Both the position numbers and the translations under genes were made by a program. A stretch of DNA of 64,000 bases from Nonlabens ulvanivorans. GTDB taxonomy: Bacteria > Bacteroidota > Bacteroidia > Flavobacteriales > Flavobacteriaceae. The notes under the pieces are model-generated. The model was given only the letters and a program-made list of their open reading frames with translations. It was not told the DNA's origin and made no database searches. How positions within the stretch are numbered: position 1 is the first letter of the stretch; each line of letters opens with the position of its first letter. Below are positions 1 to 64,000 of the stretch, in pieces. Location: NCBI RefSeq assembly GCF_000755285.1, contig NZ_BBMK01000002.1, positions 1 to 64,000 of the forward strand, given 5' to 3'.

Positions 1-75
1 CACCAACATCACCAAATCACCAAACTCACCAAATCACCAAATCACCAACTCACCAACTCACCAACTCAATGACTC
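1..75. repeat. 8-bp tandem repeat (CACCAACT/CACCAAAT)
   Basis: About nine tandem copies of an 8-9 bp unit, CACCAAAT or CACCAACT, fill the first 75 bases just before paaI. Because the unit is 8 bp it does not keep a reading frame, so it is unlikely to be coding. It could be a slippage-prone spacer upstream of paaI. The left end of the array is cut by the window. Confidence 0.8.
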
Positions 76-108
76 AAAAAACTAGACGGAAAAAAGATTC
101 CAGCAAAA

Positions 109-489
109 ATGCTCTCACTTGATCCTTACTCAACTTGGTTAGGTATTGAAATCCTGTCGGTTGAAATAGGTTGTGTAAAATTAGGAATGACCATAAGACC
201 AGAAATGCTCAATAGTATGGGAAAAGCACATGGTGGGATTACCTACTCACTGGCAGATACTGCTTTTGGTTTCTCGTCCAACACGCATGGTAAATTTGCT
301 GTATCCATAGAAACAAGCATCAACCACATAGAAGCATTAGAAGAAGGTGACTACATCACAGCAGAATGCACTCTAGATAAAACCAAAACTAAAGTAGGTT
401 TCAACATCGTTGAGGTTAAAAAAGGGGGGGAAGAGCTTGTGGCGTTATTTAAAGGAGTGGTTTATCGTACTAATAAGGATTGGGAATAA
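109..489 (+). CDS. paaI: PaaI-type hotdog acyl-CoA thioesterase
   Basis: Hydroxyphenylacetyl-CoA thioesterase of the PaaI hotdog family, a cytoplasmic enzyme that removes dead-end CoA esters during phenylacetate catabolism. The 126-residue reading has the family core GKAHGGITYSLADTAF at about residues 38-53, with His41 and Asp50 in the places of the active-site residues, and the C-terminal LVALFKG strand. The real start may be ATG at 69: removing one A from the A6 run at 76-81 gives an N-terminus MTQKLDGKKIPAK joined in frame to MLSLDPYSTW, as expected for PaaI proteins of about 140 residues. The run of seven G at 424-430 is read as Gly-Gly. Followed convergently by the LRR protein gene. paaJ, paaZ and a crotonase lie downstream. 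Confidence 0.85.
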   Translation: MLSLDPYSTWLGIEILSVEIGCVKLGMTIRPEMLNSMGKAHGGITYSLADTAFGFSSNTHGKFAVSIETSINHIEALEEGDYITAECTLDKTKTKVGFNIVEVKKGGEELVALFKGVVYRTNKDWE

Positions 490-3119
490 CTACTCTTTGA
501 TTAACTTCATGCTTTGTTCTCCTGACTCATTTTTCACCTTGATGAAATAAAGTCCAGTATTTAATTCAGAAATATCAATATTCATTTCTAAGTTTTCTTG
601 TTTTACTGATAATGACTTCACAATTCTACCTAAATGATCAAATATTTGAATAGCTTGAATATAAGAGGATGAATTAATGGTGACTTTTCCATATGATGGG
701 TTAGGGAAAAGTGATACTGAGTTTGAATTTGCATCATTTAAACTAGCGGTTTGATCTATGGTTACCATATGATCATTAGTAATAATAGGAAAATTAAAAT
801 CAAAGTAAATCTCTGCCTGATTGCCTATCATATCTCCTAATTGAAGTGTAGGCAATGACTGTATTTTGTAAATCAAGTAACCATCGTTAGTCGCATCGTT
901 GAAATCTAAATTGATGTTTTCAAAGATAAATTCTACCACATTTCCATCTGTGATTCTAGTTTGCATAGGGTGACTACTTGTTAAAGGTTGAAAACTGTTA
1001 ATATCTAGTCTAGAAGTGTCGATTGTGTTTTTAACAACAACGTTTATAGCACTTGCCGTTCCAGTGTTTTCAAATCTTATTTTATAGTGTAAATCTTGGC
1101 CTACGTTTGTAGGATCTAGAATTGCTCCTTCTAGGCAAGTAATGTCATTAGGGTCATAAGAGTTAACAACCGTTTGTGAATATTCAAAGGTGTCATTTGA
1201 GGTATTCGTATCTTGAATTCCTGTAGGTCCGCTTATAGTACCTCCATAAAAAAGAATATCGCCTCCATTAACAGCAGGAGTTTCCATAGGTGTATTCACA
1301 TTAAACGTGATATTTATAATTATTTCTTCATTAGGCTCTAATGAAGGAATATCCCATATAATCGTACCATTAGAATCACTTAAAAATGCTAGATCGGTGC
1401 TTGTGTAATCTAATCTAGAATCATCATAGTTTAGGTATAAAGTTCCAGTAGTTGCTGTAAGGCCTTTATTTTTACAGATAATTTTATAGTCTGAATCAAA
1501 TCCTGGTCTCGCAGGTAAGTCTTCAATCATTATAACAGATAGGTCGATGTTATTACCAGTAGGAGTGATGCATATATCTTGAGTAATCAATGTATTACTC
1601 GAATCTAGATTTGTATTAAAGCTAGTTAAGGGCGAGAATAAGGATTGATGGATCAATGGTTGTGGTACGATGGTATAATTTCCTTGTCTCAAAAATATAT
1701 CATAGTCAAATGAAGGAGTAATGAAATAAGTGTCAGATTCATTTGTCGTATTATCTGTAATATTAAACTTAAAGTCAACCTCATGAAGGTCAGAAAGGCT
1801 GCAACCGTTTAAATTTGCGTCTACGCGTACTTCTCCTTCTATCAAATACGGAATTCCTCCTGGAGTAAATGTGCAATAAGAATTCATTGTGTAGTTTAAA
1901 TTACCTGAATTTGAGCTATTAATTGCATTAGTAATGTTTTGAAAATCATCATTGTCTGCGCATACGTATTCTAGGTTCGTAAGTTGATACAAATTGAGTG
2001 TCTCATGTTGTCCGTTTTTAAGAAATAACCTCTTAACAGAATCATTGATTCCCACTGATGAAAGATTTGTGGTGTTATTTAAGTTAATTTCTTGCAAGTT
2101 ATATTCATTACTTATATCAAGAGAATTGAGATAAGGATTATCACTAAAATCTATTTCAAAGAAATTATTATAACTTATATTGAGATTTTGACAGTCAAAA
2201 TTATTTTGATTTAAAGTGTTTAAAGAATTATTACTTGATAGATTAAAGTATAATACTTTGGTATCTAATATGTTGATAGAAGTTAATTGGTTATTGTAGA
2301 AGATATCTACTAGTGCACTAGAAGCATCTACATTGTTCATTTGTATAGATGTTAGATTAGTACTGGAGATTACGAGATTACTGCTTATTGTCAGATTAGA
2401 AAGTCCTGTCAAAGAGTTAAGAGGAGTGTTGTCGATCCATACTTCAAACATAGAATTCTGTGCACTTAAATCGAGAGAAGTTAATTGAGTATTCATTAAG
2501 AATAATTCAGATAATAAAGTGTTTGTACTTAGATCTAGCGTTGTTATAGGGTTTGAATCTAGTTTCAGGTTAGTTAAAGAAGTATTATTAGTCAAATCTA
2601 AATTGGTTAGACTATTTGATGAGAGATATAGTTCAGTTAAACTTGTTTGAGACAATAGGTTTAAACTAGAAAGATTATTATATTCTAGATCTAGATAACT
2701 CAAATTAGGGAGCATGCTCAAATCGATACTTGTTAAATTATTACTGCTAAGTCTTAACTCGGTCAGTGATGTAGAGTTCATTATCGGGAAACTGCTTATT
2801 TGATTGTAAGAAGCATAAAAAGCTTCCATATTTTGAAAAGCTTCTATACCTTGAAGTGAGTTTATAGTATTAGAAACTATTCCTAAATCTATCATTCTCA
2901 CCTGAAGTGCCTCAGATATTTGAATTTCGCCATCTCCATTGAGGTCTGCGTTAGAATCTCCTATATTATTATTAGTAGTGTCTACCACATTTCTGGTGGT
3001 CAACGCATTTTTTAAAACAGGATCAGGAATATTCACGATTTGAGAATAGACGTTTATAGAAAAAATAAGCTTACTAAAAGTAATGCGTAATTGGCTTTTA
3101 ATTGGAGTGGTTTAAACAT
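490..3119 (-). CDS. Secreted leucine-rich-repeat protein with T9SS sorting domain (frameshift in signal peptide)
   Basis: Large exported surface protein, function unknown. From the N-terminus: a signal peptide starting MFKPLQLKANYALLLVSL (ATG at 3119), an EF-hand-like calcium segment (DLNGDGEIQ), about twelve ~21-residue LRR repeats with an LxxLxLSSNxL pattern, an SdrD/prealbumin-like beta domain (GEVRVDANLNGC), DUF11-like strands, a DUF7619-type domain beginning SYDPNDITCLEGA, and a T9SS type A sorting domain (SLFPNPSYGKVTI to MKLIKE). The signal peptide and the mature frame are out of phase by one base; the A6 run at 3060-3065 appears to lack one A. The GTG at 3036 is therefore not a convincing start. 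It is a tandem paralogue of the gene at 3232-5972. Binding partner and substrate cannot be inferred. Confidence 0.85.
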
Positions 3120-3231
3120 TTTTTTATTTTAAGTACTGAATCTAGAACTGTAAGAAGTTCGTTTATCAGGTTTTTAATAAATTTTCTAGTGTTGCATTGA
3201 ATTACAAGGCATCTCTAAACTTTTATATTAA

Positions 3232-5972
3232 TTACTCTTTGATTAACTTCAGGCTTTGCTCTCCATATTCATTTTTCACCTTAATGAAGTAAAGTCCAGT
3301 ATTTGATTCAGAAATATCAATATTCATTTCTAAGTTTTCTTGTTTTATTGATAGTGACTTCACAATTCTACCTAAATGATCAAATATTTGAATAGCTTGA
3401 ATATAAGAGGATGAATTAATGGTAACTTTTCCATATGATGGGTTAGGGAAAAGTGATACTGAGTTTGAATTTACATCATTTAAACTAGCGGTTTGATCTA
3501 TGGTTACCATATGATCATTAGTAATAATAGGAAAATTAAAATCAAAGTAAATCTCCGCCTGATTGCCTATCATATCTCCTAATTGAAGTGTAGGCAATGA
3601 CTGTATTTTGTAAATCAAGTAACCATCGTTAGTCGCATCGTTGAAATCTAAATTGATGTTTTCAAAGATAAATTCTACCACATTTCCATCTGTGATTCTA
3701 GTTCGCATAGGGTGACTACTTGTTAAAGGTTGAAAACTGGTAATATCTAGTCTAGAAGTGTCAATTGTGTTTTTAACAACAACATTTATAGCACTAGCCG
3801 TTCCAGTGTTTTCAAATCTAATTTTATAGTGTAAATCTTCACCTACGTTTGCAGGATCTAGAATAGCTCCTTCTAGACAAGCAATGTCATTAGGGTCATA
3901 AGAGTTAACAATCGTCTGAGCAAATTCAAATGTGTTGTTACTGGTGTTTACATCAGCAACTCCAGACGGCGCCGCAATATCCCCCCCAAAATAAACAAGG
4001 ACATCACCACCGTTAACAGCAGGAATATCCATTGGAGAATTGATTCTGAAATCTGTCGTTATTATGTGTGTTTGTCCAGGTTGTAGGGTATTCAAATTCC
4101 AGCTCAAAATTCCATTATTAACTGAAGCAGGAGACTCTGATGATCCTTGATATTGAACTAGACTATTATTGTAATTTAAGAAGACCGTACCGTTTGAAGC
4201 AGCTGTGCCTAAATTTGAGCAAATCAATCTGTAACCAGATACAAAACCTGGCCTGGCTGGTAAAATCTCATCGATTATAATAGCTAAATCTATATCACTT
4301 CCATTAGGAACTAGACAAATGTCTTGTATAACATCAGGAGAACCCATTGAAAAGTTAGCATTAAAAGTGTTTAGTGGATTGTATAAAGCTGGAGCTACTG
4401 GTTCTGGTCTAATTGTATAATTCCCTTGAGGTACAGCAATTTCATAATCATAACCAGGAGATTCAAAAAATATGGCGCTTGTAGTACCGTTATCTACCGT
4501 AAATTTAAAGTCGGTAAATCTAGTGTCGCTTACGGAGCAGCCATTCAAATCCGAATCGATTCGCACGTCTCCAGTGATTTTATGTAAATCTCCTCCTGGT
4601 GTAAAAGTACAATAGGTATTCAAATTTACGTTAGTGATTCCACCGTTGTTTAGCGTTGCTGATAAGGCTAGTATTTCATCATTATCACCACAGATGTAAT
4701 TGATACTATTTGTTCCTGTAAAATTTATGACGTCTGAAATGCCGTTTTTAATAATAAGTCGATCTATGATACAATTATTAATAATAAAATTATTGCCAAA
4801 TGTTGAAGTGTCTGTTTTTAAAAACGATAATTCTTGGAGATTTGCTTCATTATTGAATTGAATATAATCTAATTGCGTACCATTTTCTATTCTGATGTTT
4901 TCTAGTCCATTATTGTCGGTATATAATCCAAAGGTGGAATTATTATTCGCTTCTAAATTGAGCAGGTTGGGGGGGTTGTTTATAATATTATTACCAAAAA
5001 ACCATCATTATTATTCATTTGGATAGAAGTGAGTAAAGAATTGTTCTCAATTTCAATACCAGATACAAAAGAGCTGTTGTTATTGATAACTAATGAAGTT
5101 AAGTTAGTGTTTTTAATTATTAGTGAGTCTAACTCTAATTTATTTGATAATCCAGTAAATGAGACAAGTGGCGTGTTAACAACCGTTAAGTAATAAATGG
5201 TTAATTGATTAGATAAATCTAGATTTGTAATAAGAGTATTGTCTAATTCAAAGGTGTTTATATCAGGACTAGAGCTTACATCTAGTGAGCTAATTGGGTT
5301 ATTGTTTAAGGCTATTTTGCTTAAAAGTGAATTTTGGCTTAAGTCAATTGTGCTCAAGGTATTATCGTTTAATTCAAGAGCGACTAAGTTCGGGTTTTGA
5401 GTGATATTGATGCTGCTTAAGGAGTTGTTATTAAGTATCAACTGTTGCAAATTTGGATTTTGAGTTACATCAATGTTGCTTAAATTATTGTTTGCAGATG
5501 AAAGCTGTTCCAAGTTAGGATTTTGAGTAACATCGATGTTGCTAACTAATGTGTCATCTAGCAATAATACTTCTAGGTTGGGAAGATTGCTAACGTCTAT
5601 GTTAGAAACTTGATTATCATCTAAAATTATTAATCTCAATGAATTCATTGTAAAAACAGGAACATTGCTAACCTGACTATTTCTTATTCTTAGTTCTTCT
5701 AAATTGTTAAAAAACTGAATTCCTTCCAAAGATTGAACACCAGTATTGAAGCCTAAATATAAGGTTGTAACATTATTAGCTTCAGACTGTTGAATTTCTC
5801 CATCATTGTTTGTGTCTACATCAGAATCTGCACTACCATTACCAGTGGTGTCAGTTACGTTTGTGTTTACTAGTAGATTTTTAAGGGTGTTATCAGGTAT
5901 GTTGATAATTTGAGCACTTGCATTTATACATAAAATGAAGGTGATGGCAATAAATAAATAGTTGGTTTTCAA
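3232..5972 (-). CDS. Secreted leucine-rich-repeat protein with T9SS sorting domain, paralogue (frameshifted)
   Basis: Tandem paralogue of 490-3119 with the same architecture: a clear signal peptide (MKTNYLFIAITFILCINASA), a DTNNDGEIQ calcium-loop-like segment, LRR repeats of the form NIDVTQNPNLxxLxLxNN, a beta domain, the SYDPNDIACLEGA domain and a T9SS tail ending SLKLIKE. The 5' part (ORF from 5972) and 3' part (through 4623) are in different frames. The break lies between 4969 and 5001, most simply a missing base in the A6 run at 4996-5001, after which the frame reads FFGNNIINN. Two C/G7 runs (3981-3987 and 4969-4975) are in frame. At 3981 the protein is one residue longer than its paralogue, as if three bases were extra. 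About the last 220 residues are roughly 95 percent identical to the paralogue. Confidence 0.85.
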
Positions 5973-6049
5973 AAGCTTTGGTTTAGATATGCAAGATAAT
6001 TCCTCAAAATCAAATAATTGAACATTATCTTATAAAAATCTGGATGTTG

Positions 6050-6057
6050 TATTTTTG
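6050..6057 (+). promoter_or_regulatory. Putative paaJ promoter, -7 motif
   Basis: TATTTTTG matches the Bacteroidetes -7 consensus TAnnTTTG and lies 36 bases before the paaJ ATG. No well-spaced -33 TTG is evident, so the call rests on the -7 box alone. Confidence 0.45.
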
Positions 6058-6061
6058 AATA

Positions 6062-6077
6062 CGCTTTCGCGAAAGCG
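6062..6077. repeat. 16-bp palindrome CGCTTTCGCGAAAGCG, intergenic copy
   Basis: Exact copy, between the putative paaJ -7 box and its ATG, so it lies in the 5' leader. One of three non-coding copies. Confidence 0.95.
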
Positions 6078-6092
6078 AAATAATAGAACGAC

Positions 6093-7304
6093 ATGAAAAA
6101 CACATATATAATCGACGGTGTTCGTACACCCATAGGAAATTACAAAGGAACATTATCTACTATAAGACCAGATGATCTTGCAGCTCATGTAATCAAAACC
6201 GTAGTAGAAAGAAACCCTAATATCCCAACAGATGCTTATGCAGACGTGATCATGGGCTGTGCTAACCAGGCTGGAGAAGACAATCGTAATGTCGCTCGCA
6301 TGGCAGGATTATTGGCTGGGTTACCAGTTACAGTTCCTGGAGAAACAGTAAACAGATTGTGTAGTTCTGGATTGAGTGCCATTGTACATGCTCATAGAGC
6401 CATACAAACTGGTGATGGAGATGTTTTTATTTCTGGTGGTGTAGAGAACATGACTCGTGGACCACTGGTAATTGCAAAACCTAGTAGTGCTTTTGGTACT
6501 GATTCAAAGATGTACGATTCTAGCTTTGGATGGCGTTTTGTCAACCACAAAATGGCCGAAATGTACGGTGTTGACGGAATGGGGAATACGGCTGAAAACC
6601 TTGTAGAGAAATTTACAATCTCTCGAGAAGATCAAGATGCATTTGCCGCATGGTCACAGTTAAAAGCCACAGCAGCACAGCAATCAGGCAGACTTGCAAA
6701 AGAAATAGTTGCGGTAGAAATACCTCAACGCAAAAAAGATCCAATCATCTTTAAAGATGATGAGTTCATCAAACCAACTACTACAAAAGAAGTTCTTGCA
6801 AAACTACGTCCAGCCTTTAAAAAAGAAGGTGGATCTGTAACTGCAGGGAATTCCAGCGGTTTGAATGATGGTGCTGCTGCAACAATTATTGCTAGTGAAG
6901 ATGCTGTAAAAAAGTATGACCTCAAACCGATAGCAAGAGTAGTAAGTAGTGCGGTAGTTGGAGTAGAGCCTCGCATTATGGGAATAGGTCCTGTAATAGC
7001 TAGTAATAAAGCACTTGAAAAAGCAGGTTTAACTCTAGAAGACATGGATGTAATAGAACTTAATGAGGCATTTGCATCGCAAGCATTGGCTTGTACTAGA
7101 GCATGGGGACTTGCAGACGATGATGCGCGCATTAATCCTAACGGTGGATCTATCGCGATAGGTCATCCACTAGGTGTTACGGGAACTCGACTAGCCTATA
7201 GTGCAGCTTTGGAATTACAATTGACTAATAAAAAATATGCGCTTATAACTATGTGTGTAGGTGTAGGACAAGGCTATGCGATGGTGATTGAAAATGTTCA
7301 ATAA
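6093..7304 (+). CDS. paaJ: Thiolase, 3-oxoadipyl-CoA / 3-oxo-5,6-dehydrosuberyl-CoA type
   Basis: Acetyl-CoA acyltransferase of 403 residues. In the phenylacetate pathway this enzyme performs the CoA-dependent thiolytic cleavages that release acetyl-CoA and finally succinyl-CoA. The catalytic triad is visible: the nucleophile Cys90 in NRLCSSGLSA, His358 in GHPLGVTG and Cys388 in MCVGVGQG. The substrate-loop segment SSFGWRFVN and the motif NEAFASQAL are present. Length is normal for the family. Assignment to paaJ, rather than a fatty-acid fadA thiolase, is inferred from the surrounding paaI, paaZ, crotonase and paaY-like genes. A palindrome lies in its leader and the next gene begins 33 bases downstream on the same strand. 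Confidence 0.85.
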   Translation: MKNTYIIDGVRTPIGNYKGTLSTIRPDDLAAHVIKTVVERNPNIPTDAYADVIMGCANQAGEDNRNVARMAGLLAGLPVTVPGETVNRLCSSGLSAIVHAHRAIQTGDGDVFISGGVENMTRGPLVIAKPSSAFGTDSKMYDSSFGWRFVNHKMAEMYGVDGMGNTAENLVEKFTISREDQDAFAAWSQLKATAAQQSGRLAKEIVAVEIPQRKKDPIIFKDDEFIKPTTTKEVLAKLRPAFKKEGGSVTAGNSSGLNDGAAATIIASEDAVKKYDLKPIARVVSSAVVGVEPRIMGIGPVIASNKALEKAGLTLEDMDVIELNEAFASQALACTRAWGLADDDARINPNGGSIAIGHPLGVTGTRLAYSAALELQLTNKKYALITMCVGVGQGYAMVIENVQ

Positions 7305-7337
7305 ACTTTTGTACATTTAAGGGTAAATCTTACAGTT

Positions 7338-8108
7338 ATGAATAAGATATTGCTTTTCACAATAGTTTGTTTATTATGCATTTTAAAATTTAATGCTCAA
7401 AATCCAGCGCTTACATCAAATGATTGGGTTTTAACAGAGTTAAATGTGAATGGAACTATAACCTTACCTTCTGGTATAGCCTACCTAGGAACGCAAGATG
7501 TTGTTCTTCAGTTTACAGATACAGGAACAGATTATAGTTTTGATACTTATGTTTGTTTAAATGAGGCTATAGCTGGTAGAGTAAGTTATCCTTTTGCTGG
7601 AACAACTACAGAAAGGTTTACTTTTTTATTTTCGGCTCAAGCCTTAGGAATGTGTTGTAATCCACAAGTAGATATCACTATGCCGCCTGATCCAGATTGT
7701 GTGGCTCTTTTAGGATTTAGTGCTGACTATTTTATGTTTTGGAATGGTCCTATGAATACTAATTATGATTACGAAATCAATACTATTGCAAATACGGTCA
7801 CATTAAGAGTCACAAAACCTAATGGCGATTTTGCCTTATATGGTAATGCAACAATGTCCATTGATAACATTCTATCAAGATTAGATATCACCTTGGCTGA
7901 AAATCCAGTCGATAATCAACTTGTATTAATAGGTAATCAAGTTTCAGATATCACTGCTATTTCTATTTTTGATATGAATGGAAGAACAGTTTTAACTAAT
8001 ATTTCTTATCGAAATGGAATAGATATATCACAACTTGGTAAAGGTATTTTCTTTCTTTCTGTTAGCTCAATTAACTCAGATAAGATGATAAAATTTATAA
8101 AAGAGTAA
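7338..8108 (+). CDS. Small secreted protein with T9SS sorting domain
   Basis: Unrecognised exported protein of 256 residues. It has a signal peptide (MNKILLFTIVCLLCILKFNA), a Cys-containing middle region (MCCNPQVDITMPPDPDC), and a C-terminal T9SS type A sorting domain from about residue 180 (LDITLAENPVDNQLVL to SDKMIKFIKE), so it is probably delivered to the cell surface or medium by type IX secretion. It resembles the family of short flavobacterial secreted proteins that begin with a DWxLxxLxVNG strand. It lies between two paa genes but nothing in its sequence suggests a catabolic role. Confidence 0.75.
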   Translation: MNKILLFTIVCLLCILKFNAQNPALTSNDWVLTELNVNGTITLPSGIAYLGTQDVVLQFTDTGTDYSFDTYVCLNEAIAGRVSYPFAGTTTERFTFLFSAQALGMCCNPQVDITMPPDPDCVALLGFSADYFMFWNGPMNTNYDYEINTIANTVTLRVTKPNGDFALYGNATMSIDNILSRLDITLAENPVDNQLVLIGNQVSDITAISIFDMNGRTVLTNISYRNGIDISQLGKGIFFLSVSSINSDKMIKFIKE

Positions 8109-8133
8109 TCAGATAATTACATGATTCAAAATA

Positions 8134-8149
8134 ACTAACAACTGTTAGT
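8134..8149. promoter_or_regulatory. Dyad operator ACTAACA-AC-TGTTAGT upstream of paaZ
   Basis: A 16-bp imperfect palindrome with 7-bp arms and a 2-bp centre, TetR-operator-like in shape. The identical 16 bases recur at 13691-13706 before the E2 gene. Here it lies 86 bases before the paaZ ATG and just upstream of a possible -7 box, TATTTTCG at 8168-8175, so it would cover the -33 region. The regulator is not in the window; PaaR is a candidate by analogy only. Confidence 0.65.
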
Positions 8150-8192
8150 CTTTCCGTTCACTTTTTGTATTTTCGTTGAAGGTTAAATTTAT

Positions 8193-8206
8193 GCTTACGC
8201 GTAAGT
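8193..8206. repeat. Palindrome GCTTACGCGTAAGT in paaZ leader
   Basis: Contains the perfect 12-bp palindrome CTTACGCGTAAG in the paaZ leader, 29 bases before the start. It resembles the common CTTTCGCGAAAG repeat with two compensating changes, and may be a diverged copy. Confidence 0.5.
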
Positions 8207-8235
8207 GAAATTCTAAAAACTTTTACAAAAAGAAT

Positions 8236-10773
8236 ATGATCCTAGAAAGTTACATCAATGGCCAGTGGCAAGCTGGTGAAGAGAAATCTACACGTAATAT
8301 GTATGACGCCATTACTGGTGACATCATAGGTCTTACAAGTACTGAAGGTTTAGATATTGCTAGTGCGTTACAATACGGTCGCGATCACGGTAAGGTGTTG
8401 AGAGATATGACATTTCAGCAACGTGGTAATATGATTAAGAAATTAGCACTTTATCTCAATAAAAGAAAAAAAGCGTTTTACGACATCAGTTACAAAACTG
8501 GTGCTACTCGTGCAGATAGTTGGGTAGATATAGAAGGTGGTTTTGGAAACCTATTTGCAAATGCGAGTCTTAGAAAACTCTTTCCAGATCAGTCCTATGC
8601 GGTAGAAGGCGATCCTATTGATCTATCAAAAGGTGGTCGTTTCATGGCGCACCATATATTAGTACCGCGCAAAGGTGTAGCAGTTCATATCAATGCCTTT
8701 AATTTTCCAGTATGGGGAATGTTAGAAAAATGTGCTGTAAACTGGATGGCTGGTATGCCAGCAGTGGTTTTGCCAGCACCACAAACAGCGTTTTTAACGG
8801 AAGCGGTAGTACGCGAAATCATCAATTCAGGAATTTTACCAGAAGGATCTTTACAACTCTTAAGTGGGCTTACCACAAGTATTCTAGATACGGTAAACTC
8901 ACAAGACGTTGTAACCTTTACAGGTAGTGCTCATACAGGTAGAAAATTAAAAGCACATCCACGATTATTAGAAGAATCAGTTCCATTCACGATGGAGGCA
9001 GATTCATTAAATTCTTCTGTTTTAGGACCAGATGCTGTTCCTGGAACTCCAGAATTTGACATTTTTGTAAAAGAAGTGCGTAAAGAAATGACCTCTAAAG
9101 CTGGACAAAAATGTACAGCCATTAGAAGAATATTAGTTCCAGAAAACTTGATGGAAGACGTACAAATCGCATTAGGTCAACAACTTTCTAAAACAGTGAT
9201 AGGAGATCCATTATTGAGAGAAACTCGCATGGGTGCTCTTATTAATAATGATCAAAGAGAAACAACTAAATCACAAATCTCAAAAATTGCCCAAACCGCA
9301 CAAATGGTTTATGGTAACCTAGATGAGGTAGAAATTTTAGGAGATCGCGCTCAAAAAGGAGCATTTATGTCACCTATTTTGATGAGAGAAGATCAACCGT
9401 TTAAAAATACGGCAGCTCATGAAGTAGAATGTTTTGGTCCTGTAAGTACGTTGATGCCTTATAAAAATCTAGATGAGGCAATCGAGCTAGCTCACATGGG
9501 TAAAGGTTCGTTGGTGAGCAGTGTAGTAACTAGTGATGACGCTTTCGCGAAAGCGTATACCATAAACGCAGCATCGTCACATGGTAGAATATTGACTTTA
9601 AATAGAGATAGCGCACCACAATCCACAGGACATGGCTCTCCATTACCATTGTTAGTACATGGTGGACCAGGACGTGCTGGTGGCGGCGAGGAAATGGGTG
9701 GACTGCGAGGCATTAAACATTACATGCAACGATGTGCCGTTCAAGGAAGTCCAACTTCGTTGACTGAAATTACAGGGATTTATCAACCTAATGGCGCTTA
9801 TAAAAAAGCAGAGAATCACCCATTTTCATACCATTATGAGGATATCAAGCCTGGAATGAGCCTAGAAACTCATAAAAGAACATTGACTGATAATGATATC
9901 CAGAATTTTGCAAATTTAACTTGGGATCATTTCTATGCGCATACAGATATTACCAGTTTAGATGGTAGTATTTTTAAGAAACGTACCGCGCACGGTTACT
10001 TTATCATCAGTGCAGCGGCAGGACTTTTTGTGTATCCTAATAAAGGTCCGGTAAGCGCCAATTATGGTCTAGAAGACATCCGTTTCTTAAGACCGTTGTA
10101 TCATAATGACACGATTTATGTACGATTGACTTGTAAAGAAAAACGAGAAAGAGATGTAGCTGGTCGTGAGCATCCTAGCGGAATTGTAAAATGGTATGTA
10201 GAAGTTTTTGATGCAGAGCCAGTAGATTATGAAAATGGAAAGACTGATGAAGAATCAACAGCACTGGTAGCTGTGGCAACCATTCTTACCATGGTAGAGA
10301 AAAAGCAAACGGTATTTCCTGAAATTACAGAAGGTTATATCAAGTCTGCTTTAGCAAAATTAGAAGCAAACGCAAAACCTAATTGGGGAACAATGACGCC
10401 ACAGCACATGATAGAACATCTAGAGATGAGCTATAGAATTGCTAGTGGAGAGATTCAAGATTTTGAAGTGGCTACACCAGAGGAGTATCTAGAAAAAGTA
10501 GCAGCGACTTTGTGGAATTATGATAAAATGCCTCAAAACCACAAAATGCCATTAATGAAAAATGGCGAACTAGAAGACTTAAAGCATGGAGATTTAGAAA
10601 CGGCAATGCAACAACTGCTAGAAGCTAGAAATGAATACCTAGATTTCTATAAAAAGAATCCAAAAGCAACTACTAAGAATGCTGTTTTTGGACCGTTGAA
10701 TAAGTATGAATGGACCTTGTTAGAGAGAAAGCATTTGAGTCACCATTTTGAACAGTTTAATATTTCCGCGTAG
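8236..10773 (+). CDS. paaZ: PaaZ oxepin-CoA hydrolase / semialdehyde dehydrogenase with C-terminal DUF1569 (DinB-like) domain
   Basis: Bifunctional ring-opening enzyme of phenylacetate degradation. Residues 1 to about 510 form the aldehyde dehydrogenase, with general base Glu254 (TMEADSLNSS) and nucleophile Cys293 (AGQKCTAIRR), close to Glu256/Cys295 of the E. coli enzyme. Residues about 530-685 are the MaoC-like (R)-hydratase domain (NLTWDHFYAHTD, KRTAHGYFI) that opens oxepin-CoA. Normal PaaZ is about 680 residues; this protein continues to 845 with a domain that looks like DUF1569/DinB-like (WGTMTPQHMIEHLEMSYRIA, final SHHFEQF), joined without a stop. The role of the extra domain is unknown. 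The stop codon lies inside a hairpin (10762-10781), so the last residues may derive from an inserted cassette. An AFAKA palindrome lies at 9540. Confidence 0.92.
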   Translation: MILESYINGQWQAGEEKSTRNMYDAITGDIIGLTSTEGLDIASALQYGRDHGKVLRDMTFQQRGNMIKKLALYLNKRKKAFYDISYKTGATRADSWVDIEGGFGNLFANASLRKLFPDQSYAVEGDPIDLSKGGRFMAHHILVPRKGVAVHINAFNFPVWGMLEKCAVNWMAGMPAVVLPAPQTAFLTEAVVREIINSGILPEGSLQLLSGLTTSILDTVNSQDVVTFTGSAHTGRKLKAHPRLLEESVPFTMEADSLNSSVLGPDAVPGTPEFDIFVKEVRKEMTSKAGQKCTAIRRILVPENLMEDVQIALGQQLSKTVIGDPLLRETRMGALINNDQRETTKSQISKIAQTAQMVYGNLDEVEILGDRAQKGAFMSPILMREDQPFKNTAAHEVECFGPVSTLMPYKNLDEAIELAHMGKGSLVSSVVTSDDAFAKAYTINAASSHGRILTLNRDSAPQSTGHGSPLPLLVHGGPGRAGGGEEMGGLRGIKHYMQRCAVQGSPTSLTEITGIYQPNGAYKKAENHPFSYHYEDIKPGMSLETHKRTLTDNDIQNFANLTWDHFYAHTDITSLDGSIFKKRTAHGYFIISAAAGLFVYPNKGPVSANYGLEDIRFLRPLYHNDTIYVRLTCKEKRERDVAGREHPSGIVKWYVEVFDAEPVDYENGKTDEESTALVAVATILTMVEKKQTVFPEITEGYIKSALAKLEANAKPNWGTMTPQHMIEHLEMSYRIASGEIQDFEVATPEEYLEKVAATLWNYDKMPQNHKMPLMKNGELEDLKHGDLETAMQQLLEARNEYLDFYKKNPKATTKNAVFGPLNKYEWTLLERKHLSHHFEQFNISA
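9540..9555. repeat. 16-bp palindrome, in paaZ (read AFAKA)
   Basis: Exact copy of CGCTTTCGCGAAAGCG, translated as DAFAKAY in the aldehyde dehydrogenase domain. Confidence 0.95.
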
Positions 10774-10781
10774 GCGGAAAT
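10762..10781. repeat. Hairpin TTTCCGC-GTAG-GCGGAAA, left side of GIY-YIG cassette
   Basis: Perfect 8-bp arms (ATTTCCGC/GCGGAAAT) around a 4-base loop. It contains the paaZ stop codon. A matching hairpin lies at 11155-11174 on the far side of the GIY-YIG gene. Confidence 0.8.
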
Positions 10782-10827
10782 CTTCTAGTACTATCGTGAT
10801 GACTTTTAATATGAAATATCCGCAACA

Positions 10828-11139
10828 GTGAAAACCTACTATGTTTACATAATGTCTAGTAAAAATAACAGAATACTTTATGTAGGTGCAACTGATGATA
10901 TCAAAAGAAGGACCTTTGAGCATAAGACTAAGAAATACAAAATGTCTTTCTCGGCAAAATACAATGTAGATTGGTTAGTTTATTACAAAGTAGTAAATGG
11001 AACTTGGGAAGAAGCACATAAAAAAGAAAAACAACTAAAGAAATGGAATCGAGCGTGGAAGATGCGATTGATTCAAGAAGAAAATCAAGACTGGCTTGAT
11101 TTAAGTCAAGGCTGGAACTTAGATATTTATAAAGATTGA
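10828..11139 (+). CDS. GIY-YIG nuclease-domain protein (UPF0213/YhbQ-like)
   Basis: Single-domain GIY-YIG protein of 103 residues. The N-terminal motif reads YYVYIMSSKNNRILYVGATD, with YVY and YVG in the places of GIY and YIG, followed by the conserved Arg in DIKRRTFEHK and the segment EEAHKKEKQLKKWNRAWK. The start is GTG at 10828; that reading matches the usual family N-terminus. Members of this family are common orphan genes in flavobacterial genomes and their cellular substrate is not settled. The gene sits between paaZ and a crotonase gene and is flanked on both sides by the same TTTCCGC...GCGGAAA hairpin, suggesting insertion as a unit. Confidence 0.85.
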   Translation: MKTYYVYIMSSKNNRILYVGATDDIKRRTFEHKTKKYKMSFSAKYNVDWLVYYKVVNGTWEEAHKKEKQLKKWNRAWKMRLIQEENQDWLDLSQGWNLDIYKD

Positions 11140-11154
11140 GATAATAATTTAAAG

Positions 11155-11174
11155 ATTTCCGCCTGCGCGGAAAA
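11155..11174. repeat. Hairpin TTTCCGC-CTGC-GCGGAAA, right side of GIY-YIG cassette
   Basis: Perfect 7-bp arms identical to the left hairpin, with a different loop. It ends eight bases before the crotonase ATG. Confidence 0.8.
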
Positions 11175-11181
11175 TTATACT

Positions 11182-11934
11182 ATGACAGCACCTTACGTAA
11201 AAACAACAACAGAAAATCAAATACAAACCATAGAATTCTTTCACCCAGCGCACAACTCGTTGCCGGGTGATATTCTAGCGCAACTAGCACAAGCTATTAC
11301 AGATGCTGGTAATGATGACGCTACTAAGGTGATCATCCTAAAATCCGGTGGAGAACGCACTTTTTGTGCAGGAGCTAGCTTTAAAGAATTAATTGCTGTA
11401 AACGATGCAAAAACAGGAGAGATATTCTTCTCTGGTTTTGCAAATGTGATTAATGCCATGCGCAAGTGTCCTAAATTTATACTAGGTCGTGTACAAGGTA
11501 AAACCGTTGGTGGCGGAGTTGGTATAGCTAGTGCAACTGATTATTGCTTTGCGACTAAATTTGCCAGTATTAAATTAAGCGAACTCAACATTGGAATCGG
11601 ACCATTTGTAGTAGGTCCAGCGGTAGAGCGCAAATTAGGATTAACTGGAATGAGCCAAATAGCTATTAACGCAAACGAATTCTACACACCGCAATGGGCA
11701 AAAGACAACGGTCTTTTTGCAGAGGTTTATGAATCCACAGAAGAAATGGATGCAGGAATGCAATCATTTGCAGAGAATCTTTGCACCTACAATCCAGACG
11801 CTATGGCAGAGATGAAAAAGATGTTCTGGACGGGTTGTGAGAATTGGGATCAATTGCTTTTTGAAAGAGCAAAGATTTCTGGTCGATTGGTCTTGAGTGA
11901 GTTTACTAAGGAGACGCTTCAACGATTTAAGTAA
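11182..11934 (+). CDS. Enoyl-CoA hydratase/isomerase (crotonase) of the phenylacetate pathway
   Basis: Crotonase-fold enzyme of 250 residues. The oxyanion-hole segments are visible as SGGERTFCAGASFKEL (about residues 54-69) and VQGKTVGGGVGIA (about 107-119), followed by SELNIGIGPFVVG where the catalytic acid usually lies. By position in the cluster it is probably PaaF (2,3-dehydroadipyl-CoA hydratase) or PaaG (ring-1,2-epoxyphenylacetyl-CoA isomerase); the sequence alone does not let me choose. It would normally follow paaZ directly but is separated from it by the hairpin-flanked GIY-YIG gene. Confidence 0.8.
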   Translation: MTAPYVKTTTENQIQTIEFFHPAHNSLPGDILAQLAQAITDAGNDDATKVIILKSGGERTFCAGASFKELIAVNDAKTGEIFFSGFANVINAMRKCPKFILGRVQGKTVGGGVGIASATDYCFATKFASIKLSELNIGIGPFVVGPAVERKLGLTGMSQIAINANEFYTPQWAKDNGLFAEVYESTEEMDAGMQSFAENLCTYNPDAMAEMKKMFWTGCENWDQLLFERAKISGRLVLSEFTKETLQRFK

Positions 11935-11993
11935 GAATATTCTTGTGCTCTCTAAAAGAAAGTTGTAAGTTTTGACCTTAAATACTAAAGTTT

Positions 11994-12974
11994 ATGAAAT
12001 TTAAAATTGCTTTTCCTACAGTAATAATCTTTTCATTAATATTCTATTCTTGTAATTCAGATCTTGATGATTGTTGTGGTGGTGATGAAAATATTGATTC
12101 GCCTGTGATAGACGTTCCATTTACTCCTGAAGAAATTAATCCTACTAATGATCCGTTAGCTTTAGGAATCGGAAATTGTGATTGGAATACGGCTGTATCA
12201 GGTAAGTCAATAGATTATCCTATTAATTTAAATTTACCTGCTGTATATGATCTAGGTTTTTTAATGCCAGCGCCTAGGTCACAAGGTACACAAGGAAGCT
12301 GTGTCTCTTGGGCGACTCATTATTATTTAGCAACCTACATGGATAATATTAGAAATGATAGTATAATTTCTAGTACTCAAGAAATTATGAGTCCTTCATT
12401 TGCTTTCAATCAGATTAAAGCTAGTGATGGGTCTAATAATTGTTTCGGATCAACTATTGCGCAAAATTTAGATTTACTAATTAATACTGGCGCACTTCCT
12501 TTATCCGAATTTTCATACAATGATACTACTTGTGCTCCACAACCTGATATGATTCAATTGGCTAATACCAGAAATAATTTAATCTCATCATATGAAAATA
12601 TAGGTCCTTATACTTTTTTGGAGCCTACAACTCAAGAATCATTAATAGCTTCTAGCCTTAATGAGGTAAAGTCTGCTTTGTTTGATAATCGTCCTGTCAT
12701 TGTGTCTATGCTTACCGATGAAGCTTTTGGAAGACACAGAAATGAGGATGTATTTACCGTTTCGGAGATTAATGAGACCACTGTAAGAGGTTGTCATGCA
12801 ATGACTATAGTAGGTTATAACGATGATTTAAATGCCTTTAGAGTTCTTAATTCTTGGGGTGACTCTTGGGCAAATGATGGTTATGTTTATGTAAGTTATG
12901 ACTTTTTTATGGCGTCAGATAATCCTAAGTATCAAAAAGGTGTCTTACAATTAACAGTTGCTTTCAATGATTAA
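11994..12974 (+). CDS. C1A papain-like cysteine peptidase lipoprotein
   Basis: Exported cysteine peptidase of 326 residues. The N-terminus is a lipoprotein signal with lipobox IFYSC (Cys20), so it should be anchored in the envelope. The papain-family triad is visible: Cys103 in QGTQGSCVSWATHYY, with a preceding Gln for the oxyanion hole, His268 in VRGCHAMTIVGY and Asn286 in VLNSWGDSW. The mature enzyme starts after a short pro-segment with PAPRSQG. Substrate is unknown. It is in the paa cluster on the same strand, 59 bases after the crotonase, but no functional link is evident. Confidence 0.85.
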   Translation: MKFKIAFPTVIIFSLIFYSCNSDLDDCCGGDENIDSPVIDVPFTPEEINPTNDPLALGIGNCDWNTAVSGKSIDYPINLNLPAVYDLGFLMPAPRSQGTQGSCVSWATHYYLATYMDNIRNDSIISSTQEIMSPSFAFNQIKASDGSNNCFGSTIAQNLDLLINTGALPLSEFSYNDTTCAPQPDMIQLANTRNNLISSYENIGPYTFLEPTTQESLIASSLNEVKSALFDNRPVIVSMLTDEAFGRHRNEDVFTVSEINETTVRGCHAMTIVGYNDDLNAFRVLNSWGDSWANDGYVYVSYDFFMASDNPKYQKGVLQLTVAFND

Positions 12975-13031
12975 AAAGGTTACAGTTATATTCTCTATAA
13001 GACTTGGCTTCTTAACCTTAAAATGTATATA

Positions 13032-13634
13032 ATGGCAATTTATAGTTTCAAATCCCATATTCCAGTAATTCACGAGACCAGTTTCGTTCATCCACAAGCA
13101 ACGGTAATCGGTAATGTGATTATAGGTAAAGATTGTTATGTAGGACCTAGTGCAGTGATACGTGGCGATTGGGGGGGTGAGATCATTCTTGAAGATGGTG
13201 TTAATGTGCAAGAGAATTGTACCGTACACATGTTTCCAGGTAAAAGCATTACACTTAAACGAGGCGCACACGTAGGTCATGGAGCAATTATTCATGGAGC
13301 CAACCTAGGTCGCAATTGTATGATAGGAATGAATAGTGTCATTATGGATGACGCAATTATAGGAGACGAATGCATAGTAGGAGCGATGGCATTTGTAAAA
13401 GCCGAAGCCGTATTTGAACCACGCAGCCTTATCGTAGGTAATCCAGCCAAAAAAATAAAAGAGGTCTCAGATCAAATGATCGAGTGGAAATCCGCTGGGA
13501 CTAAATTGTACCAGCAATTACCAGCAGACTGTCACGCGTCTATGAAGGAAGTAGAACCACTTCGTGAAATTCCTAAAAACAGACCAGTTCAAGAAGATTT
13601 TTATAAGACCTTACAAGAGATGAAAGGAAAATAA
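13032..13634 (+). CDS. paaY: PaaY-like gamma-carbonic-anhydrase family hexapeptide-repeat protein
   Basis: Left-handed beta-helix protein of about 200 residues (start MAIYSFKSHIP at 13032; an ATG at 13023 would add three residues). Hexapeptide repeats run from ATVIGNVIIGKDCYV to VGAMAFVKAEA. Likely metal-ligand histidines lie in NCTVHMF and AHVGHGAIIHG. PaaY in phenylacetate clusters is a thioesterase-like accessory enzyme in this carbonic anhydrase superfamily; the location supports that name, although a generic gamma-carbonic-anhydrase-like role cannot be excluded. The G7 run at 13171-13177 gives RGDWGGEI where relatives usually have only one residue between the GDxG turn and the next Ile/Val, so one Gly may be an artefact. 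Confidence 0.75.
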   Translation: MAIYSFKSHIPVIHETSFVHPQATVIGNVIIGKDCYVGPSAVIRGDWGGEIILEDGVNVQENCTVHMFPGKSITLKRGAHVGHGAIIHGANLGRNCMIGMNSVIMDDAIIGDECIVGAMAFVKAEAVFEPRSLIVGNPAKKIKEVSDQMIEWKSAGTKLYQQLPADCHASMKEVEPLREIPKNRPVQEDFYKTLQEMKGK

Positions 13635-13652
13635 AATATTTGTTGTTGTTCC

Positions 13653-13668
13653 CGCTTTCGCGAAAGCG
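13653..13668. repeat. 16-bp palindrome, intergenic copy
   Basis: Exact CGCTTTCGCGAAAGCG between the paaY-like gene and the E2 promoter, 18 bases after the stop. It could act as a hairpin but lacks a T tract. Confidence 0.95.
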
Positions 13669-13690
13669 GAATTACAACATAAAATTTACA

Positions 13691-13706
13691 ACTAACAACT
13701 GTTAGT
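13691..13706. promoter_or_regulatory. Dyad operator ACTAACA-AC-TGTTAGT upstream of the E2 gene
   Basis: Identical to the 16 bases before paaZ. Its right arm overlaps a Bacteroidetes -7 box, so a bound repressor would block the promoter directly. Confidence 0.65.
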
Positions 13707-13710
13707 TTTG
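13703..13710 (+). promoter_or_regulatory. Putative E2 promoter -7 motif
   Basis: TAGTTTTG fits TAnnTTTG and ends 12 bases before the ATG at 13723, implying a very short or absent leader. It overlaps the dyad operator. Confidence 0.5.
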
Positions 13711-13722
13711 TATTTTTATACC

Positions 13723-15036
13723 ATGGCAAAGACTATGGATTTTATACTCCCAAAAATGGGAGAATCAATAACAGAAGGAACAATACTAAATTGGCTAGTT
13801 CAAGAAGGAGAAGCTTTTGAAGAAGGTGATATCCTTGTTGAAGTAGGTACCGATAAGGTAGATAATGAAGTGCCAGCGCCTGTGGCAGGTGTAATGTCTA
13901 ACCATTTATTTACCGACGGTGATGTTGTCGAAATAGGAAGCGTGATTGCACAGTTTGAAGAGTCTGATGGTACTGTAAAAACTGCGGCTGGCCCAAAATC
14001 TACTGATTCTAATAAGGTAGTTAAGAGTGAATCTTCTGTGAGCAAGCCGCCTAAGTCGGTAAAAGCAAATTCAAAAGCTACTTCTGTTTCTAACTCTTAT
14101 GTTAATCAGGATCTTTTTGTGAGTCCGCTAATTGATAGTATGGCGCGCAAACATCATATGTCTTATGAAGAACTAGCTCGCATACCAGCAACAGGTCATG
14201 AAGGTAGATTGCGCAAGAGTGACGTGGTAAATTATATTAATGACGGTAGACCATTTCAATTTGCACAAGCAGTAAATAATGAACCAGATCCTACGGCATA
14301 TCGTATACCACAGTTAAAACTGGATAAAGGAACAGGAACCATTATAAAAATGGATCGCATGCGCTCTATGATTGCAGATCATATGGTGTATTCAAAACAT
14401 ACCAGTCCACACGTTACGGCTTATGTGGAGGCAGACCTTACCGATTTAGTAAACTGGCGTAATAAGAATAAAGCACCGTTTCAAGAAAAACATGGCGAGC
14501 GATTAACATTCACACCATTATTTGTAGATGCAGTAGCTAGAGCGATAAAAGAATATCCTAATATCAATGCTAGTGTAGATGGAAAGAACATCATCGTGAA
14601 AGAGAATATTAATGTAGGAATGGCAACCGCATTACCATCAGGAAACTTAATAGTTCCTGTAGTTAAAAATGCAGACCAGAAATCTCTACAAGAAATCGCT
14701 GCCGATGTGAATCGTATGGCAAACCTAGCTCGTGAAAATAAGCTAGTAGGCGACGATATTAAAGGAGGAACTTTTACGATATCAAATGTTGGGACCTTTG
14801 GTTCATTAATGGGAACACCTATTATTAACCAACCAGAGGTTGCAATTCTAGCAACAGGAATTATCAAAAAACGTGCTGAGGTGATGACCAAAGATGGTGT
14901 TGATTCCATAGAAATACGCAGTATGATGATGCTTTCATTATCATTTGACCATAGAGTAGTAGATGGATTTTTAGGTGGTAGCTTTTTGAAGCAAGTGGCT
15001 TTGAATCTTGAGGTTGCTCCTGAAAAGGATTATTAA
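13723..15036 (+). CDS. 2-oxoacid dehydrogenase E2, lipoamide acyltransferase (branched-chain type)
   Basis: Acyltransferase core subunit of a 2-oxoacid dehydrogenase complex, 437 residues from ATG 13723 (MAKTMDFILPKMGES); a TTG at 13708 would lie inside the promoter. Residues 1-78 are the lipoyl domain with lipoylated Lys45 in VGTDKVDNEV. A Ser/Lys-rich linker follows, then the E1/E3-binding domain at about 128-168 (FVSPLIDSMARKHHMSYEEL, GHEGRLRKSDV) and the catalytic domain with the HxxxD motif SFDHRVVDG (His410, Asp414). The downstream gene is a fused E1. Substrate preference is probably branched-chain 2-oxoacids, by similarity of the E1. The operator shared with paaZ suggests co-regulation with phenylacetate genes. 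Confidence 0.88.
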   Translation: MAKTMDFILPKMGESITEGTILNWLVQEGEAFEEGDILVEVGTDKVDNEVPAPVAGVMSNHLFTDGDVVEIGSVIAQFEESDGTVKTAAGPKSTDSNKVVKSESSVSKPPKSVKANSKATSVSNSYVNQDLFVSPLIDSMARKHHMSYEELARIPATGHEGRLRKSDVVNYINDGRPFQFAQAVNNEPDPTAYRIPQLKLDKGTGTIIKMDRMRSMIADHMVYSKHTSPHVTAYVEADLTDLVNWRNKNKAPFQEKHGERLTFTPLFVDAVARAIKEYPNINASVDGKNIIVKENINVGMATALPSGNLIVPVVKNADQKSLQEIAADVNRMANLARENKLVGDDIKGGTFTISNVGTFGSLMGTPIINQPEVAILATGIIKKRAEVMTKDGVDSIEIRSMMMLSLSFDHRVVDGFLGGSFLKQVALNLEVAPEKDY

Positions 15037-15044
15037 AGAAATAG

Positions 15045-15185
15045 ATTTTCCGCGCTCGACGCAGAAACTGCTAGTTTATTAAAGTGCGTAGTGTGATACA
15101 ATTGATAGGATGTCAGTCTGAGCTTGTCGAAGACGATTTGAAGATCTACTAAGTTAATTATTAAGCGAAGCCGTTCTTCAACGGC
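15045..15185. repeat. Mosaic of intergenic repeats between E2 and E1 genes
   Basis: The 169-base gap holds several repeat-like pieces: TTTTCCGCGCTCGACGCAGA (15049-15068), resembling a decayed copy of the TTTCCGC...GCGGAAA hairpin; a GTGATACAATT segment (15088-15110) also found at 35301-35325; an element at 15112-15134 with core TGAGCTTGTCGAAGAC whose ends pair as GTC/GAC, a type of repeat widespread in bacteria; and a stem-loop GCCGTT-CTTC-AACGGC at 15170-15185, 20 bases before the E1 start. Confidence 0.6.
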
Positions 15186-15205
15186 CGGACATAAAAACAA
15201 ACAAA

Positions 15206-17287
15206 TTGGAAAAGTCATTATTAGAATTCGGATATAAAAACCTAACTACTGCCAAATCTATGGCAGAACTCTACGAAGAGAACTTTAAAACGGTTTCTAA
15301 ATATGTGCACGCGACCAGTCGTGGTCACGAGGTGATTCAGACGGCGCTAGGAATGCAGTTGTTGCCACAGGATTATGCTTTTCCATATTACCGTGATGAC
15401 GCGATGTTACTTTCCATAGGGATGAAACCTTATGATTTAATGTTGCAATTGCTGGCTAAAAAAGATGACCCATTTTCTGGTGGACGTACCTATTACTCGC
15501 ATCCATCTTTGAATGATATTGATAAGCCTAAAATCCCACATCAATCTAGTGCTACAGGAATGCAGGCGATTCCTGCGACTGGTGTGGCTCTAGGGTTCCA
15601 TTATCGCGAGAGTTTAACTGACGAGCAACGAGCAGCTGTAGATGATGCAAGTTCAGACTCTAGTGTGACTTCAGACTCGATAGTCGTTTGTTCCCTAGGT
15701 GACGCATCAGTCACAGAAGGAGAAATTGCCGAGGCTTTTCAAATGGCGGCTTTAAAGCAATTGCCTATTTTATATCTAGTGCAAGATAACGGCTGGGATA
15801 TCAGCGCAAATGCAGCCGAAACTCGTGCGCAAAATGCTGCCGAATATGCTGCAGGATTCCACGGTATAGAAGCTATTTCTATCGATGGGACAGATTTTGA
15901 AGAAAGTTACAATACCTTAAACGAGGTGATTGAAAAAATAAGAACAGAGCGCAGACCATTTTTGGTTCACGCTACAGTCCCATTATTGAATCACCATACC
16001 AGTGGTGTAAGAATGGAGTTTTACCGCGATGATTTGGAAGAGGCGAGAAGCCGTGATCCATATCCGCGTATGAGAAAATTATTGCTCGATAATGGATTTA
16101 GTGAGCAGGATTTAGATGGTTATGACGCTTTCGCGAAAGCGGAATCTAAAAAAGCTCTAGAGCAAGCAATGACAATGCCCGATCCTGAACCGTCAGATTT
16201 ATTTACACATGACTTTGCACCAACACCGATAACGGAAGAAAAAGGAGAGCGATCGCCAGAAGGTGCTGATAAAGTCGTGATGGTAGATTGTGCACTATTT
16301 GCTATTGAAGAATTAATGAAAAAGCATCCAGAGTGCTTGTTATATGGGCAAGATGTAGGTGGTAGATTAGGTGGTGTTTTTAGAGAAGCAGCAACGCTGG
16401 CACAAAAATTTGGCGATAATCGTGTATTCAACACGCCTATTCAAGAAGCATTTATTGTAGGTAGTACCGTAGGAATGAGTGCCGCTGGCTTGAAACCTAT
16501 CGTAGAGGTGCAATTTGCAGATTACATCTGGCCTGGATTGAATCAATTATTTACAGAGGTTTCCAGATCTAATTACTTAAGTAATGGAAAATGGCCGGTT
16601 TCTATGATATTGCGAGTACCTATAGGTGCTTATGGTTCTGGTGGTCCCTACCACTCTAGTTCTATGGAAAGTGTGGTTTCTAATATAAGAGGTCTTAAAA
16701 TCGCCTATCCATCAAATGGTGCCGATTTAAAAGGACTGATGAAAGCCGCTTATTACGATCCTAATCCGGTGGTGATTTTTGAACACAAAGGATTGTATTG
16801 GTCCAAAGTAAAAGGAACTAAAGGAGCTACAAGTGTAGAACCTAGTGAGGACTATGTATTGCCTTTTGGTAAAGCATGGGTACTTCAAGAAATCTGGAAA
16901 AAAGAAGAAGAAGAAACGCTGTCCATTATCACATATGGTATGGGCGTGCACTGGGCAATGAATGCTACAGAAGAATTAGGCTTACAAGATAGAGTAGAGG
17001 TTGTTGACTTGAGAACATTACATCCGCTAGATTATGAGACTGTTTTTGCAAGTGTGAAAAAATGTGGAAAATGTCTAGTCGTTACTGAAGAGCCTAGTGA
17101 AAATAGTTTTTCTCGAGCCTTACAAGGTCGCATACAAGAAGAGTGTTTTAAATACATAGATGCACCAGTAATGGTCATAGGTTCTGAAAATATGCCAGCT
17201 ATTCCATTGAATTCAGTGCTAGAAAAAACGATGATTCCATCTACAGAGAAAGTGAAGGCTAAGATTGAGGAAATTCTTAATTATTAA
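15206..17287 (+). CDS. 2-oxoacid dehydrogenase E1, fused alpha and beta subunits (branched-chain type)
   Basis: Thiamine-diphosphate-dependent decarboxylase of 693 residues joining E1 alpha (about 1-340) and E1 beta (about 350-693) in one chain, the common Bacteroidetes arrangement for branched-chain 2-oxoacid dehydrogenase. The TPP-binding stretch runs from CSLGDASVTEGEIAEAF to LVQDNGWDIS, and the beta part begins DKVVMVDCALFAIEELMKK with the phenol-pocket region GVFREAATLAQKFG. Only a TTG start at 15206 (MEKSLLEFGYKNLTTAK) fits; no in-frame ATG precedes it, and a stem-loop sits just upstream, so the start region may be altered or misread. An AFAKA palindrome at 16126 falls in the linker near the alpha-beta junction. 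Confidence 0.9.
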   Translation: MEKSLLEFGYKNLTTAKSMAELYEENFKTVSKYVHATSRGHEVIQTALGMQLLPQDYAFPYYRDDAMLLSIGMKPYDLMLQLLAKKDDPFSGGRTYYSHPSLNDIDKPKIPHQSSATGMQAIPATGVALGFHYRESLTDEQRAAVDDASSDSSVTSDSIVVCSLGDASVTEGEIAEAFQMAALKQLPILYLVQDNGWDISANAAETRAQNAAEYAAGFHGIEAISIDGTDFEESYNTLNEVIEKIRTERRPFLVHATVPLLNHHTSGVRMEFYRDDLEEARSRDPYPRMRKLLLDNGFSEQDLDGYDAFAKAESKKALEQAMTMPDPEPSDLFTHDFAPTPITEEKGERSPEGADKVVMVDCALFAIEELMKKHPECLLYGQDVGGRLGGVFREAATLAQKFGDNRVFNTPIQEAFIVGSTVGMSAAGLKPIVEVQFADYIWPGLNQLFTEVSRSNYLSNGKWPVSMILRVPIGAYGSGGPYHSSSMESVVSNIRGLKIAYPSNGADLKGLMKAAYYDPNPVVIFEHKGLYWSKVKGTKGATSVEPSEDYVLPFGKAWVLQEIWKKEEEETLSIITYGMGVHWAMNATEELGLQDRVEVVDLRTLHPLDYETVFASVKKCGKCLVVTEEPSENSFSRALQGRIQEECFKYIDAPVMVIGSENMPAIPLNSVLEKTMIPSTEKVKAKIEEILNY
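16126..16141. repeat. 16-bp palindrome, in E1 gene (read AFAKA)
   Basis: Exact copy, translated YDAFAKAES near the end of the alpha part. Confidence 0.95.
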
Positions 17288-17296
17288 AGAGCGAAA

Positions 17297-17710
17297 ATGA
17301 AAATAACCCTAGAAAGAAAAAATACAGAATATCTATTAGAAGCAAAAGGAACTTCAGGAAATACCGTAATGATCGATCATAGCGGTATGGAAGTTGTGCA
17401 AGGCGTGAGTCCTATGGAGTTACTGCTTATGGGTGTAGGTTCTTGTAGTGCGATAGATATTATTGCCATTCTTAAAAAGCAACGCCAGGACATTACGAGT
17501 TATAAGGTAGAGGTCACTGGAGAGCGTTATGAGTTAGATGATTCTAAGCCATTTAAATCTATGCATGTTCTTGTGAAATTAGAAGGAGACATCAATCCAG
17601 ATAAAGCTCAAAAAGCTGCCGATTTAAGTTTTGAGAAATACTGCTCTGTTTCAAAGAGTTTTGATAAGTGTGTTGAGATTACTTATACTATTCAAACAAA
17701 AGCTTCTTAA
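17297..17710 (+). CDS. OsmC/Ohr-family peroxidase-like protein
   Basis: OsmC-like protein of 137 residues. The two redox cysteines typical of the family are present: Cys50 in LMGVGSCSAID and Cys116 in FEKYCSVSKSF. Members reduce organic hydroperoxides in the cytoplasm. It follows the E1 gene by only nine bases and probably shares its transcript; a lipoyl-dehydrogenase-linked electron supply is known for Ohr proteins in other bacteria, which would make this neighbourhood sensible, but that is inference. Confidence 0.85.
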   Translation: MKITLERKNTEYLLEAKGTSGNTVMIDHSGMEVVQGVSPMELLLMGVGSCSAIDIIAILKKQRQDITSYKVEVTGERYELDDSKPFKSMHVLVKLEGDINPDKAQKAADLSFEKYCSVSKSFDKCVEITYTIQTKAS

Positions 17711-17727
17711 TTGAGAAGGCTTTTTTG
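17702..17727 (+). terminator. Rho-independent terminator after osmC
   Basis: Imperfect stem AGCTTCT...AGAAGGCT followed by six T, ending the E2-E1-osmC transcript. The stem includes the osmC stop codon. Confidence 0.55.
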
Positions 17728-17746
17728 TTTGAGTATGATATTAAAA

Positions 17747-19456
17747 TTATTTTATTTTTTCGATAGTAAAAAAGTTGCTACCAGCATCAGGCCGCATTGT
17801 AATGGTTCCATTATTTCCAGCTTGTTCAACATGAACAAAAATTTCATCACCAGCTTGAATTTCAATTATTTCTGTGATGTTAATACTGGAAGTATTAACT
17901 CCATTTCGATTTCTTATGTAATTATTTGATGTAGGTGAGCCAGGAAACTCAATAGATCCAGAACGATTAATTCTTAATTCGGCATCTAATTGCAAGTCCA
18001 CCACAGTCGTTGTAGGGTCGACAACTATCGCCATTGCTACAATAATTCTATAGCGTCCATCTTCATTAACGGTAAGACGAGTTTGTGAATCACTTTCAGC
18101 AACAGTAAAAAGACTTGGGTCATCATTCCATTCATTGAAAGCAAATAACTCTAATTCGTTTGCAGTATAATCATTTAAATTCTGAGTTCTACTAGCTGCA
18201 TTACCGAATCGTGCAGAACGATCTTCTCTAAATTGTGGAATCCATCTACTTCCGTTCCATGAATATAGTCCTTCTCTAACATCGTTGCGATAACCTGTTG
18301 GATTGAGGTCCTCATTAGTATTATAAACAATCGTTCCTTTTACTACACCAGTTACAGGTGCTGCTAGTGATGCGTCTGTTAGTGCAACTCTGTTAATCAA
18401 TAATCCTTTATCTGTCGCTCCTAGCTCTAGACTAGCTGCTCCTTCAATACTAGATGTCCCAATCCCTACACTACCATTAGTATAAATATTTTCGGTAATA
18501 GCAGTAGCGGCATTAGTAGTAGATTCTACATGCCAGTCATAATCCTTGTCAGCAGATGTTATGATTCTATTCCATCTCTCTTGCCAAACATAAAGACCTT
18601 CTGTACCTGAACTAGTTCTTGAATTATAAGCAATTAAACCATTTAATGGATCACTTACTAATGGAGCAAAGGTTGATAAATCTGCAATATTAATACGGTT
18701 AGGTAGAAAACCTTTGTCACTATGAGCTAAAGATAAAGAAGCGTAATCAGGATTACTATTTGCTCCTATTTGAATGTTCTCTCTCTCCGGATTCGCATTA
18801 AGTATCACTCCAGAATCTCCACGTATTTGTAAATTCATATCTGGATCACCATCAGGATTAAAGGTAATCTGACTTGAACTACCAAAAGATTGATGAGCTA
18901 GAAAATCGTCACCATTACTGGTAAAAGTTAGATTGAGGTTACTCGAACTTAAATACATTCCAGAATTTGATGAGTTCACAAAAGAATAACTAGGTGAAGT
19001 CTCAGTACCGTTAGCAATACTTCGTAATGTTCCGTTAGTCTCAAATCTAAATCTGTCACTACTATTTGTTTTTATAATCACAGGTTGTGAATTATTACTC
19101 CCTAATCTATTTGTTGAAGTGATGGTATTACCTTCAAGAGACCAATCCGAGTCATTCCCTAAAGCAATCCATTGATCTGTACCATTCCAATAGTAAAAGC
19201 CTTTATTTAAAGGATTTGATCCTGTAACAACTTGTGTGTTGTAAACTAAAACACCTTCTTCTAGCGTGGTACCAGAAAGCGAAATTCCTGTTAGACTGTT
19301 ATTTGCACTTAAAGCAACTTTAGGAATTAATATACCCTTATCACTTTCATTAATATCCAATGCAGTTCCATCGGCAGGTGTAGAGGTATTGATTCCTACT
19401 TGTCCAAAAATCACTTGGCATGTCAAGAAAACTAGAAGGAGTGTAAAAAACTTCAT
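17747..19456 (-). CDS. Secreted surface protein, tail-fibre-like beta repeats
   Basis: Unrecognised exported protein of 569 residues from ATG 19456 (MKFFTLLLVFLTCQVIFGQ signal peptide; upstream in-frame codons to 19522 look non-coding). It shows the flavobacterial theme VGINTSTPADGTALDINESDKGILIPKVAL, which recurs three times (near residues 20, 265 and 345) with alternating TDKGLLINRVALTD and YNTNEDLNPxGYRxxxREGLYSWNGSRW elements. The C-terminal about 140 residues read like a C1q/TNF-like or jelly-roll beta domain (LNDYTANELELFAFNEW to GSNFFTIEKI). No T9SS sorting domain is seen. Possibly an adhesin or fibre; function unknown. Confidence 0.7.
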   Translation of the reverse strand: MKFFTLLLVFLTCQVIFGQVGINTSTPADGTALDINESDKGILIPKVALSANNSLTGISLSGTTLEEGVLVYNTQVVTGSNPLNKGFYYWNGTDQWIALGNDSDWSLEGNTITSTNRLGSNNSQPVIIKTNSSDRFRFETNGTLRSIANGTETSPSYSFVNSSNSGMYLSSSNLNLTFTSNGDDFLAHQSFGSSSQITFNPDGDPDMNLQIRGDSGVILNANPERENIQIGANSNPDYASLSLAHSDKGFLPNRINIADLSTFAPLVSDPLNGLIAYNSRTSSGTEGLYVWQERWNRIITSADKDYDWHVESTTNAATAITENIYTNGSVGIGTSSIEGAASLELGATDKGLLINRVALTDASLAAPVTGVVKGTIVYNTNEDLNPTGYRNDVREGLYSWNGSRWIPQFREDRSARFGNAASRTQNLNDYTANELELFAFNEWNDDPSLFTVAESDSQTRLTVNEDGRYRIIVAMAIVVDPTTTVVDLQLDAELRINRSGSIEFPGSPTSNNYIRNRNGVNTSSINITEIIEIQAGDEIFVHVEQAGNNGTITMRPDAGSNFFTIEKIK

Positions 19457-19671
19457 ATAAATATTATTGTTTTCAAATTTAAGTTTTGTTACCCGTTGAT
19501 ATTCTGAAATTCTAATAATCATGTATTTAATCGATGATAATATGTTTAGTATCGGTAAAATGTATAGTGTAAGGTGCGTTAAACTGTAATTCGGGAATTT
19601 TAAAGCAAAAAATATCTCATTTCAAAAAAATGAAACGAGATATTTAAATCTTTTCTAGTTGATAATTAACC

Positions 19672-20214
19672 TTACTGCGGTGGATATTGCATTAAAATTT
19701 CTTGAACAATCTTATTGATACGTTCTGTTTTTTTAACTGGGTCATTACTGCGTATAGGAGCTGTTCCTACACCTTGCCAAATTAATTCCTTTTTTTGAGC
19801 ATCTATAAAATCAATATGTAAAATACCTTCATTTACAGTGTTAACGTTATTACCTCCAAAACCGTTATTCCAACCTAATCCGCCCCCCCAGCCCCCCCAA
19901 CCAAAGCCAGCGTTCCAGCCCCAATTGTTGTACACATCTACACGCTGTTGAGTTTTAGTAAAAATATTAATCATTATATCTGGCGTTTGCGACTTGGTCC
20001 ATCCACTAGCCAGCATTTGATCATCTATCGCTTTTAAGATACGTTTCTTATCTAAGTCGTTAATGTCAGCCTCATCAATTCCTTGTTTAAAGTAACCGTA
20101 GGTTTTAAATTGATTAAAATCAGTTCCTACTGCATAGTCTTGAGAAACTCTCACGGTTTGACATCCTACTAGCAATACGATTGCTGCGATTAGTAAAGTA
20201 GCTTTTTTTATCAT
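19672..20214 (-). CDS. DUF4136 lipoprotein
   Basis: Lipoprotein of 180 residues: signal MIKKATLLIAAIVLLVGC with the lipid-anchored Cys18, then a DUF4136 domain beginning VRVSQDYAVGTDFNQFKTYGY with ELIWQGVGTAPI near the end. The middle is a Gly/Trp/Asn-rich loop encoded across two C7 runs (19883-19889 and 19892-19898, + strand), giving GWGGWGGGLGW. Function of the family is unknown. It lies immediately after hutU on the same strand. Confidence 0.8.
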   Translation of the reverse strand: MIKKATLLIAAIVLLVGCQTVRVSQDYAVGTDFNQFKTYGYFKQGIDEADINDLDKKRILKAIDDQMLASGWTKSQTPDIMINIFTKTQQRVDVYNNWGWNAGFGWGGWGGGLGWNNGFGGNNVNTVNEGILHIDFIDAQKKELIWQGVGTAPIRSNDPVKKTERINKIVQEILMQYPPQ

Positions 20215-20228
20215 GGCTTTATAGATTG

Positions 20229-20244
20229 CGCTTTCGCGAAAGCG
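20229..20244. repeat. 16-bp palindrome, intergenic copy
   Basis: Exact copy in the 59-base gap between hutU and the DUF4136 gene. Confidence 0.95.
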
Positions 20245-20273
20245 TGATTGATAATCAACTTTCTCAAAAACAA

Positions 20274-22285
20274 TTAAACTTTGTTCAATAAATCATCACT
20301 TACACTGTGTGGAATGGTGACTTGCAGTTGCGGATTCAATTCCATAGCTCTTTGGATAGCAAAAACAGCATTTTCATTTCTAGCCCAATTGCGCCTTGCA
20401 ATACCATTATTAACATCCCAGAAAAGCATAGACTCAAGTCTAGCTTCTGCTTCGTTACTACCATCAATAAGCATACCAAATCCACCGTTAATTACCTCGC
20501 CCCCCAACCGACGCCACCGCCATTATGTATAGAAACCCAAGTAGCACCTCTAAAACTATCGCCTATAACATTTTGTATTGCCATATCTGCGGTAAAACGT
20601 GAACCATCATATATATTAGAGGTTTCTCGATAAGGAGAATCTGTTCCGGAGACATCGTGATGGTCACGACCTAGAATAACTGGTCCTATGCTACCATCAG
20701 CAATGGCTTTATTAAATGCTCTAGCTATTTCAATACGTCCTTGCGCATCAGCATATAGTATACGGGCTTGAGAACCTACAACGAGCTTATTTTCTTGAGC
20801 ACCTTTAATCCATTTTATATTATCCTGCATTTGCTGTTGGATACGTTCAGGTGCATCTTGTGATAATTGCTCTAATACATCAGTCGCAATTTGATCTGTT
20901 TTCTTAAGATCTTCTGGATCATTAGATGCGCAAACCCATCTAAATGGACCAAAGCCGTAATCAAAACACATCGGTCCCATAATGTCTTGTACATAAGATG
21001 GATATCTGAACTCTTTGTCTTTACCAGCGATATTAGCATCTGCACGGCTAGATTCTAGTAAGAATGCGTTACCATAATCAAAGAAATAGGTACCTTTTTC
21101 AGTGTGTTTATTTATGGCTTCAACGTGTCTGCGTAAAGATCGTTGTACTTCTTTTTTAAATTCATCTGGACGATTACTCATCATCTCATTAGATTCTTTA
21201 AATGATAAGTCGACAGGATAATAGCCGCCAGCCCACGGATTGTGTAGACTAGTCTGATCGCTACCTATGGATATGTGTATGTCTGCCTCATATAGAGCTT
21301 CCCATACGTGAACGATGTTACCTTCAAATGCAATAGAAACAGTTTCTTTATCTATTTGTGCCTCTTTCACACGTGTGATTAAATCGCCTGTAGATTTTAT
21401 AACAACATCAACCCAACCTTGTGTGTGTCTGATGTGGACGGCTTTTGGATTCATTTCAGCACAAATTGTGATACATCCAGCGATGTTACCTGCTTTAGGT
21501 TGTGCGCCGCTCATACCACCTAGACCTGAGGTAACAAAAATATTACCAGTTGGTTTTTGTTTGATTTTTCTAAACGCGTTGAGTACCGTAATAGTTGTTC
21601 CATGTACAATTCCTTGTGGCCCTATATACATATAAGATCCAGCAGTCATTTGTCCATATTGAGTAACACCTAGTGCATTAAATTTTTCCCAGTCATCAGG
21701 TTGCGAGTAATTAGGGATCATCATTCCGTTAGTTACCACACAACGAGGTGCGCCTTTGTGAGAAGGAAACAAGCCCATGGGATGACCACTGTACATTGCT
21801 AGCGTTTGCTCATCAGTCATCTCGCTTAGATACTTCATGGTCAGTAGGTACTGTGCCCAATTAGAAAAAACACCACCATTACCACCATAAGTAATCAATT
21901 CATGTGGATGCTGTGCTACAGCGTGATCTAAGTTGTTTTGAATCATTAACATTATTGCTGCAGCTTGTTTTGAGCGATATGGATAATCCTCAATATTACG
22001 TGCCTTGATTTCATAATCTGGCATAAAGCGATACATATAGATACGCCCATAATCATTAAGCTCTTTCTTAAACTCTGGAAGTAAAACCGCGTGATGTTGC
22101 GGTTCAAAATAACGTAGTGCATTACGTAGAGCTAACTCTTCTTCATCTGCAGAAAGAATTTTTTTACGTTTAGGAGCATGATTCACATTAGTGTTATAAA
22201 TATGAGGTGCTGGTAATGTTTCAGGAATTCCTTGTTTTATGCTTTCGCGGAAACGAACTAAGGAATTATCTACGGCTGTTTGCAT
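20274..22285 (-). CDS. hutU: Urocanate hydratase (frameshifted near C-terminus)
   Basis: Urocanase, which uses tightly bound NAD to convert urocanate to imidazolone propionate in histidine degradation. Start chosen at 22285 (MQTAVDNSLVRF); earlier in-frame residues overlap the upstream gene. Hallmarks include HELITYGGNGGVFSNWAQY, the NAD-binding SGLGGMSGAQPKAG and the Cys in FGPFRWVCASNDPEDL. After HNGGGVGWG the frame breaks in the C6 run at 20500-20505 (+ strand); shortening it to four restores VGWGEVINGGFGML and the normal C-terminus to 20274. The complete product would be about 670 residues. No other hut genes are in the window. An imperfect RFRES palindrome lies near the start. Confidence 0.9.
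22240..22255. repeat. Imperfect 16-bp palindrome, in hutU (read RFRES)
   Basis: TGCTTTCGCGGAAACG, three differences from the consensus. Translated VRFRESIK on the - strand. Confidence 0.7.
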
Positions 22286-22454
22286 TATTGTTTTTTTTAA
22301 TACTGTCTGATGATTTATCATATCCGTATGGGCAGTGGCGACAACCACTTTTACAACAATAGCCTCTTTTAAGGTGGTATTGCTCTGTAAAGCACCGATA
22401 ACCTTGTGGCGTCAGGTAGTAATCTCCTTCTTCTACGGGAATGATTTTTTTCAT
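22266..22454 (-). CDS. DUF5522 small Cys-rich protein
   Basis: A 62-residue protein with a probable metal-binding pattern, KRGYCCKSGCRHCPYGYDK (four Cys), preceded by YYLTPQGYRCFTEQYHLKRG, matching the short DUF5522 family often found in Bacteroidetes. It overlaps the hutU start by 20 bases, so the two are probably translated from one mRNA. Role unknown. Confidence 0.75.
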   Translation of the reverse strand: MKKIIPVEEGDYYLTPQGYRCFTEQYHLKRGYCCKSGCRHCPYGYDKSSDSIKKNNNANSRR

Positions 22455-22518
22455 TGTATAAAAATACGATTCTGTTTGCGGTCTATAAAGTATTGTAGTA
22501 GCAGAATCCTAGAAGTGG

Positions 22519-22526
22519 TATTTTTG
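22519..22526 (+). promoter_or_regulatory. Putative -7 promoter motif
   Basis: TATTTTTG fits TAnnTTTG and ends five bases before the ATG at 22531. A TTG at 22493-22495 lies 23 bases upstream and could be the -33 element. Confidence 0.45.
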
Positions 22527-22530
22527 TTCC

Positions 22531-22865
22531 ATGTTTATAAGACGCGTTACATTATTTAAATGGGTAAATGGAATGGTGATATGGCCATTTTTATTAGTTC
22601 AAGATAAAAAGTCCATAAAAGATCCAGTTTTCATGAATCATGAGCGCATCCATGCTAGACAACAATTAGAGTTGATATTAATACTTTTTTTATTTGGTAT
22701 TTAATAGAATATTGTGTCTTAAGACTAAAGTATAGTCATGATAGAGCTTATCGCAATATTGTTTTTGAAAGAGAAGCTTATGCTATGGAATGTGATCTAG
22801 ATTACTTAAAATTCCGTAAAACATGGAGTTTTATAAAGTTTTACTCTCAAAAATATAGGGTATGA
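22531..22865 (+). CDS. Small HExxH-containing protein (frameshifted)
   Basis: About 111 residues when one missing T is restored in the ATTTGG stretch at 22692-22694; the two halves then join as LFLFWYLIEYCVLRLKYSHD. The N-terminal half has FMNHERIHARQQLELI, an HExxH zinc-type motif, and the C-terminal half has FEREAYAMECDLDYLKFR, where a Glu 40-50 residues later could be the third ligand. A central hydrophobic stretch suggests one membrane segment. It resembles a short flavobacterial protein family without an agreed function, looking like a stripped-down M56/gluzincin core. The stop overlaps the next start (ATGA at 22862). Confidence 0.7.
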
Positions 22866-23827
22866 AGCTTTTTAATGTAAAAAATGCAGTGAATCAGCGA
22901 TATCGTGAATTTAATGATGGAGCGATTATAGTGGATATAAAACGCGAAGATTTATTACATACTCAAGTATCTGGAAATAAACTGCGCAAATTAAAATACA
23001 ATATTCTAGAAGCGCAAGTTCAAGGTCATGATATATTACTCACTTATGGAGGTGCGTTTTCTAACCATATTGCAGCAACAGCAGCAGCTGGTAATATTTG
23101 CGGATTTAATACTATAGGTGTTATTAGAGGTGAAGAATTGGGACATGACCTAGAGAAAACACTTGCCGGAAACAAGACTTTAAATACCGCACACGCATTA
23201 GGCATGAGGTTTAAATTTGTCTCTCGATCTGCTTACCGAGATAAGTATGAAGAATTTTTTCAATTTGCCTTAAAAAAGGAATTTGATTCATTTTACAATA
23301 TTCCTGAAGGTGGAACTAATGATCTCGCAGTTAAAGGAACTGAAGAAATCTTAACAAATAAAGATAAAGATTACTATGATTATATATGTGTTGCCGCAGG
23401 AACTGGCGGTACTGCTGCTGGAATTATAAATAGTGCTGCACCACACCAAAAAGTGTTGGTATTCTCTGCATTGAAAGGTGATTTTATGTTTGATGAAATT
23501 GCACAGTATACAGACAGAGAGAATTTTATGGTTTTTGATGAGAATAGATTTGGTGGATATGCAAAGTCTAGCGACGGATTGATTAAGTTTATGAATGGAC
23601 GCTTTCGCGAAAGCGTAACTGAGCAAAATCCTAAGGGAATACCACTTGAACCTATTTATACCGGAAAAATGATGTATCGATTAGAACATCTTGTTAAGAC
23701 TGGCGTTATCTCTGGAGAAACTCGTATTTTAGCCATTCATACTGGTGGTTTACAAAGTGTCGCAGGATACAACGCCATGCTTGAAAAGAAAGGCAAAATT
23801 ACCTTAGATTATATCAATGAAATTTAA
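22862..23827 (+). CDS. PLP-dependent ACC deaminase / D-cysteine desulfhydrase family enzyme
   Basis: Fold-type II PLP enzyme of 321 residues, related to 1-aminocyclopropane-1-carboxylate deaminase and D-cysteine desulfhydrase. The PLP lysine lies in TQVSGNKLRKLKYN, the phosphate-contact region is YGGAFSNHIAATAAAG, and the glycine loop is AAGTGGTAAGI. Substrate is not decided by what is visible; D-cysteine or another D-amino acid is as likely as ACC in a marine bacterium. It overlaps the small HExxH gene upstream by four bases and the next gene by 11, so these are translationally coupled. A palindrome at 23600 is read RFRES. Confidence 0.8.
   Translation: MKLFNVKNAVNQRYREFNDGAIIVDIKREDLLHTQVSGNKLRKLKYNILEAQVQGHDILLTYGGAFSNHIAATAAAGNICGFNTIGVIRGEELGHDLEKTLAGNKTLNTAHALGMRFKFVSRSAYRDKYEEFFQFALKKEFDSFYNIPEGGTNDLAVKGTEEILTNKDKDYYDYICVAAGTGGTAAGIINSAAPHQKVLVFSALKGDFMFDEIAQYTDRENFMVFDENRFGGYAKSSDGLIKFMNGRFRESVTEQNPKGIPLEPIYTGKMMYRLEHLVKTGVISGETRILAIHTGGLQSVAGYNAMLEKKGKITLDYINEI
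23600..23615. repeat. 16-bp palindrome, in ACC-deaminase-like gene (read RFRES)
   Basis: Exact copy, translated GRFRESVTE. Confidence 0.95.
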
Positions 23828-24668
23828 GTCCATACTCTACATCGCACTTATTAGTTTATTTATAGCTTCTTGTGGCTCTAATAAAAAGGTAGTTACTACT
23901 AAGAAGCGTGATAAAACAACTAAAACAAGTAGTGATAACCAAACTGATGAACCGCAAAAAACGGTTGTTACCAAAGACGAGGAAAAAGTAACTGAAACCG
24001 TCCAACCACGCAGCGGCGATAAAGTAGCTAACTATGTCAACGAATTTAAGGGTGTTGCTATGAAAGAAATGCATCTCTATAAAATTCCAGCAAGTATAAC
24101 TCTAGCCCAAGGGATTTTAGAAAGTGGATCTGGATTTGGCAGATTGTCGGTAGAGGCAAATAACCATTTTGGAATTAAGTGTCACACTGCATGGACAGGT
24201 GAGCGTATCTATCATGATGATGATGAAGATCAAGAATGTTTTAGAAAATACGTTTCGCCAGATTATTCATACCGTGATCATTCCTTATTCTTAACACAGC
24301 GTAAAAGGTACGCAAGCTTATTTAAGCTAGATAAAGATGATTATAAGGGTTGGGCCTATGGTTTACGCAAAGCAGGATACGCCACAGATAAAAAATATCC
24401 ACAAAAATTAATAAGCCTTATTGAGAGGTATGAGTTATATCAATATGATGCCATTGTTTTAGGGAATCCTGTGAAAACGTATACAGAAACGACCACATCA
24501 ACAGATAAAACTGAAAGTCATATCGTTAAGTCTGGAGATACACTTTATGGTATCGCCAAAAAATATAATATTACTGTAGCACAATTAAAAACTTATAATA
24601 GTTTGAAGTCTACAACCTTAAGTATAGGACAAGTCCTAATTGTTAAACCAATTTCTAAAGATTTTTAA
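23817..24668 (+). CDS. Glucosaminidase lipoprotein with LysM domain
   Basis: Peptidoglycan hydrolase of 283 residues. Signal peptide with lipobox FIASC (Cys19), a charged Lys/Thr-rich linker to about residue 65, a glucosaminidase domain (PF01832-type) from about 70 to 205 with [20 protein letters not shown] containing the catalytic Glu and [14 protein letters not shown], and a single LysM domain at about 235-280 ([30 protein letters not shown]). It would cleave glycan strands in the periplasm. It overlaps the preceding gene by 11 bases, and its stop TAATG overlaps the hemL start. Confidence 0.88.
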
Positions 24669-25961
24669 TGTCATTTAGTTACCAACGTAGTAGTGCGCTT
24701 TTTAAAGAAGCGCAAAAAGTAATTCCTGGTGGAGTCAACTCTCCTGTTCGTGCATTTAATGCTGTAGGTGGTTCTCCTGTTTTTGTAGATCATGCTAAAG
24801 GCGCATATTTATATGATGTCGATGGCAATAAAATTATTGATTATATAGCTTCATGGGGGACCTATGATTTTAGGTCATGCCTTTGATCATGTTGTAGATG
24901 CAGTAAAAGCAGCCGCAGATAAAGGAACCTCGTACGGAATGCCTACAGAATTAGAAACAAAAATTGCAGAACTTGCCGTTTCTATGTCGCCTAACGTAGA
25001 TCAAATACGTATGGTGAATTCTGGAACTGAGGCCTGTATGAGTGCTGTAAGACTGGCACGAGGATACACTGGACGCGATAAAATTATCAAATTTGCAGGA
25101 TGTTATCATGGACACAGCGATTCTTTTTTGATTCAAGCTGGTAGTGGTGCTGTTACATTTGGTAGTCCTAATAGTCCTGGAGTAACTCAAGGTACTGCAA
25201 AAGATACCTTGCTAGCGCAGTATAACAATCTTGAACAAGTTGCTGAGATTTTTAAGAAAAACGAAGGAGAGATTGCTTGTGTTATCATAGAGCCTATCGC
25301 AGGTAATATGGGATGTATTGTGCCTCAAGAAGGTTTTCTAGAAGGTATTAGAAGTCTTTGCAATCAACATGGAGCTTTGTTTATTTTTGATGAGGTAATG
25401 ACTGGTTTCAGACTTGCTGCAGGTGGCGCTCAAGAAACAACTGGAGTAGAAGCAGACATAGTTACTTATGGAAAAGTAATAGGTGGTGGATTGCCTGTTG
25501 GAGCATTTGCGGCACGACAAGAAATAATGAATCATCTAGCACCGTTAGGTCCAGTTTATCAAGCAGGAACCTTGAGCGGGAATCCGCTGGCGATGAGTGC
25601 TGGTATAGCGATGTTATCTCATTTAAATAACCATCCTGAAATTTTTACGAGTCTAGCTCAAAAAACAGAACGTCTTCATAAAGGAATCGATTCTGTTTTA
25701 AAAGAGAAAGGAATGCCTTATCAAATCAATAGATATGGTTCAATGATGTCCGTACATTTTACAGATCAACCTGTGATCGACTTTGCTAGTGCAGCCACTG
25801 GTAATAATGACTGGTTTAAGAAATTTTTTCATGGACTTTTAAATCGTGGTATTTATTTACCACCTAGCGCATTTGAAAGTTATTTCTTAAACGATGCCTT
25901 GAGTAATGAGGATATAGATAAAACAATTGATGCCAGTAGAGCAGTAGTTGCAGAATGGTAG
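24668..25961 (+). CDS. hemL: Glutamate-1-semialdehyde 2,1-aminomutase (frameshifted)
   Basis: PLP enzyme making 5-aminolevulinate from glutamate-1-semialdehyde in heme synthesis; cytoplasmic, about 431 residues when repaired. N-terminal landmarks are [20 protein letters not shown]; the PLP lysine is in [16 protein letters not shown], after [11 protein letters not shown]. The frame breaks at the G5 run 24855-24859: with four G it reads [19 protein letters not shown], the conserved family sequence, so the break is almost surely a one-base sequence error in an essential gene. The ATG overlaps the stop of the glucosaminidase gene. Confidence 0.92.
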
Positions 25962-25980
25962 TTTGAAGAATTTAAGTATA

Positions 25981-26012
25981 AAAAAAGCCGTTTCATTTGA
26001 AACGGCTTTTTT
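25981..26012 (+). terminator. Rho-independent terminator after hemL
   Basis: Perfect stem AAAAAAGCCGTTTC...GAAACGGCTTTTTT with a short ATTT loop. It can also terminate the convergent gene at 26032. Confidence 0.9.
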
Positions 26013-26031
26013 ATAAATAAGAATTAAAGTT

Positions 26032-26406
26032 CTATTTAGGACTTATCGCATTTTTTACCATTGCGTATTTTTCCTCACCTAAGAATGCTTTTAATTTTGT
26101 TTCAAATGAATCGCGTATGTCATTAATTTTTGACTGCTTTGCAATATCAGAAAGATTCTCTCGTCTAACACTTAATGTTTGAGTCTCTTTTTCGTGAACT
26201 AACTCAAGTAATTCACCTCTTCTTTTAGCATCTACATTCCCTAATGTCATGATTTGATCTACTTTTTGATCGACGATCGCGTTAAGCTTATCGTTTTTTT
26301 CTGAGATTACACGACTGTTTTCTAGTTGAGCATCAGTTATTTGAGGTGTTTGTGCATAGCCTAGACCTGCAACTGATACTGCTATAATAAAAAGTAATTT
26401 TTTCAT
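26032..26406 (-). CDS. Small periplasmic protein, Spy/LTXXQ-like
   Basis: Exported protein of 124 residues with signal peptide MKKLLFIIAVSVAGLGYA. The mature part is mostly helical and charged (DKLNAIVDQKVDQIMTLGNV, RRGELLELVHEKETQTL), like Spy/CpxP-type periplasmic proteins that bind unfolded polypeptides. No specific family motif is certain. The next upstream gene, of similar kind, is at 26507, and OmpH follows at 27071, so this is a run of three envelope proteins on the - strand. Confidence 0.6.
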   Translation of the reverse strand: MKKLLFIIAVSVAGLGYAQTPQITDAQLENSRVISEKNDKLNAIVDQKVDQIMTLGNVDAKRRGELLELVHEKETQTLSVRRENLSDIAKQSKINDIRDSFETKLKAFLGEEKYAMVKNAISPK

Positions 26407-26458
26407 GATTGTTGTTTTTCAAGATTTTAAAAATAAGAAATAAAATAGTTAAACAAAA

Positions 26459-26494
26459 TAAAAGCCCTTAACATTCTCATGATAAGGACTTTTA
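26459..26494 (-). terminator. Terminator after the gene at 26507
   Basis: Stem AAAAGCCCTTA...TAAGGACTTTT with one mismatch, just downstream of the stop on the - strand. Confidence 0.6.
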
Positions 26495-26506
26495 AACCAA
26501 ACTAAA

Positions 26507-26941
26507 CTAAATCAAACTAATCTCTATTTCTTCTTTTTTATCGCCTTTACCGCGTTTTTTTGCTCTTTGTTGCATCATTTTCTCCCATTCTGCATACTGA
26601 TCGTTGTTAAGAATCTTTTTCATGTTTCTTTTAACGGCTATTTTTTCATCTAGCATTTTTAATCGAGCTTCTTTCTTCTGATTATCAGATAATTTCTCAC
26701 GATCTTCACGTGAAATTTTATTAGCCTCTCTTTTTTCTGCTTGTTTAAAAAGTACTTGATATACTTCTTTTTCTTGTTGATCAGAAAGGTCTAATGCTAG
26801 TGTTAATTTTTTAGATTGAACTGTTGCCATTTCTTGAGGAGTAACATCTTTCATTTTTTCTCCTCGATCTCCTTTTCTACCTTGTTGTGCTTGAGCAACT
26901 GTCATTACCATTAAGGCAATTAAAACGATTATCTTTTTCAT
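26507..26941 (-). CDS. Small basic periplasmic protein, Spy-like
   Basis: Exported protein of 144 residues from ATG 26941 (MKKIIVLIALMVMTVAQA signal peptide). The mature part is very rich in Lys/Arg/Glu and helical, with LTLALDLSDQQEKEVYQVLF and ILNNDQYAEWEKMMQQR, a pattern seen in Bacteroidetes Spy/LTXXQ-like proteins (DLTxxQ followed by a W/M helix). Probable periplasmic chaperone-like function; metal or stress links are unproven. It has a terminator on each side. Confidence 0.65.
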   Translation of the reverse strand: MKKIIVLIALMVMTVAQAQQGRKGDRGEKMKDVTPQEMATVQSKKLTLALDLSDQQEKEVYQVLFKQAEKREANKISREDREKLSDNQKKEARLKMLDEKIAVKRNMKKILNNDQYAEWEKMMQQRAKKRGKGDKKEEIEISLI

Positions 26942-27009
26942 GTTATTTATATTATTTGTTACACTTCTATGACTAGTGTATAGATAAAAAGGTTTAATCA
27001 CGACACAAA

Positions 27010-27038
27010 AAAAAGTCAAGCACATGGCTTGACTTTTT
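27010..27038 (-). terminator. Terminator after the OmpH-like gene
   Basis: Perfect stem AAAAAGTCAAG...CTTGACTTTTT, downstream of the stop at 27071 on the - strand. Confidence 0.85.
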
Positions 27039-27070
27039 AATTTTAATAAAGATAAAATATTTGTAATGTC

Positions 27071-27640
27071 TTATTCTTTAGTTACTTCTTCGGTTTCTGA
27101 AGATGTTTCAGTAGAACTGTTTTCACCTTTATAAGAAGCGTTTATTTCTTTAATTACCGTTTCAGTAATATTGCTAGATTCATTTCCGTAGATTAATCCA
27201 CCAGATTTATTTTTACCTAAAACAAATGCATAATTGTTCTTTTTTGCATGTGCTGCAATAAATTCTTCTACATGAGTATCGAGTTCTTTCAAATCATTTT
27301 CAAGTTCCTCTTGCATGCTTTGTTCTTGAGTTTTGATTTGCGATTCTATCATCTGCCATTTTTTACCAAAAGCTACGATTTCTGGATTTGTTTGCTGTTG
27401 TTGTTGACTTAGGTTATTAAACTTTGCTTGAAGAGGTGCTGCTTCCATTTGGTAAGCCATCGCTAGGCTATCTGTACTCTTTTTAAAGTCTTCTTGTCTT
27501 TTAGTAATGGATGCTTCAAGATCTATCTTTTCTTGATATTCTTCATATACTTTTGCATTGTCTATAAAAACAACTTTTTGTGATTCTTGACAAGATGCTG
27601 CAATTATTAAAAAGGAAGCTAAGGCTATAATTTTTTTCAT
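27071..27640 (-). CDS. OmpH/Skp-family lipoprotein
   Basis: OmpH (Skp)-like protein of 189 residues with lipobox IIAASC (Cys17). After KVVFIDNAKVYEEYQEK, the family N-terminal strand, comes a long coiled coil (about residues 45-125, Gln/Glu/Lys-rich with a QQQQQ tract) and the C-terminal ANNYAFVLG-like strand, seen here as KKNNYAFVLGKNKSGGLIYG. Skp proteins escort unfolded outer-membrane proteins across the periplasm; the lipid anchor differs from soluble E. coli Skp. An acidic Ser/Thr/Glu tail ends the protein. Confidence 0.8.
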   Translation of the reverse strand: MKKIIALASFLIIAASCQESQKVVFIDNAKVYEEYQEKIDLEASITKRQEDFKKSTDSLAMAYQMEAAPLQAKFNNLSQQQQQTNPEIVAFGKKWQMIESQIKTQEQSMQEELENDLKELDTHVEEFIAAHAKKNNYAFVLGKNKSGGLIYGNESSNITETVIKEINASYKGENSSTETSSETEEVTKE

Positions 27641-27679
27641 GTGTAATATTTATAATTTTGAAAATTGGGTATTTCTCTT

Positions 27680-29370
<1,691 letters not shown>

Positions 29371-29531
29371 GTCTTGATTTATTAAGCTTGCAAAGATAAC
29401 TTGCTTACATGGTGTAACAAAATTGTTTTTGTGTAGTCCTATTTTTAGTTACGGGTATATATTGTGACTAGGAATCATTTACTCCTTAAGTATTGATTTA
29501 ATTATTTTCTAACTGATTACTAAATATTATT

Positions 29532-29687
29532 ATGAGTTTCTGGCGTGTATTACTTGCAATTATTTTTCCTCCATTATCTGTCATAGGAAAAGGTTGTGGT
29601 TCTATTTTAATTGTTTTTATACTGACCTGTCTAGGTTGGGTGCCAGGTGTGATTGCTGCGCTGATTATTTTAAATAAAAATAACTAG
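29532..29687 (+). CDS. Pmp3/YqaE-family small membrane protein
   Basis: A 51-residue protein, MSFWRVLLAIIFPPLSVI... then WVPGVIAALIIL, with two hydrophobic helices and the family turn FPPLSVIGKGCG. Pmp3/YqaE proteolipids sit in the inner membrane and are linked to ion and osmotic stress in other organisms. It is monocistronic, between lysS (divergent) and a small lipoprotein. Confidence 0.85.
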   Translation: MSFWRVLLAIIFPPLSVIGKGCGSILIVFILTCLGWVPGVIAALIILNKNN

Positions 29688-29766
29688 CCTTTTTAAGCAA
29701 CCTATAAGTTAAACACGCATCTATGATATTGTAAAAGCATTACCTTTTATATAATCGTCCAATTTT

Positions 29767-30150
29767 ATGAAACGTCTTATTTTTTTATTTATCGCTGTAG
29801 TTACTATTATTTCTTGTTCGATTGAAGAAGATTATAACACGTTTAATGTAACTAACAACTCTAGTGAAGAGATTTATATCGCCTTTGATTTTGATAATTC
29901 TGTAATTTCTTCGTTTGAAGATTCTAGTCTTGAATCTTCAAGAATAATTCAATCTATGAATAGCAATCTGTTTTCTGTGGATGAAAGTGTCTTTTCCGGT
30001 AATAAAGAATTGACGCTTATTGTTATCACTAAAAATGTCTATGATACAAATTCATGGCAAGATATCGTGGATGATAATCTATTTGATGAGCGTTATGATT
30101 TAACCTTGAGTGAATTAAGAGAAATAAATAATGAGATTGTATATAACTAG
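29767..30150 (+). CDS. Hypothetical acidic lipoprotein
   Basis: Unrecognised lipoprotein of 127 residues: signal MKRLIFLFIAVVTIISC with lipid Cys17. The mature part is acidic and Ser/Asn-rich (NVTNNSSEEIYIAFDFDNSV), with beta-strand character; the C-terminal half (LFDERYDLTLSELREINNEI) looks helical. No family recognised. It follows the Pmp3-like gene by 79 bases and precedes lipB on the same strand. Confidence 0.6.
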   Translation: MKRLIFLFIAVVTIISCSIEEDYNTFNVTNNSSEEIYIAFDFDNSVISSFEDSSLESSRIIQSMNSNLFSVDESVFSGNKELTLIVITKNVYDTNSWQDIVDDNLFDERYDLTLSELREINNEIVYN

Positions 30151-30218
30151 ATAGGTCTTATTGCTTTTTTAAGATACTAGTCTGATAGTTTTATGACTGC
30201 AAGTTTTACCTTTGCCAT

Positions 30219-30914
30219 ATGAATAAACAAGTGCAGTTTAAAGAATTGGGTCGCAAGGATTATAAAGATACCTGGGATCATCAAGAGCAACTTTTCAAGG
30301 ATATTATTGATGTAAAAATTAAGAATAGGAGAGAAGATGCAGGTCTTGAAACTGATAATCATTTACTTTTTGTAGAGCATGATCACGTATATACATTAGG
30401 TAAAAGTGGTGATCTTGAAAATTTATTGGCTAATGAAAGTTTACTTAAAAACATAGGCGCTACTTTTTATAAGATCAATCGTGGTGGTGATATTACCTAC
30501 CATGGGCCAGGACAGATTGTAGGTTATCCTATACTAGACCTAGAAAACTTCTTTACAGACATTCATAAATACTTACGTTTCTTAGAAGAAATCTTTATAA
30601 AAATCCTTGCTGATTATGGTCTAAAAGGAGAACGTAGCGATGGAGAAACAGGTGTGTGGCTGGATGTAGGAACACCATTTGCTCGCAAGATTTGTGCAAT
30701 GGGCGTGCGTGCTAGTCGCTGGGTGACCATGCATGGATTTGCATTTAATGTAAATACTGATTTAGGCTACTTTGACCATATTATCCCATGTGGTATTGAA
30801 GATAAAGCAGTCACTTCACTTGCTACAGAGTTAAAGCGACCAGTGAATGAAGATGAAGTAAAAGAGAAAATTAAACTTTATTTTTCAGAATTATTTGAAG
30901 CAGAACTCGTTTAA
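30219..30914 (+). CDS. lipB: Octanoyl-ACP:protein octanoyltransferase
   Basis: LipB transfers octanoate from ACP to lipoyl domains, here presumably including the E2 at 13723. The 231-residue protein has the family regions LLFVEHDHVYTLGKSG, the RGGDITYHGPGQIVGYPI motif, and the catalytic Lys and Cys in FARKICAMGVRASRWVTMHG and FDHIIPCGIEDKAVTS. Start ATG 30219 fits the family length. Followed by a terminator. Confidence 0.95.
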   Translation: MNKQVQFKELGRKDYKDTWDHQEQLFKDIIDVKIKNRREDAGLETDNHLLFVEHDHVYTLGKSGDLENLLANESLLKNIGATFYKINRGGDITYHGPGQIVGYPILDLENFFTDIHKYLRFLEEIFIKILADYGLKGERSDGETGVWLDVGTPFARKICAMGVRASRWVTMHGFAFNVNTDLGYFDHIIPCGIEDKAVTSLATELKRPVNEDEVKEKIKLYFSELFEAELV

Positions 30915-30931
30915 AAACCTGATTCTACAAA

Positions 30932-30959
30932 GCTAATTGTTTCAGAATTAGCCTTTTTT
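30932..30959 (+). terminator. Rho-independent terminator after lipB
   Basis: Stem GCTAATT-GTTTCAG-AATTAGC followed by a CTTTTTTT tract. Confidence 0.8.
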
Positions 30960-30997
30960 TATGTTTTGAAAGTAGGATTCTGTTCTATTTTTAAGTC

Positions 30998-32077
30998 ATG
31001 ACTTTATCACCAGATCAAATAAAAGAATGCCTTACTCAACCAGAAGCTGCTGCTCAACTGGCAGATCTAGTGTATATACATAACGATCATTTAAATATTT
31101 ATCGTAAAAAGTATGGTAAAGGTTTCACTTACCTTATTCATAATAAAAAGCGTCTTGTAGATAAAAAACAGCTTAAAAGGATAAAGTCTTTGGTGATTCC
31201 GCCGGCATGGAATGAAGTACGTATAAGTGAATTACCTAATGGGCATTTACAAGTAGTAGGTCGCGATGATAAAGGTAGAAAAGTCTATTTATATCATGAC
31301 ATGTGGTCGCTGTTGCGCAACCAGACTAAGTTTTTTAAGATGTCTGCTTTTGCAAGAGTATTACCTAAAATAAGAAAGCGACTGGAAAAAGATCTTGATC
31401 AAGATGGAATGCCACAATCTAAGTGTCTCGCTCTAGTATTAAGCATCATGGATCAAACTTACATAAGAGTAGGTAATCAATACTATGCAGATAAAAATGA
31501 CACCTATGGATTATCAACCATGCGCACCAGGCATGTTAAGGACACTGATCAAGGAATTTTATTTTCATTTGTAGGTAAAAAAGGAGTGTCGCAAGAAACG
31601 AGTATCGAGGATCCAGATCTGGTAGGTCATATCCATCAATGCGAGGAAATACCAGGATGGGAATTATTTCAATACTATGATGAACATGGACAACATCAAT
31701 CTATAGATAGTGGAATGATTAATGACTATATACATGACGTTGCAGGTGATATTTTTAGTGCAAAGGACTTTAGAACATGGGGCGCGACACGTGAGTTTTT
31801 TAAAAGTCTTATAGGATTAGATATTTATGATGATGAAAAGGGTTGTGAGAAAAATATTCTCAAATCATTAGACGTAGCTGCAGATGCTCTAGGAAACACA
31901 AGAACGGTATGTAAAAAGTATTATGTGCATCCTCAATTACCAGAATCTTATAGGAATGGTTCTTTTGAAAAGTATAGAGCTAGGTATCATGCTTCAAAAG
32001 ACAGTGAGTACTTTGAATCAAGTGAGAAATGCGTTCAAGAAATTATAGCAGATTTTGAAATTGAGTTTGATGCCTAA
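30998..32077 (+). CDS. DNA topoisomerase IB (poxvirus-type)
   Basis: Type IB topoisomerase of 359 residues that relaxes supercoils through a 3'-phosphotyrosyl link. N-terminal clamp from DLVYIHNDHLNIYRKKYGKG, a catalytic core with IPPAWNEVRISELPNGHLQV, RVGNQYYADKNDTYGLSTMR, and the active-site Tyr in VCKKYYVHPQLP (Tyr308 or Tyr309), preceded by the conserved LGNTRTV. Type IB enzymes are patchy in bacteria but occur in flavobacteria. The gene is convergent with the lipoprotein gene, with stops nine bases apart. Confidence 0.88.
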   Translation: MTLSPDQIKECLTQPEAAAQLADLVYIHNDHLNIYRKKYGKGFTYLIHNKKRLVDKKQLKRIKSLVIPPAWNEVRISELPNGHLQVVGRDDKGRKVYLYHDMWSLLRNQTKFFKMSAFARVLPKIRKRLEKDLDQDGMPQSKCLALVLSIMDQTYIRVGNQYYADKNDTYGLSTMRTRHVKDTDQGILFSFVGKKGVSQETSIEDPDLVGHIHQCEEIPGWELFQYYDEHGQHQSIDSGMINDYIHDVAGDIFSAKDFRTWGATREFFKSLIGLDIYDDEKGCEKNILKSLDVAADALGNTRTVCKKYYVHPQLPESYRNGSFEKYRARYHASKDSEYFESSEKCVQEIIADFEIEFDA

Positions 32078-32085
32078 TTCACAAT

Positions 32086-34514
32086 TTACCACTTATATAT
32101 AATGATGTCATCACCATCCAGTGTGGCTAAAAAATTACTCTTGGATCTAGCGATTGCAGTGTTTCCTTTACCATAAACTGGAAATGAATTTAAAATTGTA
32201 CCCGTTTTATCAAGTAAGTATACTTGGTTCTCACCAGAGTCAATAAGGTGTATAAACTCTTCTCTCAACAGCTTATCAATTTTTAATTTTTTGTAGGTGC
32301 CGTATGGTAGCTCTATCGACTTACCGTTGATTAATAATTTATTATTATTTTGAATGACTTCAACGCCATCAAGAGCAATGTAAAATTCAGTTTCTGAAAC
32401 TTTTTTACCAGAAGTAGTAATTTTACCGGTTACTGGATTTAGGTAAATCAGTTGATTGCCATCTAACATCTTTATAAGGTTTTTTTGAAAACTCATCGCA
32501 CCAGTTAACGATACTTTTTCTTTAACCTTAGTTCTTACCTTACCTGTTCTGTTGAGTAGTGAGATGGTGTTGTCAGCTTTCGCGAAAGCGATGTAATCAC
32601 GACTTCCTACCCTATAATGTTGTGGTTGACTTATGATTTCATCCTGCTTTTTATACTTAAATCCTTTTACCACATTACCGTTAATATCATACATAGTGAG
32701 TGACTTACCATGAGTTACTAGAAAGCGATAGTTGCGATTGTTATCATAGTCAAATACACTGAGCGGTTGAGAAATACCGCCTTTAATTTGAATAGGATAT
32801 TTATTGACGTCATTCCCGTTACGGTCTAGGTAATAAACCGATTTACTAGTTGAAAAAGCAAGTTGTTTACGGCCATTTTTATATCCATCTACGGCGGTTA
32901 TTTCTCCCAGGAGCATGGCGTCTAGATCTTTACTCCAGTAAGGCTTACCAGTGTCTGATAAAAGATGTAGTTTGAAATCTTCATCTTGAAAAGCGACATC
33001 ATGTTTTCCTGTCAGATGATTAGGAAACATAAATGGACCGGCAATAATCTTGCGTGGTGATTTATAAGAACCAGATTGAACGATTCCTGCTGTCTGTATA
33101 CTGGCATCTATTTGAGGTATGCTGGTGTGATAATGTGCATATCCCTTTTCATGAACATACTGACTGACCATAAAAGGAAAATCATTACTTGATACTTTAT
33201 TAATGACTTTTGAATCATCTTTATCTGTAACAGACTCTTGTATATTATTTAGGCTGGTAAAATACATGAGAGTACTAGAGTCGCTTATGTTACTGGATAA
33301 ATCTTCCCACCAGGCTTGTTGCGATAGATTGGATTTATTCTGGTAGCTAACGATAAACTCTTCTGGAGCGGTAGCCGTCGTTGATAAAATTAAGAAGTCT
33401 TCAATAACAGTGAGAAATTTATAATCATCAATAGGTAGCAATGGTTGCATACCAACTGTTTTTACGGGTTCTCTTAATTCATAAATGGTAAAATTGCGAT
33501 AGTCAAATTTAGCACTGGTCGCACTGTCCATATCCATGAACAAGGCTTCAAATGGTTTAAGTGAAAATACGAGCGCGTCTGTTTTAGGTAAGGCGACTTG
33601 TGCTAGTTCTGTACTGTTGTCTAGTATTAACTGTAAAGTTTTATTGAGTTTTGAAGTAGCGCCGTTATAGTGATTAACCTGTCTATGTAATTTATTTACA
33701 TCTTTATAGGTTACAATTACTGCTTGATTAACACTACTAGGTATAATGGATGGGACACGATTTTCTTGTGCTTGCAAATCATTAAAAATAGCATGGAACT
33801 GCTGTGATGAATCTGCATAAGTGAAGATGCCGTCAATGTTAAAAGCATGGTCTGTCTTACGAGGTTCTAGTTGAAACCAGTGTCCTCGTACTTTAGACGT
33901 TCGAGAGTTTTGTTTTAATAAAAAATGCTGCAACCAGTCTTTTTGAGAACCATGGATATATATACTCAAGTTTGATCCTGAAGTACGATCATAAATAGAC
34001 GCAAATTGAGAATCAAAAATATAGTCTTCTACATTGCGACGTATTAAACTTTCAATGACTAAACGTGAGGTACTCGCAATATGAAAGCCGTTATGATTAA
34101 GATAATAGTAAGGGATTTCATGAGTAGTATCTTCGGCATAAGTTGTCTGGTCATAGGTATGAACAGACATGCTATCTGCTTTAATAATTTTGCTTTCTAA
34201 AATGTCTGTAATTAATGTAATGGCAATGTCGTCCTTGCTTCTGGACTAATTGAGATAATACTTTCTCCTTTTAAATCATAATCAAGTAAAAAAGCGCTCG
34301 CTATTTTTAATTCTTGAATGCGTTTCAATTCTTTCACTTCTTCAAGTAATGCACTAGATGAAAGAAGGTCGTTGAGATTCTTTATGTCATTAGTAGCAAT
34401 GATTATTTTAGAATCTGTTGGGATGCGATTTAGAATCTGTTGATTAACGGTAGCATTATCTTTACAACCTATTAAAAAAAGACTGAGAAAAAGGACGGCA
34501 ATAAGGCTACGCAT
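32086..34514 (-). CDS. Large lipoprotein, DUF3352-like N-terminus and WD40/PQQ-like propeller (frameshifted)
   Basis: Lipoprotein of about 809 residues. The start MRSLIAVLFLSLFLIGC (Cys17) reads to ISPEARTTLPL, then the frame breaks near 34222-34230; restoring one base joins LITDILESKIIKADSMSVHTY and the rest. The middle has repeated beta strands like a DUF3352-type domain (PKTDALVFSLKPFEALFMD). The C-terminal about 330 residues form a propeller-like series (YWSKDLDAMLLGEITAVDGY, GKSLTMYDINGNVVKGFKY, ISLLNRTGKVRTKVKEKV). Function unknown; it may act as an envelope scaffold. An AFAKA palindrome is in the propeller (32575). It lies between topIB (convergent) and rnhB. Confidence 0.7.
32575..32590. 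repeat. 16-bp palindrome, one end mismatch, in lipoprotein gene (read AFAKA)
   Basis: AGCTTTCGCGAAAGCG, differing from the consensus only at the first base. Translated IAFAKADN on the - strand. Confidence 0.9.
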
Positions 34515-34576
34515 AGTTTAAGTATTTATACAAAAATAGAAAGATAATTTACGATAACGCCACAGTTTGCAATAAG

Positions 34577-35176
34577 TTATAATGTAGATTTTAATTCTTC
34601 AGGTAAAAGTTTAAAGGTCATTCTATGGTAAGGAGTAGTGCCAAATTCTCTAATAGCATCTCGATGTTTTTTTGTGGGATATCCTTGATTTTGATTCCAG
34701 CCATAATTAGGGAATTCTTCAGATATATTTTCCATAAAATCATCACGGTATGTTTTTGCGAGTATGGAAGCTGCTGCAATATGTAAATATTTACCATCTC
34801 CTTTAATAACTGTAGTGGCATCAATATCAGCATATGGTTTAAATCGATTACCATCCACAGCAATGTGTTGAGGTCTTATTTTTAATCCATCTATCGCTTG
34901 ATGCATGGCAAGAATACTAGCGTTAAGGATATTGATCTTATCAATAGTTTCCATCATGACATGGGATACATGATAAGCGATAGCATGCTTTTCAATTAAA
35001 GTGCGTAGTTGATATCTACGCTTTCGCGAAAGCTTCTTACTATCATTCAAGAGCTCACTTTTAAAATCTGGTGGTAATATAACCGCTGCAGCAGTCACAG
35101 GTCCACAAAGGCAACCTCGTCCAGCCTCGTCAGTACCGCATTCAACAATGTTAGGGTGTATTTGATTTAAAAGCAT
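34577..35176 (-). CDS. rnhB: Ribonuclease HII
   Basis: RNase HII of 199 residues, removing RNA from RNA-DNA hybrids and single ribonucleotides from DNA. The metal ligands are visible: Asp16-Glu17 in GTDEAGRGCLCGPV, Asp in HIAVDGNRF, and a further Asp in ILAKTYRDDFM. The C-terminal YPTKKHRDAIREFGTTPYHR is typical. A palindrome near the middle (35019) encodes KKLSRKR. It is divergent from the putative porin gene across a 216-base spacer. Confidence 0.95.
   Translation of the reverse strand: MLLNQIHPNIVECGTDEAGRGCLCGPVTAAAVILPPDFKSELLNDSKKLSRKRRYQLRTLIEKHAIAYHVSHVMMETIDKINILNASILAMHQAIDGLKIRPQHIAVDGNRFKPYADIDATTVIKGDGKYLHIAAASILAKTYRDDFMENISEEFPNYGWNQNQGYPTKKHRDAIREFGTTPYHRMTFKLLPEELKSTL
35019..35034. 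repeat. 16-bp palindrome, one end mismatch, in rnhB (read SRKR)
   Basis: CGCTTTCGCGAAAGCT; read LSRKRR on the - strand, the third possible reading frame of the palindrome. Confidence 0.9.
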
Positions 35177-35392
35177 GTGCTAAAATATGAATTATAGTTA
35201 TAATCTTTTTGAGAGTACTGTGATTATGGTACCTCAAAACCACATATAATGTTAGGTGACAAATTCTATGAATATGAAGTACTGTTTATTTTGAGTCTTG
35301 GTAGAGTGATACAATTAATCGGGATAATCGTTTTTCATAATACGACCACATTAAAAGCGTTATAATGTTTACTTTTGATGTCTTGAGCAGCT

Positions 35393-37368
35393 ATGCACAT
35401 GAATAAAAATATTTTACTCTTTTTACTACTACCGATTTGGGCTTGGGCTCAATTGCCTACTCAAACCACAACTAGTGGTCTCGATAACAATCGCCCACAA
35501 TTCGGTAAAGAAAAGGATTTAACGGTTGAAGGTGAAAAACCGCCTATTACGGATTATTTAATCATATCGCAAGATCGGGATACGACCTTTGTAGACACGA
35601 CTCTTACTATGGCCAAGGATTATAAATATAATTACTTGCGTCGTGATGATTTTGAATTAATGCCTTTTCACAACATTGGTAGGCTTATAATAGTTTAGGG
35701 AGAAACTTTGATTTTGATTTACTGTCACCACGTATGGGTGCAAGGGCAAGACATTTTAATTATTTAGAAGTAGATGATGTTTTTGATTATCATGTTCCTA
35801 CACCATTAACAGAGATGTATTTTAAGACAGTTGTAAATCAAGGTCAACAACTAGATGCATTGTTCACTACTAATATATCACCTGGATTTAACTTCTCACT
35901 TTCATATAAAGGTTTGCGTAGTGCTGGTAATTATGTCAATACATTGACTAGTACAGGTAACTTTAAGTTTACGACTAACTATGTTTCAAAAAATCAAAGG
36001 TATAGATTAAGGCTACACACTGTTTTTCAAGATAATTCTAATCAAGAAAACGGCGGTCTGGATCCCGAATCATTAGAAGGTTTTGTAACAGGAAATGAAG
36101 ATTTACAAGATCGCGGTAGGTTAGAACCTAATTTGACAGACGCTACTAGTTTTTTAGAAGGGAAACGTTATTATCTCAATCATGATTATGAAATTTTAGG
36201 AGATAAAGATTCTACATCATATTACAGTGCACGTATATATAATACTGTGTTTTATGAAGATAAACTTTATCGTTTTGAAGAGAGTACAGCTAGCAATAGC
36301 TTTTTAGGTGATTCTTATGTGAGCAGCAGTTTGAGAGATCAGACGGATCTGGAGCAAGGTGCTATTGAAGCAGGAATAACCTATGATCATTATATACTAG
36401 GTTATTTTAAAGCTGGTATTGTTAGGCAAGAATATAACTATGGTTACAATAGAACATTAGATTTAGGCTCAGGTAACTTTATTACAAACAGGCTTAAAGG
36501 TGAGTTGTATCAATTCAAAGGCGCCTTTGAAAAGCGTATCGGTAAATTTGATATAAATGTGGCTACTGGAATTAATGTTGCAGGTGATCTGGATGGTCAG
36601 TACCTCAATGGAAGTGCTAGTTATAAATTTAAAGATGTTGAGGTCAATGCAGGAATAGCAATTAGTTCTAGAGCGCCAGATTTTAATTATCAATTATTTC
36701 AGAGTGACTATGTCAATTATAACTGGCAAAATAGTTTTAGTAATATTGAAAAACAACAACTATCATTTAACGTTCAGTCAGAAAAATATCTTGATCTAGA
36801 TATAAGCTTCACTACTTTACAAGACTATGTATATTTTGAAGAAAACCAGGTGCTTGATACAGATAATGAGGTGACTGGTTATAATGCTAGTCCAGTTCAG
36901 GCTTTAGATGATATTACTTATTTAAAGATAAAAGCGCATAAGGATATTAAGTTTTTCGGACATTTTGGTATTGATAATACCGTCATGTTTCAAAGTGTAT
37001 CACAAGGATCAGATATCATCAATGTTCCAGAAATCACAACGAGAAACTCATTATATTATAAAGACCGCTTATTTAAAAAGGCTTTATTATTACAAACAGG
37101 TGTTACTTTAAAATACTTTAGTAGTTATTACATGGACTCTTATGATCCTGTATTAGGTGAATTTACCGTACAGACAGACCAAGAATTGGGAGCATTTCCT
37201 ATGGTAGATGTGTTTGTAAATGCTAAGGTAAGACAGACTCGAATCTTCTTTAAACTTGAGCATCTTAATCAGCTATTTGCTAGTGGTGACGATTACTTCA
37301 GTGCGCCACGAACTCCATATCGAGATTTTACAGTTCGTTTTGGTGTCGTTTGGAATTTCTTCTTATAA
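35393..37368 (+). CDS. Putative outer-membrane porin, flavobacterial type (frameshifted)
   Basis: About 657 residues: signal peptide MNKNILLFLLLPIWAWA (ATG 35393 or 35399), a plug-like N-terminal region with DFELMPFHNIG, then about 16 antiparallel beta strands with alternating aromatic residues, ending DFTVRFGVVWNFFL, a typical outer-membrane C-terminus. The frame breaks near 35680; adding one base gives HNIG(Q/K)AYNSLGRNFDFD. It matches the Bacteroidetes putative porin family (Pfam putative_porin). A -7 box TACTTTTG lies at 35370-35377. Substrate unknown. Confidence 0.8.
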
Positions 37369-37547
37369 AATTGCTTTCTTGAGTTTCTAAATATTTTCTT
37401 AAACACTGTTAATTTTAGAACCTTACAAAGTCTGGGGTTGCAGTCTTTCTGTTTAATATGTTAAAGCATATTAAAATCTACCTTTATAATAAAACCACAA
37501 GAACTGTTCTAGCGTACATATTGTAACTAACAATAAATAGTACAACT

Positions 37548-38535
37548 ATGAAAAAGCAAATTATTGCCATCGCGGTATTAAGTCTAACCATTTTCTCATG
37601 TTCAAATGACGATGATAATGGTGGTAACAGCACAAAAAGAGCTGAGCTTTATGCCACAAGCACAGCAAACGGAGATATTACCGTTTATGATTTCGCTAGT
37701 GGTGCAAGCCCTACTACAAGTATATTGACAACTGCATCTACTTCTAATGAAGGTATACAATACAGTGCATCTGAAGACGAGCTTTATGTAGCTTCTAGAA
37801 GTTCTTTTAACCTTAATGCATACTCAAACATCGAGGCTCAACTTATAGGGACTACATCTGCAGTTGTAGGTGTTAATGGATCAATTGATTTTACAAGCCC
37901 TAGAGCTCTAGCGGTAAATGGAAATACAGTAGTTGTTGCAGATAATGGTAACAATCAATTATTTGTATACAACAGGACTTCTAGTGGTTTATCACTAGTA
38001 AATACTTTTGATATTTCATTTCCAGTTTGGGGGTGTTGAATTTGTAGGTAATGATCTTTACGTAGTGGTAGATACCACAGGTGATCTTGCTGTGTTTAAT
38101 AATTTTCTTAGCAACTCTACAGATGGAGCGCTTGCAGCATCTAAAAGAATTACAATAGAAGGAATAGTTAGAACACATGGTATCGCTTACGATGCGTCAG
38201 ATGATTTATTAATAATGACTGATATAGGTGATGCAGGAAGTGACTCAGATGGTGGTTATCATCTTATACAAAATACAAGCTCACAAATTTCTGGTGTTAC
38301 TAACGGTGGTACATTAGCAGTAGCTTCTCAAACTAGGATTGCAGGATCTAATACTTTATTAGGTAATCCAGTTGATGTAACATATGATACAGATGCAAAT
38401 GTGGTTTATATTGCTGAGATTGCAAATGGCGGCGGTAGAATCTTAGGTTTTCCAGTAACAGCATCAGGTAACGCAACTCCTAGTGTGAATAATATGTTGA
38501 CTTCTGCAAGTTCTGTAGACTTTTATAATGAATAG
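37548..38535 (+). CDS. Lactonase-like beta-propeller lipoprotein (frameshifted)
   Basis: About 329 residues: lipoprotein signal MKKQIIAIAVLSLTIFSC (Cys18), an Asp/Asn-rich linker (SNDDDNGG) and NHL/lactonase-like repeats (RALAVNGNTVVVADNGNNQL, GVEFVGNDLYVVVDTTGDLA, IAYDASDDLLIMTDIGDAGS). The frame breaks in the G5 run at 38029-38033; with four G it reads ISFPVWGVEFVGNDLYVV. No catalytic residues were recognised; enzymatic and purely structural roles are both possible. Confidence 0.7.
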
Positions 38536-38562
38536 ATAATTTGAGTAAATCAATATTATTTC

Positions 38563-38592
38563 AAAGCTGCTATCTTAATAGCAGCTTTTTTT
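38563..38592 (+). terminator. Terminator after the propeller lipoprotein
   Basis: Stem AAAGCTGCTA...TAGCAGCTTT followed by more T. Confidence 0.85.
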
Positions 38593-38628
38593 ATGCCTTT
38601 ATTTAGATTTAATTAAGAAATAGTAGAC

Positions 38629-38636
38629 TAAATTTG
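38629..38636 (+). promoter_or_regulatory. Putative -7 promoter motif
   Basis: TAAATTTG fits TAnnTTTG and ends five bases before the ATG at 38642, implying a leaderless transcript for the metal-receptor locus. Confidence 0.4.
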
Positions 38637-38641
38637 AACTT

Positions 38642-38926
38642 ATGAAATCTAGACCGTTCATATCTCGACTTTTGCTGGCCATTTTTGTAATGGTACAGAT
38701 GTCAGTCTTGCATGAACTGCAGCATGATGACACATCTCAAAATTGTGATGTCTGTATAATTGCCCATGATTTTCAATCCACTTCTTTTCAATTAGCTACA
38801 ACAACTACTATTTCTTTAAATGTTGTTATACCTGTAGCAAAAGAAAAAGTAGATGTTTATTTCGCTTTCGCGAAAGCGTCTTACTTACCATCACATCTCT
38901 CTATCAGGCCGCCGCCAACTGTATAA
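38642..38926 (+). CDS. Small exported protein with CxxC, DUF2946-like
   Basis: A 94-residue protein with a hydrophobic N-terminus (ISRLLLAIFVMVQMSVLHELQH), a possible metal site HDDTSQNCDVCIIAHDF (His and two Cys) and a Pro-rich C-terminus RPPPTV, the pattern seen in DUF2946-type and other small proteins encoded beside metal-linked TonB receptors. It lies 41 bases before such a receptor. Metal sensing or delivery is inference. The C-terminal segment contains the AFAKA palindrome. Confidence 0.55.
   Translation: MKSRPFISRLLLAIFVMVQMSVLHELQHDDTSQNCDVCIIAHDFQSTSFQLATTTTISLNVVIPVAKEKVDVYFAFAKASYLPSHLSIRPPPTV
38863..38878. repeat. 16-bp palindrome, in small CxxC protein gene (read AFAKA)
   Basis: Exact copy, translated FAFAKASYL. 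Confidence 0.95.
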
Positions 38927-38967
38927 TTTTATTGCTATTCAATACGATTAACAGTTAAACTGCTACA

Positions 38968-41423
38968 ATGAAAAAACGAATATTGTGGTTGTTGATGATG
39001 CTATTTGCTGCATTGTGGACAACTGCACAAGACTGTACTTATACATTAGATGGTACGGTTAAAGATTACCATGATAATAGCGTGCTAGAACTCGCGCAGG
39101 TTTATATAGAGACCTTACAGAAAACAATCACTACAGATGAAAACGGTTATTTTAAAATCGATAACTTATGTGCTGGTACTTATGTAATAGTGGCGTCTCA
39201 TATAGATTGTGATTCTAAAAAAGTAGTGCTTGAATTAAAAGAATCTAAAAGATTGGACATTCTTTTAGAACATCATATTGAGGATTTGCAAGCTATTAAG
39301 GTTATTGCAGACGTTCATGACGATCACGATAGCAGTCAATCGTCTACTCGTATTAGTAAGAAAGACTTACAATCTTACAGTGGCGCTACACTAGGTGATG
39401 CCTTATCAAGCGTTCCAGGTGTTAGTTCCTTAAAGACAGGTAATAGTGTTGTAAAGCCTATCGTACATGGTTTGTATGGTAGTCGTGTGACAATAATTAA
39501 CGATGGGATGCGCCAGCAGGATCAGGAATGGGGGGGAATCGAGCATGCGCCCAATATCGATGTGAACACAGCTAGTAGTATACAGGTCGTTAAGGGTGCA
39601 AGTGCCTTAAGATATGGCGGTGACGCTATTGGTGGAACTATCGTTATTGATCAAGCTAGAGTTATTTCAAAAGATACCTTAATAGGATCTGTAATAAGTC
39701 AGTTGCAATCAAATGGTCGTGGTGGTTCAGTATCGGGTTCTGTAAATAACTATAGCAAGTCGGGTTGGTATCAACAAGCTACTACTACATATAAAAAACT
39801 AGGTGATTATGATGCGCCAGATTACGTTCTCAGTAATACAGGAAGTGAGACAGCAGCGTTAAATCTAGAATTGGGATATAAGAAATTTGAGTATGGCGCA
39901 AGCTTGAAATATTCTTTTTATAATTCTACTTTAGGTATATTACGGGCTTCTCACATAGGTAATGCTTCTGATCTTTTAACTAGTATTAACTCTGGAGTTC
40001 CTAGTGTAATAGATGACTTTACTTATAGTATCGATGCACCACGTCAAGAGGTTAATCATCATAGTCTTCAACTAGGAGCTTTTAAAAGATTTGCAGACTT
40101 TGGAAAATTAGAGGTTGATTATTCATTGCAAATTAATAATCGCAAAGAATATGATATAAGAAGAGGTGCAAATTCTGGTCGAGCATCACTAGACATCGAT
40201 TTGCAAACACATACGATAGCTACACATTTAATCATTGATAAGTTTAAAAAGACAACGATTAATACCGGTGTTGATGGTATGTATCAAATCAATAGTCCTA
40301 ATCCAGACACTGGTGTTAGACGTCTTATACCTGATTATAACTCTTATCGTGTGGGAGCGTATGGAAGTCTAATTCATCAACTAAATGATAATTGGATACT
40401 CGATGCTGGTTTGCGATATGACCGTTTTCATATTGATGCAGATAAATTTTACCAGCAAAGTCGCTGGCAAGATCTAGGTTATGATTTGCAATTTCCTCAA
40501 TTTGAGGTAGAGCAAGTAGGTAATCAGATATTGACTAATCCTGTGTTAGATTACAATCTGTTTGCCTTTACTGCAGGTACTAAGTATTTTTTTAATGATC
40601 ACTACGATGTAAGTGTTAACCTAAGTACTGCAAATCGCGCTCCTAATCCTAGTGAGTTATTTAGTGATGGTTTACATCATGCTCTTGCTACTATAGAGTT
40701 AGGAAGATTAGATTTAAAAAAAGAGCAGTCTTATAAAGTGAATGCCACTTTTCATGCGCAAAAAGGATACTTAGATATTGAAGTGAATCCTTATGTAAAC
40801 TTAATAGATAACTTTATTCAATTAGTGCCTACAGGTCTTGAAACGACTACTCGAGGTGCTTTTCCGGTTTATCAATATGAACAAATCAAGCAAGACTATA
40901 TGGGATAGATATAAGCGCTAGTTATGATTTGTGGACCAGAAAAAGTGAAAATCAAAATATGGGAAGAGACCTGCTTTACAAACTGAAAAAGCGTTTAAAT
41001 CTCACATCTAATTTTTCTTACATACGTGGTAGTGACACGGATATTGATGAGCCGCTCATCGATATGCCACCTGTACAATTTGATAACGCTATTACCTGGT
41101 ATGACGTCGCAAATTCAGGTTTAGACTTTAAGGTAATAAATCAGTCAGTATTGCGTCAAAATCGTTTTCCTGATAATAATTATTCTGTAGAGGTGCCTAA
41201 TGACGCCGGTGGATTTGATACTCAAATAGTAAATATTTCTCAAACACCGGCAGCTTACAGTTTATGGAATGCAGGATTAAGCTATGCTTTTTCAAAAGCA
41301 CAATTAAATTTGAGCGTTAATAATATATTCAATACAAACTATCGCAATTACCTCAATAGACAACGCTTTTATAGTGATGAGGTAGGAAGAGATATTCAAT
41401 TACAATTTATTTACAACTTATAA
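38968..41423 (+). CDS. TonB-dependent receptor, ZnuD-like (frameshifted)
   Basis: Outer-membrane TonB-dependent receptor of about 818 residues. Signal peptide, a carboxypeptidase-regulatory-like N-domain (residues about 25-105, DGTVKDYHDNSVLELAQVYI), a short His/Asp-rich stretch (ADVHDDHDSSQS), the plug (LGDALSSVPGVSSLKTGNSV, HGLYGSRVTIINDGMRQQ, EHAPNIDV) and a barrel ending DIQLQFIYNL. The His/Asp stretch and plug resemble zinc-type (ZnuD-like) receptors, so zinc is a tentative substrate. The frame breaks near 40903-40908; one added base gives KQDYMGIDISASYDLWTRK. The G7 run at 39530-39536 adds a Gly to the usual EWG-x-EHAP motif. Confidence 0.85.
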
Positions 41424-41468
41424 CAATAATCTACAATTATGAAAATTAATAATATTCAAAACAATACA

Positions 41469-42020
41469 ATGAAAACATTACAATCTATAGCTATTATAGC
41501 CTCATTATTTTTAATGACCTCATGTGATGATGATGATACACCTCAAGTAATAAATGAGGAAGAATTAATAACAACAGTTGAGTATACATTAACTAATACA
41601 GTTGATGCAACTAATACTGTAGTTTATAAATCTGTAGATGCAGATGGTGATGGACCTGATGCACCTGTATTTACCGTAACAGGTAGTCTACTGGCTAACT
41701 CTAATTACATGGGGACCATTCAATTTCTTAATGAGTCAGAATCTCCTTCAGAAAATATCACCACAGAGGTTGTTGAAGAGGCAGATGAACATGAAGTTTT
41801 TTACCTAAGCAGTATCACAGATACTACGATAAGTAAAGATGATGTAGATGCTAACGGGAATCCACTAGGTGTGCAAACTACTTTACAAACTGGTGCAGTC
41901 GGATCGGGTACACTAACAGTTGTATTACGTCACGAGCCATTAAAGCCTAATGATGGTAGTTTGTCAAATGCTGGTGGAGAGACAGACGTACAGGTAGTTT
42001 TCAATCTTCAAATACAATAA
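41469..42020 (+). CDS. Acidic lipoprotein linked to the TonB receptor
   Basis: A lipoprotein of about 183 residues from ATG 41469 (MKTLQSIAIIASLFLMTSC); an in-frame ATG at 41439 adds ten residues. The mature part is acidic (DDDDTPQVINEEELIT) with two acidic loops DADGDGPDAP and DDVDANGNP that could bind divalent ions, and a C-terminal strand DVQVVFNLQIQ. This kind of lipoprotein often follows such receptors in flavobacteria and could be a surface partner. Not otherwise recognised. Confidence 0.6.
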   Translation: MKTLQSIAIIASLFLMTSCDDDDTPQVINEEELITTVEYTLTNTVDATNTVVYKSVDADGDGPDAPVFTVTGSLLANSNYMGTIQFLNESESPSENITTEVVEEADEHEVFYLSSITDTTISKDDVDANGNPLGVQTTLQTGAVGSGTLTVVLRHEPLKPNDGSLSNAGGETDVQVVFNLQIQ

Positions 42021-42039
42021 AACCTATATCTATCCCATA

Positions 42040-42069
42040 AAAAAGCCATTCTGTAAGGAATGGCTTTTT
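42040..42069. terminator. Bidirectional terminator
   Basis: Perfect stem AAAAAGCCATTC-TGTAAG-GAATGGCTTTTT between the lipoprotein (+) and the small convergent gene at 42091 (-). Confidence 0.9.
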
Positions 42070-42090
42070 GCTTATAATAATAACAATAAA

Positions 42091-42231
42091 CTAGTCTACT
42101 GCGTCTTCAACATCGTCAGCAACACTTTCTACCGCGTCTTCAACTTTGTCTCCTGTGCTTTCTTCACGACAACTAGATATAGAAATAGTGAATAATGCTA
42201 CAATTACTAATACGATTGATTTTTTGATCAT
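42091..42231 (-). CDS. Tiny acidic lipoprotein
   Basis: A 46-residue protein, lipobox SISSC (Cys21), with a mature part of Glu/Asp/Val repeats (DKVEDAVESVADDVEDAVD) that suggest an acidic amphipathic helix with an 11-residue rhythm. Such mini-lipoproteins are common in Flavobacteriaceae; role unknown. It is next to the two-helix membrane protein at 42261 and may share its promoter. Confidence 0.7.
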   Translation of the reverse strand: MIKKSIVLVIVALFTISISSCREESTGDKVEDAVESVADDVEDAVD

Positions 42232-42260
42232 GATAATGATTTTTAAAAGTTAGTGTTTGA

Positions 42261-42431
<171 letters not shown>

Positions 42432-42516
42432 TTAAATGTTTAATTGGTTACAAGACTAATTTATAACTATTCCTCTGTGATTTTACTAATAAAATCAAAA
42501 TTCACATTAAATTATG

Positions 42517-44056
42517 TTAATAATTGTAAGGATTAGCAATAACGTCATTTGCTCTTGATTTATGCGCTTCTAATTTCTCAGCATCCATTTTTTTCAACAA
42601 ATTCATCATCATTGCCATGCGATGATTTCCTTTAAAGTGATCTTTCTTTTCATCTAGAAAATTCCAGTATAAAGAATTGAAAGGGCATGCATTGTCCTCG
42701 GCATTCTTCTTAGATACTTTATAATGGCATCCTTTACAGTAGTTGCTCATTTTATTAATATAACTACCACTAGAAACGTATGGCTTTGTAGCGACTATTC
42801 CTCCATCTGCCATTGAGACATGCCGCGTGTGTTGGTGATTTCTACCCATTCTATAGCGTCTATATAAACACCTAGATACCATTCATCTACATAACTAGGT
42901 TCGGTCATGGTGAGTAAAGCATAGTTACCGGTGACCATTAAACGTTGTATGTGGTGAGCATATGCATTATCTAGTGAGTTATTAATGGAGTGACTCAAGC
43001 AATTCATCTTAGTCTCTCCAGTCCAGTAAAAGCCTGGTAGCTTATTATGATTTTCTAGTTGGTTTTGACTTTGATAGCTAGGCATTTCCTTCCAGTATAT
43101 TCCTCGCATAAACTCACGCCACCCTAATATTTGTCTTATAAAACCTTCTACTTGAGTAATGTCAATTTTTGGTTTCTCGCTTTCGCGAAAGCGAACTAAA
43201 ACAGCATCTATGACCTCTCTAGGACTTAATAGTTTAGAATTCATGGCAAAACTTAATCTGGAATGATATAAATAATCCTGGTCAGTATGCATGGCATCTT
43301 GGTATGTACCAAACTCTATGAGTAAATACTCACAGAAGTAGTTTAAAATATCCAGTCCATCTTGTCTACTGGTAGGCCAGTTGAAGTTATTTTCATCGAT
43401 GCGTCCTATAGTTATTACACCTTCCTTTTTAAGTAGATCTACTATTGCAGCAACGTCTTTTCTAAAGCCGCGCTCGTGTGGTATATCAGTCTCGCCTTTC
43501 CATTGATTGCGATTACTGTGATCATAGTTCCATTTTCCTCCTTCGGGTTCTAGGTCATCATCAATCATAATTTGATGCTTCTTGCGCATGTCACGATAGA
43601 AATATTCCATAGTCATGCGTTTTTACCTTCAAAGAATTTTTCTACGTCTTTTCTTTTAGTAAAAAAATGTTCGGTATCATAACCTTGCCATTCTATGTCT
43701 AATGATTGGCAAAAGTCTTTAAGTTGTCGGTCTAGTCTAAACTCATCTGGAGCTAGGTATTCAAACTTTTCAATCTTTTGTTCCTTGATGATTTGGTTGA
43801 GGTTCTTTACTAGATCTTGGGTGTTTTTATCATCATCGAGATTGTAGTAAATACTGTTCCAGCCGCGATCATTAATCCATTCATTAAAACCGCGCATCGC
43901 CATAAAAAAGGCAACTACCTTCTGTATATGATGGGTGACATAATCTGTTTCTTGACGCATTTCGGCCATGAAATAAATGATGTTTTCTTGATCACCATCA
44001 AACCACGAGTGCTTGTGGTTAAGTTGATCGCCTAGTATGAGTCTTAATATTTTCAT
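42517..44056 (-). CDS. Fe-S photolyase-related protein (DPRP / FeS-BCP type), two frameshifts
   Basis: Deoxyribodipyrimidine photolyase-related protein of about 510 residues. N-terminus MKILRLILGDQLNHKHSWF; after EGK a missing T (T5 at 43620-43624, + strand) is needed to read GKKRMTMEYFYRDMRKKH and GGKWNYDHSNR. Near the C-terminus a missing base at 42810-42811 is needed to read RGMSQWADGGIVATKPYVSSG. The FAD-binding part has KMNCLSHSINNSLDNAYAHH. The four cysteines expected for the 4Fe-4S cluster are present: one in MNCLSH, two in NYCKGCHYK and one in NACPFN. Relatives repair (6-4) photoproducts or act as photoreceptors. An RFRES palindrome lies at 43178. Confidence 0.88.
43178..43193. repeat. 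16-bp palindrome, in photolyase-related gene (read RFRES)
   Basis: Exact copy, translated VRFRESEKP on the - strand. Confidence 0.95.
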
Positions 44057-44125
44057 TTTTTAAAATTCCAGATTAGTTCTGTAATGGCTTTTTTACCTAG
44101 AGATTTGAACTATGATTAGTGTGGT

Positions 44126-45455
44126 TTAAAACAATTCCTCTTGTAACCACATTCTTTGATATTTACCATCACTATCATATCTGCTCGCTTGCAATTGAAT
44201 ATTAAAGGTTCTGTTTCTAGGGTCGTTACCTACACCGCTATTGTACATCCAATTGCCATAATTAGAATGCACGTCATAGTCAATTAAAATATGTTCAAAA
44301 TATGCAGCGCCTATGCGCCAGTCTTGTTCTTTATGCATGGACCAGTAACTGGCAACATTCTGTCTGCCACGATTGCTCATCCAGCCAGTGGCAGCTAGTT
44401 CTTTCATGTTTGCATTTACAAAGCGTTCATGAGTTTCACCATTGATCCATTTTGATAATTCGCGTTCACTGCTTTTCCATTCATATTCTTTGTGTAGGAT
44501 ACCACCTAATTTGAAAATGTCGTTCCCATTTTTCAATGAAGCATATTTAAAGAAATCACGCCATATAAGCTCAAAAACAAGCCAATAAGTATCTTGATTT
44601 TTTTTTCACTTCTTTTTCAAATCGTTGTACTTCCCAATAGATTTCACGGGTACTGATACATCCTATTGCTAGCCATGCACTTAATTTACTACTGTAATCG
44701 ATGCCTATTAAACCGTTTCTTGTTTTTTTATAGTATTGAAGTTTGCCAGTATCCCAGAAATAATGGTTGATTCTTTTCCATGCTGCAGTTGCGCCACCTT
44801 TCCATGGGAATGCGCTGCGATGATCTTTTTCAAAGCTTTCTAGGCCTAGGTCTTGTAGTGTTGGGATTGTGGTAGGAGCAGCTTTTGGTAATTCTTGTTT
44901 GTAATCATTTATATCGATTAATGATCTTACTCGAGATTCTTTCTCACACTTTTTACGGAATTGCGTAAAAACAGTCGGGATTTCTTGATAGTTAGAGTAG
45001 GGAACATCGTCTGGATGGAAAAGGAACTGGTCATAAATGCGATGTCCTTTAGGTTTTGCCTCTAGTTGCTCGATGGATATACCTAGTAGTTTTTCTTGCT
45101 CAATTTCATCTCGTGTCCACTCTTTTTGTAAAAAGATATTTGTAATGTGATGCTCCTTAATAAGATCTGGAAACACATTTGCTGGCGAATCATAGTATAC
45201 TAGTAACGGAATACCATGTTCACCTAATTGTTTGCGTAAATCTTCTACAGCTTCTATAATGAACTGCGCTCTAAATTTTCCTGTTTTACCGAAAGGTAAT
45301 TCTAAGTCTATATCAAGACCAAAATTACTATCCTGATAAAAAATCGGGTCAAAACAATATACACCTATGACCTTGCCATCATTATCACATGCTTTTTTAA
45401 GGCTATGATTATCAGTTATTCTTAAATCATTTCTAAACCAGACGAGATTATTCAT
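44126..45455 (-). CDS. DASH-type cryptochrome (frameshifted)
   Basis: Flavoprotein of the cryptochrome/photolyase family, DASH clade, about 443 residues. N-terminal antenna domain NLVWFRNDLRITDNHSLKKA. FAD domain with FPWKGGATAAWKRINHYFW and, after the break, AATGWMSNRGRQNVASY and NWMYNSGVGNDPRNRTFNI, characteristic of DASH proteins, which repair cyclobutane dimers in single-stranded DNA. The A9 run (44598-44606, + strand) has one base too many; with eight, the sequence reads EVKKNQDTYWLVFELIWRDF. The adjacent DUF2256 protein and Fe-S photolyase make a light-repair cluster. Confidence 0.92.
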
Positions 45456-45469
45456 ATATAAATTGATGC

Positions 45470-45601
45470 TTATTTATTTGTGCTACACTTTTTACTACAA
45501 TACTTTACAGTTTCCCAATTCTTTTCCCATTTTTTACGCCAGGTAAATTCTCTATTACACACCGGACAAATTTTAGTAGGCAAGTTGTGTTGATTACGCA
45601 T
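45470..45601 (-). CDS. DUF2256 zinc-ribbon-like small protein
   Basis: A 43-residue protein (MRNQHNLPTKICPVC...KYCSKKCSTNK) with CPVC and YCSKKC, four cysteines likely to bind zinc, and the family core REFTWRKKWEKNWE. DUF2256 genes are habitually next to photolyase or cryptochrome genes, as here (14 bases before the DASH cryptochrome), but the molecular role is not established. An ATG directly before this one would add one Met. The start overlaps the flavin reductase stop. Confidence 0.85.
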   Translation of the reverse strand: MRNQHNLPTKICPVCNREFTWRKKWEKNWETVKYCSKKCSTNK

Positions 45602-46246
45602 CATTATCAATTGAAAGTTCTTCTAACTCTTTATCAACTTGCGCATAAGACAATCGTTTTCTGGTTTTGGCGACTGCATAACCGTCTAAACCATTTATTG
45701 CAACGCTACCTGCTTTACTTATGTCTAGCCATCCATCCTGGTGTAAAATATCGGGTTGTATAAATATGTCAGTTATTTTACAAATGACTAGAATACAGTT
45801 GTTCTCTTTAATAGGGTATTCGTTTACATACTCTGCCGCAACTTGTATGGTTGCTTCACTTACAAAAGGTGCTATGAAATCATTACGACGAAGTAATTCT
45901 ATACCTAATTCATTAAATTCAGAAACCTGTTCATCGTACTTAGCGCTTGATTGATGTGATCTATCTACTAGATTCATATTCACATGGTTTAATGTGATTT
46001 TACCAGTAGCTTTTAAATTCTGATAAGTATGTCCGACTCCATGTCCTAATGTCGTTGCACAAAACTAAACATGGCTGGATTACTTCCTAAATGTGTGACA
46101 CTACTAAAAATGGCTACGTTGTCTATATCGTCTATGGAACGAGTAGCAAGTAAGTTTGCGCTCTTAAAACCTGTAACACTATTAATAAGGTTACCGCGAT
46201 AAAAGCGATCGTAGTTTTCTATGTCTTTATGTGAAATATGCTGCAT
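45594..46246 (-). CDS. Flavin reductase-like, FMN-binding split-barrel protein (frameshifted)
   Basis: About 217 residues when repaired: GNLINSVTGFKSANLLATR and SNPAMFSFVQR, then a missing C near 46048-46051 (+ strand) joins RPLGHGVGHTYQNLKATGKITLNHV. These are the family landmarks of flavin reductase-like proteins, where the GHT/Y segment binds FMN. It could supply reduced flavin to the two neighbouring photolyase-type proteins, which is inference from co-location and the overlap with DUF2256. Confidence 0.8.
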
Positions 46247-46306
46247 GTAGTCAAAATTACGTTTAATATATTAACTTAAAAGTTAAACATTATTAAATAC
46301 AGAATA

Positions 46307-46335
46307 AAAAATGGTCTCTAGCAAAGAGACCATTT
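46307..46335 (-). terminator. Terminator after the subtilisin gene
   Basis: Perfect stem AAAATGGTCTCT-AGCAA-AGAGACCATTTT between the protease stop and the flavin reductase gene. Confidence 0.85.
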
Positions 46336-46360
46336 TAAAGGTGAATTATATTTTAATTAA

Positions 46361-49300
46361 TTATTCCACTATAAATCTTTTAACAATAGTTTCTTTATAA
46401 GTCTTAATTTGAATCATATAAACTCCAGTCGGTAGGTCTGATACGTTAACTTCTTGTTTTGTCTGACCGCTGGAAATATATTGTCCCTGCAGATTAATAA
46501 TACTATAGTCTATAGTGCCTAAGCTAGGTGCCGCTATATGTAAGTAACCGTTATGCACTGGATTTGGATAAATAGTTAAAAATGGTGTGCTTACCGCTGT
46601 ATTAGTACTTAAATAACCGTTAGCAGTAGCGCCACCTACACAAAAGTTATTCACCTCTACAGTAGTAAAAGATCCACCAGTAGCAAGTGTTGTTCCACCA
46701 GCGGTCAAGCTATAACTACCATTCCCATAAGAACAACACATTCCATCTCCATAAGAATCATTAAATGTTAATACATAGCAATCTGCTGGTAATGATAACG
46801 GGATATTAATGATTGAGCCTTCGGCCTGTCCATCATATCCACTACCAGAAGCGATAGTTGTACCATTACTATCTGATAACGACCAACTTGTTTCTGCAGG
46901 ATAGCGGTCAAAAGTTATCGCTAGATTTGATGTAGTGCTTGTTGCATTTGAACTCAACGCTATATCATCTATCGCGATATCACCTTGCCATTGATTTGTT
47001 GTAGTTCCTACAAATCTTAATTGAACATCATTTCCAGTAAAAGCATTTAAATCTATGCTAGCTGTTAACCATGCGTTACCTTGATTACCTGTTCGAGACC
47101 ATAAGTCAGACCAACTTGAGCCATTATTTGTACTTGCCTGCAGTTTTAAACTTCCCATGCTTGCAATCCCATACATATGATATTTAAAACTCATAGTTGC
47201 AGAATTTATAGCTGTTAAGTCAAAACAAGGTGAATTGAAATAGGTCGTTTTTGAGGTGTTGTTAGGAGCAGATGCTTCAACGTAAATATAAAATGAACCT
47301 TGAGAAGCAGCACTAGGACCTGTATTACTCGATGGTGTGCTACCTGATCTTCTCGTCCAGTCAAAATCATCACCGGTTCCCTGAGACCAACTGCCTATGC
47401 CTGTTTCAAATCCTTCATTATATGGTAAAGAAATAGCATTTACACAACCAGTTGTCGATGCAGCTTCAGTGGTAAAGATCACAGCAGTGCTTATTGCGCT
47501 ATTATTACCAGCTGCGTCTTTTGCTCTTACAACAACGCTGTAAGGTGTTGCAACGCTTAAGCCGGTTAAGTTTGATGTAGTACCATTTACGTTACTTAAT
47601 AGTGAGCCGTCTACATAAAGGTCATAACTAGCAACGGCTATGTTATCACTAGACGCGTTCCATGAAACGGTAGCCGTGTTTTGAGTTATTGTAGACACGC
47701 TTAATCCTGTTGGAACTGATGGAGCCGTTTGATCCGTCGGTGTGACACTCACACTATTAGAAGCGCTAGAGGTATTGCCTGCAGCATCTTTCGCTCTTAC
47801 ATTAAAGCTATAGTTAGTACCTATTACTAGACCTGTAATTTGTATACTAGTGTTAGCGGTAGTTGTTAATAGGGTAGTACCGCGTCTAACTTCATAAGCG
47901 GTAACGCCTACATTATCAGTTGAAGCGGTCCAATTTAAATCTACCGTAGATTCCGTAAGATTATTACTTATCAACGATGTAGGAATACTAGGTGCTGTAG
48001 TGTCTACAGTGTTATTTCCTATAGTCACCGTATAATCTTCTACCTCACCATAATTAAAACTACCACATGATGCAGGTATCGCATTATATTGCATAGAGAT
48101 TCTCATTCTAGTAGCACCATTTAATGCACTATTAGGGATGGAGATAGAACCACTAGCAGGTGTGTTTTGCGATGCAGCAGCTGTCCAAACGGTCTCGCCA
48201 CTATCGTCAAAATCACCGTCTTGGTTAAAATCAATCCAGGCTGCATAGCCTTCAGCATATACGGTACCAGTCCAGGTAGGTGTCACTGTTAAGGTGTAAT
48301 TAGTTCCTTTAGAAACGTTAGTGAATACATTAGTATAGTTAGTATAACCACCAGAACCAGCAGCGCTACTTTGATCGATTGTGTTAAATTGTACACGACC
48401 TATAAACTCGTCTGCAACGCTATTACCATTTGAGGCACAGTATTGTACGCTGGTTGTTGAGAATGTGAAGCTAGAACTGTATGCACTAACACTTCCGTCA
48501 TCACAAACACTGCGTACTTGAGCCTGGTAAGAAGTCGTCGCAGTTAATCCATTGATAGTTATACTAGGCGTGTTTGTGATAAGAGTAGTCCATGTTGTGG
48601 TTCCGCTTTCGCGAAAGCGTACCTGATACGAAGCGCTTGCCACGCATTCCAGCCTATAGATGCATCAGAACTACTAGTGCCGTTAACATTAACGCCAGAT
48701 GGAGTAGAGGCAACACATGGTTGTGCTTGAGCAGCAACTCCAGTAACGATTAAAGAATAATTTTGACTACCACTACTTAAACTTCCCTTATGAGTTATAG
48801 TTATCGTGTATGTACCAGATGGATTACTGACATCAACACGCTCATAGGGATCACGACTATTATCTCCTTGACCATTAGTAGTGATACCGGTAAGTCTCCA
48901 TGGATTATATGTAGTTCCAGACTTAGAAACTCTAATGTCTAAATCATTTACGAGTCGCGCGGTATTACTATTTGCTGTAGTTGTAGCTGTTCCTGCGACA
49001 TCTGTCCATGAAATAGATGCCTTAAGATCTTCAAGTCCGCTAGCATTTACATCTATGGTATAAGATTGGCCTGTGCTTAAGGTTAGTTCAGAAACAATTG
49101 AATTAGTACCTTCTGTCGTTAAAGTTTCGGCCGCTTTTTTAGTATTCATAAGTCCCCAACCATAGATGGCATCAGGACCATTGCTACCAGCATCGTCTGC
49201 TGTGTGCAGTGCTAGGCCTTTTAAGGTTGCAGCTCTCATGTACGAGCCATTAAGGCTGTTGTGATATTGTTGTAATAATAGTAGAGAACCCATCACATTA

Positions 49301-50376
49301 GGCGATGCCATCGATGTTCCGGTTATTGAATTATATGCCGTATTACTACTTTCATAAGTAGAATAAACTCCTGTACCATTACCTGTGATGTCTGGTTTGA
49401 TACGTAAATCATCTGTAGGACCTTCACTAGAACTACTATTGATTGAAACACTGTTTAATGTACCGTTTGAATTGATATTAGCATCATTTGCATTTGCAAC
49501 AACCATGTTGTTCTTTGAAACGGCATGACCGGTTAACTTGTCATAACTAGCATTTCCATCTAGTGGAGCAGAGTTTGCACTGTTATCATTACCATCATTT
49601 CCTGCGGCAACAACCATTAAGTAATAAGGTGCGTTGTACATAATAATGTCCCAATCTCTGGACTCATCAATATAACCACCAAAAAAGTATGATGGTAATT
49701 GAGGATTACCTAATTGATCTCTGGTCGCATATCCATAAGAATGGTTAGAAAGTAACATACCATTTGCAGCTTGTGATGTAGCTTCGGCCTTATCGCTATT
49801 CCAATCATGACCTACTGCACTAGCACGTGGAGCCATACCTTTTGCAGCTGGTTGAGCTCCATAAGCTATCACAGTTCCGGTAACGTGTGCGGCATGAAAA
49901 TTTAGTGTGGTTGAGCTATCACCTATGGTAAAACGGTTAGTGCCACCAGGACCATCATACTCTTGATGTGAAGCACGTGCAAGTCCGCCATCCCAAATAT
50001 AACCGGTCATGTTTTGACCTTCTATATTAAGTCCTAGTCCACCATTGTTATGTAGATAATTAGTACGTGTAGAAGTTGCGGCATCTACATTTAAGGTGGA
50101 ATAGTAGATAGGTGTACCATTTACCATTCTTTGTATTTCCACTAATGTGCCATCATCTAGTGTTTTTCTTATAGGTATGTTGTTTGCTATGGCATAGCTC
50201 ATAGCTTCCTGTTTTTCTTGAATAGACTCGAGTTGAAATTGAGTTTCAAGTTGTTGAAGTTTAACCAGATCCATTCTACTGGTTATCATCTCACGTTCTT
50301 TTTCTGTCTGAGCGACTGACAGAAGTCCTAATAGACCGATGAAAGAACAAACTAAACGTTTAGTAGTAATTCTCAT
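46361..50376 (-). CDS. Secreted S8 subtilisin-like protease with FnIII, GEVED, MAM-like domains and T9SS tail (frameshifted)
   Basis: A giant extracellular protease of about 1337 residues. Signal peptide, pro-region, then an S8 domain with catalytic Asp in MTGYIWDGGLA, His in LNFHAAHVTGT and Ser in ITGTSMASPNVMG. After it come a P-domain-like segment, a first fibronectin III domain (broken by a missing base near 48641-48645; repaired, it reads WNAVASASYQVRFRESGTTT), a GEVED domain (YGEVEDYTVTI), two more fibronectin III domains (each with AYEVRRG or SYDLYVDG strands), a MAM-like domain (YNEGFETGIGSWSQGTGDDF to AIDDIALSS), an NASDY-like beta segment and a T9SS type A sorting domain ending VKRFIVE. 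It likely degrades external protein. Confidence 0.88.
48604..48619. repeat. 16-bp palindrome, in subtilisin gene (read RFRES)
   Basis: Exact copy in the first fibronectin III domain; translated QVRFRESGT in the repaired frame. Confidence 0.95.
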
Positions 50377-50684
50377 TCTTTAATTTTTTTAGGGTTAAAG
50401 ACATATAGTTAATCAATTTATATGTTAAAATTTTAAGATTTCGGTAATTTTATTCTTGCTACTTGCTAAGATTTAATCCTTGGTTTATCTGTAAGTGGTT
50501 GTTTTTCAAACTGTTGTTTTATTAGGTGAATTGTTGATAGAATTTTACTGTTGAACTGAACTTATTGTGTTTTCATCCGATTAAAAGCGCGTTTAGCCGA
50601 TTTTATTTATTCTTCATTTTTTAGTCATCTGTTTTACAAAGAGATATTATCTATTATTGTTTTATATAAATCAAATAGTATATT
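50377..50684. other. AT-rich intergenic region
   Basis: Divergent 308-base spacer between the protease (-) and a methyltransferase (+). It presumably holds both promoters. No ORF, repeat or strong dyad stood out. Confidence 0.5.
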
Positions 50685-51483
50685 ATGGATCTTAAAAAAG
50701 CCTTTGAAGTAAATAAAGCTACCTGGAATCAAAAGACAGCCATACATTTTGAGAGTGAGTTCTATGATAAAGACGCTTTCGCGAAAGCGAAAAATTCACT
50801 TAACTCCTACGAGTTAAACGCACTAGGTGATGTAAAAGACAAAAAGTTACTGCATTTACAATGTCATTTTGGTCAGGACTCCTTAAGTTGGGCACATAAA
50901 GGTGCTGTGGTTACTGGAGTAGATATAAGTGATGAGGCTATAAAACTTGCTAGAAAATTAAGTGTTGATCTAGGTATACCTGCGCAATTTGTTTGCTGTA
51001 ATGTGCTAGAAACTTCAAATTATATTAAAGAAAAATTTGATATCATTTTTACCAGCTATGGTACCATAGGCTGGTTGCCAGATTTAAAGCCATGGGCACA
51101 GATGATTAGTGAACGGTTAAAGTCTGGTGGGGGTTTTCTATATAGTAGATTTTCATCCTATCGCGTGGATGTATGATTATAATGTAACGCCTGCGGTTAT
51201 GAAATACCACTATGCTAGAGAAGAAGCTATATATGATGAGTATGAAGGTACCTATGCAAATGATACATCTAAAATGGTAAGTAAAGAGTACGGTTGGAAC
51301 CACAGTCTTAGCGAAGTCGTGCAATCGCTTATAGATGCTGGGCTTTCTGTCAATCTAATGGCAGAGCATGATGGTAGCCCATACGACGTGTTTCCTAATA
51401 TGAAATTGAGGAATGATGGGTTGTATTATTTAGAAGATGGATTGTATCCAATGCTTTTTGAAGTAAGAGCTGTAAAGGCATAA
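50685..51483 (+). CDS. Class I SAM-dependent methyltransferase (frameshifted)
   Basis: About 266 residues. The SAM-binding motif I reads LLHLQCHFGQDSLSWAHKGA and VTGVDISDEAIKLA supplies the acidic motif II loop; motif IV is IIFTSYGTIGWLPDL. The frame breaks at the G5 run 51129-51133; with four G it reads KSGGVFYIVDFHPIAWMYDY, a segment common in this family. Substrate is unknown. An AFAKA palindrome near the N-terminus falls in a surface-type helix. Confidence 0.85.
50774..50789. repeat. 16-bp palindrome, in methyltransferase (read AFAKA)
   Basis: Exact copy, translated KDAFAKAKN. Confidence 0.95.
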
Positions 51484-51514
51484 AAAATGCCCTACTTATG
51501 AATTAGGGCATTTT
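51483..51514 (+). terminator. Terminator after the methyltransferase
   Basis: Stem AAAAATGCCCTA...TAGGGCATTTT. A G7 run follows at 51516-51522. Confidence 0.85.
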
Positions 51515-51687
51515 AGGGGGGGAAAGCATTTTGAATTAACTTTACAAAACGTTAGCAATTTAGTAAAATAGTTTTCTAGATACAATAGAATAAAATGAAA
51601 ATATGCTAATTATTAGTAAGAATATTCCAGTATTTATAATTGAAACAAGTAGCTTTTGAGAATTCAGCAAATTAAATTGTCTAGTAA

Positions 51688-54116
51688 TTATATTTTAATC
51701 TCTAAAGTTACATAGTAATTACGATTAGGTGAGGTGATAATTCCAGGTCCAGGATATCCAGTTGCTCTTCTTGTAAAATAGGAGTTGTCTAGTACGTTAT
51801 TAATTCCAGCTTCTAGTTTAAACCTATTGTATTTATAAGAGGCCGAAAAGTCTAAAACATCATAAGCCGGTATTGCGCCTATTACACCACTAAGATTTCC
51901 ATCAGTAGCATTAGTAGCATCTGTGAATTGTTGTGATAGGTATGAGTATTGGATACTAGACATAAAGTTTTTATATCCTAATTGGAAACCTGTTTTAAAA
52001 TTTAATTCTGGTATGAATTCTACTTTATTTCCTTCAATACCGTTGGCATCAGAATTTGTGTATTCTGAACTAACTAGAGAAGTGTTGAAAAATAGATTGA
52101 ATTTATAAGCTCGGTCTTTAATGAATAATTTCTGTAGATTAAGATCCACTAGACTTTCTAATCCATAGATAACAGCGTCACCTACATTGCCACGTTGGCT
52201 TTTTACGCGACCATCATTTGAGACAACCTGAGTAAAGCCTATACGGTCATTATAGAATAACGCAAATGCACTAGCGTCATAAGATATGAAATCGTTGAAA
52301 TTACCACGAGCACCTATGTCTGCTGTAAAACCTTTTTCATCATCGATATTAGGATCAATTTCAAAAGCAGGATTAATAGTGCTTATGTCGGTAAATGTTA
52401 CTGACCTATAATTTTGTGAAATGTTACCGTAAAACTCAATAGCTTCACTTGCTTTATAACTTGTTCCTAGTCCTAGTAGTGCAAATGATCTTTCGTTAGA
52501 TCGGTTTTCATCAATTACTTCATTAAAAATGACATTACCAGCCGCATCAGTTCTTATTTCTGTAGTAAAGCCTTCACTTTCTGTCTTTATATACTCTAGT
52601 CTGAAGCCAGGAGTAAAAGAAAGCTTATCATTTACATAAAAGATGTTTTCGCCAAATAGAGAAATATTTAAATTAGGATACACAAAGTCATTTTGATTAG
52701 AGTAATTAGGAAACTCGTCAAATCTAAAGCTGAAATCTGCATCGCTACCATCGCTACCAGGACCTTGAGTACTCGTATTGTTTGCTTTATAAAACTTAGA
52801 ACCGATTAAGAAAATGTTTTTCTTTCCAGCAAGATTGTAGTGGCTTAATAATCGAGCTTCGGCTCCATAATTACTAAAATCTCCTTTTATTAAATCTCTT
52901 TCTGTACCAGGATCAATTTGATCGACACGATTAGTTCTAAAGCCTAATGCATTACGTTGTGCTTGAAGTCCAAAGGCGTTAAAAGTGAATTTTGTGTCTT
53001 CAGAAAAATCATGAGATAACTTAAGGTTGTATAAAAGCCAATCTACTTCAAACCAGTTACGTTCTCGATTACTTTGAAAAGGATTTTCCTCAAATTGTCG
53101 ATCATTAAGGCCACCAGCTTGTTGTGCTAGGTAATTAAGATAAGTGATCTCTCCTGTTACCTTAGTCTGATCACTAAATTGATAACCGATGTGAGCATAC
53201 ACATTTTTTGATTCAAATTGAGAATTAGGTCTAAAACCATCACCTTTTTTATAATTGAAAAAAGTATAATAACTCCATTTACCACTGGTGCCGCTTAGAC
53301 TTGTGAAATTAGTATACAATCCATTAGATCCTATAGTATTTCTGGTAATAAGCTCTAGAGGTTTTGATTGATGAGGTTCTTTCATTACAAAGTTCACTAA
53401 ACCACCGAACTGAGTACCATATTGCAATGATGCCGCACCACGTATTACTTGAATACTCTGTAGACCTTCTGCAGGTGGAGCATAATAACTTTCGGGATAG
53501 CCTAGTACATCTGCACTGATATCATAACCATTTTGTCTAGTGTTGAAATTTGCAGTTCTATTAGGGTCTAATCCACGACCACCTATATTTAATTGTAAAC
53601 CAGCATCATCATTTTGATAGATATTTAAACCAGCTACTTGATTAAAAATTTGACGTGCGTTATTTGCCGCTAAATTTGCGGTAGAATTTTCAATAAGAAC
53701 CACTTCAGTTTTTTACCGGCATATATAGAAGTGCCTTCAACATCTTTTAAACGCTCTAGTTGAAATAGTTTTTCTTTGCGCACCGTTAATTCAATGGCTG
53801 TTAACTCTTCACCTAATTGTTGTAACTGTACATCTTTAATAAGGTCACTGTCGATAGTAAGAGATTCTTCTAGAACAACATATTCATAACTGAACCATAT
53901 TAGAGTTAATTCCGTTTGAGTAGTTTCAAATCGATATTTTCCATTTACATCTGTAATGGCTAGTTGTCCAGCATTCTTATCATAAATAGTAACATTTTCA
54001 ATGGCAGTACCAGTGGTACCATCAGAAACGGTACCAGTTACTTGATATGACTGTGCATATGATATGGACCATGTCAATATCATTAGTATTAAAATACTAT
54101 AATCCTTTAATTTCAT
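51688..54116 (-). CDS. TonB-dependent receptor, FecA/siderophore type (frameshifted)
   Basis: Outer-membrane receptor of about 809 residues. Signal peptide (ILILMILTWSISYAQ), carboxypeptidase-like N-domain, plug (NLAANNARQIFNQVAGLNIY, GGRGLDPNRTANFNTRQNGY, QVIRGAASLQYGTQFGGLVN) and a barrel ending NYYVTLEIKI. The two parts join as AGKKTEVVLIENSTAN once a missing T is restored in the T6 run at 53709-53714 (+ strand). The plug resembles iron(III)-citrate or xenosiderophore receptors, and the gene closes an imelysin-HTTM operon, which supports iron. The start overlaps the preceding gene by 20 bases. Confidence 0.88.
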
Positions 54117-55481
54117 CTTCTAATGGTAATAGCCAGTCTTTATGCTGGAATGAATCTTTAATTTGATATAGGTTTGCTTTGGGGGGGTCTACTAGTCTGC
54201 GACTGGTTCTACCATTTAACGCGGCATAACAGTCTACATAAACTTCTACATTCTTATATCCTTGCGAGCTATAATGGTCTCCTAAAAAGTGTGCGTATTC
54301 TAAAATAAAGTCAGGTTGAAAGCTCATTTGCTTCTCTTGAAATGACGTTAGAAAATCATCATTTTGAACATAAAATGACTGTCCGGATCCGTCAACAATT
54401 TTAAACTGTGTGTTACCCATTTTTTCCATCAACATCACGCGCCACGAGAATCTATAACCTTCCTCAGTCCAGAACAATTCTCCAGGATACGCCAGGTACC
54501 GCCATGGTAGTAGTAATTGAATTGTGAAAAATATCACTAGTACTGGTATAATAATTTTCTGATATGCGATTTCAAATGGTTTGTTGTTGGTACGCTTTCG
54601 CGAAACGGACTTAATAAAGAGCTTAAAAGGACTTAAAAATCTTCTTAAAAAGGCAATTATTTTTTCATGTAGTGAACTATCAAAAAACACCAATGCACTT
54701 ACGATCATTATAAAAGGAAACATTCCTATCGGGAATAATACTCGAGTCAATACATGGAATATAATCACAGCTATAAATGCCCAAAGCCTCGTTTTTTATA
54801 GAGTAATAAAAAAGGGATGAGCAAATCATAAAGCATACCAGTCCAACTAAACGCATAGTGAACCCATTCTTGTTGCATGAGGTTGCCCAGAAATGGTAAA
54901 TCATATTTAGAAGGCAACCATATTTTTAAAGGCATGGCTTTTAAAAGCCAGTCGCTATTAATTTTTGCTAATCCAGCATAGAAGTAAACGATGCTTAATA
55001 GCAATTTAATACTATCAATAGTCCAATTAGGTATGGTTGGTGCCTTTAATATTGTGCGATCTCCTTGATAATTATCTATTGAAAAATACCGGTTTGCAGG
55101 TAAGAAAATCATTAAAAAGCTAAGTATACTAATGAAATAATAATGATTGAGATAAGTAGCTTTATCCATCAACTCTATATACGTAAAGCTTAAGAAAAAT
55201 AGAATAATGGATAATCTATACTTAAATCCTATCGAAATAAAAAAAGCGGCTAAACCGCAAATAGCAAATAATAAATATGTAAATGTACCTAATGGTTTTG
55301 CCCATCCAAATCCAAAATATGAGAAATGCAATTGAGGTTCTATGTAAAGACTATTGATCCAACCATGAGCCGCAAATCTGATGATACTATAGGTCATCAT
55401 AACGCCAAATCCAATACGGAAGACCGCTAATGGTGCCGCAGACGAGCTTTTGTCCAGATATGATTGTATCGTTTTTTTCAT
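54097..55481 (-). CDS. HTTM-domain membrane protein (frameshifted)
   Basis: About 461 residues with roughly eight to ten transmembrane segments; the HTTM domain (vitamin K gamma-carboxylase-like) is visible from FRIGFGVMMTYSIIRF to WVHYAFSWTGMLYDLLIPF and contains ELMDKATYLNHYYFISIL. The frame breaks in the T6 run 54792-54797 (+ strand); with seven it continues KKTRLWAFIAVIIFHVLTR. The C-terminal soluble part (about 130 residues) ends with SFQHKDWLLPLEDEIK and includes a C7 run at 54181. HTTM proteins in Bacteroidetes often co-occur with imelysin and TonB receptors; the reaction is unknown. Confidence 0.82.
54593..54608. repeat. Imperfect 16-bp palindrome, in HTTM gene (read SRKR)
   Basis: CGCTTTCGCGAAACGG, differing near its end; read VSRKRTN on the - strand. 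Confidence 0.7.
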
Positions 55482-55487
55482 AACCTA

Positions 55488-55529
55488 AAAAAGGTTGTCG
55501 CATCATTTAATATGGAGGACAACCTTTTT
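55488..55529 (-). terminator. Hairpin with T tract between imelysin and HTTM genes
   Basis: Perfect 12-bp stem AAAAAGGTTGTC/GACAACCTTTTT with an 18-base loop, followed by a T tract on the - strand. It lies inside the operon, so it could be partly terminating. Confidence 0.7.
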
Positions 55530-55546
55530 CTAATATTTAATAAGAA

Positions 55547-56668
55547 TTAATCACCATCAGCGTCAACATAATCTACGCTTATATTTAGTGTTTGCAACAT
55601 GTCAACTTTTAATAAAACGGTGACGCGTTGTAATTCATCATAGGTCATTAACATGGCAACATTATTATTATTAACTTGATTAGATAGATTATTATCTAGT
55701 TGATCTAGCTCAGTTCTAGCGGCTTCTATCTGACTATTTATAGAGGCTGTAAGGTCAGAAGTTCCACTGTTGTCTCTTAAAAGAGTCACATAACTTGCAT
55801 AGCTTATACCAATGGTTGAGTTATTATAAGCTCTACCATTAAAGAAGTCTTGAACCGCTTGTAGAGCAGTTAAGGCAAGTTCTTTAGAATAAACTTTACT
55901 GTATAATCCTTCAACTTTATCTGCAAGTGGTGTTGTTGAAAAAACTCCTGCAGGTATTCCTACTTTATTTGCACGCAATCCCTTTTCATAATAAAAAATG
56001 AAATCGTTTACCAGCATGTTAACAGAGCTAGAAGCTGTGTTTGTGGTGCTGTTGACAAATATATCTCTGTAAGAACTAGTCCAATCTGTTAGTACTGTTG
56101 TGGTAAGAGCATCCATCTGGTCTATCACATCACTTAGGTAGTTTTTATATCCTAGTGCGTTGCCGTCAGTGGTATAAAAGTCTATTATAGCACTGTCGTC
56201 ATTACCTAGACCGTATAGTAAGTAATCTAATGCAGGAAAGCCTACAGCATCATTATTATTAGGACTGGTAAGATCATAGGTTCCAGATGCTATGTTGTTT
56301 TGGATATCAGTCGTATTTGTTGGATAGATATTCATCTGAAAACTATATAAAATCTCTTCAGCCTTACCAATATTAAACATCTCAACGTACTGCCATGTTT
56401 TATAAGCTGTTAACCAGTCGGCTCTTAAGTTGTCAAGGTTAGTCTGGTTAGGTGTTGTTATAAAAGTCTCCTTTGAAGCTTTTAAGTTTGTTAAGTCAGA
56501 ATTTAAATCTTGTAAAGCAGGTATTATGATGTTATCTGCTGCATTTTCTAAAAGTGCTTTTCTATCAAAGTTATCAGATGATCCGTTAGTAGAATCATCG
56601 TTAGATTCTGTACATGACGTTATCGTTAATATAGAAAACAGTGCTAGTGCTAATTGCTTGATTTTCAT
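55547..56668 (-). CDS. Imelysin-family lipoprotein (IrpA-like)
   Basis: Iron-regulated imelysin/peptidase M75 lipoprotein of 373 residues from ATG 56668 (KIKQLALALFSILTITSC). The family features YKTWQYVEMFNIG and VGFPALDYLLYGLGND are present. The GxHxxE motif of imelysin peptidases reads GFPALDY here, so it is of the non-peptidase IrpA-like group. The C-terminus has a second four-helix bundle with QLDNNLSNQVNN. Thought to act in heme/iron handling at the cell envelope; exact role unclear. It follows DUF4856 and precedes HTTM. Confidence 0.85.
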   Translation of the reverse strand: MKIKQLALALFSILTITSCTESNDDSTNGSSDNFDRKALLENAADNIIIPALQDLNSDLTNLKASKETFITTPNQTNLDNLRADWLTAYKTWQYVEMFNIGKAEEILYSFQMNIYPTNTTDIQNNIASGTYDLTSPNNNDAVGFPALDYLLYGLGNDDSAIIDFYTTDGNALGYKNYLSDVIDQMDALTTTVLTDWTSSYRDIFVNSTTNTASSSVNMLVNDFIFYYEKGLRANKVGIPAGVFSTTPLADKVEGLYSKVYSKELALTALQAVQDFFNGRAYNNSTIGISYASYVTLLRDNSGTSDLTASINSQIEAARTELDQLDNNLSNQVNNNNVAMLMTYDELQRVTVLLKVDMLQTLNISVDYVDADGD

Positions 56669-56747
56669 CGTTGATTTTTTAAAAGTTTGCAAATGTACCG
56701 TTGTAGTCGAGAGATTGTCCTATTAACTACATTAAATAAATGATAAT

Positions 56748-57952
56748 TTAATTACTTGCTTGTACAGTAGTAAAATTGAATCTCGCAGCAATCTCATCTG
56801 ATATTTGGTCTAGAGTAGTAGGTGTAACATCCCAGAATCCATTGCCTGTCATTAATTGATGCAAATAGTTGTCCACTTCAGTCTTGCTGAAATATGGTGC
56901 GTTTGTATTAGGATTGCGTGTGAATTGAAGACTGTAGATGAATCCATAAGCTTCAGACAATCCATGAAATGCTCTTGCAGGATCTGTGGTCAGATTATCT
57001 TTCCCATTTTGTAAGTAAAACACAGCTCTTACAGCAGGAATTAAAGAGATGTTCTCTCTAATAATTGCTACTTGTTCATCTCTTACCGTATAGTTGTTTT
57101 CAACTATCGCTGCACGGCCTAATTTAAATGCGTTATAAATCGTTGTTGCAATACCAGTAAAATCTGCATCACCTTCTACACGATCAATATATTCGCTTAA
57201 AAAACTGTCTTGGTCTAGTATAGGCATGGTTGCGTCTGGTTCTGCACCGTATAAATACCCGAATGCTTCATCCCACTTGTGCTCCATATTGGTGTAGTTC
57301 TTACCAGACACCAAAATTTCGTTATCATTATCTGCCCTGTTAGTACTTTCATCTAGGACCGTAGTACTCAAATAATTATTTAAAATCTGATCGGTCATTA
57401 AGCTCCTAAAAGCCCTTTTGCAAACGCTTGGTCATATTCTAGTCCTTTTGCATTTACATATCTAATAGTTCCTCCACCAGCTTGTTGGATTTGTCCAGGT
57501 ACACCAGCGCTAGCTGTATTATTCCATGCAGGAAAAACATCGTTAACTTGAGAAGATATATAGGTGTCAAAATCTGCTTTAATGGCAGCTGCATCTGTTG
57601 CGTTGCTAGAAAAATAGTCTGCACTGGCAGCAACTTTACTACGGACACTTTTATCTGAGGCGTTTAAATCTGTATCGCTAAAGTCATTAGATCCCGCTAC
57701 ATGAGCAAACATATTAGTTAGTTGCGTTTCAGTAGTGGTTGTTTCTTTAAAAGCTGTTTTAATTTCTTCAGCCATTGCTATACGTGTCGTTTGACCTGAA
57801 TAGCTTACTGTACTTTCAGTTCCTCTGTTAAACGAGTAAGTAGCAGGTACTATGACATTGTTCACTGCGACATCATCATCACTATCACAGGATGTAGTAC
57901 AGAAAGCTGTTATTGCAGCAGCGGCTATTAAAAATGTTTTTCTTAAGATCAT
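56748..57952 (-). CDS. DUF4856 lipoprotein (frameshifted)
   Basis: About 401 residues from ATG 57952 (MILRKTFLIAAAAITAFC, lipobox TTSC). The frame breaks at 57400-57401 (+ strand); a missing base turns GAxxM into LLGALMTDQILNNYL. The domain has YSFNRGTESTVSYSGQTTRI and, later, ENISLIPAVRAVFYLQNGKD and HKWDEAFGYLYGAEPD, as in DUF4856 proteins found with imelysin/HTTM operons. It appears to start the operon and probably acts with imelysin outside the cell membrane. Confidence 0.8.
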
Positions 57953-58178
57953 TTTGGTTTTATTTAGACTTAATATAAATAGTTGATTTGATTTCGGCTG
58001 CAAATTTAAGTCCTTATTTAGATTTAATAAAGATAAGGTCGTTAATTCGTTATTGATATTTTTGATGTGAATTTGGATTTGCATTACTTTTTGTTATTAA
58101 TACTGATTCTAAATAGGTAAGTATTTGAGTGAATAAGTATTGTGATTTTCTTTGTAAATTCTCACTAATTAAAAAACG

Positions 58179-58186
58179 TATATTTG
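58179..58186 (+). promoter_or_regulatory. Putative guaB promoter -7 motif
   Basis: TATATTTG fits TAnnTTTG. A TTG at 58152-58154 lies 24 bases upstream. The dyad at 58187 starts right after it. Confidence 0.5.
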
Positions 58187-58210
58187 CATGCAATAAAATT
58201 CTATTGCATG
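58187..58210. promoter_or_regulatory. Inverted repeat CATGCAATA/TATTGCATG over the guaB start
   Basis: Perfect 9-bp arms separated by six bases. The right arm ends in the guaB ATG and the left arm abuts the -7 box, so it could be an operator, or a hairpin that hides the start codon. Confidence 0.55.
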
Positions 58211-59683
58211 ATTTCCCACGATTCTAAATTTCTAGGTGAAGGTTTAACCTATGATGATGTACTGCTTGTACCTGCCTACAGTGAGGTACTACCTCGAGAA
58301 GTAAGTATAAAGACTAAATTTTCAAGAAACATTACTCTTAACGCTCCTGTAATCAGTGCCGCTATGGATACGGTTACAGAAAGCCGTATGGCTATTGCTA
58401 TGGCTCAAGAAGGAGGAATAGGAATCTTACATAAAAATATGTCTATTGAAGCTCAAGCTCAGAAAGTGAGGCGTGTAAAACGAGCTGAAAGCGGAATGAT
58501 TATCGATCCAGTAACTCTTACTATCCAAGCAACAATTGGTGATGCAAAAGCTAGTATGAGAGAACACGGTATTGGTGGAATTCCAATTATAGATGATGCT
58601 GGTTTTATTAAAGGAATTGTTACTAATAGAGATTTACGTTTTGAAAAAGATGATAATCGCTCGGTAACTGATGTGATGACTTCAGAAAATTTGATTACAG
58701 CCAAAGCTGGAACATCATTACATGATGCAGAAGCGATTTTGCAAGAGTATAAAATAGAAAAATTATTAGTTGTTGATGATCAGGATAAACTGGTAGGCCT
58801 TATTACATTTAGAGATATTACAAAGTTAACTTTAAAGCCAAATGCTAATAAGGATCAGTATGGTCGTCTACGAGTAGCAGCGGCAATAGGTGTGACTGGT
58901 GATGCGGTAGAAAGAGCAGGTGCATTAGTAGAGGCTGGTGTAGATGCAGTAGTTATCGATACTGCACATGGTCATACAAAAGGTGTTGTTGATGTGCTTA
59001 AAAAAGTAAAGGCCGCATATCCAAATCTAGACGTTGTGGTTGGAAATGTCGCTACTGCTGAGGCTGCAAAATATCTAGCAGATGCTGGTGCAGATGCAGT
59101 TAAAGTAGGGATCGGTCCAGGATCAATATGTACAACTCGTGTAGTAGCTGGTGTAGGTTTTCCTCAATTAAGTGCTGTTATGGAAGCATCTCATGCACTT
59201 AAAGGTACAGGAGTTCCTGTAATTGCAGATGGAGGAATACGTTACACTGGTGATATACCTAAGGCAATAGCAGCAGGAGCAGATTGTGTGATGCTAGGAT
59301 CTATGCTTGCTGGTACTACAGAGTCTCCAGGAGAAACCATTATATATGACGGTCGTAAATTTAAATCTTATCGTGGAATGGGATCTGTTGAGGCGATGCA
59401 GCACGGTTCAAAAGATCGTTATTTTCAAGACGTAGAAGACGATATTAAAAAACTAGTTCCTGAGGGAATTGTAGGTCGTGTACCTTATAAAGGAGATCTA
59501 GTAGAAAGCATGACTCAGTTTATAGGTGGATTACGCGCCGGAATGGGTTATTGTGGTGCTGGTGATATTGAATCACTTAAGAATAATGGCCGTTTTGTTA
59601 AAATTACAGCAGCTGGTGTAAATGAAAGTCACCCACATGACGTGACCATCACTAAAGAAGCACCTAATTATAGTCGTAAATAA
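58208..59683 (+). CDS. guaB: IMP dehydrogenase
   Basis: IMP to XMP, the first committed step of guanine nucleotide synthesis; 491 residues from ATG 58208 ([20 protein letters not shown]; an in-frame ATG at 58184 lies inside the dyad). TIM barrel interrupted by two CBS domains (about residues 95-205). The active-site Cys loop reads [15 protein letters not shown], with NAD region [11 protein letters not shown] and the mobile flap around [11 protein letters not shown]. The next gene begins two bases after the stop. Confidence 0.95.
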
Positions 59684-59685
59684 AT

Positions 59686-60301
59686 ATGAAAATTATTTGC
59701 ATAGGTCGTAATTATACAGATCACATAGCAGAGCTTCAAAACGAGCGACCTACAGAGCCTGTTGTGTTTCTAAAGCCTGATACATCTATTTTATTACACA
59801 AACAGCCCTTCTTTATTCCATCATTTTCTAATGATGTTCATCATGAGGTAGAAGTAGTTGTGCGTATTAATAGAATAGGTAAACATATCGATAAAAAATT
59901 TGCTCATAAATATTATAATGAGATTGGGTTAGGTATTGACTTTACAGCTAGAGATGTGCAGCAGCGTTGCAAGGAAAAAGGTTTGCCATGGGGAGAAAGC
60001 AAAATCTTTTGATGGTGCAAGTGTGGTGTCTAGAGAGTTTATAAATAAGGAAGAATTAGGTGATTTAAATAACTTGTCATTTGAATTATTTAAAAATGAT
60101 AACTTGCAGCAAAGTGGTGATACCAGTCATATGCTTTGGAAAATAGATGAAATCATAGAACACGTCTCTCAATTTTTCACACTTAAAATAGGAGATCTTA
60201 TTTTTACTGGAACTCCGGCAGGTGTTTCCAGAGTAGAAGAGAATGATGTTTTAAAAGGAACGCTCGCTGGTAGAGAAATGTTCCAGATTAAAGTAAAATG
60301 A
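59686..60301 (+). CDS. Fumarylacetoacetate hydrolase-family enzyme (frameshifted)
   Basis: FAH-fold hydrolase of about 205 residues. It starts MKIICIGRNYTDHIAELQN and has VVFLKPDTSI, HHEVEVVVRI with the metal-binding acidic residues, FTARDVQQRC and IGDLIFTGTPAGV. At 59990-59993 there is one G too many; with three, the family motif GLPWEKAKSFDGAS appears and the frame continues. Members of this size hydrolyse or decarboxylate acylpyruvates or oxaloacetate; the substrate here is not shown. It overlaps the next start by four bases. Confidence 0.85.
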
Positions 60302-60636
60302 AGCAAAGACTATATAATCTACAAAAGTTAATAGAGCTCTCAGATAATGATGCAGACTTTATTAAGGATATGGTAGAAATGTTTATTACAGAAATTCCTA
60401 AGGATCTCGAGCATCTCGCTGTTGCTATAATCGATGACGATAGAAAACGAGTGCATGAGTATGCTCATAAGATGAAACCTAGTATCGATATGTTTGGATT
60501 AGAATGCTTGTCTGATATATTAATTATTGAGGCATGGGGGGGAAAATCAAATGATGAAATGGATATTAAAGAACATTTCATGCGTGTCAATCAGGAGCTT
60601 GATATGGCATTAATACAACTTAAAAGAGACTTCTAA
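60298..60636 (+). CDS. HPt (histidine phosphotransfer) domain protein
   Basis: Stand-alone HPt protein of 112 residues, a four-helix bundle that relays phosphate in multistep phosphorelays. The phospho-accepting His57 lies in RVHEYAHKMKPSIDMFG. No kinase or regulator is encoded nearby, so partners are elsewhere. The G7 run at 60536-60542 encodes WGGKS; relatives vary here. It is coupled on both sides, overlapping the FAH stop (ATGA) and abutting the cinA start. Confidence 0.8.
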   Translation: MKQRLYNLQKLIELSDNDADFIKDMVEMFITEIPKDLEHLAVAIIDDDRKRVHEYAHKMKPSIDMFGLECLSDILIIEAWGGKSNDEMDIKEHFMRVNQELDMALIQLKRDF

Positions 60637-61884
60637 ATGCAAGCAACTATAATTACCATAGGAGATGAAATTCTTATAGGACAAATTGTAGATACTAACT
60701 CTGCATGGATGGCAAACGAGCTCAATAAGATAGGAGTAAATGTTTATGAGATTATCTCAATAAGTGATGATCGTGAGCATATTCTTTCCGCTTTCGCGAA
60801 AGCGAAACAACAATCAGACATCGTGCTTGTCACAGGTGGTTTAGGACCGACTAAAGATGATATCACAAAGAAAACAATTTGTGAATTTTTTGATGACCAA
60901 CTGGAGTTGAATCAAGAAGTTTTAGATCATGTGGTCATGCTTTTTGAAAAGTACGTTAAAGCACCTATGGTTGATATGAATAAAGACCAAGCTCTAGTTC
61001 CATCTAAAGCACAGGTGATTACTAATCAATACGGTACGGCGCCTGGATTATGGATTGAAGATGAAGGAACAATTTTTGTTTCTATGCCAGGTGTGCCTTT
61101 TGAAATGAAAGCATTAATGACAGATGGTGTGTTACCTAAAATTCTTAATATAGGTGAATTGCCATTTATACATCACCGCACAATTCTTACAGCAGGTCAA
61201 GGAGAAAGTACAATAGCTACAAGGTTAGAGCAATGGGAGAATAATTTACCTTCTCATATCAAACTTGCTTATTTGCCTAGTTTAGGTACTGTGCGTTTAA
61301 GATTGTCCTCTCGAGGAATGGATAAAGATTTTATTCTTAAATCAGTAGATGATCAGATTCAACAACTGTATGCTATAATAGATGATGTAATAGTTGGTGA
61401 AAGTAATGATGAAAGTTTAGTTCATGCTGTGGTTCACTTGTTAAAAGAGAATAATAAAACAGTCGCAACTGCAGAGAGTTGTACGGGTGGAAAAATAGCG
61501 AGTCTTATTACAGAGATTCCAGGAGCGTCTAATGTTTTTATGGGTAGTACTGTTACTTATGCTACACAGTCTAAAGTCGATATGCTAGGTGTTAACCCAT
61601 TAATTATTGAAAAATATAGTGTGGTAAGTGAACAGGTAGCTTATGAGATGGCTTCTAAGGCACGATTAAAGTTTAATTCAGATTATGCCGTTGCAACGAC
61701 CGGTAATGCAGGACCTACACAAGGAGATAGTGATGCGCCTGTTGGAACTGTTTATATAGGGATAGCAACACCAGAAAAAACATACGCACTAAAATTTATG
61801 ATGGGTAATCATAGAGATAGAGTAGTTCAAAAAACAATTAACAAAGCATTGGAACTATTGCAAAAAGAGTTAATAGCTCAGTAA
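60637..61884 (+). CDS. cinA: CinA-family protein, NMN amidohydrolase / ADP-ribose pyrophosphatase type
   Basis: 415 residues. The N-terminal molybdopterin-binding-like domain (about 1-170: TIGDEILIGQIVDTNSAWMA, VTGGLGPTKDDITKK) carries the COG1058 activity in relatives, and the C-terminal domain (about 255-410) is PncC-type with TAESCTGGKIASLITEIPGA and VGTVYIGIATP. Such proteins recycle pyridine nucleotides and are also linked to competence. It ends the guaB-FAH-HPt-cinA operon. An AFAKA palindrome at 60789 lies before the first domain's GGLGP loop. Confidence 0.93.
   Translation: MQATIITIGDEILIGQIVDTNSAWMANELNKIGVNVYEIISISDDREHILSAFAKAKQQSDIVLVTGGLGPTKDDITKKTICEFFDDQLELNQEVLDHVVMLFEKYVKAPMVDMNKDQALVPSKAQVITNQYGTAPGLWIEDEGTIFVSMPGVPFEMKALMTDGVLPKILNIGELPFIHHRTILTAGQGESTIATRLEQWENNLPSHIKLAYLPSLGTVRLRLSSRGMDKDFILKSVDDQIQQLYAIIDDVIVGESNDESLVHAVVHLLKENNKTVATAESCTGGKIASLITEIPGASNVFMGSTVTYATQSKVDMLGVNPLIIEKYSVVSEQVAYEMASKARLKFNSDYAVATTGNAGPTQGDSDAPVGTVYIGIATPEKTYALKFMMGNHRDRVVQKTINKALELLQKELIAQ
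60789..60804. repeat. 16-bp palindrome, in cinA (read AFAKA)
   Basis: Exact copy, translated LSAFAKAKQ. Confidence 0.95.
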
Positions 61885-62042
61885 TAGTTAAGATTACGAG
61901 AGAATCATACACGCCTGTTTTTATACTTAAATAGCAATAAAATAGACGTTTGAGAAAAAATATTAAAAAAGGGTCCAATTTAGGCTTGTGAGAACGAATA
62001 AATAATCGTTATTTTGCAGTCCGATTTTAAACACAGATAATC

Positions 62043-62282
62043 ATGTCACGAGTTTGTGAACTTACAGGTAAGAGAGCGATGTCAGGAAACAATGTTTCCC
62101 ACGCAATGAATAAGACTAAACGTAGATTCAACGTGAATCTTTTTACTAAGCGTTTCTACCTTCCTGAAGAGGATAAGTGGATTTCACTTAAAGTATCTGC
62201 TAAGGCGATAAAAAACATCAATAAATTAGGTATTACTGAGGTAATGAAAAAGGCCCGTGCAAATGGGTTTCTTACTAAGTAA
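62043..62282 (+). CDS. rpmB: 50S ribosomal protein L28
   Basis: L28 of the large subunit, 79 residues. The family N-terminus SRVCELTGKRAMSGNNVSHA is clear, followed by KTKRRFNVNLFTKRFYLPEE. First gene of the rpmB-rpmG-DUF4295-ftsY group; rpmG starts 19 bases later. It probably has its own promoter in the 158-base gap after cinA. Confidence 0.98.
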   Translation: MSRVCELTGKRAMSGNNVSHAMNKTKRRFNVNLFTKRFYLPEEDKWISLKVSAKAIKNINKLGITEVMKKARANGFLTK

Positions 62283-62301
62283 TCTATTAATATACTAGAA
62301 G

Positions 62302-62484
62302 ATGGCAAAGAAAGGTAATAGAATTCAAGTAATACTTGAATGTACAGAGCACAAGGAGTCAGGTCAAGCTGGAACTTCTCGTTACATCACGACTAAGAAT
62401 AAAAAGAACACGCCAGATCGTTTGGAAATTAAAAAATTCAACCCGATCTTAAAGCGTATGACTGTTCATAAAGAAATTAAATAA
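62302..62484 (+). CDS. rpmG: 50S ribosomal protein L33
   Basis: L33, 60 residues, with [20 protein letters not shown] and [20 protein letters not shown]. The zinc-type four-cysteine set of other L33 forms is absent; only one Cys remains, so this is a zinc-independent type. It lies between rpmB and DUF4295. Confidence 0.97.
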
Positions 62485-62490
62485 TACGAC

Positions 62491-62643
62491 ATGGCAAAGA
62501 AATCAGTAGCAACCCTACAAACTGGGTCAAAGAGATTAACGAAAGCCATCAAGATGGTTAAATCACCTAAGTCAGGTGCATATACTTTCGTAAGTGCTAT
62601 TATGGCACCTGAATTAGTAAACGATTTCTTGAAAAAGAAATAA
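62491..62643 (+). CDS. DUF4295 small basic protein, possible Bacteroidetes-specific ribosomal protein
   Basis: A 50-residue Lys-rich protein, MAKKSVATLQTGSKRLTKAI... ending NDFLKKK, starting six bases after rpmG. DUF4295 is conserved in Bacteroidetes at exactly this place between rpmG and ftsY. The size, charge and location fit a ribosomal protein. I recall that a Bacteroidetes-specific large-subunit protein called bL38 was described from a Flavobacterium ribosome structure, and this may be it, but I could not check that. Confidence 0.85.
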   Translation: MAKKSVATLQTGSKRLTKAIKMVKSPKSGAYTFVSAIMAPELVNDFLKKK

Positions 62644-62661
62644 GTTGGTTAGTTAAGATGA

Positions 62662-62696
62662 TAAAAGACCGCTCTGCTTGCAGAGCGGTCTTTTTT
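62662..62696 (+). terminator. Rho-independent terminator after DUF4295
   Basis: Stem AAAAGACCGCTCTGC-TT-GCAGAGCGGTCTTTT followed by T, separating the ribosomal genes from ftsY. Confidence 0.9.
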
Positions 62697-62810
62697 ATGG
62701 ACCATTTGTCAGTCATCTCCTTATGGCTCGCAAATTGACTGCATAACGTGATGATGCTTCTATAGTATCACTTATATGATTAACTTTGCAACCACCAGAA
62801 ACAGCCAAAA

Positions 62811-63763
62811 ATGAGTTTTTTTAAAAAGATATTTTCAAAAGAGAAAAAAGAAACCCTAGATAAAGGACTAGAAAAAACCAAAACAACTTTTTTAGATAAA
62901 TTAGGTAAAGCCGTTGCCGGTAAATCTAAAGTTGATGCAGATGTCCTTGATGATCTTGAAGATGTATTAATATCTAGTGATGTAGGTGTGGCTACTACCA
63001 TTAAAGTGATTGATCGTATTGAAGAACGTGTAGCAAAAGATAAATATCTTGGTACTGCAGAACTTAATGGTATTCTACGAGATGAAATTGCCGGTTTATT
63101 AAGTGAGGTCAACAATGGTGACGCAACAGATTTTACAATCCCTAAACAAGATGGACCATATGTCGTTATGGTAGTAGGAGTTAATGGAGTAGGTAAAACG
63201 ACTACCATAGGTAAACTAGCTCATCAATTCAAACAAAAAGGTCTTAAGGTTGTACTAGGTGCTGGAGATACATTTAGAGCAGCAGCGGTAGATCAATTGC
63301 AAATTTGGGCAGATCGTGTAGGTGTAGAAATTGTTAAGCAAGATATGGGTAGTGATCCAGCTAGTGTCGCATTTGACACTTTACAAAGTGCTGTCGCCCA
63401 AAATGCAGACGTAGTGCTTCTAGATACTGCAGGTCGTTTACATAATAAGGTCAACTTAATGAATGAGCTTACTAAGGTAAAACGCGTAATGCAAAAAATA
63501 ATTCCTAACGCTCCACATGATGTAATGTTAGTTCTCGATGGTTCTACTGGTCAAAACGCATTTGAGCAAGCAAAACAGTTACTGCGGCTACAGAAGTGAG
63601 TTCACTAGCAGTTACAAAATTAGATGGTACCGCAAAAGGTGGTGTTGTCATAGGTATTTCTGATCAATTTCAAATCCCAGTTCGATACATAGGTGTAGGA
63701 GAAGGAATAAGTGATTTGCAGGTTTTTAATAAAACAGAATTTGTTGACAGTTTCTTTAATTAG
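62811..63763 (+). CDS. ftsY: Signal recognition particle receptor FtsY (frameshifted)
   Basis: SRP receptor GTPase that docks ribosomes at the inner membrane; about 317 residues, without the long acidic A domain of E. coli. The N domain starts SFFKKIFSKEKKETLDKGLE. The G domain has the P-loop VNGVGKTTTIGKLA, DTFRAAAVDQL, the DTAGRLHNK motif and, after the break, TKLDGTAKGG. The frame is lost in the TT at 63579-63580; with three T it reads EQAKQFTAATEVSSLAV and the CDS ends at 63763. Being essential, it is surely intact in the organism. A possible -7 box TAACTTTG is at 62781-62788. Confidence 0.95.
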
Positions 63764-63845
63764 AACGGTCATTAAACAGTTTATAACTCTTAGATCTAAC
63801 GATGGTTAGGTCTAAGAGTTTTTCTATTTTTAAGAAAAATATTTT

Positions 63846-64000
63846 ATGCGTTTTTTAGTACTTTTTTTAGCGTTAACGGTATGGAGCTGCAATTCTCCTA
63901 AGGCTGTAAACGAAGCATCTCAAACTGTTAATCAGGATGATGAGCAATTCAAAGTGTTGGATTCTAGATTTTTGAAAAGAGAGGATATTATAGCTCCTTT
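63846..64000 (+). CDS. Lipoprotein, cut by the window end
   Basis: The first 51 residues of a lipoprotein: MRFLVLFLALTVWSC with lipid Cys15, then an Asn/Gln/Asp-rich linker and FKVLDSRFLKREDIIAP. In related genomes the gene after ftsY is sometimes an amidase with a similar N-terminus, so an amidase-family enzyme is possible. The catalytic part is outside the window. Confidence 0.6.
   Translation, partial: MRFLVLFLALTVWSCNSPKAVNEASQTVNQDDEQFKVLDSRFLKREDIIAP

Follow-up and report, generated by a model that had tools for sequence, protein, structure and literature searches.

Excerpts of published work (PMC1939737, PMC7811141, PMC2346458) describe DNA uptake sequences as evenly spaced, composed of a core with flanks, and scarce in newly acquired DNA, with 65% of them in ORFs compared to a coding fraction of 86%. 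Riemerella, a member of the Flavobacteriaceae, transforms without detectable pilus genes, by way of ComEC and a DUF5689/outer-membrane operon, and R. columbina favors its own DNA, though with no motif assigned [parts of PMC8459023 and PMC7965970]. In cyanobacteria, the frequency of HIP words follows methyltransferases [part of PMC4390886].

Here we describe a long palindromic word in Nonlabens, another genus of the Flavobacteriaceae. The word is apparently kept for its own sake and would most likely serve as a self-recognition tag, like the DNA-uptake tags of some bacteria. Iterated words of such strength are few, and past ones pointed to basic DNA processes.

A 16-bp palindrome in Nonlabens and its relatives

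We analyzed a 64-kb stretch of Nonlabens DNA (the window). The 16-bp perfect palindrome CGCTTTCGCGAAAGCG, counted together with near-copies, occurs 16 times in the window (Table 1). Our search recovered exactly the 16 coordinates of the original prediction: 12 exact copies, two with one end mismatch, one with two mismatches and one with three. The prediction that chance would give far too few copies was also borne out. In 100 dinucleotide-preserving shuffles of the window there were on average 0.11 copies (maximum 1), and a Markov estimate gave ~2e-6 to 3e-6 exact copies per window. Thirteen of the 16 copies were inside ORFs by our own call (mechanical, at least 60 aa, longest first, so that coding fractions are approximate), and two of these placements are soft: 38863, in a short ORF, and 48604, at codon 9 of an ORF that overlaps its neighbor at the start. 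The call reproduced the predicted peptides AFAKA (7), RFRES (4) and SRKR (2). Mean spacing in the window was 3648 bp (CV 0.37).

Table 1. Copies of the palindromic word in the window.
Feature	Positions	Strand	Context
word, exact	6062..6077	.	intergenic
word, exact	9540..9555	.	in paaZ-like gene (DAFAKA); same position in Dokdonia
word, exact	13653..13668	.	intergenic
word, exact	16126..16141	.	in fused 2-oxoacid dehydrogenase E1-like gene (DAFAKA)
word, exact	20229..20244	.	intergenic by ORF call of at least 60 aa
diverged word, 3 mismatches	22240..22255	.	in hutU-like gene (family match slightly below cut-off)
word, exact	23600..23615	.	in gene (RFRES); gaps here in word-less orthologues
word, exact	28321..28336	.	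in gene (AFAKA)
word, 1 end mismatch	32575..32590	.	in gene (AFAKA)
word, 1 end mismatch	35019..35034	.	in gene (LSRKR)
word, exact	38863..38878	.	in short 94-aa ORF
word, exact	43178..43193	.	in gene (RFRES)
word, exact	48604..48619	.	overlapping start of an ORF (RFRES)
word, exact	50774..50789	.	in gene (AFAKA)
diverged word, 2 mismatches	54593..54608	.	in gene (SRKR)
word, exact	60789..60804	.	in gene (AFAKA)

We found that the word is abundant genome-wide. The whole 3.09-Mb assembly (87% complete) contained 629 copies at no more than 2 mismatches, compared to 2 copies of a reversed-word control; a count near the expectation from base composition, which would speak against such a word, was not observed. 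Every one of 22 other Nonlabens genomes searched was loaded with the word (453-937 copies each). Among 397 genomes, with 237 genera of the family sampled, the only loaded genera were Nonlabens, Dokdonia and one sister of Dokdonia; the genome sets overlap, named genomes recurring in other sets, so that counts are not additive (G008 and the genome of L012, for example, have a 291,836-base contig in common). The sister genus (G259) had 469 cores, just 153 full 16-mers, and weaker flanks. The density of the word was about one per 3.2-4 kb, and mismatch spectra were graded (58/32/19/6 and 84/19/9/5 at 0/1/2/3 mismatches). A search for dialects among the 10-mers of 22-kb loci in word-less genera yielded no comparable palindromic word. 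Strings like ATTTCCGAAG/CTTCGGAAG and some local repeats were recurrent in those loci.

The 16-, 14- and 12-mer of the word were not found in open-licence PMC full texts. The inner 10-mer TTCGCGAAAG and TTTCGCGAAA do occur in the literature, in papers that by title are not on this word. Open-licence PMC literature on Nonlabens, Dokdonia, Krokinobacter, Persicivirga, and Flavobacteriaceae palindromes or uptake sequences had nothing on the word, and the available part of PMC5217627 mentions neither Nonlabens nor Dokdonia.

Copies of the word are spaced more evenly than random. In each of two genomes the CV of the spacing (0.55 and 0.51, compared to 0.97 and 0.91 simulated) was below that of all 2000 simulations. 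Sites were also in excess between genes (57/193), though ORFs account for 92% of the bases. Twenty sampled 20-kb stretches of one genome (G003) contained 2-9 copies each, and the counts did not clearly drop around the GC-skew switches, by which alone origin and terminus were placed.

Evidence on acquired DNA comes from a few chosen cases (one of six gaps of more than 8.5 kb was annotated): two related phages of a Nonlabens host had no copies, a 17-kb glycosyltransferase cluster lacked the word, one Wadjet-bearing stretch had no exact copy, and one viral contig that carries phage tail-like genes had 6 exact copies (27.9 of its 37 kb examined). No phage sequence matched one viral stretch by megablast, the matches of a protein-level plasmid search were all below 80% identity, and Pfam analysis of six L232 proteins returned DUF1353 only.

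Structure of the site and origin of its copies

The site is longer than 16 bp. Symmetric flanks, G-poor on the 3' side and C-poor on the 5' side, extend out to about 28 bp. This altered composition was weaker in word-less than in word-bearing orthologues, counted after removal of rows gapped near the word. A period near 10 bp in the G content of the flanks is only suggestive, the permutation null ignoring the smoothing by the filter. The 16-mer is best explained as the central part of a symmetric site that spans about 70 bp. Mismatches inside the word were nearly all one-sided and uncompensated. Within a genome, the arms outside the word showed no covariation except for a weak signal at position +1. 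The pooled z of 5.0 at this position fell to 2.9 and 1.1 when two genomes were analyzed singly and is thus partly a pooling effect. Because the arms barely covary, we regard the word as a candidate protein-bound DNA site and not a hairpin.

Where word-less orthologues exist, most copies arose by substitution. Word-less homologues were available for 20 coding sites: 11 were gap-free in every row, 4 were mostly gap-free and 5 were mostly gapped (overall, 483 word-less rows without gaps and 150 with gaps near the word). Fifteen of the 20 sites are thus wholly or mostly gap-free. The original prediction had allowed for a spreading mechanism; these counts disfavor spread by insertion, and spread by biased uptake is the version that we favor.

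Three of 30 coding sites were kept in both Nonlabens and Dokdonia. At the 16126 site, all of the Nonlabens and Dokdonia rows compared (17/17) had the word at no more than 1 mismatch. In Nonlabens-Dokdonia pairs that both had the word at this threshold, codon identity was 97.8% (578/591) inside the word, a value high by construction, and 592/1192 outside it; the pairs come from three shared sites and are non-independent, and rows gapped near the word were again removed. The informative figure is the 50% identity outside the word. At the best-studied site, the stretch at the word position varies freely in word-less orthologues, as opposed to AFAKA or RFRES being conserved for protein reasons. 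This free variation, the altered flanks, the restriction of the word to three of the sampled genera, and its occurrence genome-wide, in three frames and between genes agree with the original prediction of selection on the DNA word and not on protein. Protein sequence (AFAKA, RFRES, LSRKR) is apparently written by a DNA requirement.

Possible functions of the word

We compared 12 word-bearing and 20 word-less genomes of our own choice. ParB, pilus ATPase, m5C methylase, ComEC and DUF5689 each failed to separate the two groups. There was a single ParB match in 25/32 genomes, with extra matches in word-bearing G019, G045 and G059 and in word-less G055, G060, G066 and G353, and no ParB paralogue restricted to word-bearing genomes was found among the 32. 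A pilus-type ATPase was over the cut-off in 4/12 word-bearing genomes. The m5C methyltransferase family PF00145 was absent from 6/12 word-bearing and present in 12/20 word-less genomes. Both ComEC and DUF5689 were present in 32/32 genomes, word-bearing or not. The DUF5689/outer-membrane operon pair was seen in 10/10 regions read and was confirmed by Pfam in the window's own genome; in a DUF5689 tree the word-bearing genera did not group together (3 changes). Around comEC and the DUF5689 operon in 10 genomes, no gene was present in at least 5/7 word-bearing and 0/3 word-less genomes. No reader protein was found among these gene families and neighborhoods. The competence genes tested do not explain the restriction to three genera, because they are equally present in word-less genera.

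Our preferred reading, held tentatively, is that the word acts much as an uptake sequence does, labeling self DNA for the pilus-independent transformation described for Flavobacteriaceae. A symmetric protein-binding site of ~70 bp would mark chromosomes as self in Nonlabens, Dokdonia and one sister genus, and fragments carrying the word would be preferred in natural transformation by the pilus-independent machinery. Mutation, together with biased uptake and recombination, would let the word accumulate to roughly one copy per length of fragment wherever constraint on the protein permits. We infer a reader protein, a bias in uptake and the transformability of these species; our literature search found no report of transformation in Nonlabens or Dokdonia. 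The even spacing, core with flanks, intergenic excess and, in a few chosen cases, absence from acquired DNA (two phages and one glycosyltransferase cluster) support this reading because they match published traits of uptake sequences. It is weakened by the equal presence of competence genes in word-less genera, the pilus ATPase in only 4/12 genomes, and the viral contig with 6 copies. The uptake sequences that we know of are asymmetric. The perfect palindrome suggests rather a cytoplasmic dimer, and we count this against an uptake role. With slightly less assurance, we propose that Bacteroidota may have their first DNA uptake sequence in this word: a symmetric, palindromic self-label of ~70 bp, read by a pilus-independent apparatus, with clade dialects, one of which would be that of G259, where cores far outnumber full 16-mers and flanks are weaker. 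If it is an uptake signal, pilus-free transformation in Flavobacteriaceae, the outer-membrane machinery of which is still unexplained, would be opened to direct test.

The main rival is a chromosome-organizing site, which we consider possible though doubtful. A dimeric nucleoid protein (condensin loader, domain boundary or nucleoid-occlusion-like) would bind the word every 3-4 kb and wrap or bridge DNA, with selection maintaining sites and spacing. The perfect symmetry of the word, the ~70-bp site with its suggested ~10-bp period, the even spacing, and the 3/30 coding sites kept between Nonlabens and Dokdonia are consistent with such a role. However, MatP and Noc sites have a density bias along the chromosome, and the sampled G003 chromosome had no clear bias; nor was a Noc-like ParB paralogue tied to the word, since extras occur in both groups. 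The excess between genes and the lack of copies in recent DNA do not discriminate between an organizing site and an uptake label. An organizing role would mean a site-specific nucleoid system in Bacteroidota.

Other explanations are considerably less probable. The original prediction likened the word to HIP1 and considered methylation; a methyltransferase acting on the center (e.g., TCGCGA or CGCG) could maintain an iterated GC-rich palindrome in an AT-rich genome. This link was not supported for m5C, and we consider it improbable: the distribution of PF00145, which covers m5C only, does not follow the word, and methylase targets are much shorter than a 16-bp core with flanks. HIP1 itself is an 8-mer. 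A Chi-like signal for recombination or DNA protection, recognized by a resident RecBCD/AddAB-type nuclease and orientation-free because palindromic, seems just as improbable. Its frequency of about one per 3-4 kb, genus specificity, mostly intragenic location and absence from two phages of a Nonlabens host would fit, but symmetric double-strand flanks are ill-suited to a single-strand reader, and known Chi sites are short and asymmetric. Even less probable, and disfavored from the sequence comparisons, is a mobile palindromic element of REP or RPE type spreading by transposition: word-less homologues are mostly gapped at 5/20 coding sites (e.g., 23600), but most sites are wholly or mostly gap-free, and apart from the word and the composition of its flanks we saw no repeat. 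Finally, the word could form a 6-bp stem, as read off its sequence, but an RNA hairpin or terminator is hardly credible and is disfavored, given the uncompensated mismatches, the arms without covariation apart from the weak +1 signal, and A, not a T run, following the word on both strands. An Rfam search of locus L087 found nothing.

Comparison with known systems

An unusually long, symmetric word confined to three of the sampled genera is ready bait for a reader protein. Like parS and Noc sites of the ParB family, 14-16-bp palindromes with a TTTC...GAAA look, the word is a palindrome of this length and look; unlike them, it occurs in hundreds of copies, its half-site spacing differs by 2 bp from their consensus, and it had neither a clear density bias in the sampled G003 stretches nor, among the 32 genomes, an extra ParB tied to it. 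It resembles HIP1 and alternate HIPs in being iterated, palindromic, mostly intragenic and clade-restricted, but it is twice as long, has extended flanks, and no tie to an m5C methyltransferase was found. The HIP1 octamer, GCGATCGC, is a different sequence. Chi sites, at a density near one per 4-5 kb, are similarly frequent and clade-specific, but the word is symmetric and long. Insertion into a target sequence, a trait of REP and RPE elements, was not seen at the 15/20 wholly or mostly gap-free sites; 5 were mostly gapped.

The DUS of Neisseriaceae and USS of Pasteurellaceae differ from the word in being asymmetric 9-12-mers, and the H. influenzae uptake sequence is denser, at about one per 1 kb in the portion of the published account available. 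The host of the word belongs to the Bacteroidota, mostly without the pilus ATPase, and an uptake role is proposed here from sequence alone. The scarcity in recent DNA reported for DUS and USS may have a parallel in the few chosen cases that lack the word, though one viral contig carries it. Like DUS and USS, with their hundreds to thousands of copies, the word is present in hundreds of evenly spaced copies with a core and weaker flanks, and it has an intergenic excess, graded mismatches and clade-level differences.

A 16-bp word iterated through the genome

We found that the 16-bp palindrome is a real and strong iterated DNA word whose site is extended and symmetric and whose taxonomic limit is sharp. 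All 16 positions that the original prediction gave for it in the window were exact (0.11 sites expected), and 12 of the sites are perfect copies. The window is part of a 449-kb contig; the 3.09-Mb assembly contains 372 exact copies and 629 at up to two mismatches, compared with two for the reversed word, our control. Sites with 0, 1, 2 and 3 mismatches numbered 58, 32, 19 and 6 in 464 kb of this genome (control: 0, 0, 1 and 10) and 84, 19, 9 and 5 in 400 kb of G003, a word-bearing Nonlabens relative (control: 0, 0, 1 and 9). A search of open-licence full texts found no description of the word.

Sites with at most one mismatch were in ORFs in 136 of 193 cases and between them in 57, with 92% of all bases lying within ORFs. 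Those in ORFs encoded AFAKA (80), RFRES (33) or LSRK (23) and were enriched in the first fifth of the gene (43/136). Spacing was even: its CV was 0.55 and 0.51 in two genomes, below every one of 2000 simulations in each, and spacings under 1.5 kb were rare (4/108 and 10/97; 35 and 38 expected). G003 stretches taken every 150 kb had 2-9 sites each, with no clear dip at GC-skew switches in those sampled. The three poorest all fell within 0-320 kb, and one, with zero exact copies, encodes a Wadjet defence system. Six gaps exceeded 8.5 kb, with gene content read for one; this gap, the longest in our sample of the N. ulvanivorans genome at 17 kb, is a glycosyltransferase cluster.

Locations of features discussed in the text
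Feature	Source	Location	Remark
Site in 2-oxoacid dehydrogenase E1-like gene	window	16126	
Site in paaZ-like gene	window	9540	
Wadjet-type genes JetD, SMC-like, DUF4194, DUF3375	Nonlabens relative	L089 1244-7296	stretch without exact word
Glycosyltransferase cluster	N. ulvanivorans	L107 13321 to L108 10434	
Pair of very long neighbouring ORFs (1321 and 2016 aa)	G003	L087 3019-13001	50% GC; without word
Metal-efflux-like and multicopper-oxidase-like proteins	low-copy genera	L147 1-20000; L154 1-13000	judged by eye

Mismatches were most frequent at the outermost C and G and then at the inner T-C/G-A; CTT in the half-site and the GC at the centre were nearly invariant. On either strand, positions +3 to roughly +28 on the 3' side of the word are depleted in G (0.03-0.1 close to the word vs about 0.18 farther away), and A is enriched at +2, +3, +9, +11 and +12. 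The bias is present on both sides when sites are oriented by coding strand. At 13 homologous positions having both word-bearing and word-less rows, 3' G was lower in word-bearing rows at 12 and equal at one (mean 0.10 vs 0.18), and 3' C was higher at all 13. Judging from these aligned rows, the flanks are part of the site. Almost no mismatch within the word is matched by a compensating change, and in single genomes the two arms show no covariation beyond a weak signal at +1. This argues against a hairpin and speaks for a putative protein contacting each half.

Taxonomic range

The word occurred at 453-937 sites per genome in 22 further genomes of the genus, at none in one genome of another genus of the family and at 0-4 in 15 genomes of other families. 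Among 33 named genomes chosen from 80, exact copies numbered 401-602 in eight Nonlabens and 230-711 in six Dokdonia; 18 others had none (14 genomes), 1-4 (three) or 13 (Patiriisocius marinus). The remaining one, a metagenome genome titled Cytophagaceae bacterium (L039/G057), has 162 exact copies. Its title is probably wrong, as it carries the word and shares positions with Dokdonia.

Among 397 family genomes (237 genera), which overlap the named set so that the counts are not additive, more than 100 copies were found in only six: four Nonlabens, G275 and G259. Another 42 had 1-13 copies and the remainder none. Searching with the best-conserved core, GCTTNNGCNNAAGC, returned the same three genera (Nonlabens 615-711, G275 939, G259 469), with at most 41 in all 391 others. 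The rpoB tree places G275 within Dokdonia, G259 beside Dokdonia as a sister genus, and Nonlabens separately; the word may have had a single origin across the three. G259 has 469 cores vs 153 full words and weaker flanks; its sites are either a dialect or a set in decay. With 23-41 copies, the core was mildly above the reversed control in G213/G397 (g159), G196/G385 (g142), G120, G122/G341 and G145/G355, which may reflect relics, weak use or imported DNA. Separately, ATTTCCGAAG/CTTCGGAAG-like strings, perhaps tetraloop terminators or another word, are repeated in Aequorivita, Patiriisocius, Altibacter and neighbours (L015-L017, L033, L035, L058).

Several low-copy genera carry a few copies at recurrent spacings of 2446, 933 and 3460 bp. 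Given the gene content of the two regions read (Table), the word there is probably a passenger on a horizontally moved island and has not multiplied locally. The same spacings in further genera suggest repeated horizontal movement.

Gain, retention and viral DNA

Seventeen Nonlabens and Dokdonia loci around the E1 gene contained 106 sites, 90 of them in ORFs of at least 120 codons, representing 30 distinct coding positions. The window's E1-like protein (693 aa) has its nearest named matches, at 96-97%, in N. xylanidelens, N. ulvanivorans, strain BBFL7 and N. dokdonensis, which puts the window in Nonlabens. Word-less homologues were available for 20 of the 30 positions. Alignment was free of gaps at 11, mostly so at four and mostly gapped at five. 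Gain by substitution thus dominates, and insertion may account for the five.

Three of the 30 positions are common to both genera. The E1 site was within one mismatch in 17/17 rows; in 65 outgroup rows 4-14 positions differ and the protein stretch varies freely. The paaZ site was retained in 9/9 Nonlabens and 4/5 Dokdonia rows. The third was present in 6/6 Dokdonia rows and two Nonlabens, and was either lost or never gained in seven other Nonlabens. Around these sites, where both genera encode the same amino acid outside the word, their codons differ in half of the cases (592/1192 identical).

Two phages (one genus) of a Nonlabens (Persicivirga) host, 71,352 bases, had no site at up to three mismatches; about 18 would be expected at the density of our N. 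ulvanivorans sample. The exact word was found in 41 IMG/VR stretches. One contig has six exact copies along with genes resembling those of phage tails (a baseplate hub match at 2e-41 and two weaker ones; Pfam adds only DUF1353) and could be a free phage, prophage or injection system. On this viral contig, whose tail-like genes include a baseplate hub and a tail chaperone, the word is at host-like density; among the IMG/VR stretches L211, L215 and L232, the first two share a pair of words 1760 bp apart.

Possible roles: uptake label or chromosome organiser

We consider two readings. The word could be a self label for DNA uptake, read by machinery of the ComEC and DUF5689/outer-membrane operon type, or a chromosome-organising site bound by a dimeric nucleoid protein. 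Our preference for the uptake label is tentative, and the organiser, though somewhat less likely, keeps real weight, because the symmetry of the site is at least equally suited to a cytoplasmic protein acting as a dimer. Among 32 word-bearing and word-less genomes, neither the copies of ParB nor the pilus ATPase nor m5C methylases tracked the word. ComEC and DUF5689 were each present in all 32, word-bearing and word-less alike. The DUF5689/outer-membrane pair lay side by side in 10/10 regions read, with a neighbouring gene that in N. ulvanivorans encodes an Exo_endo_phos_3 nuclease. An uptake machine could be present; that it would read the word is our proposal.

In Riemerella, of the same family, PMC8459023 and PMC7965970 describe uptake without pilus homologues being found, by ComEC, DprA, ComF and a DUF5689/outer-membrane operon, with R. 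columbina preferring its own DNA. The word also resembles uptake sequences, as portrayed in PMC1939737, PMC7811141, PMC2346458 and PMC3630211, in its core with compositional flanks, even spread, short-range exclusion and scarcity in some new DNA.
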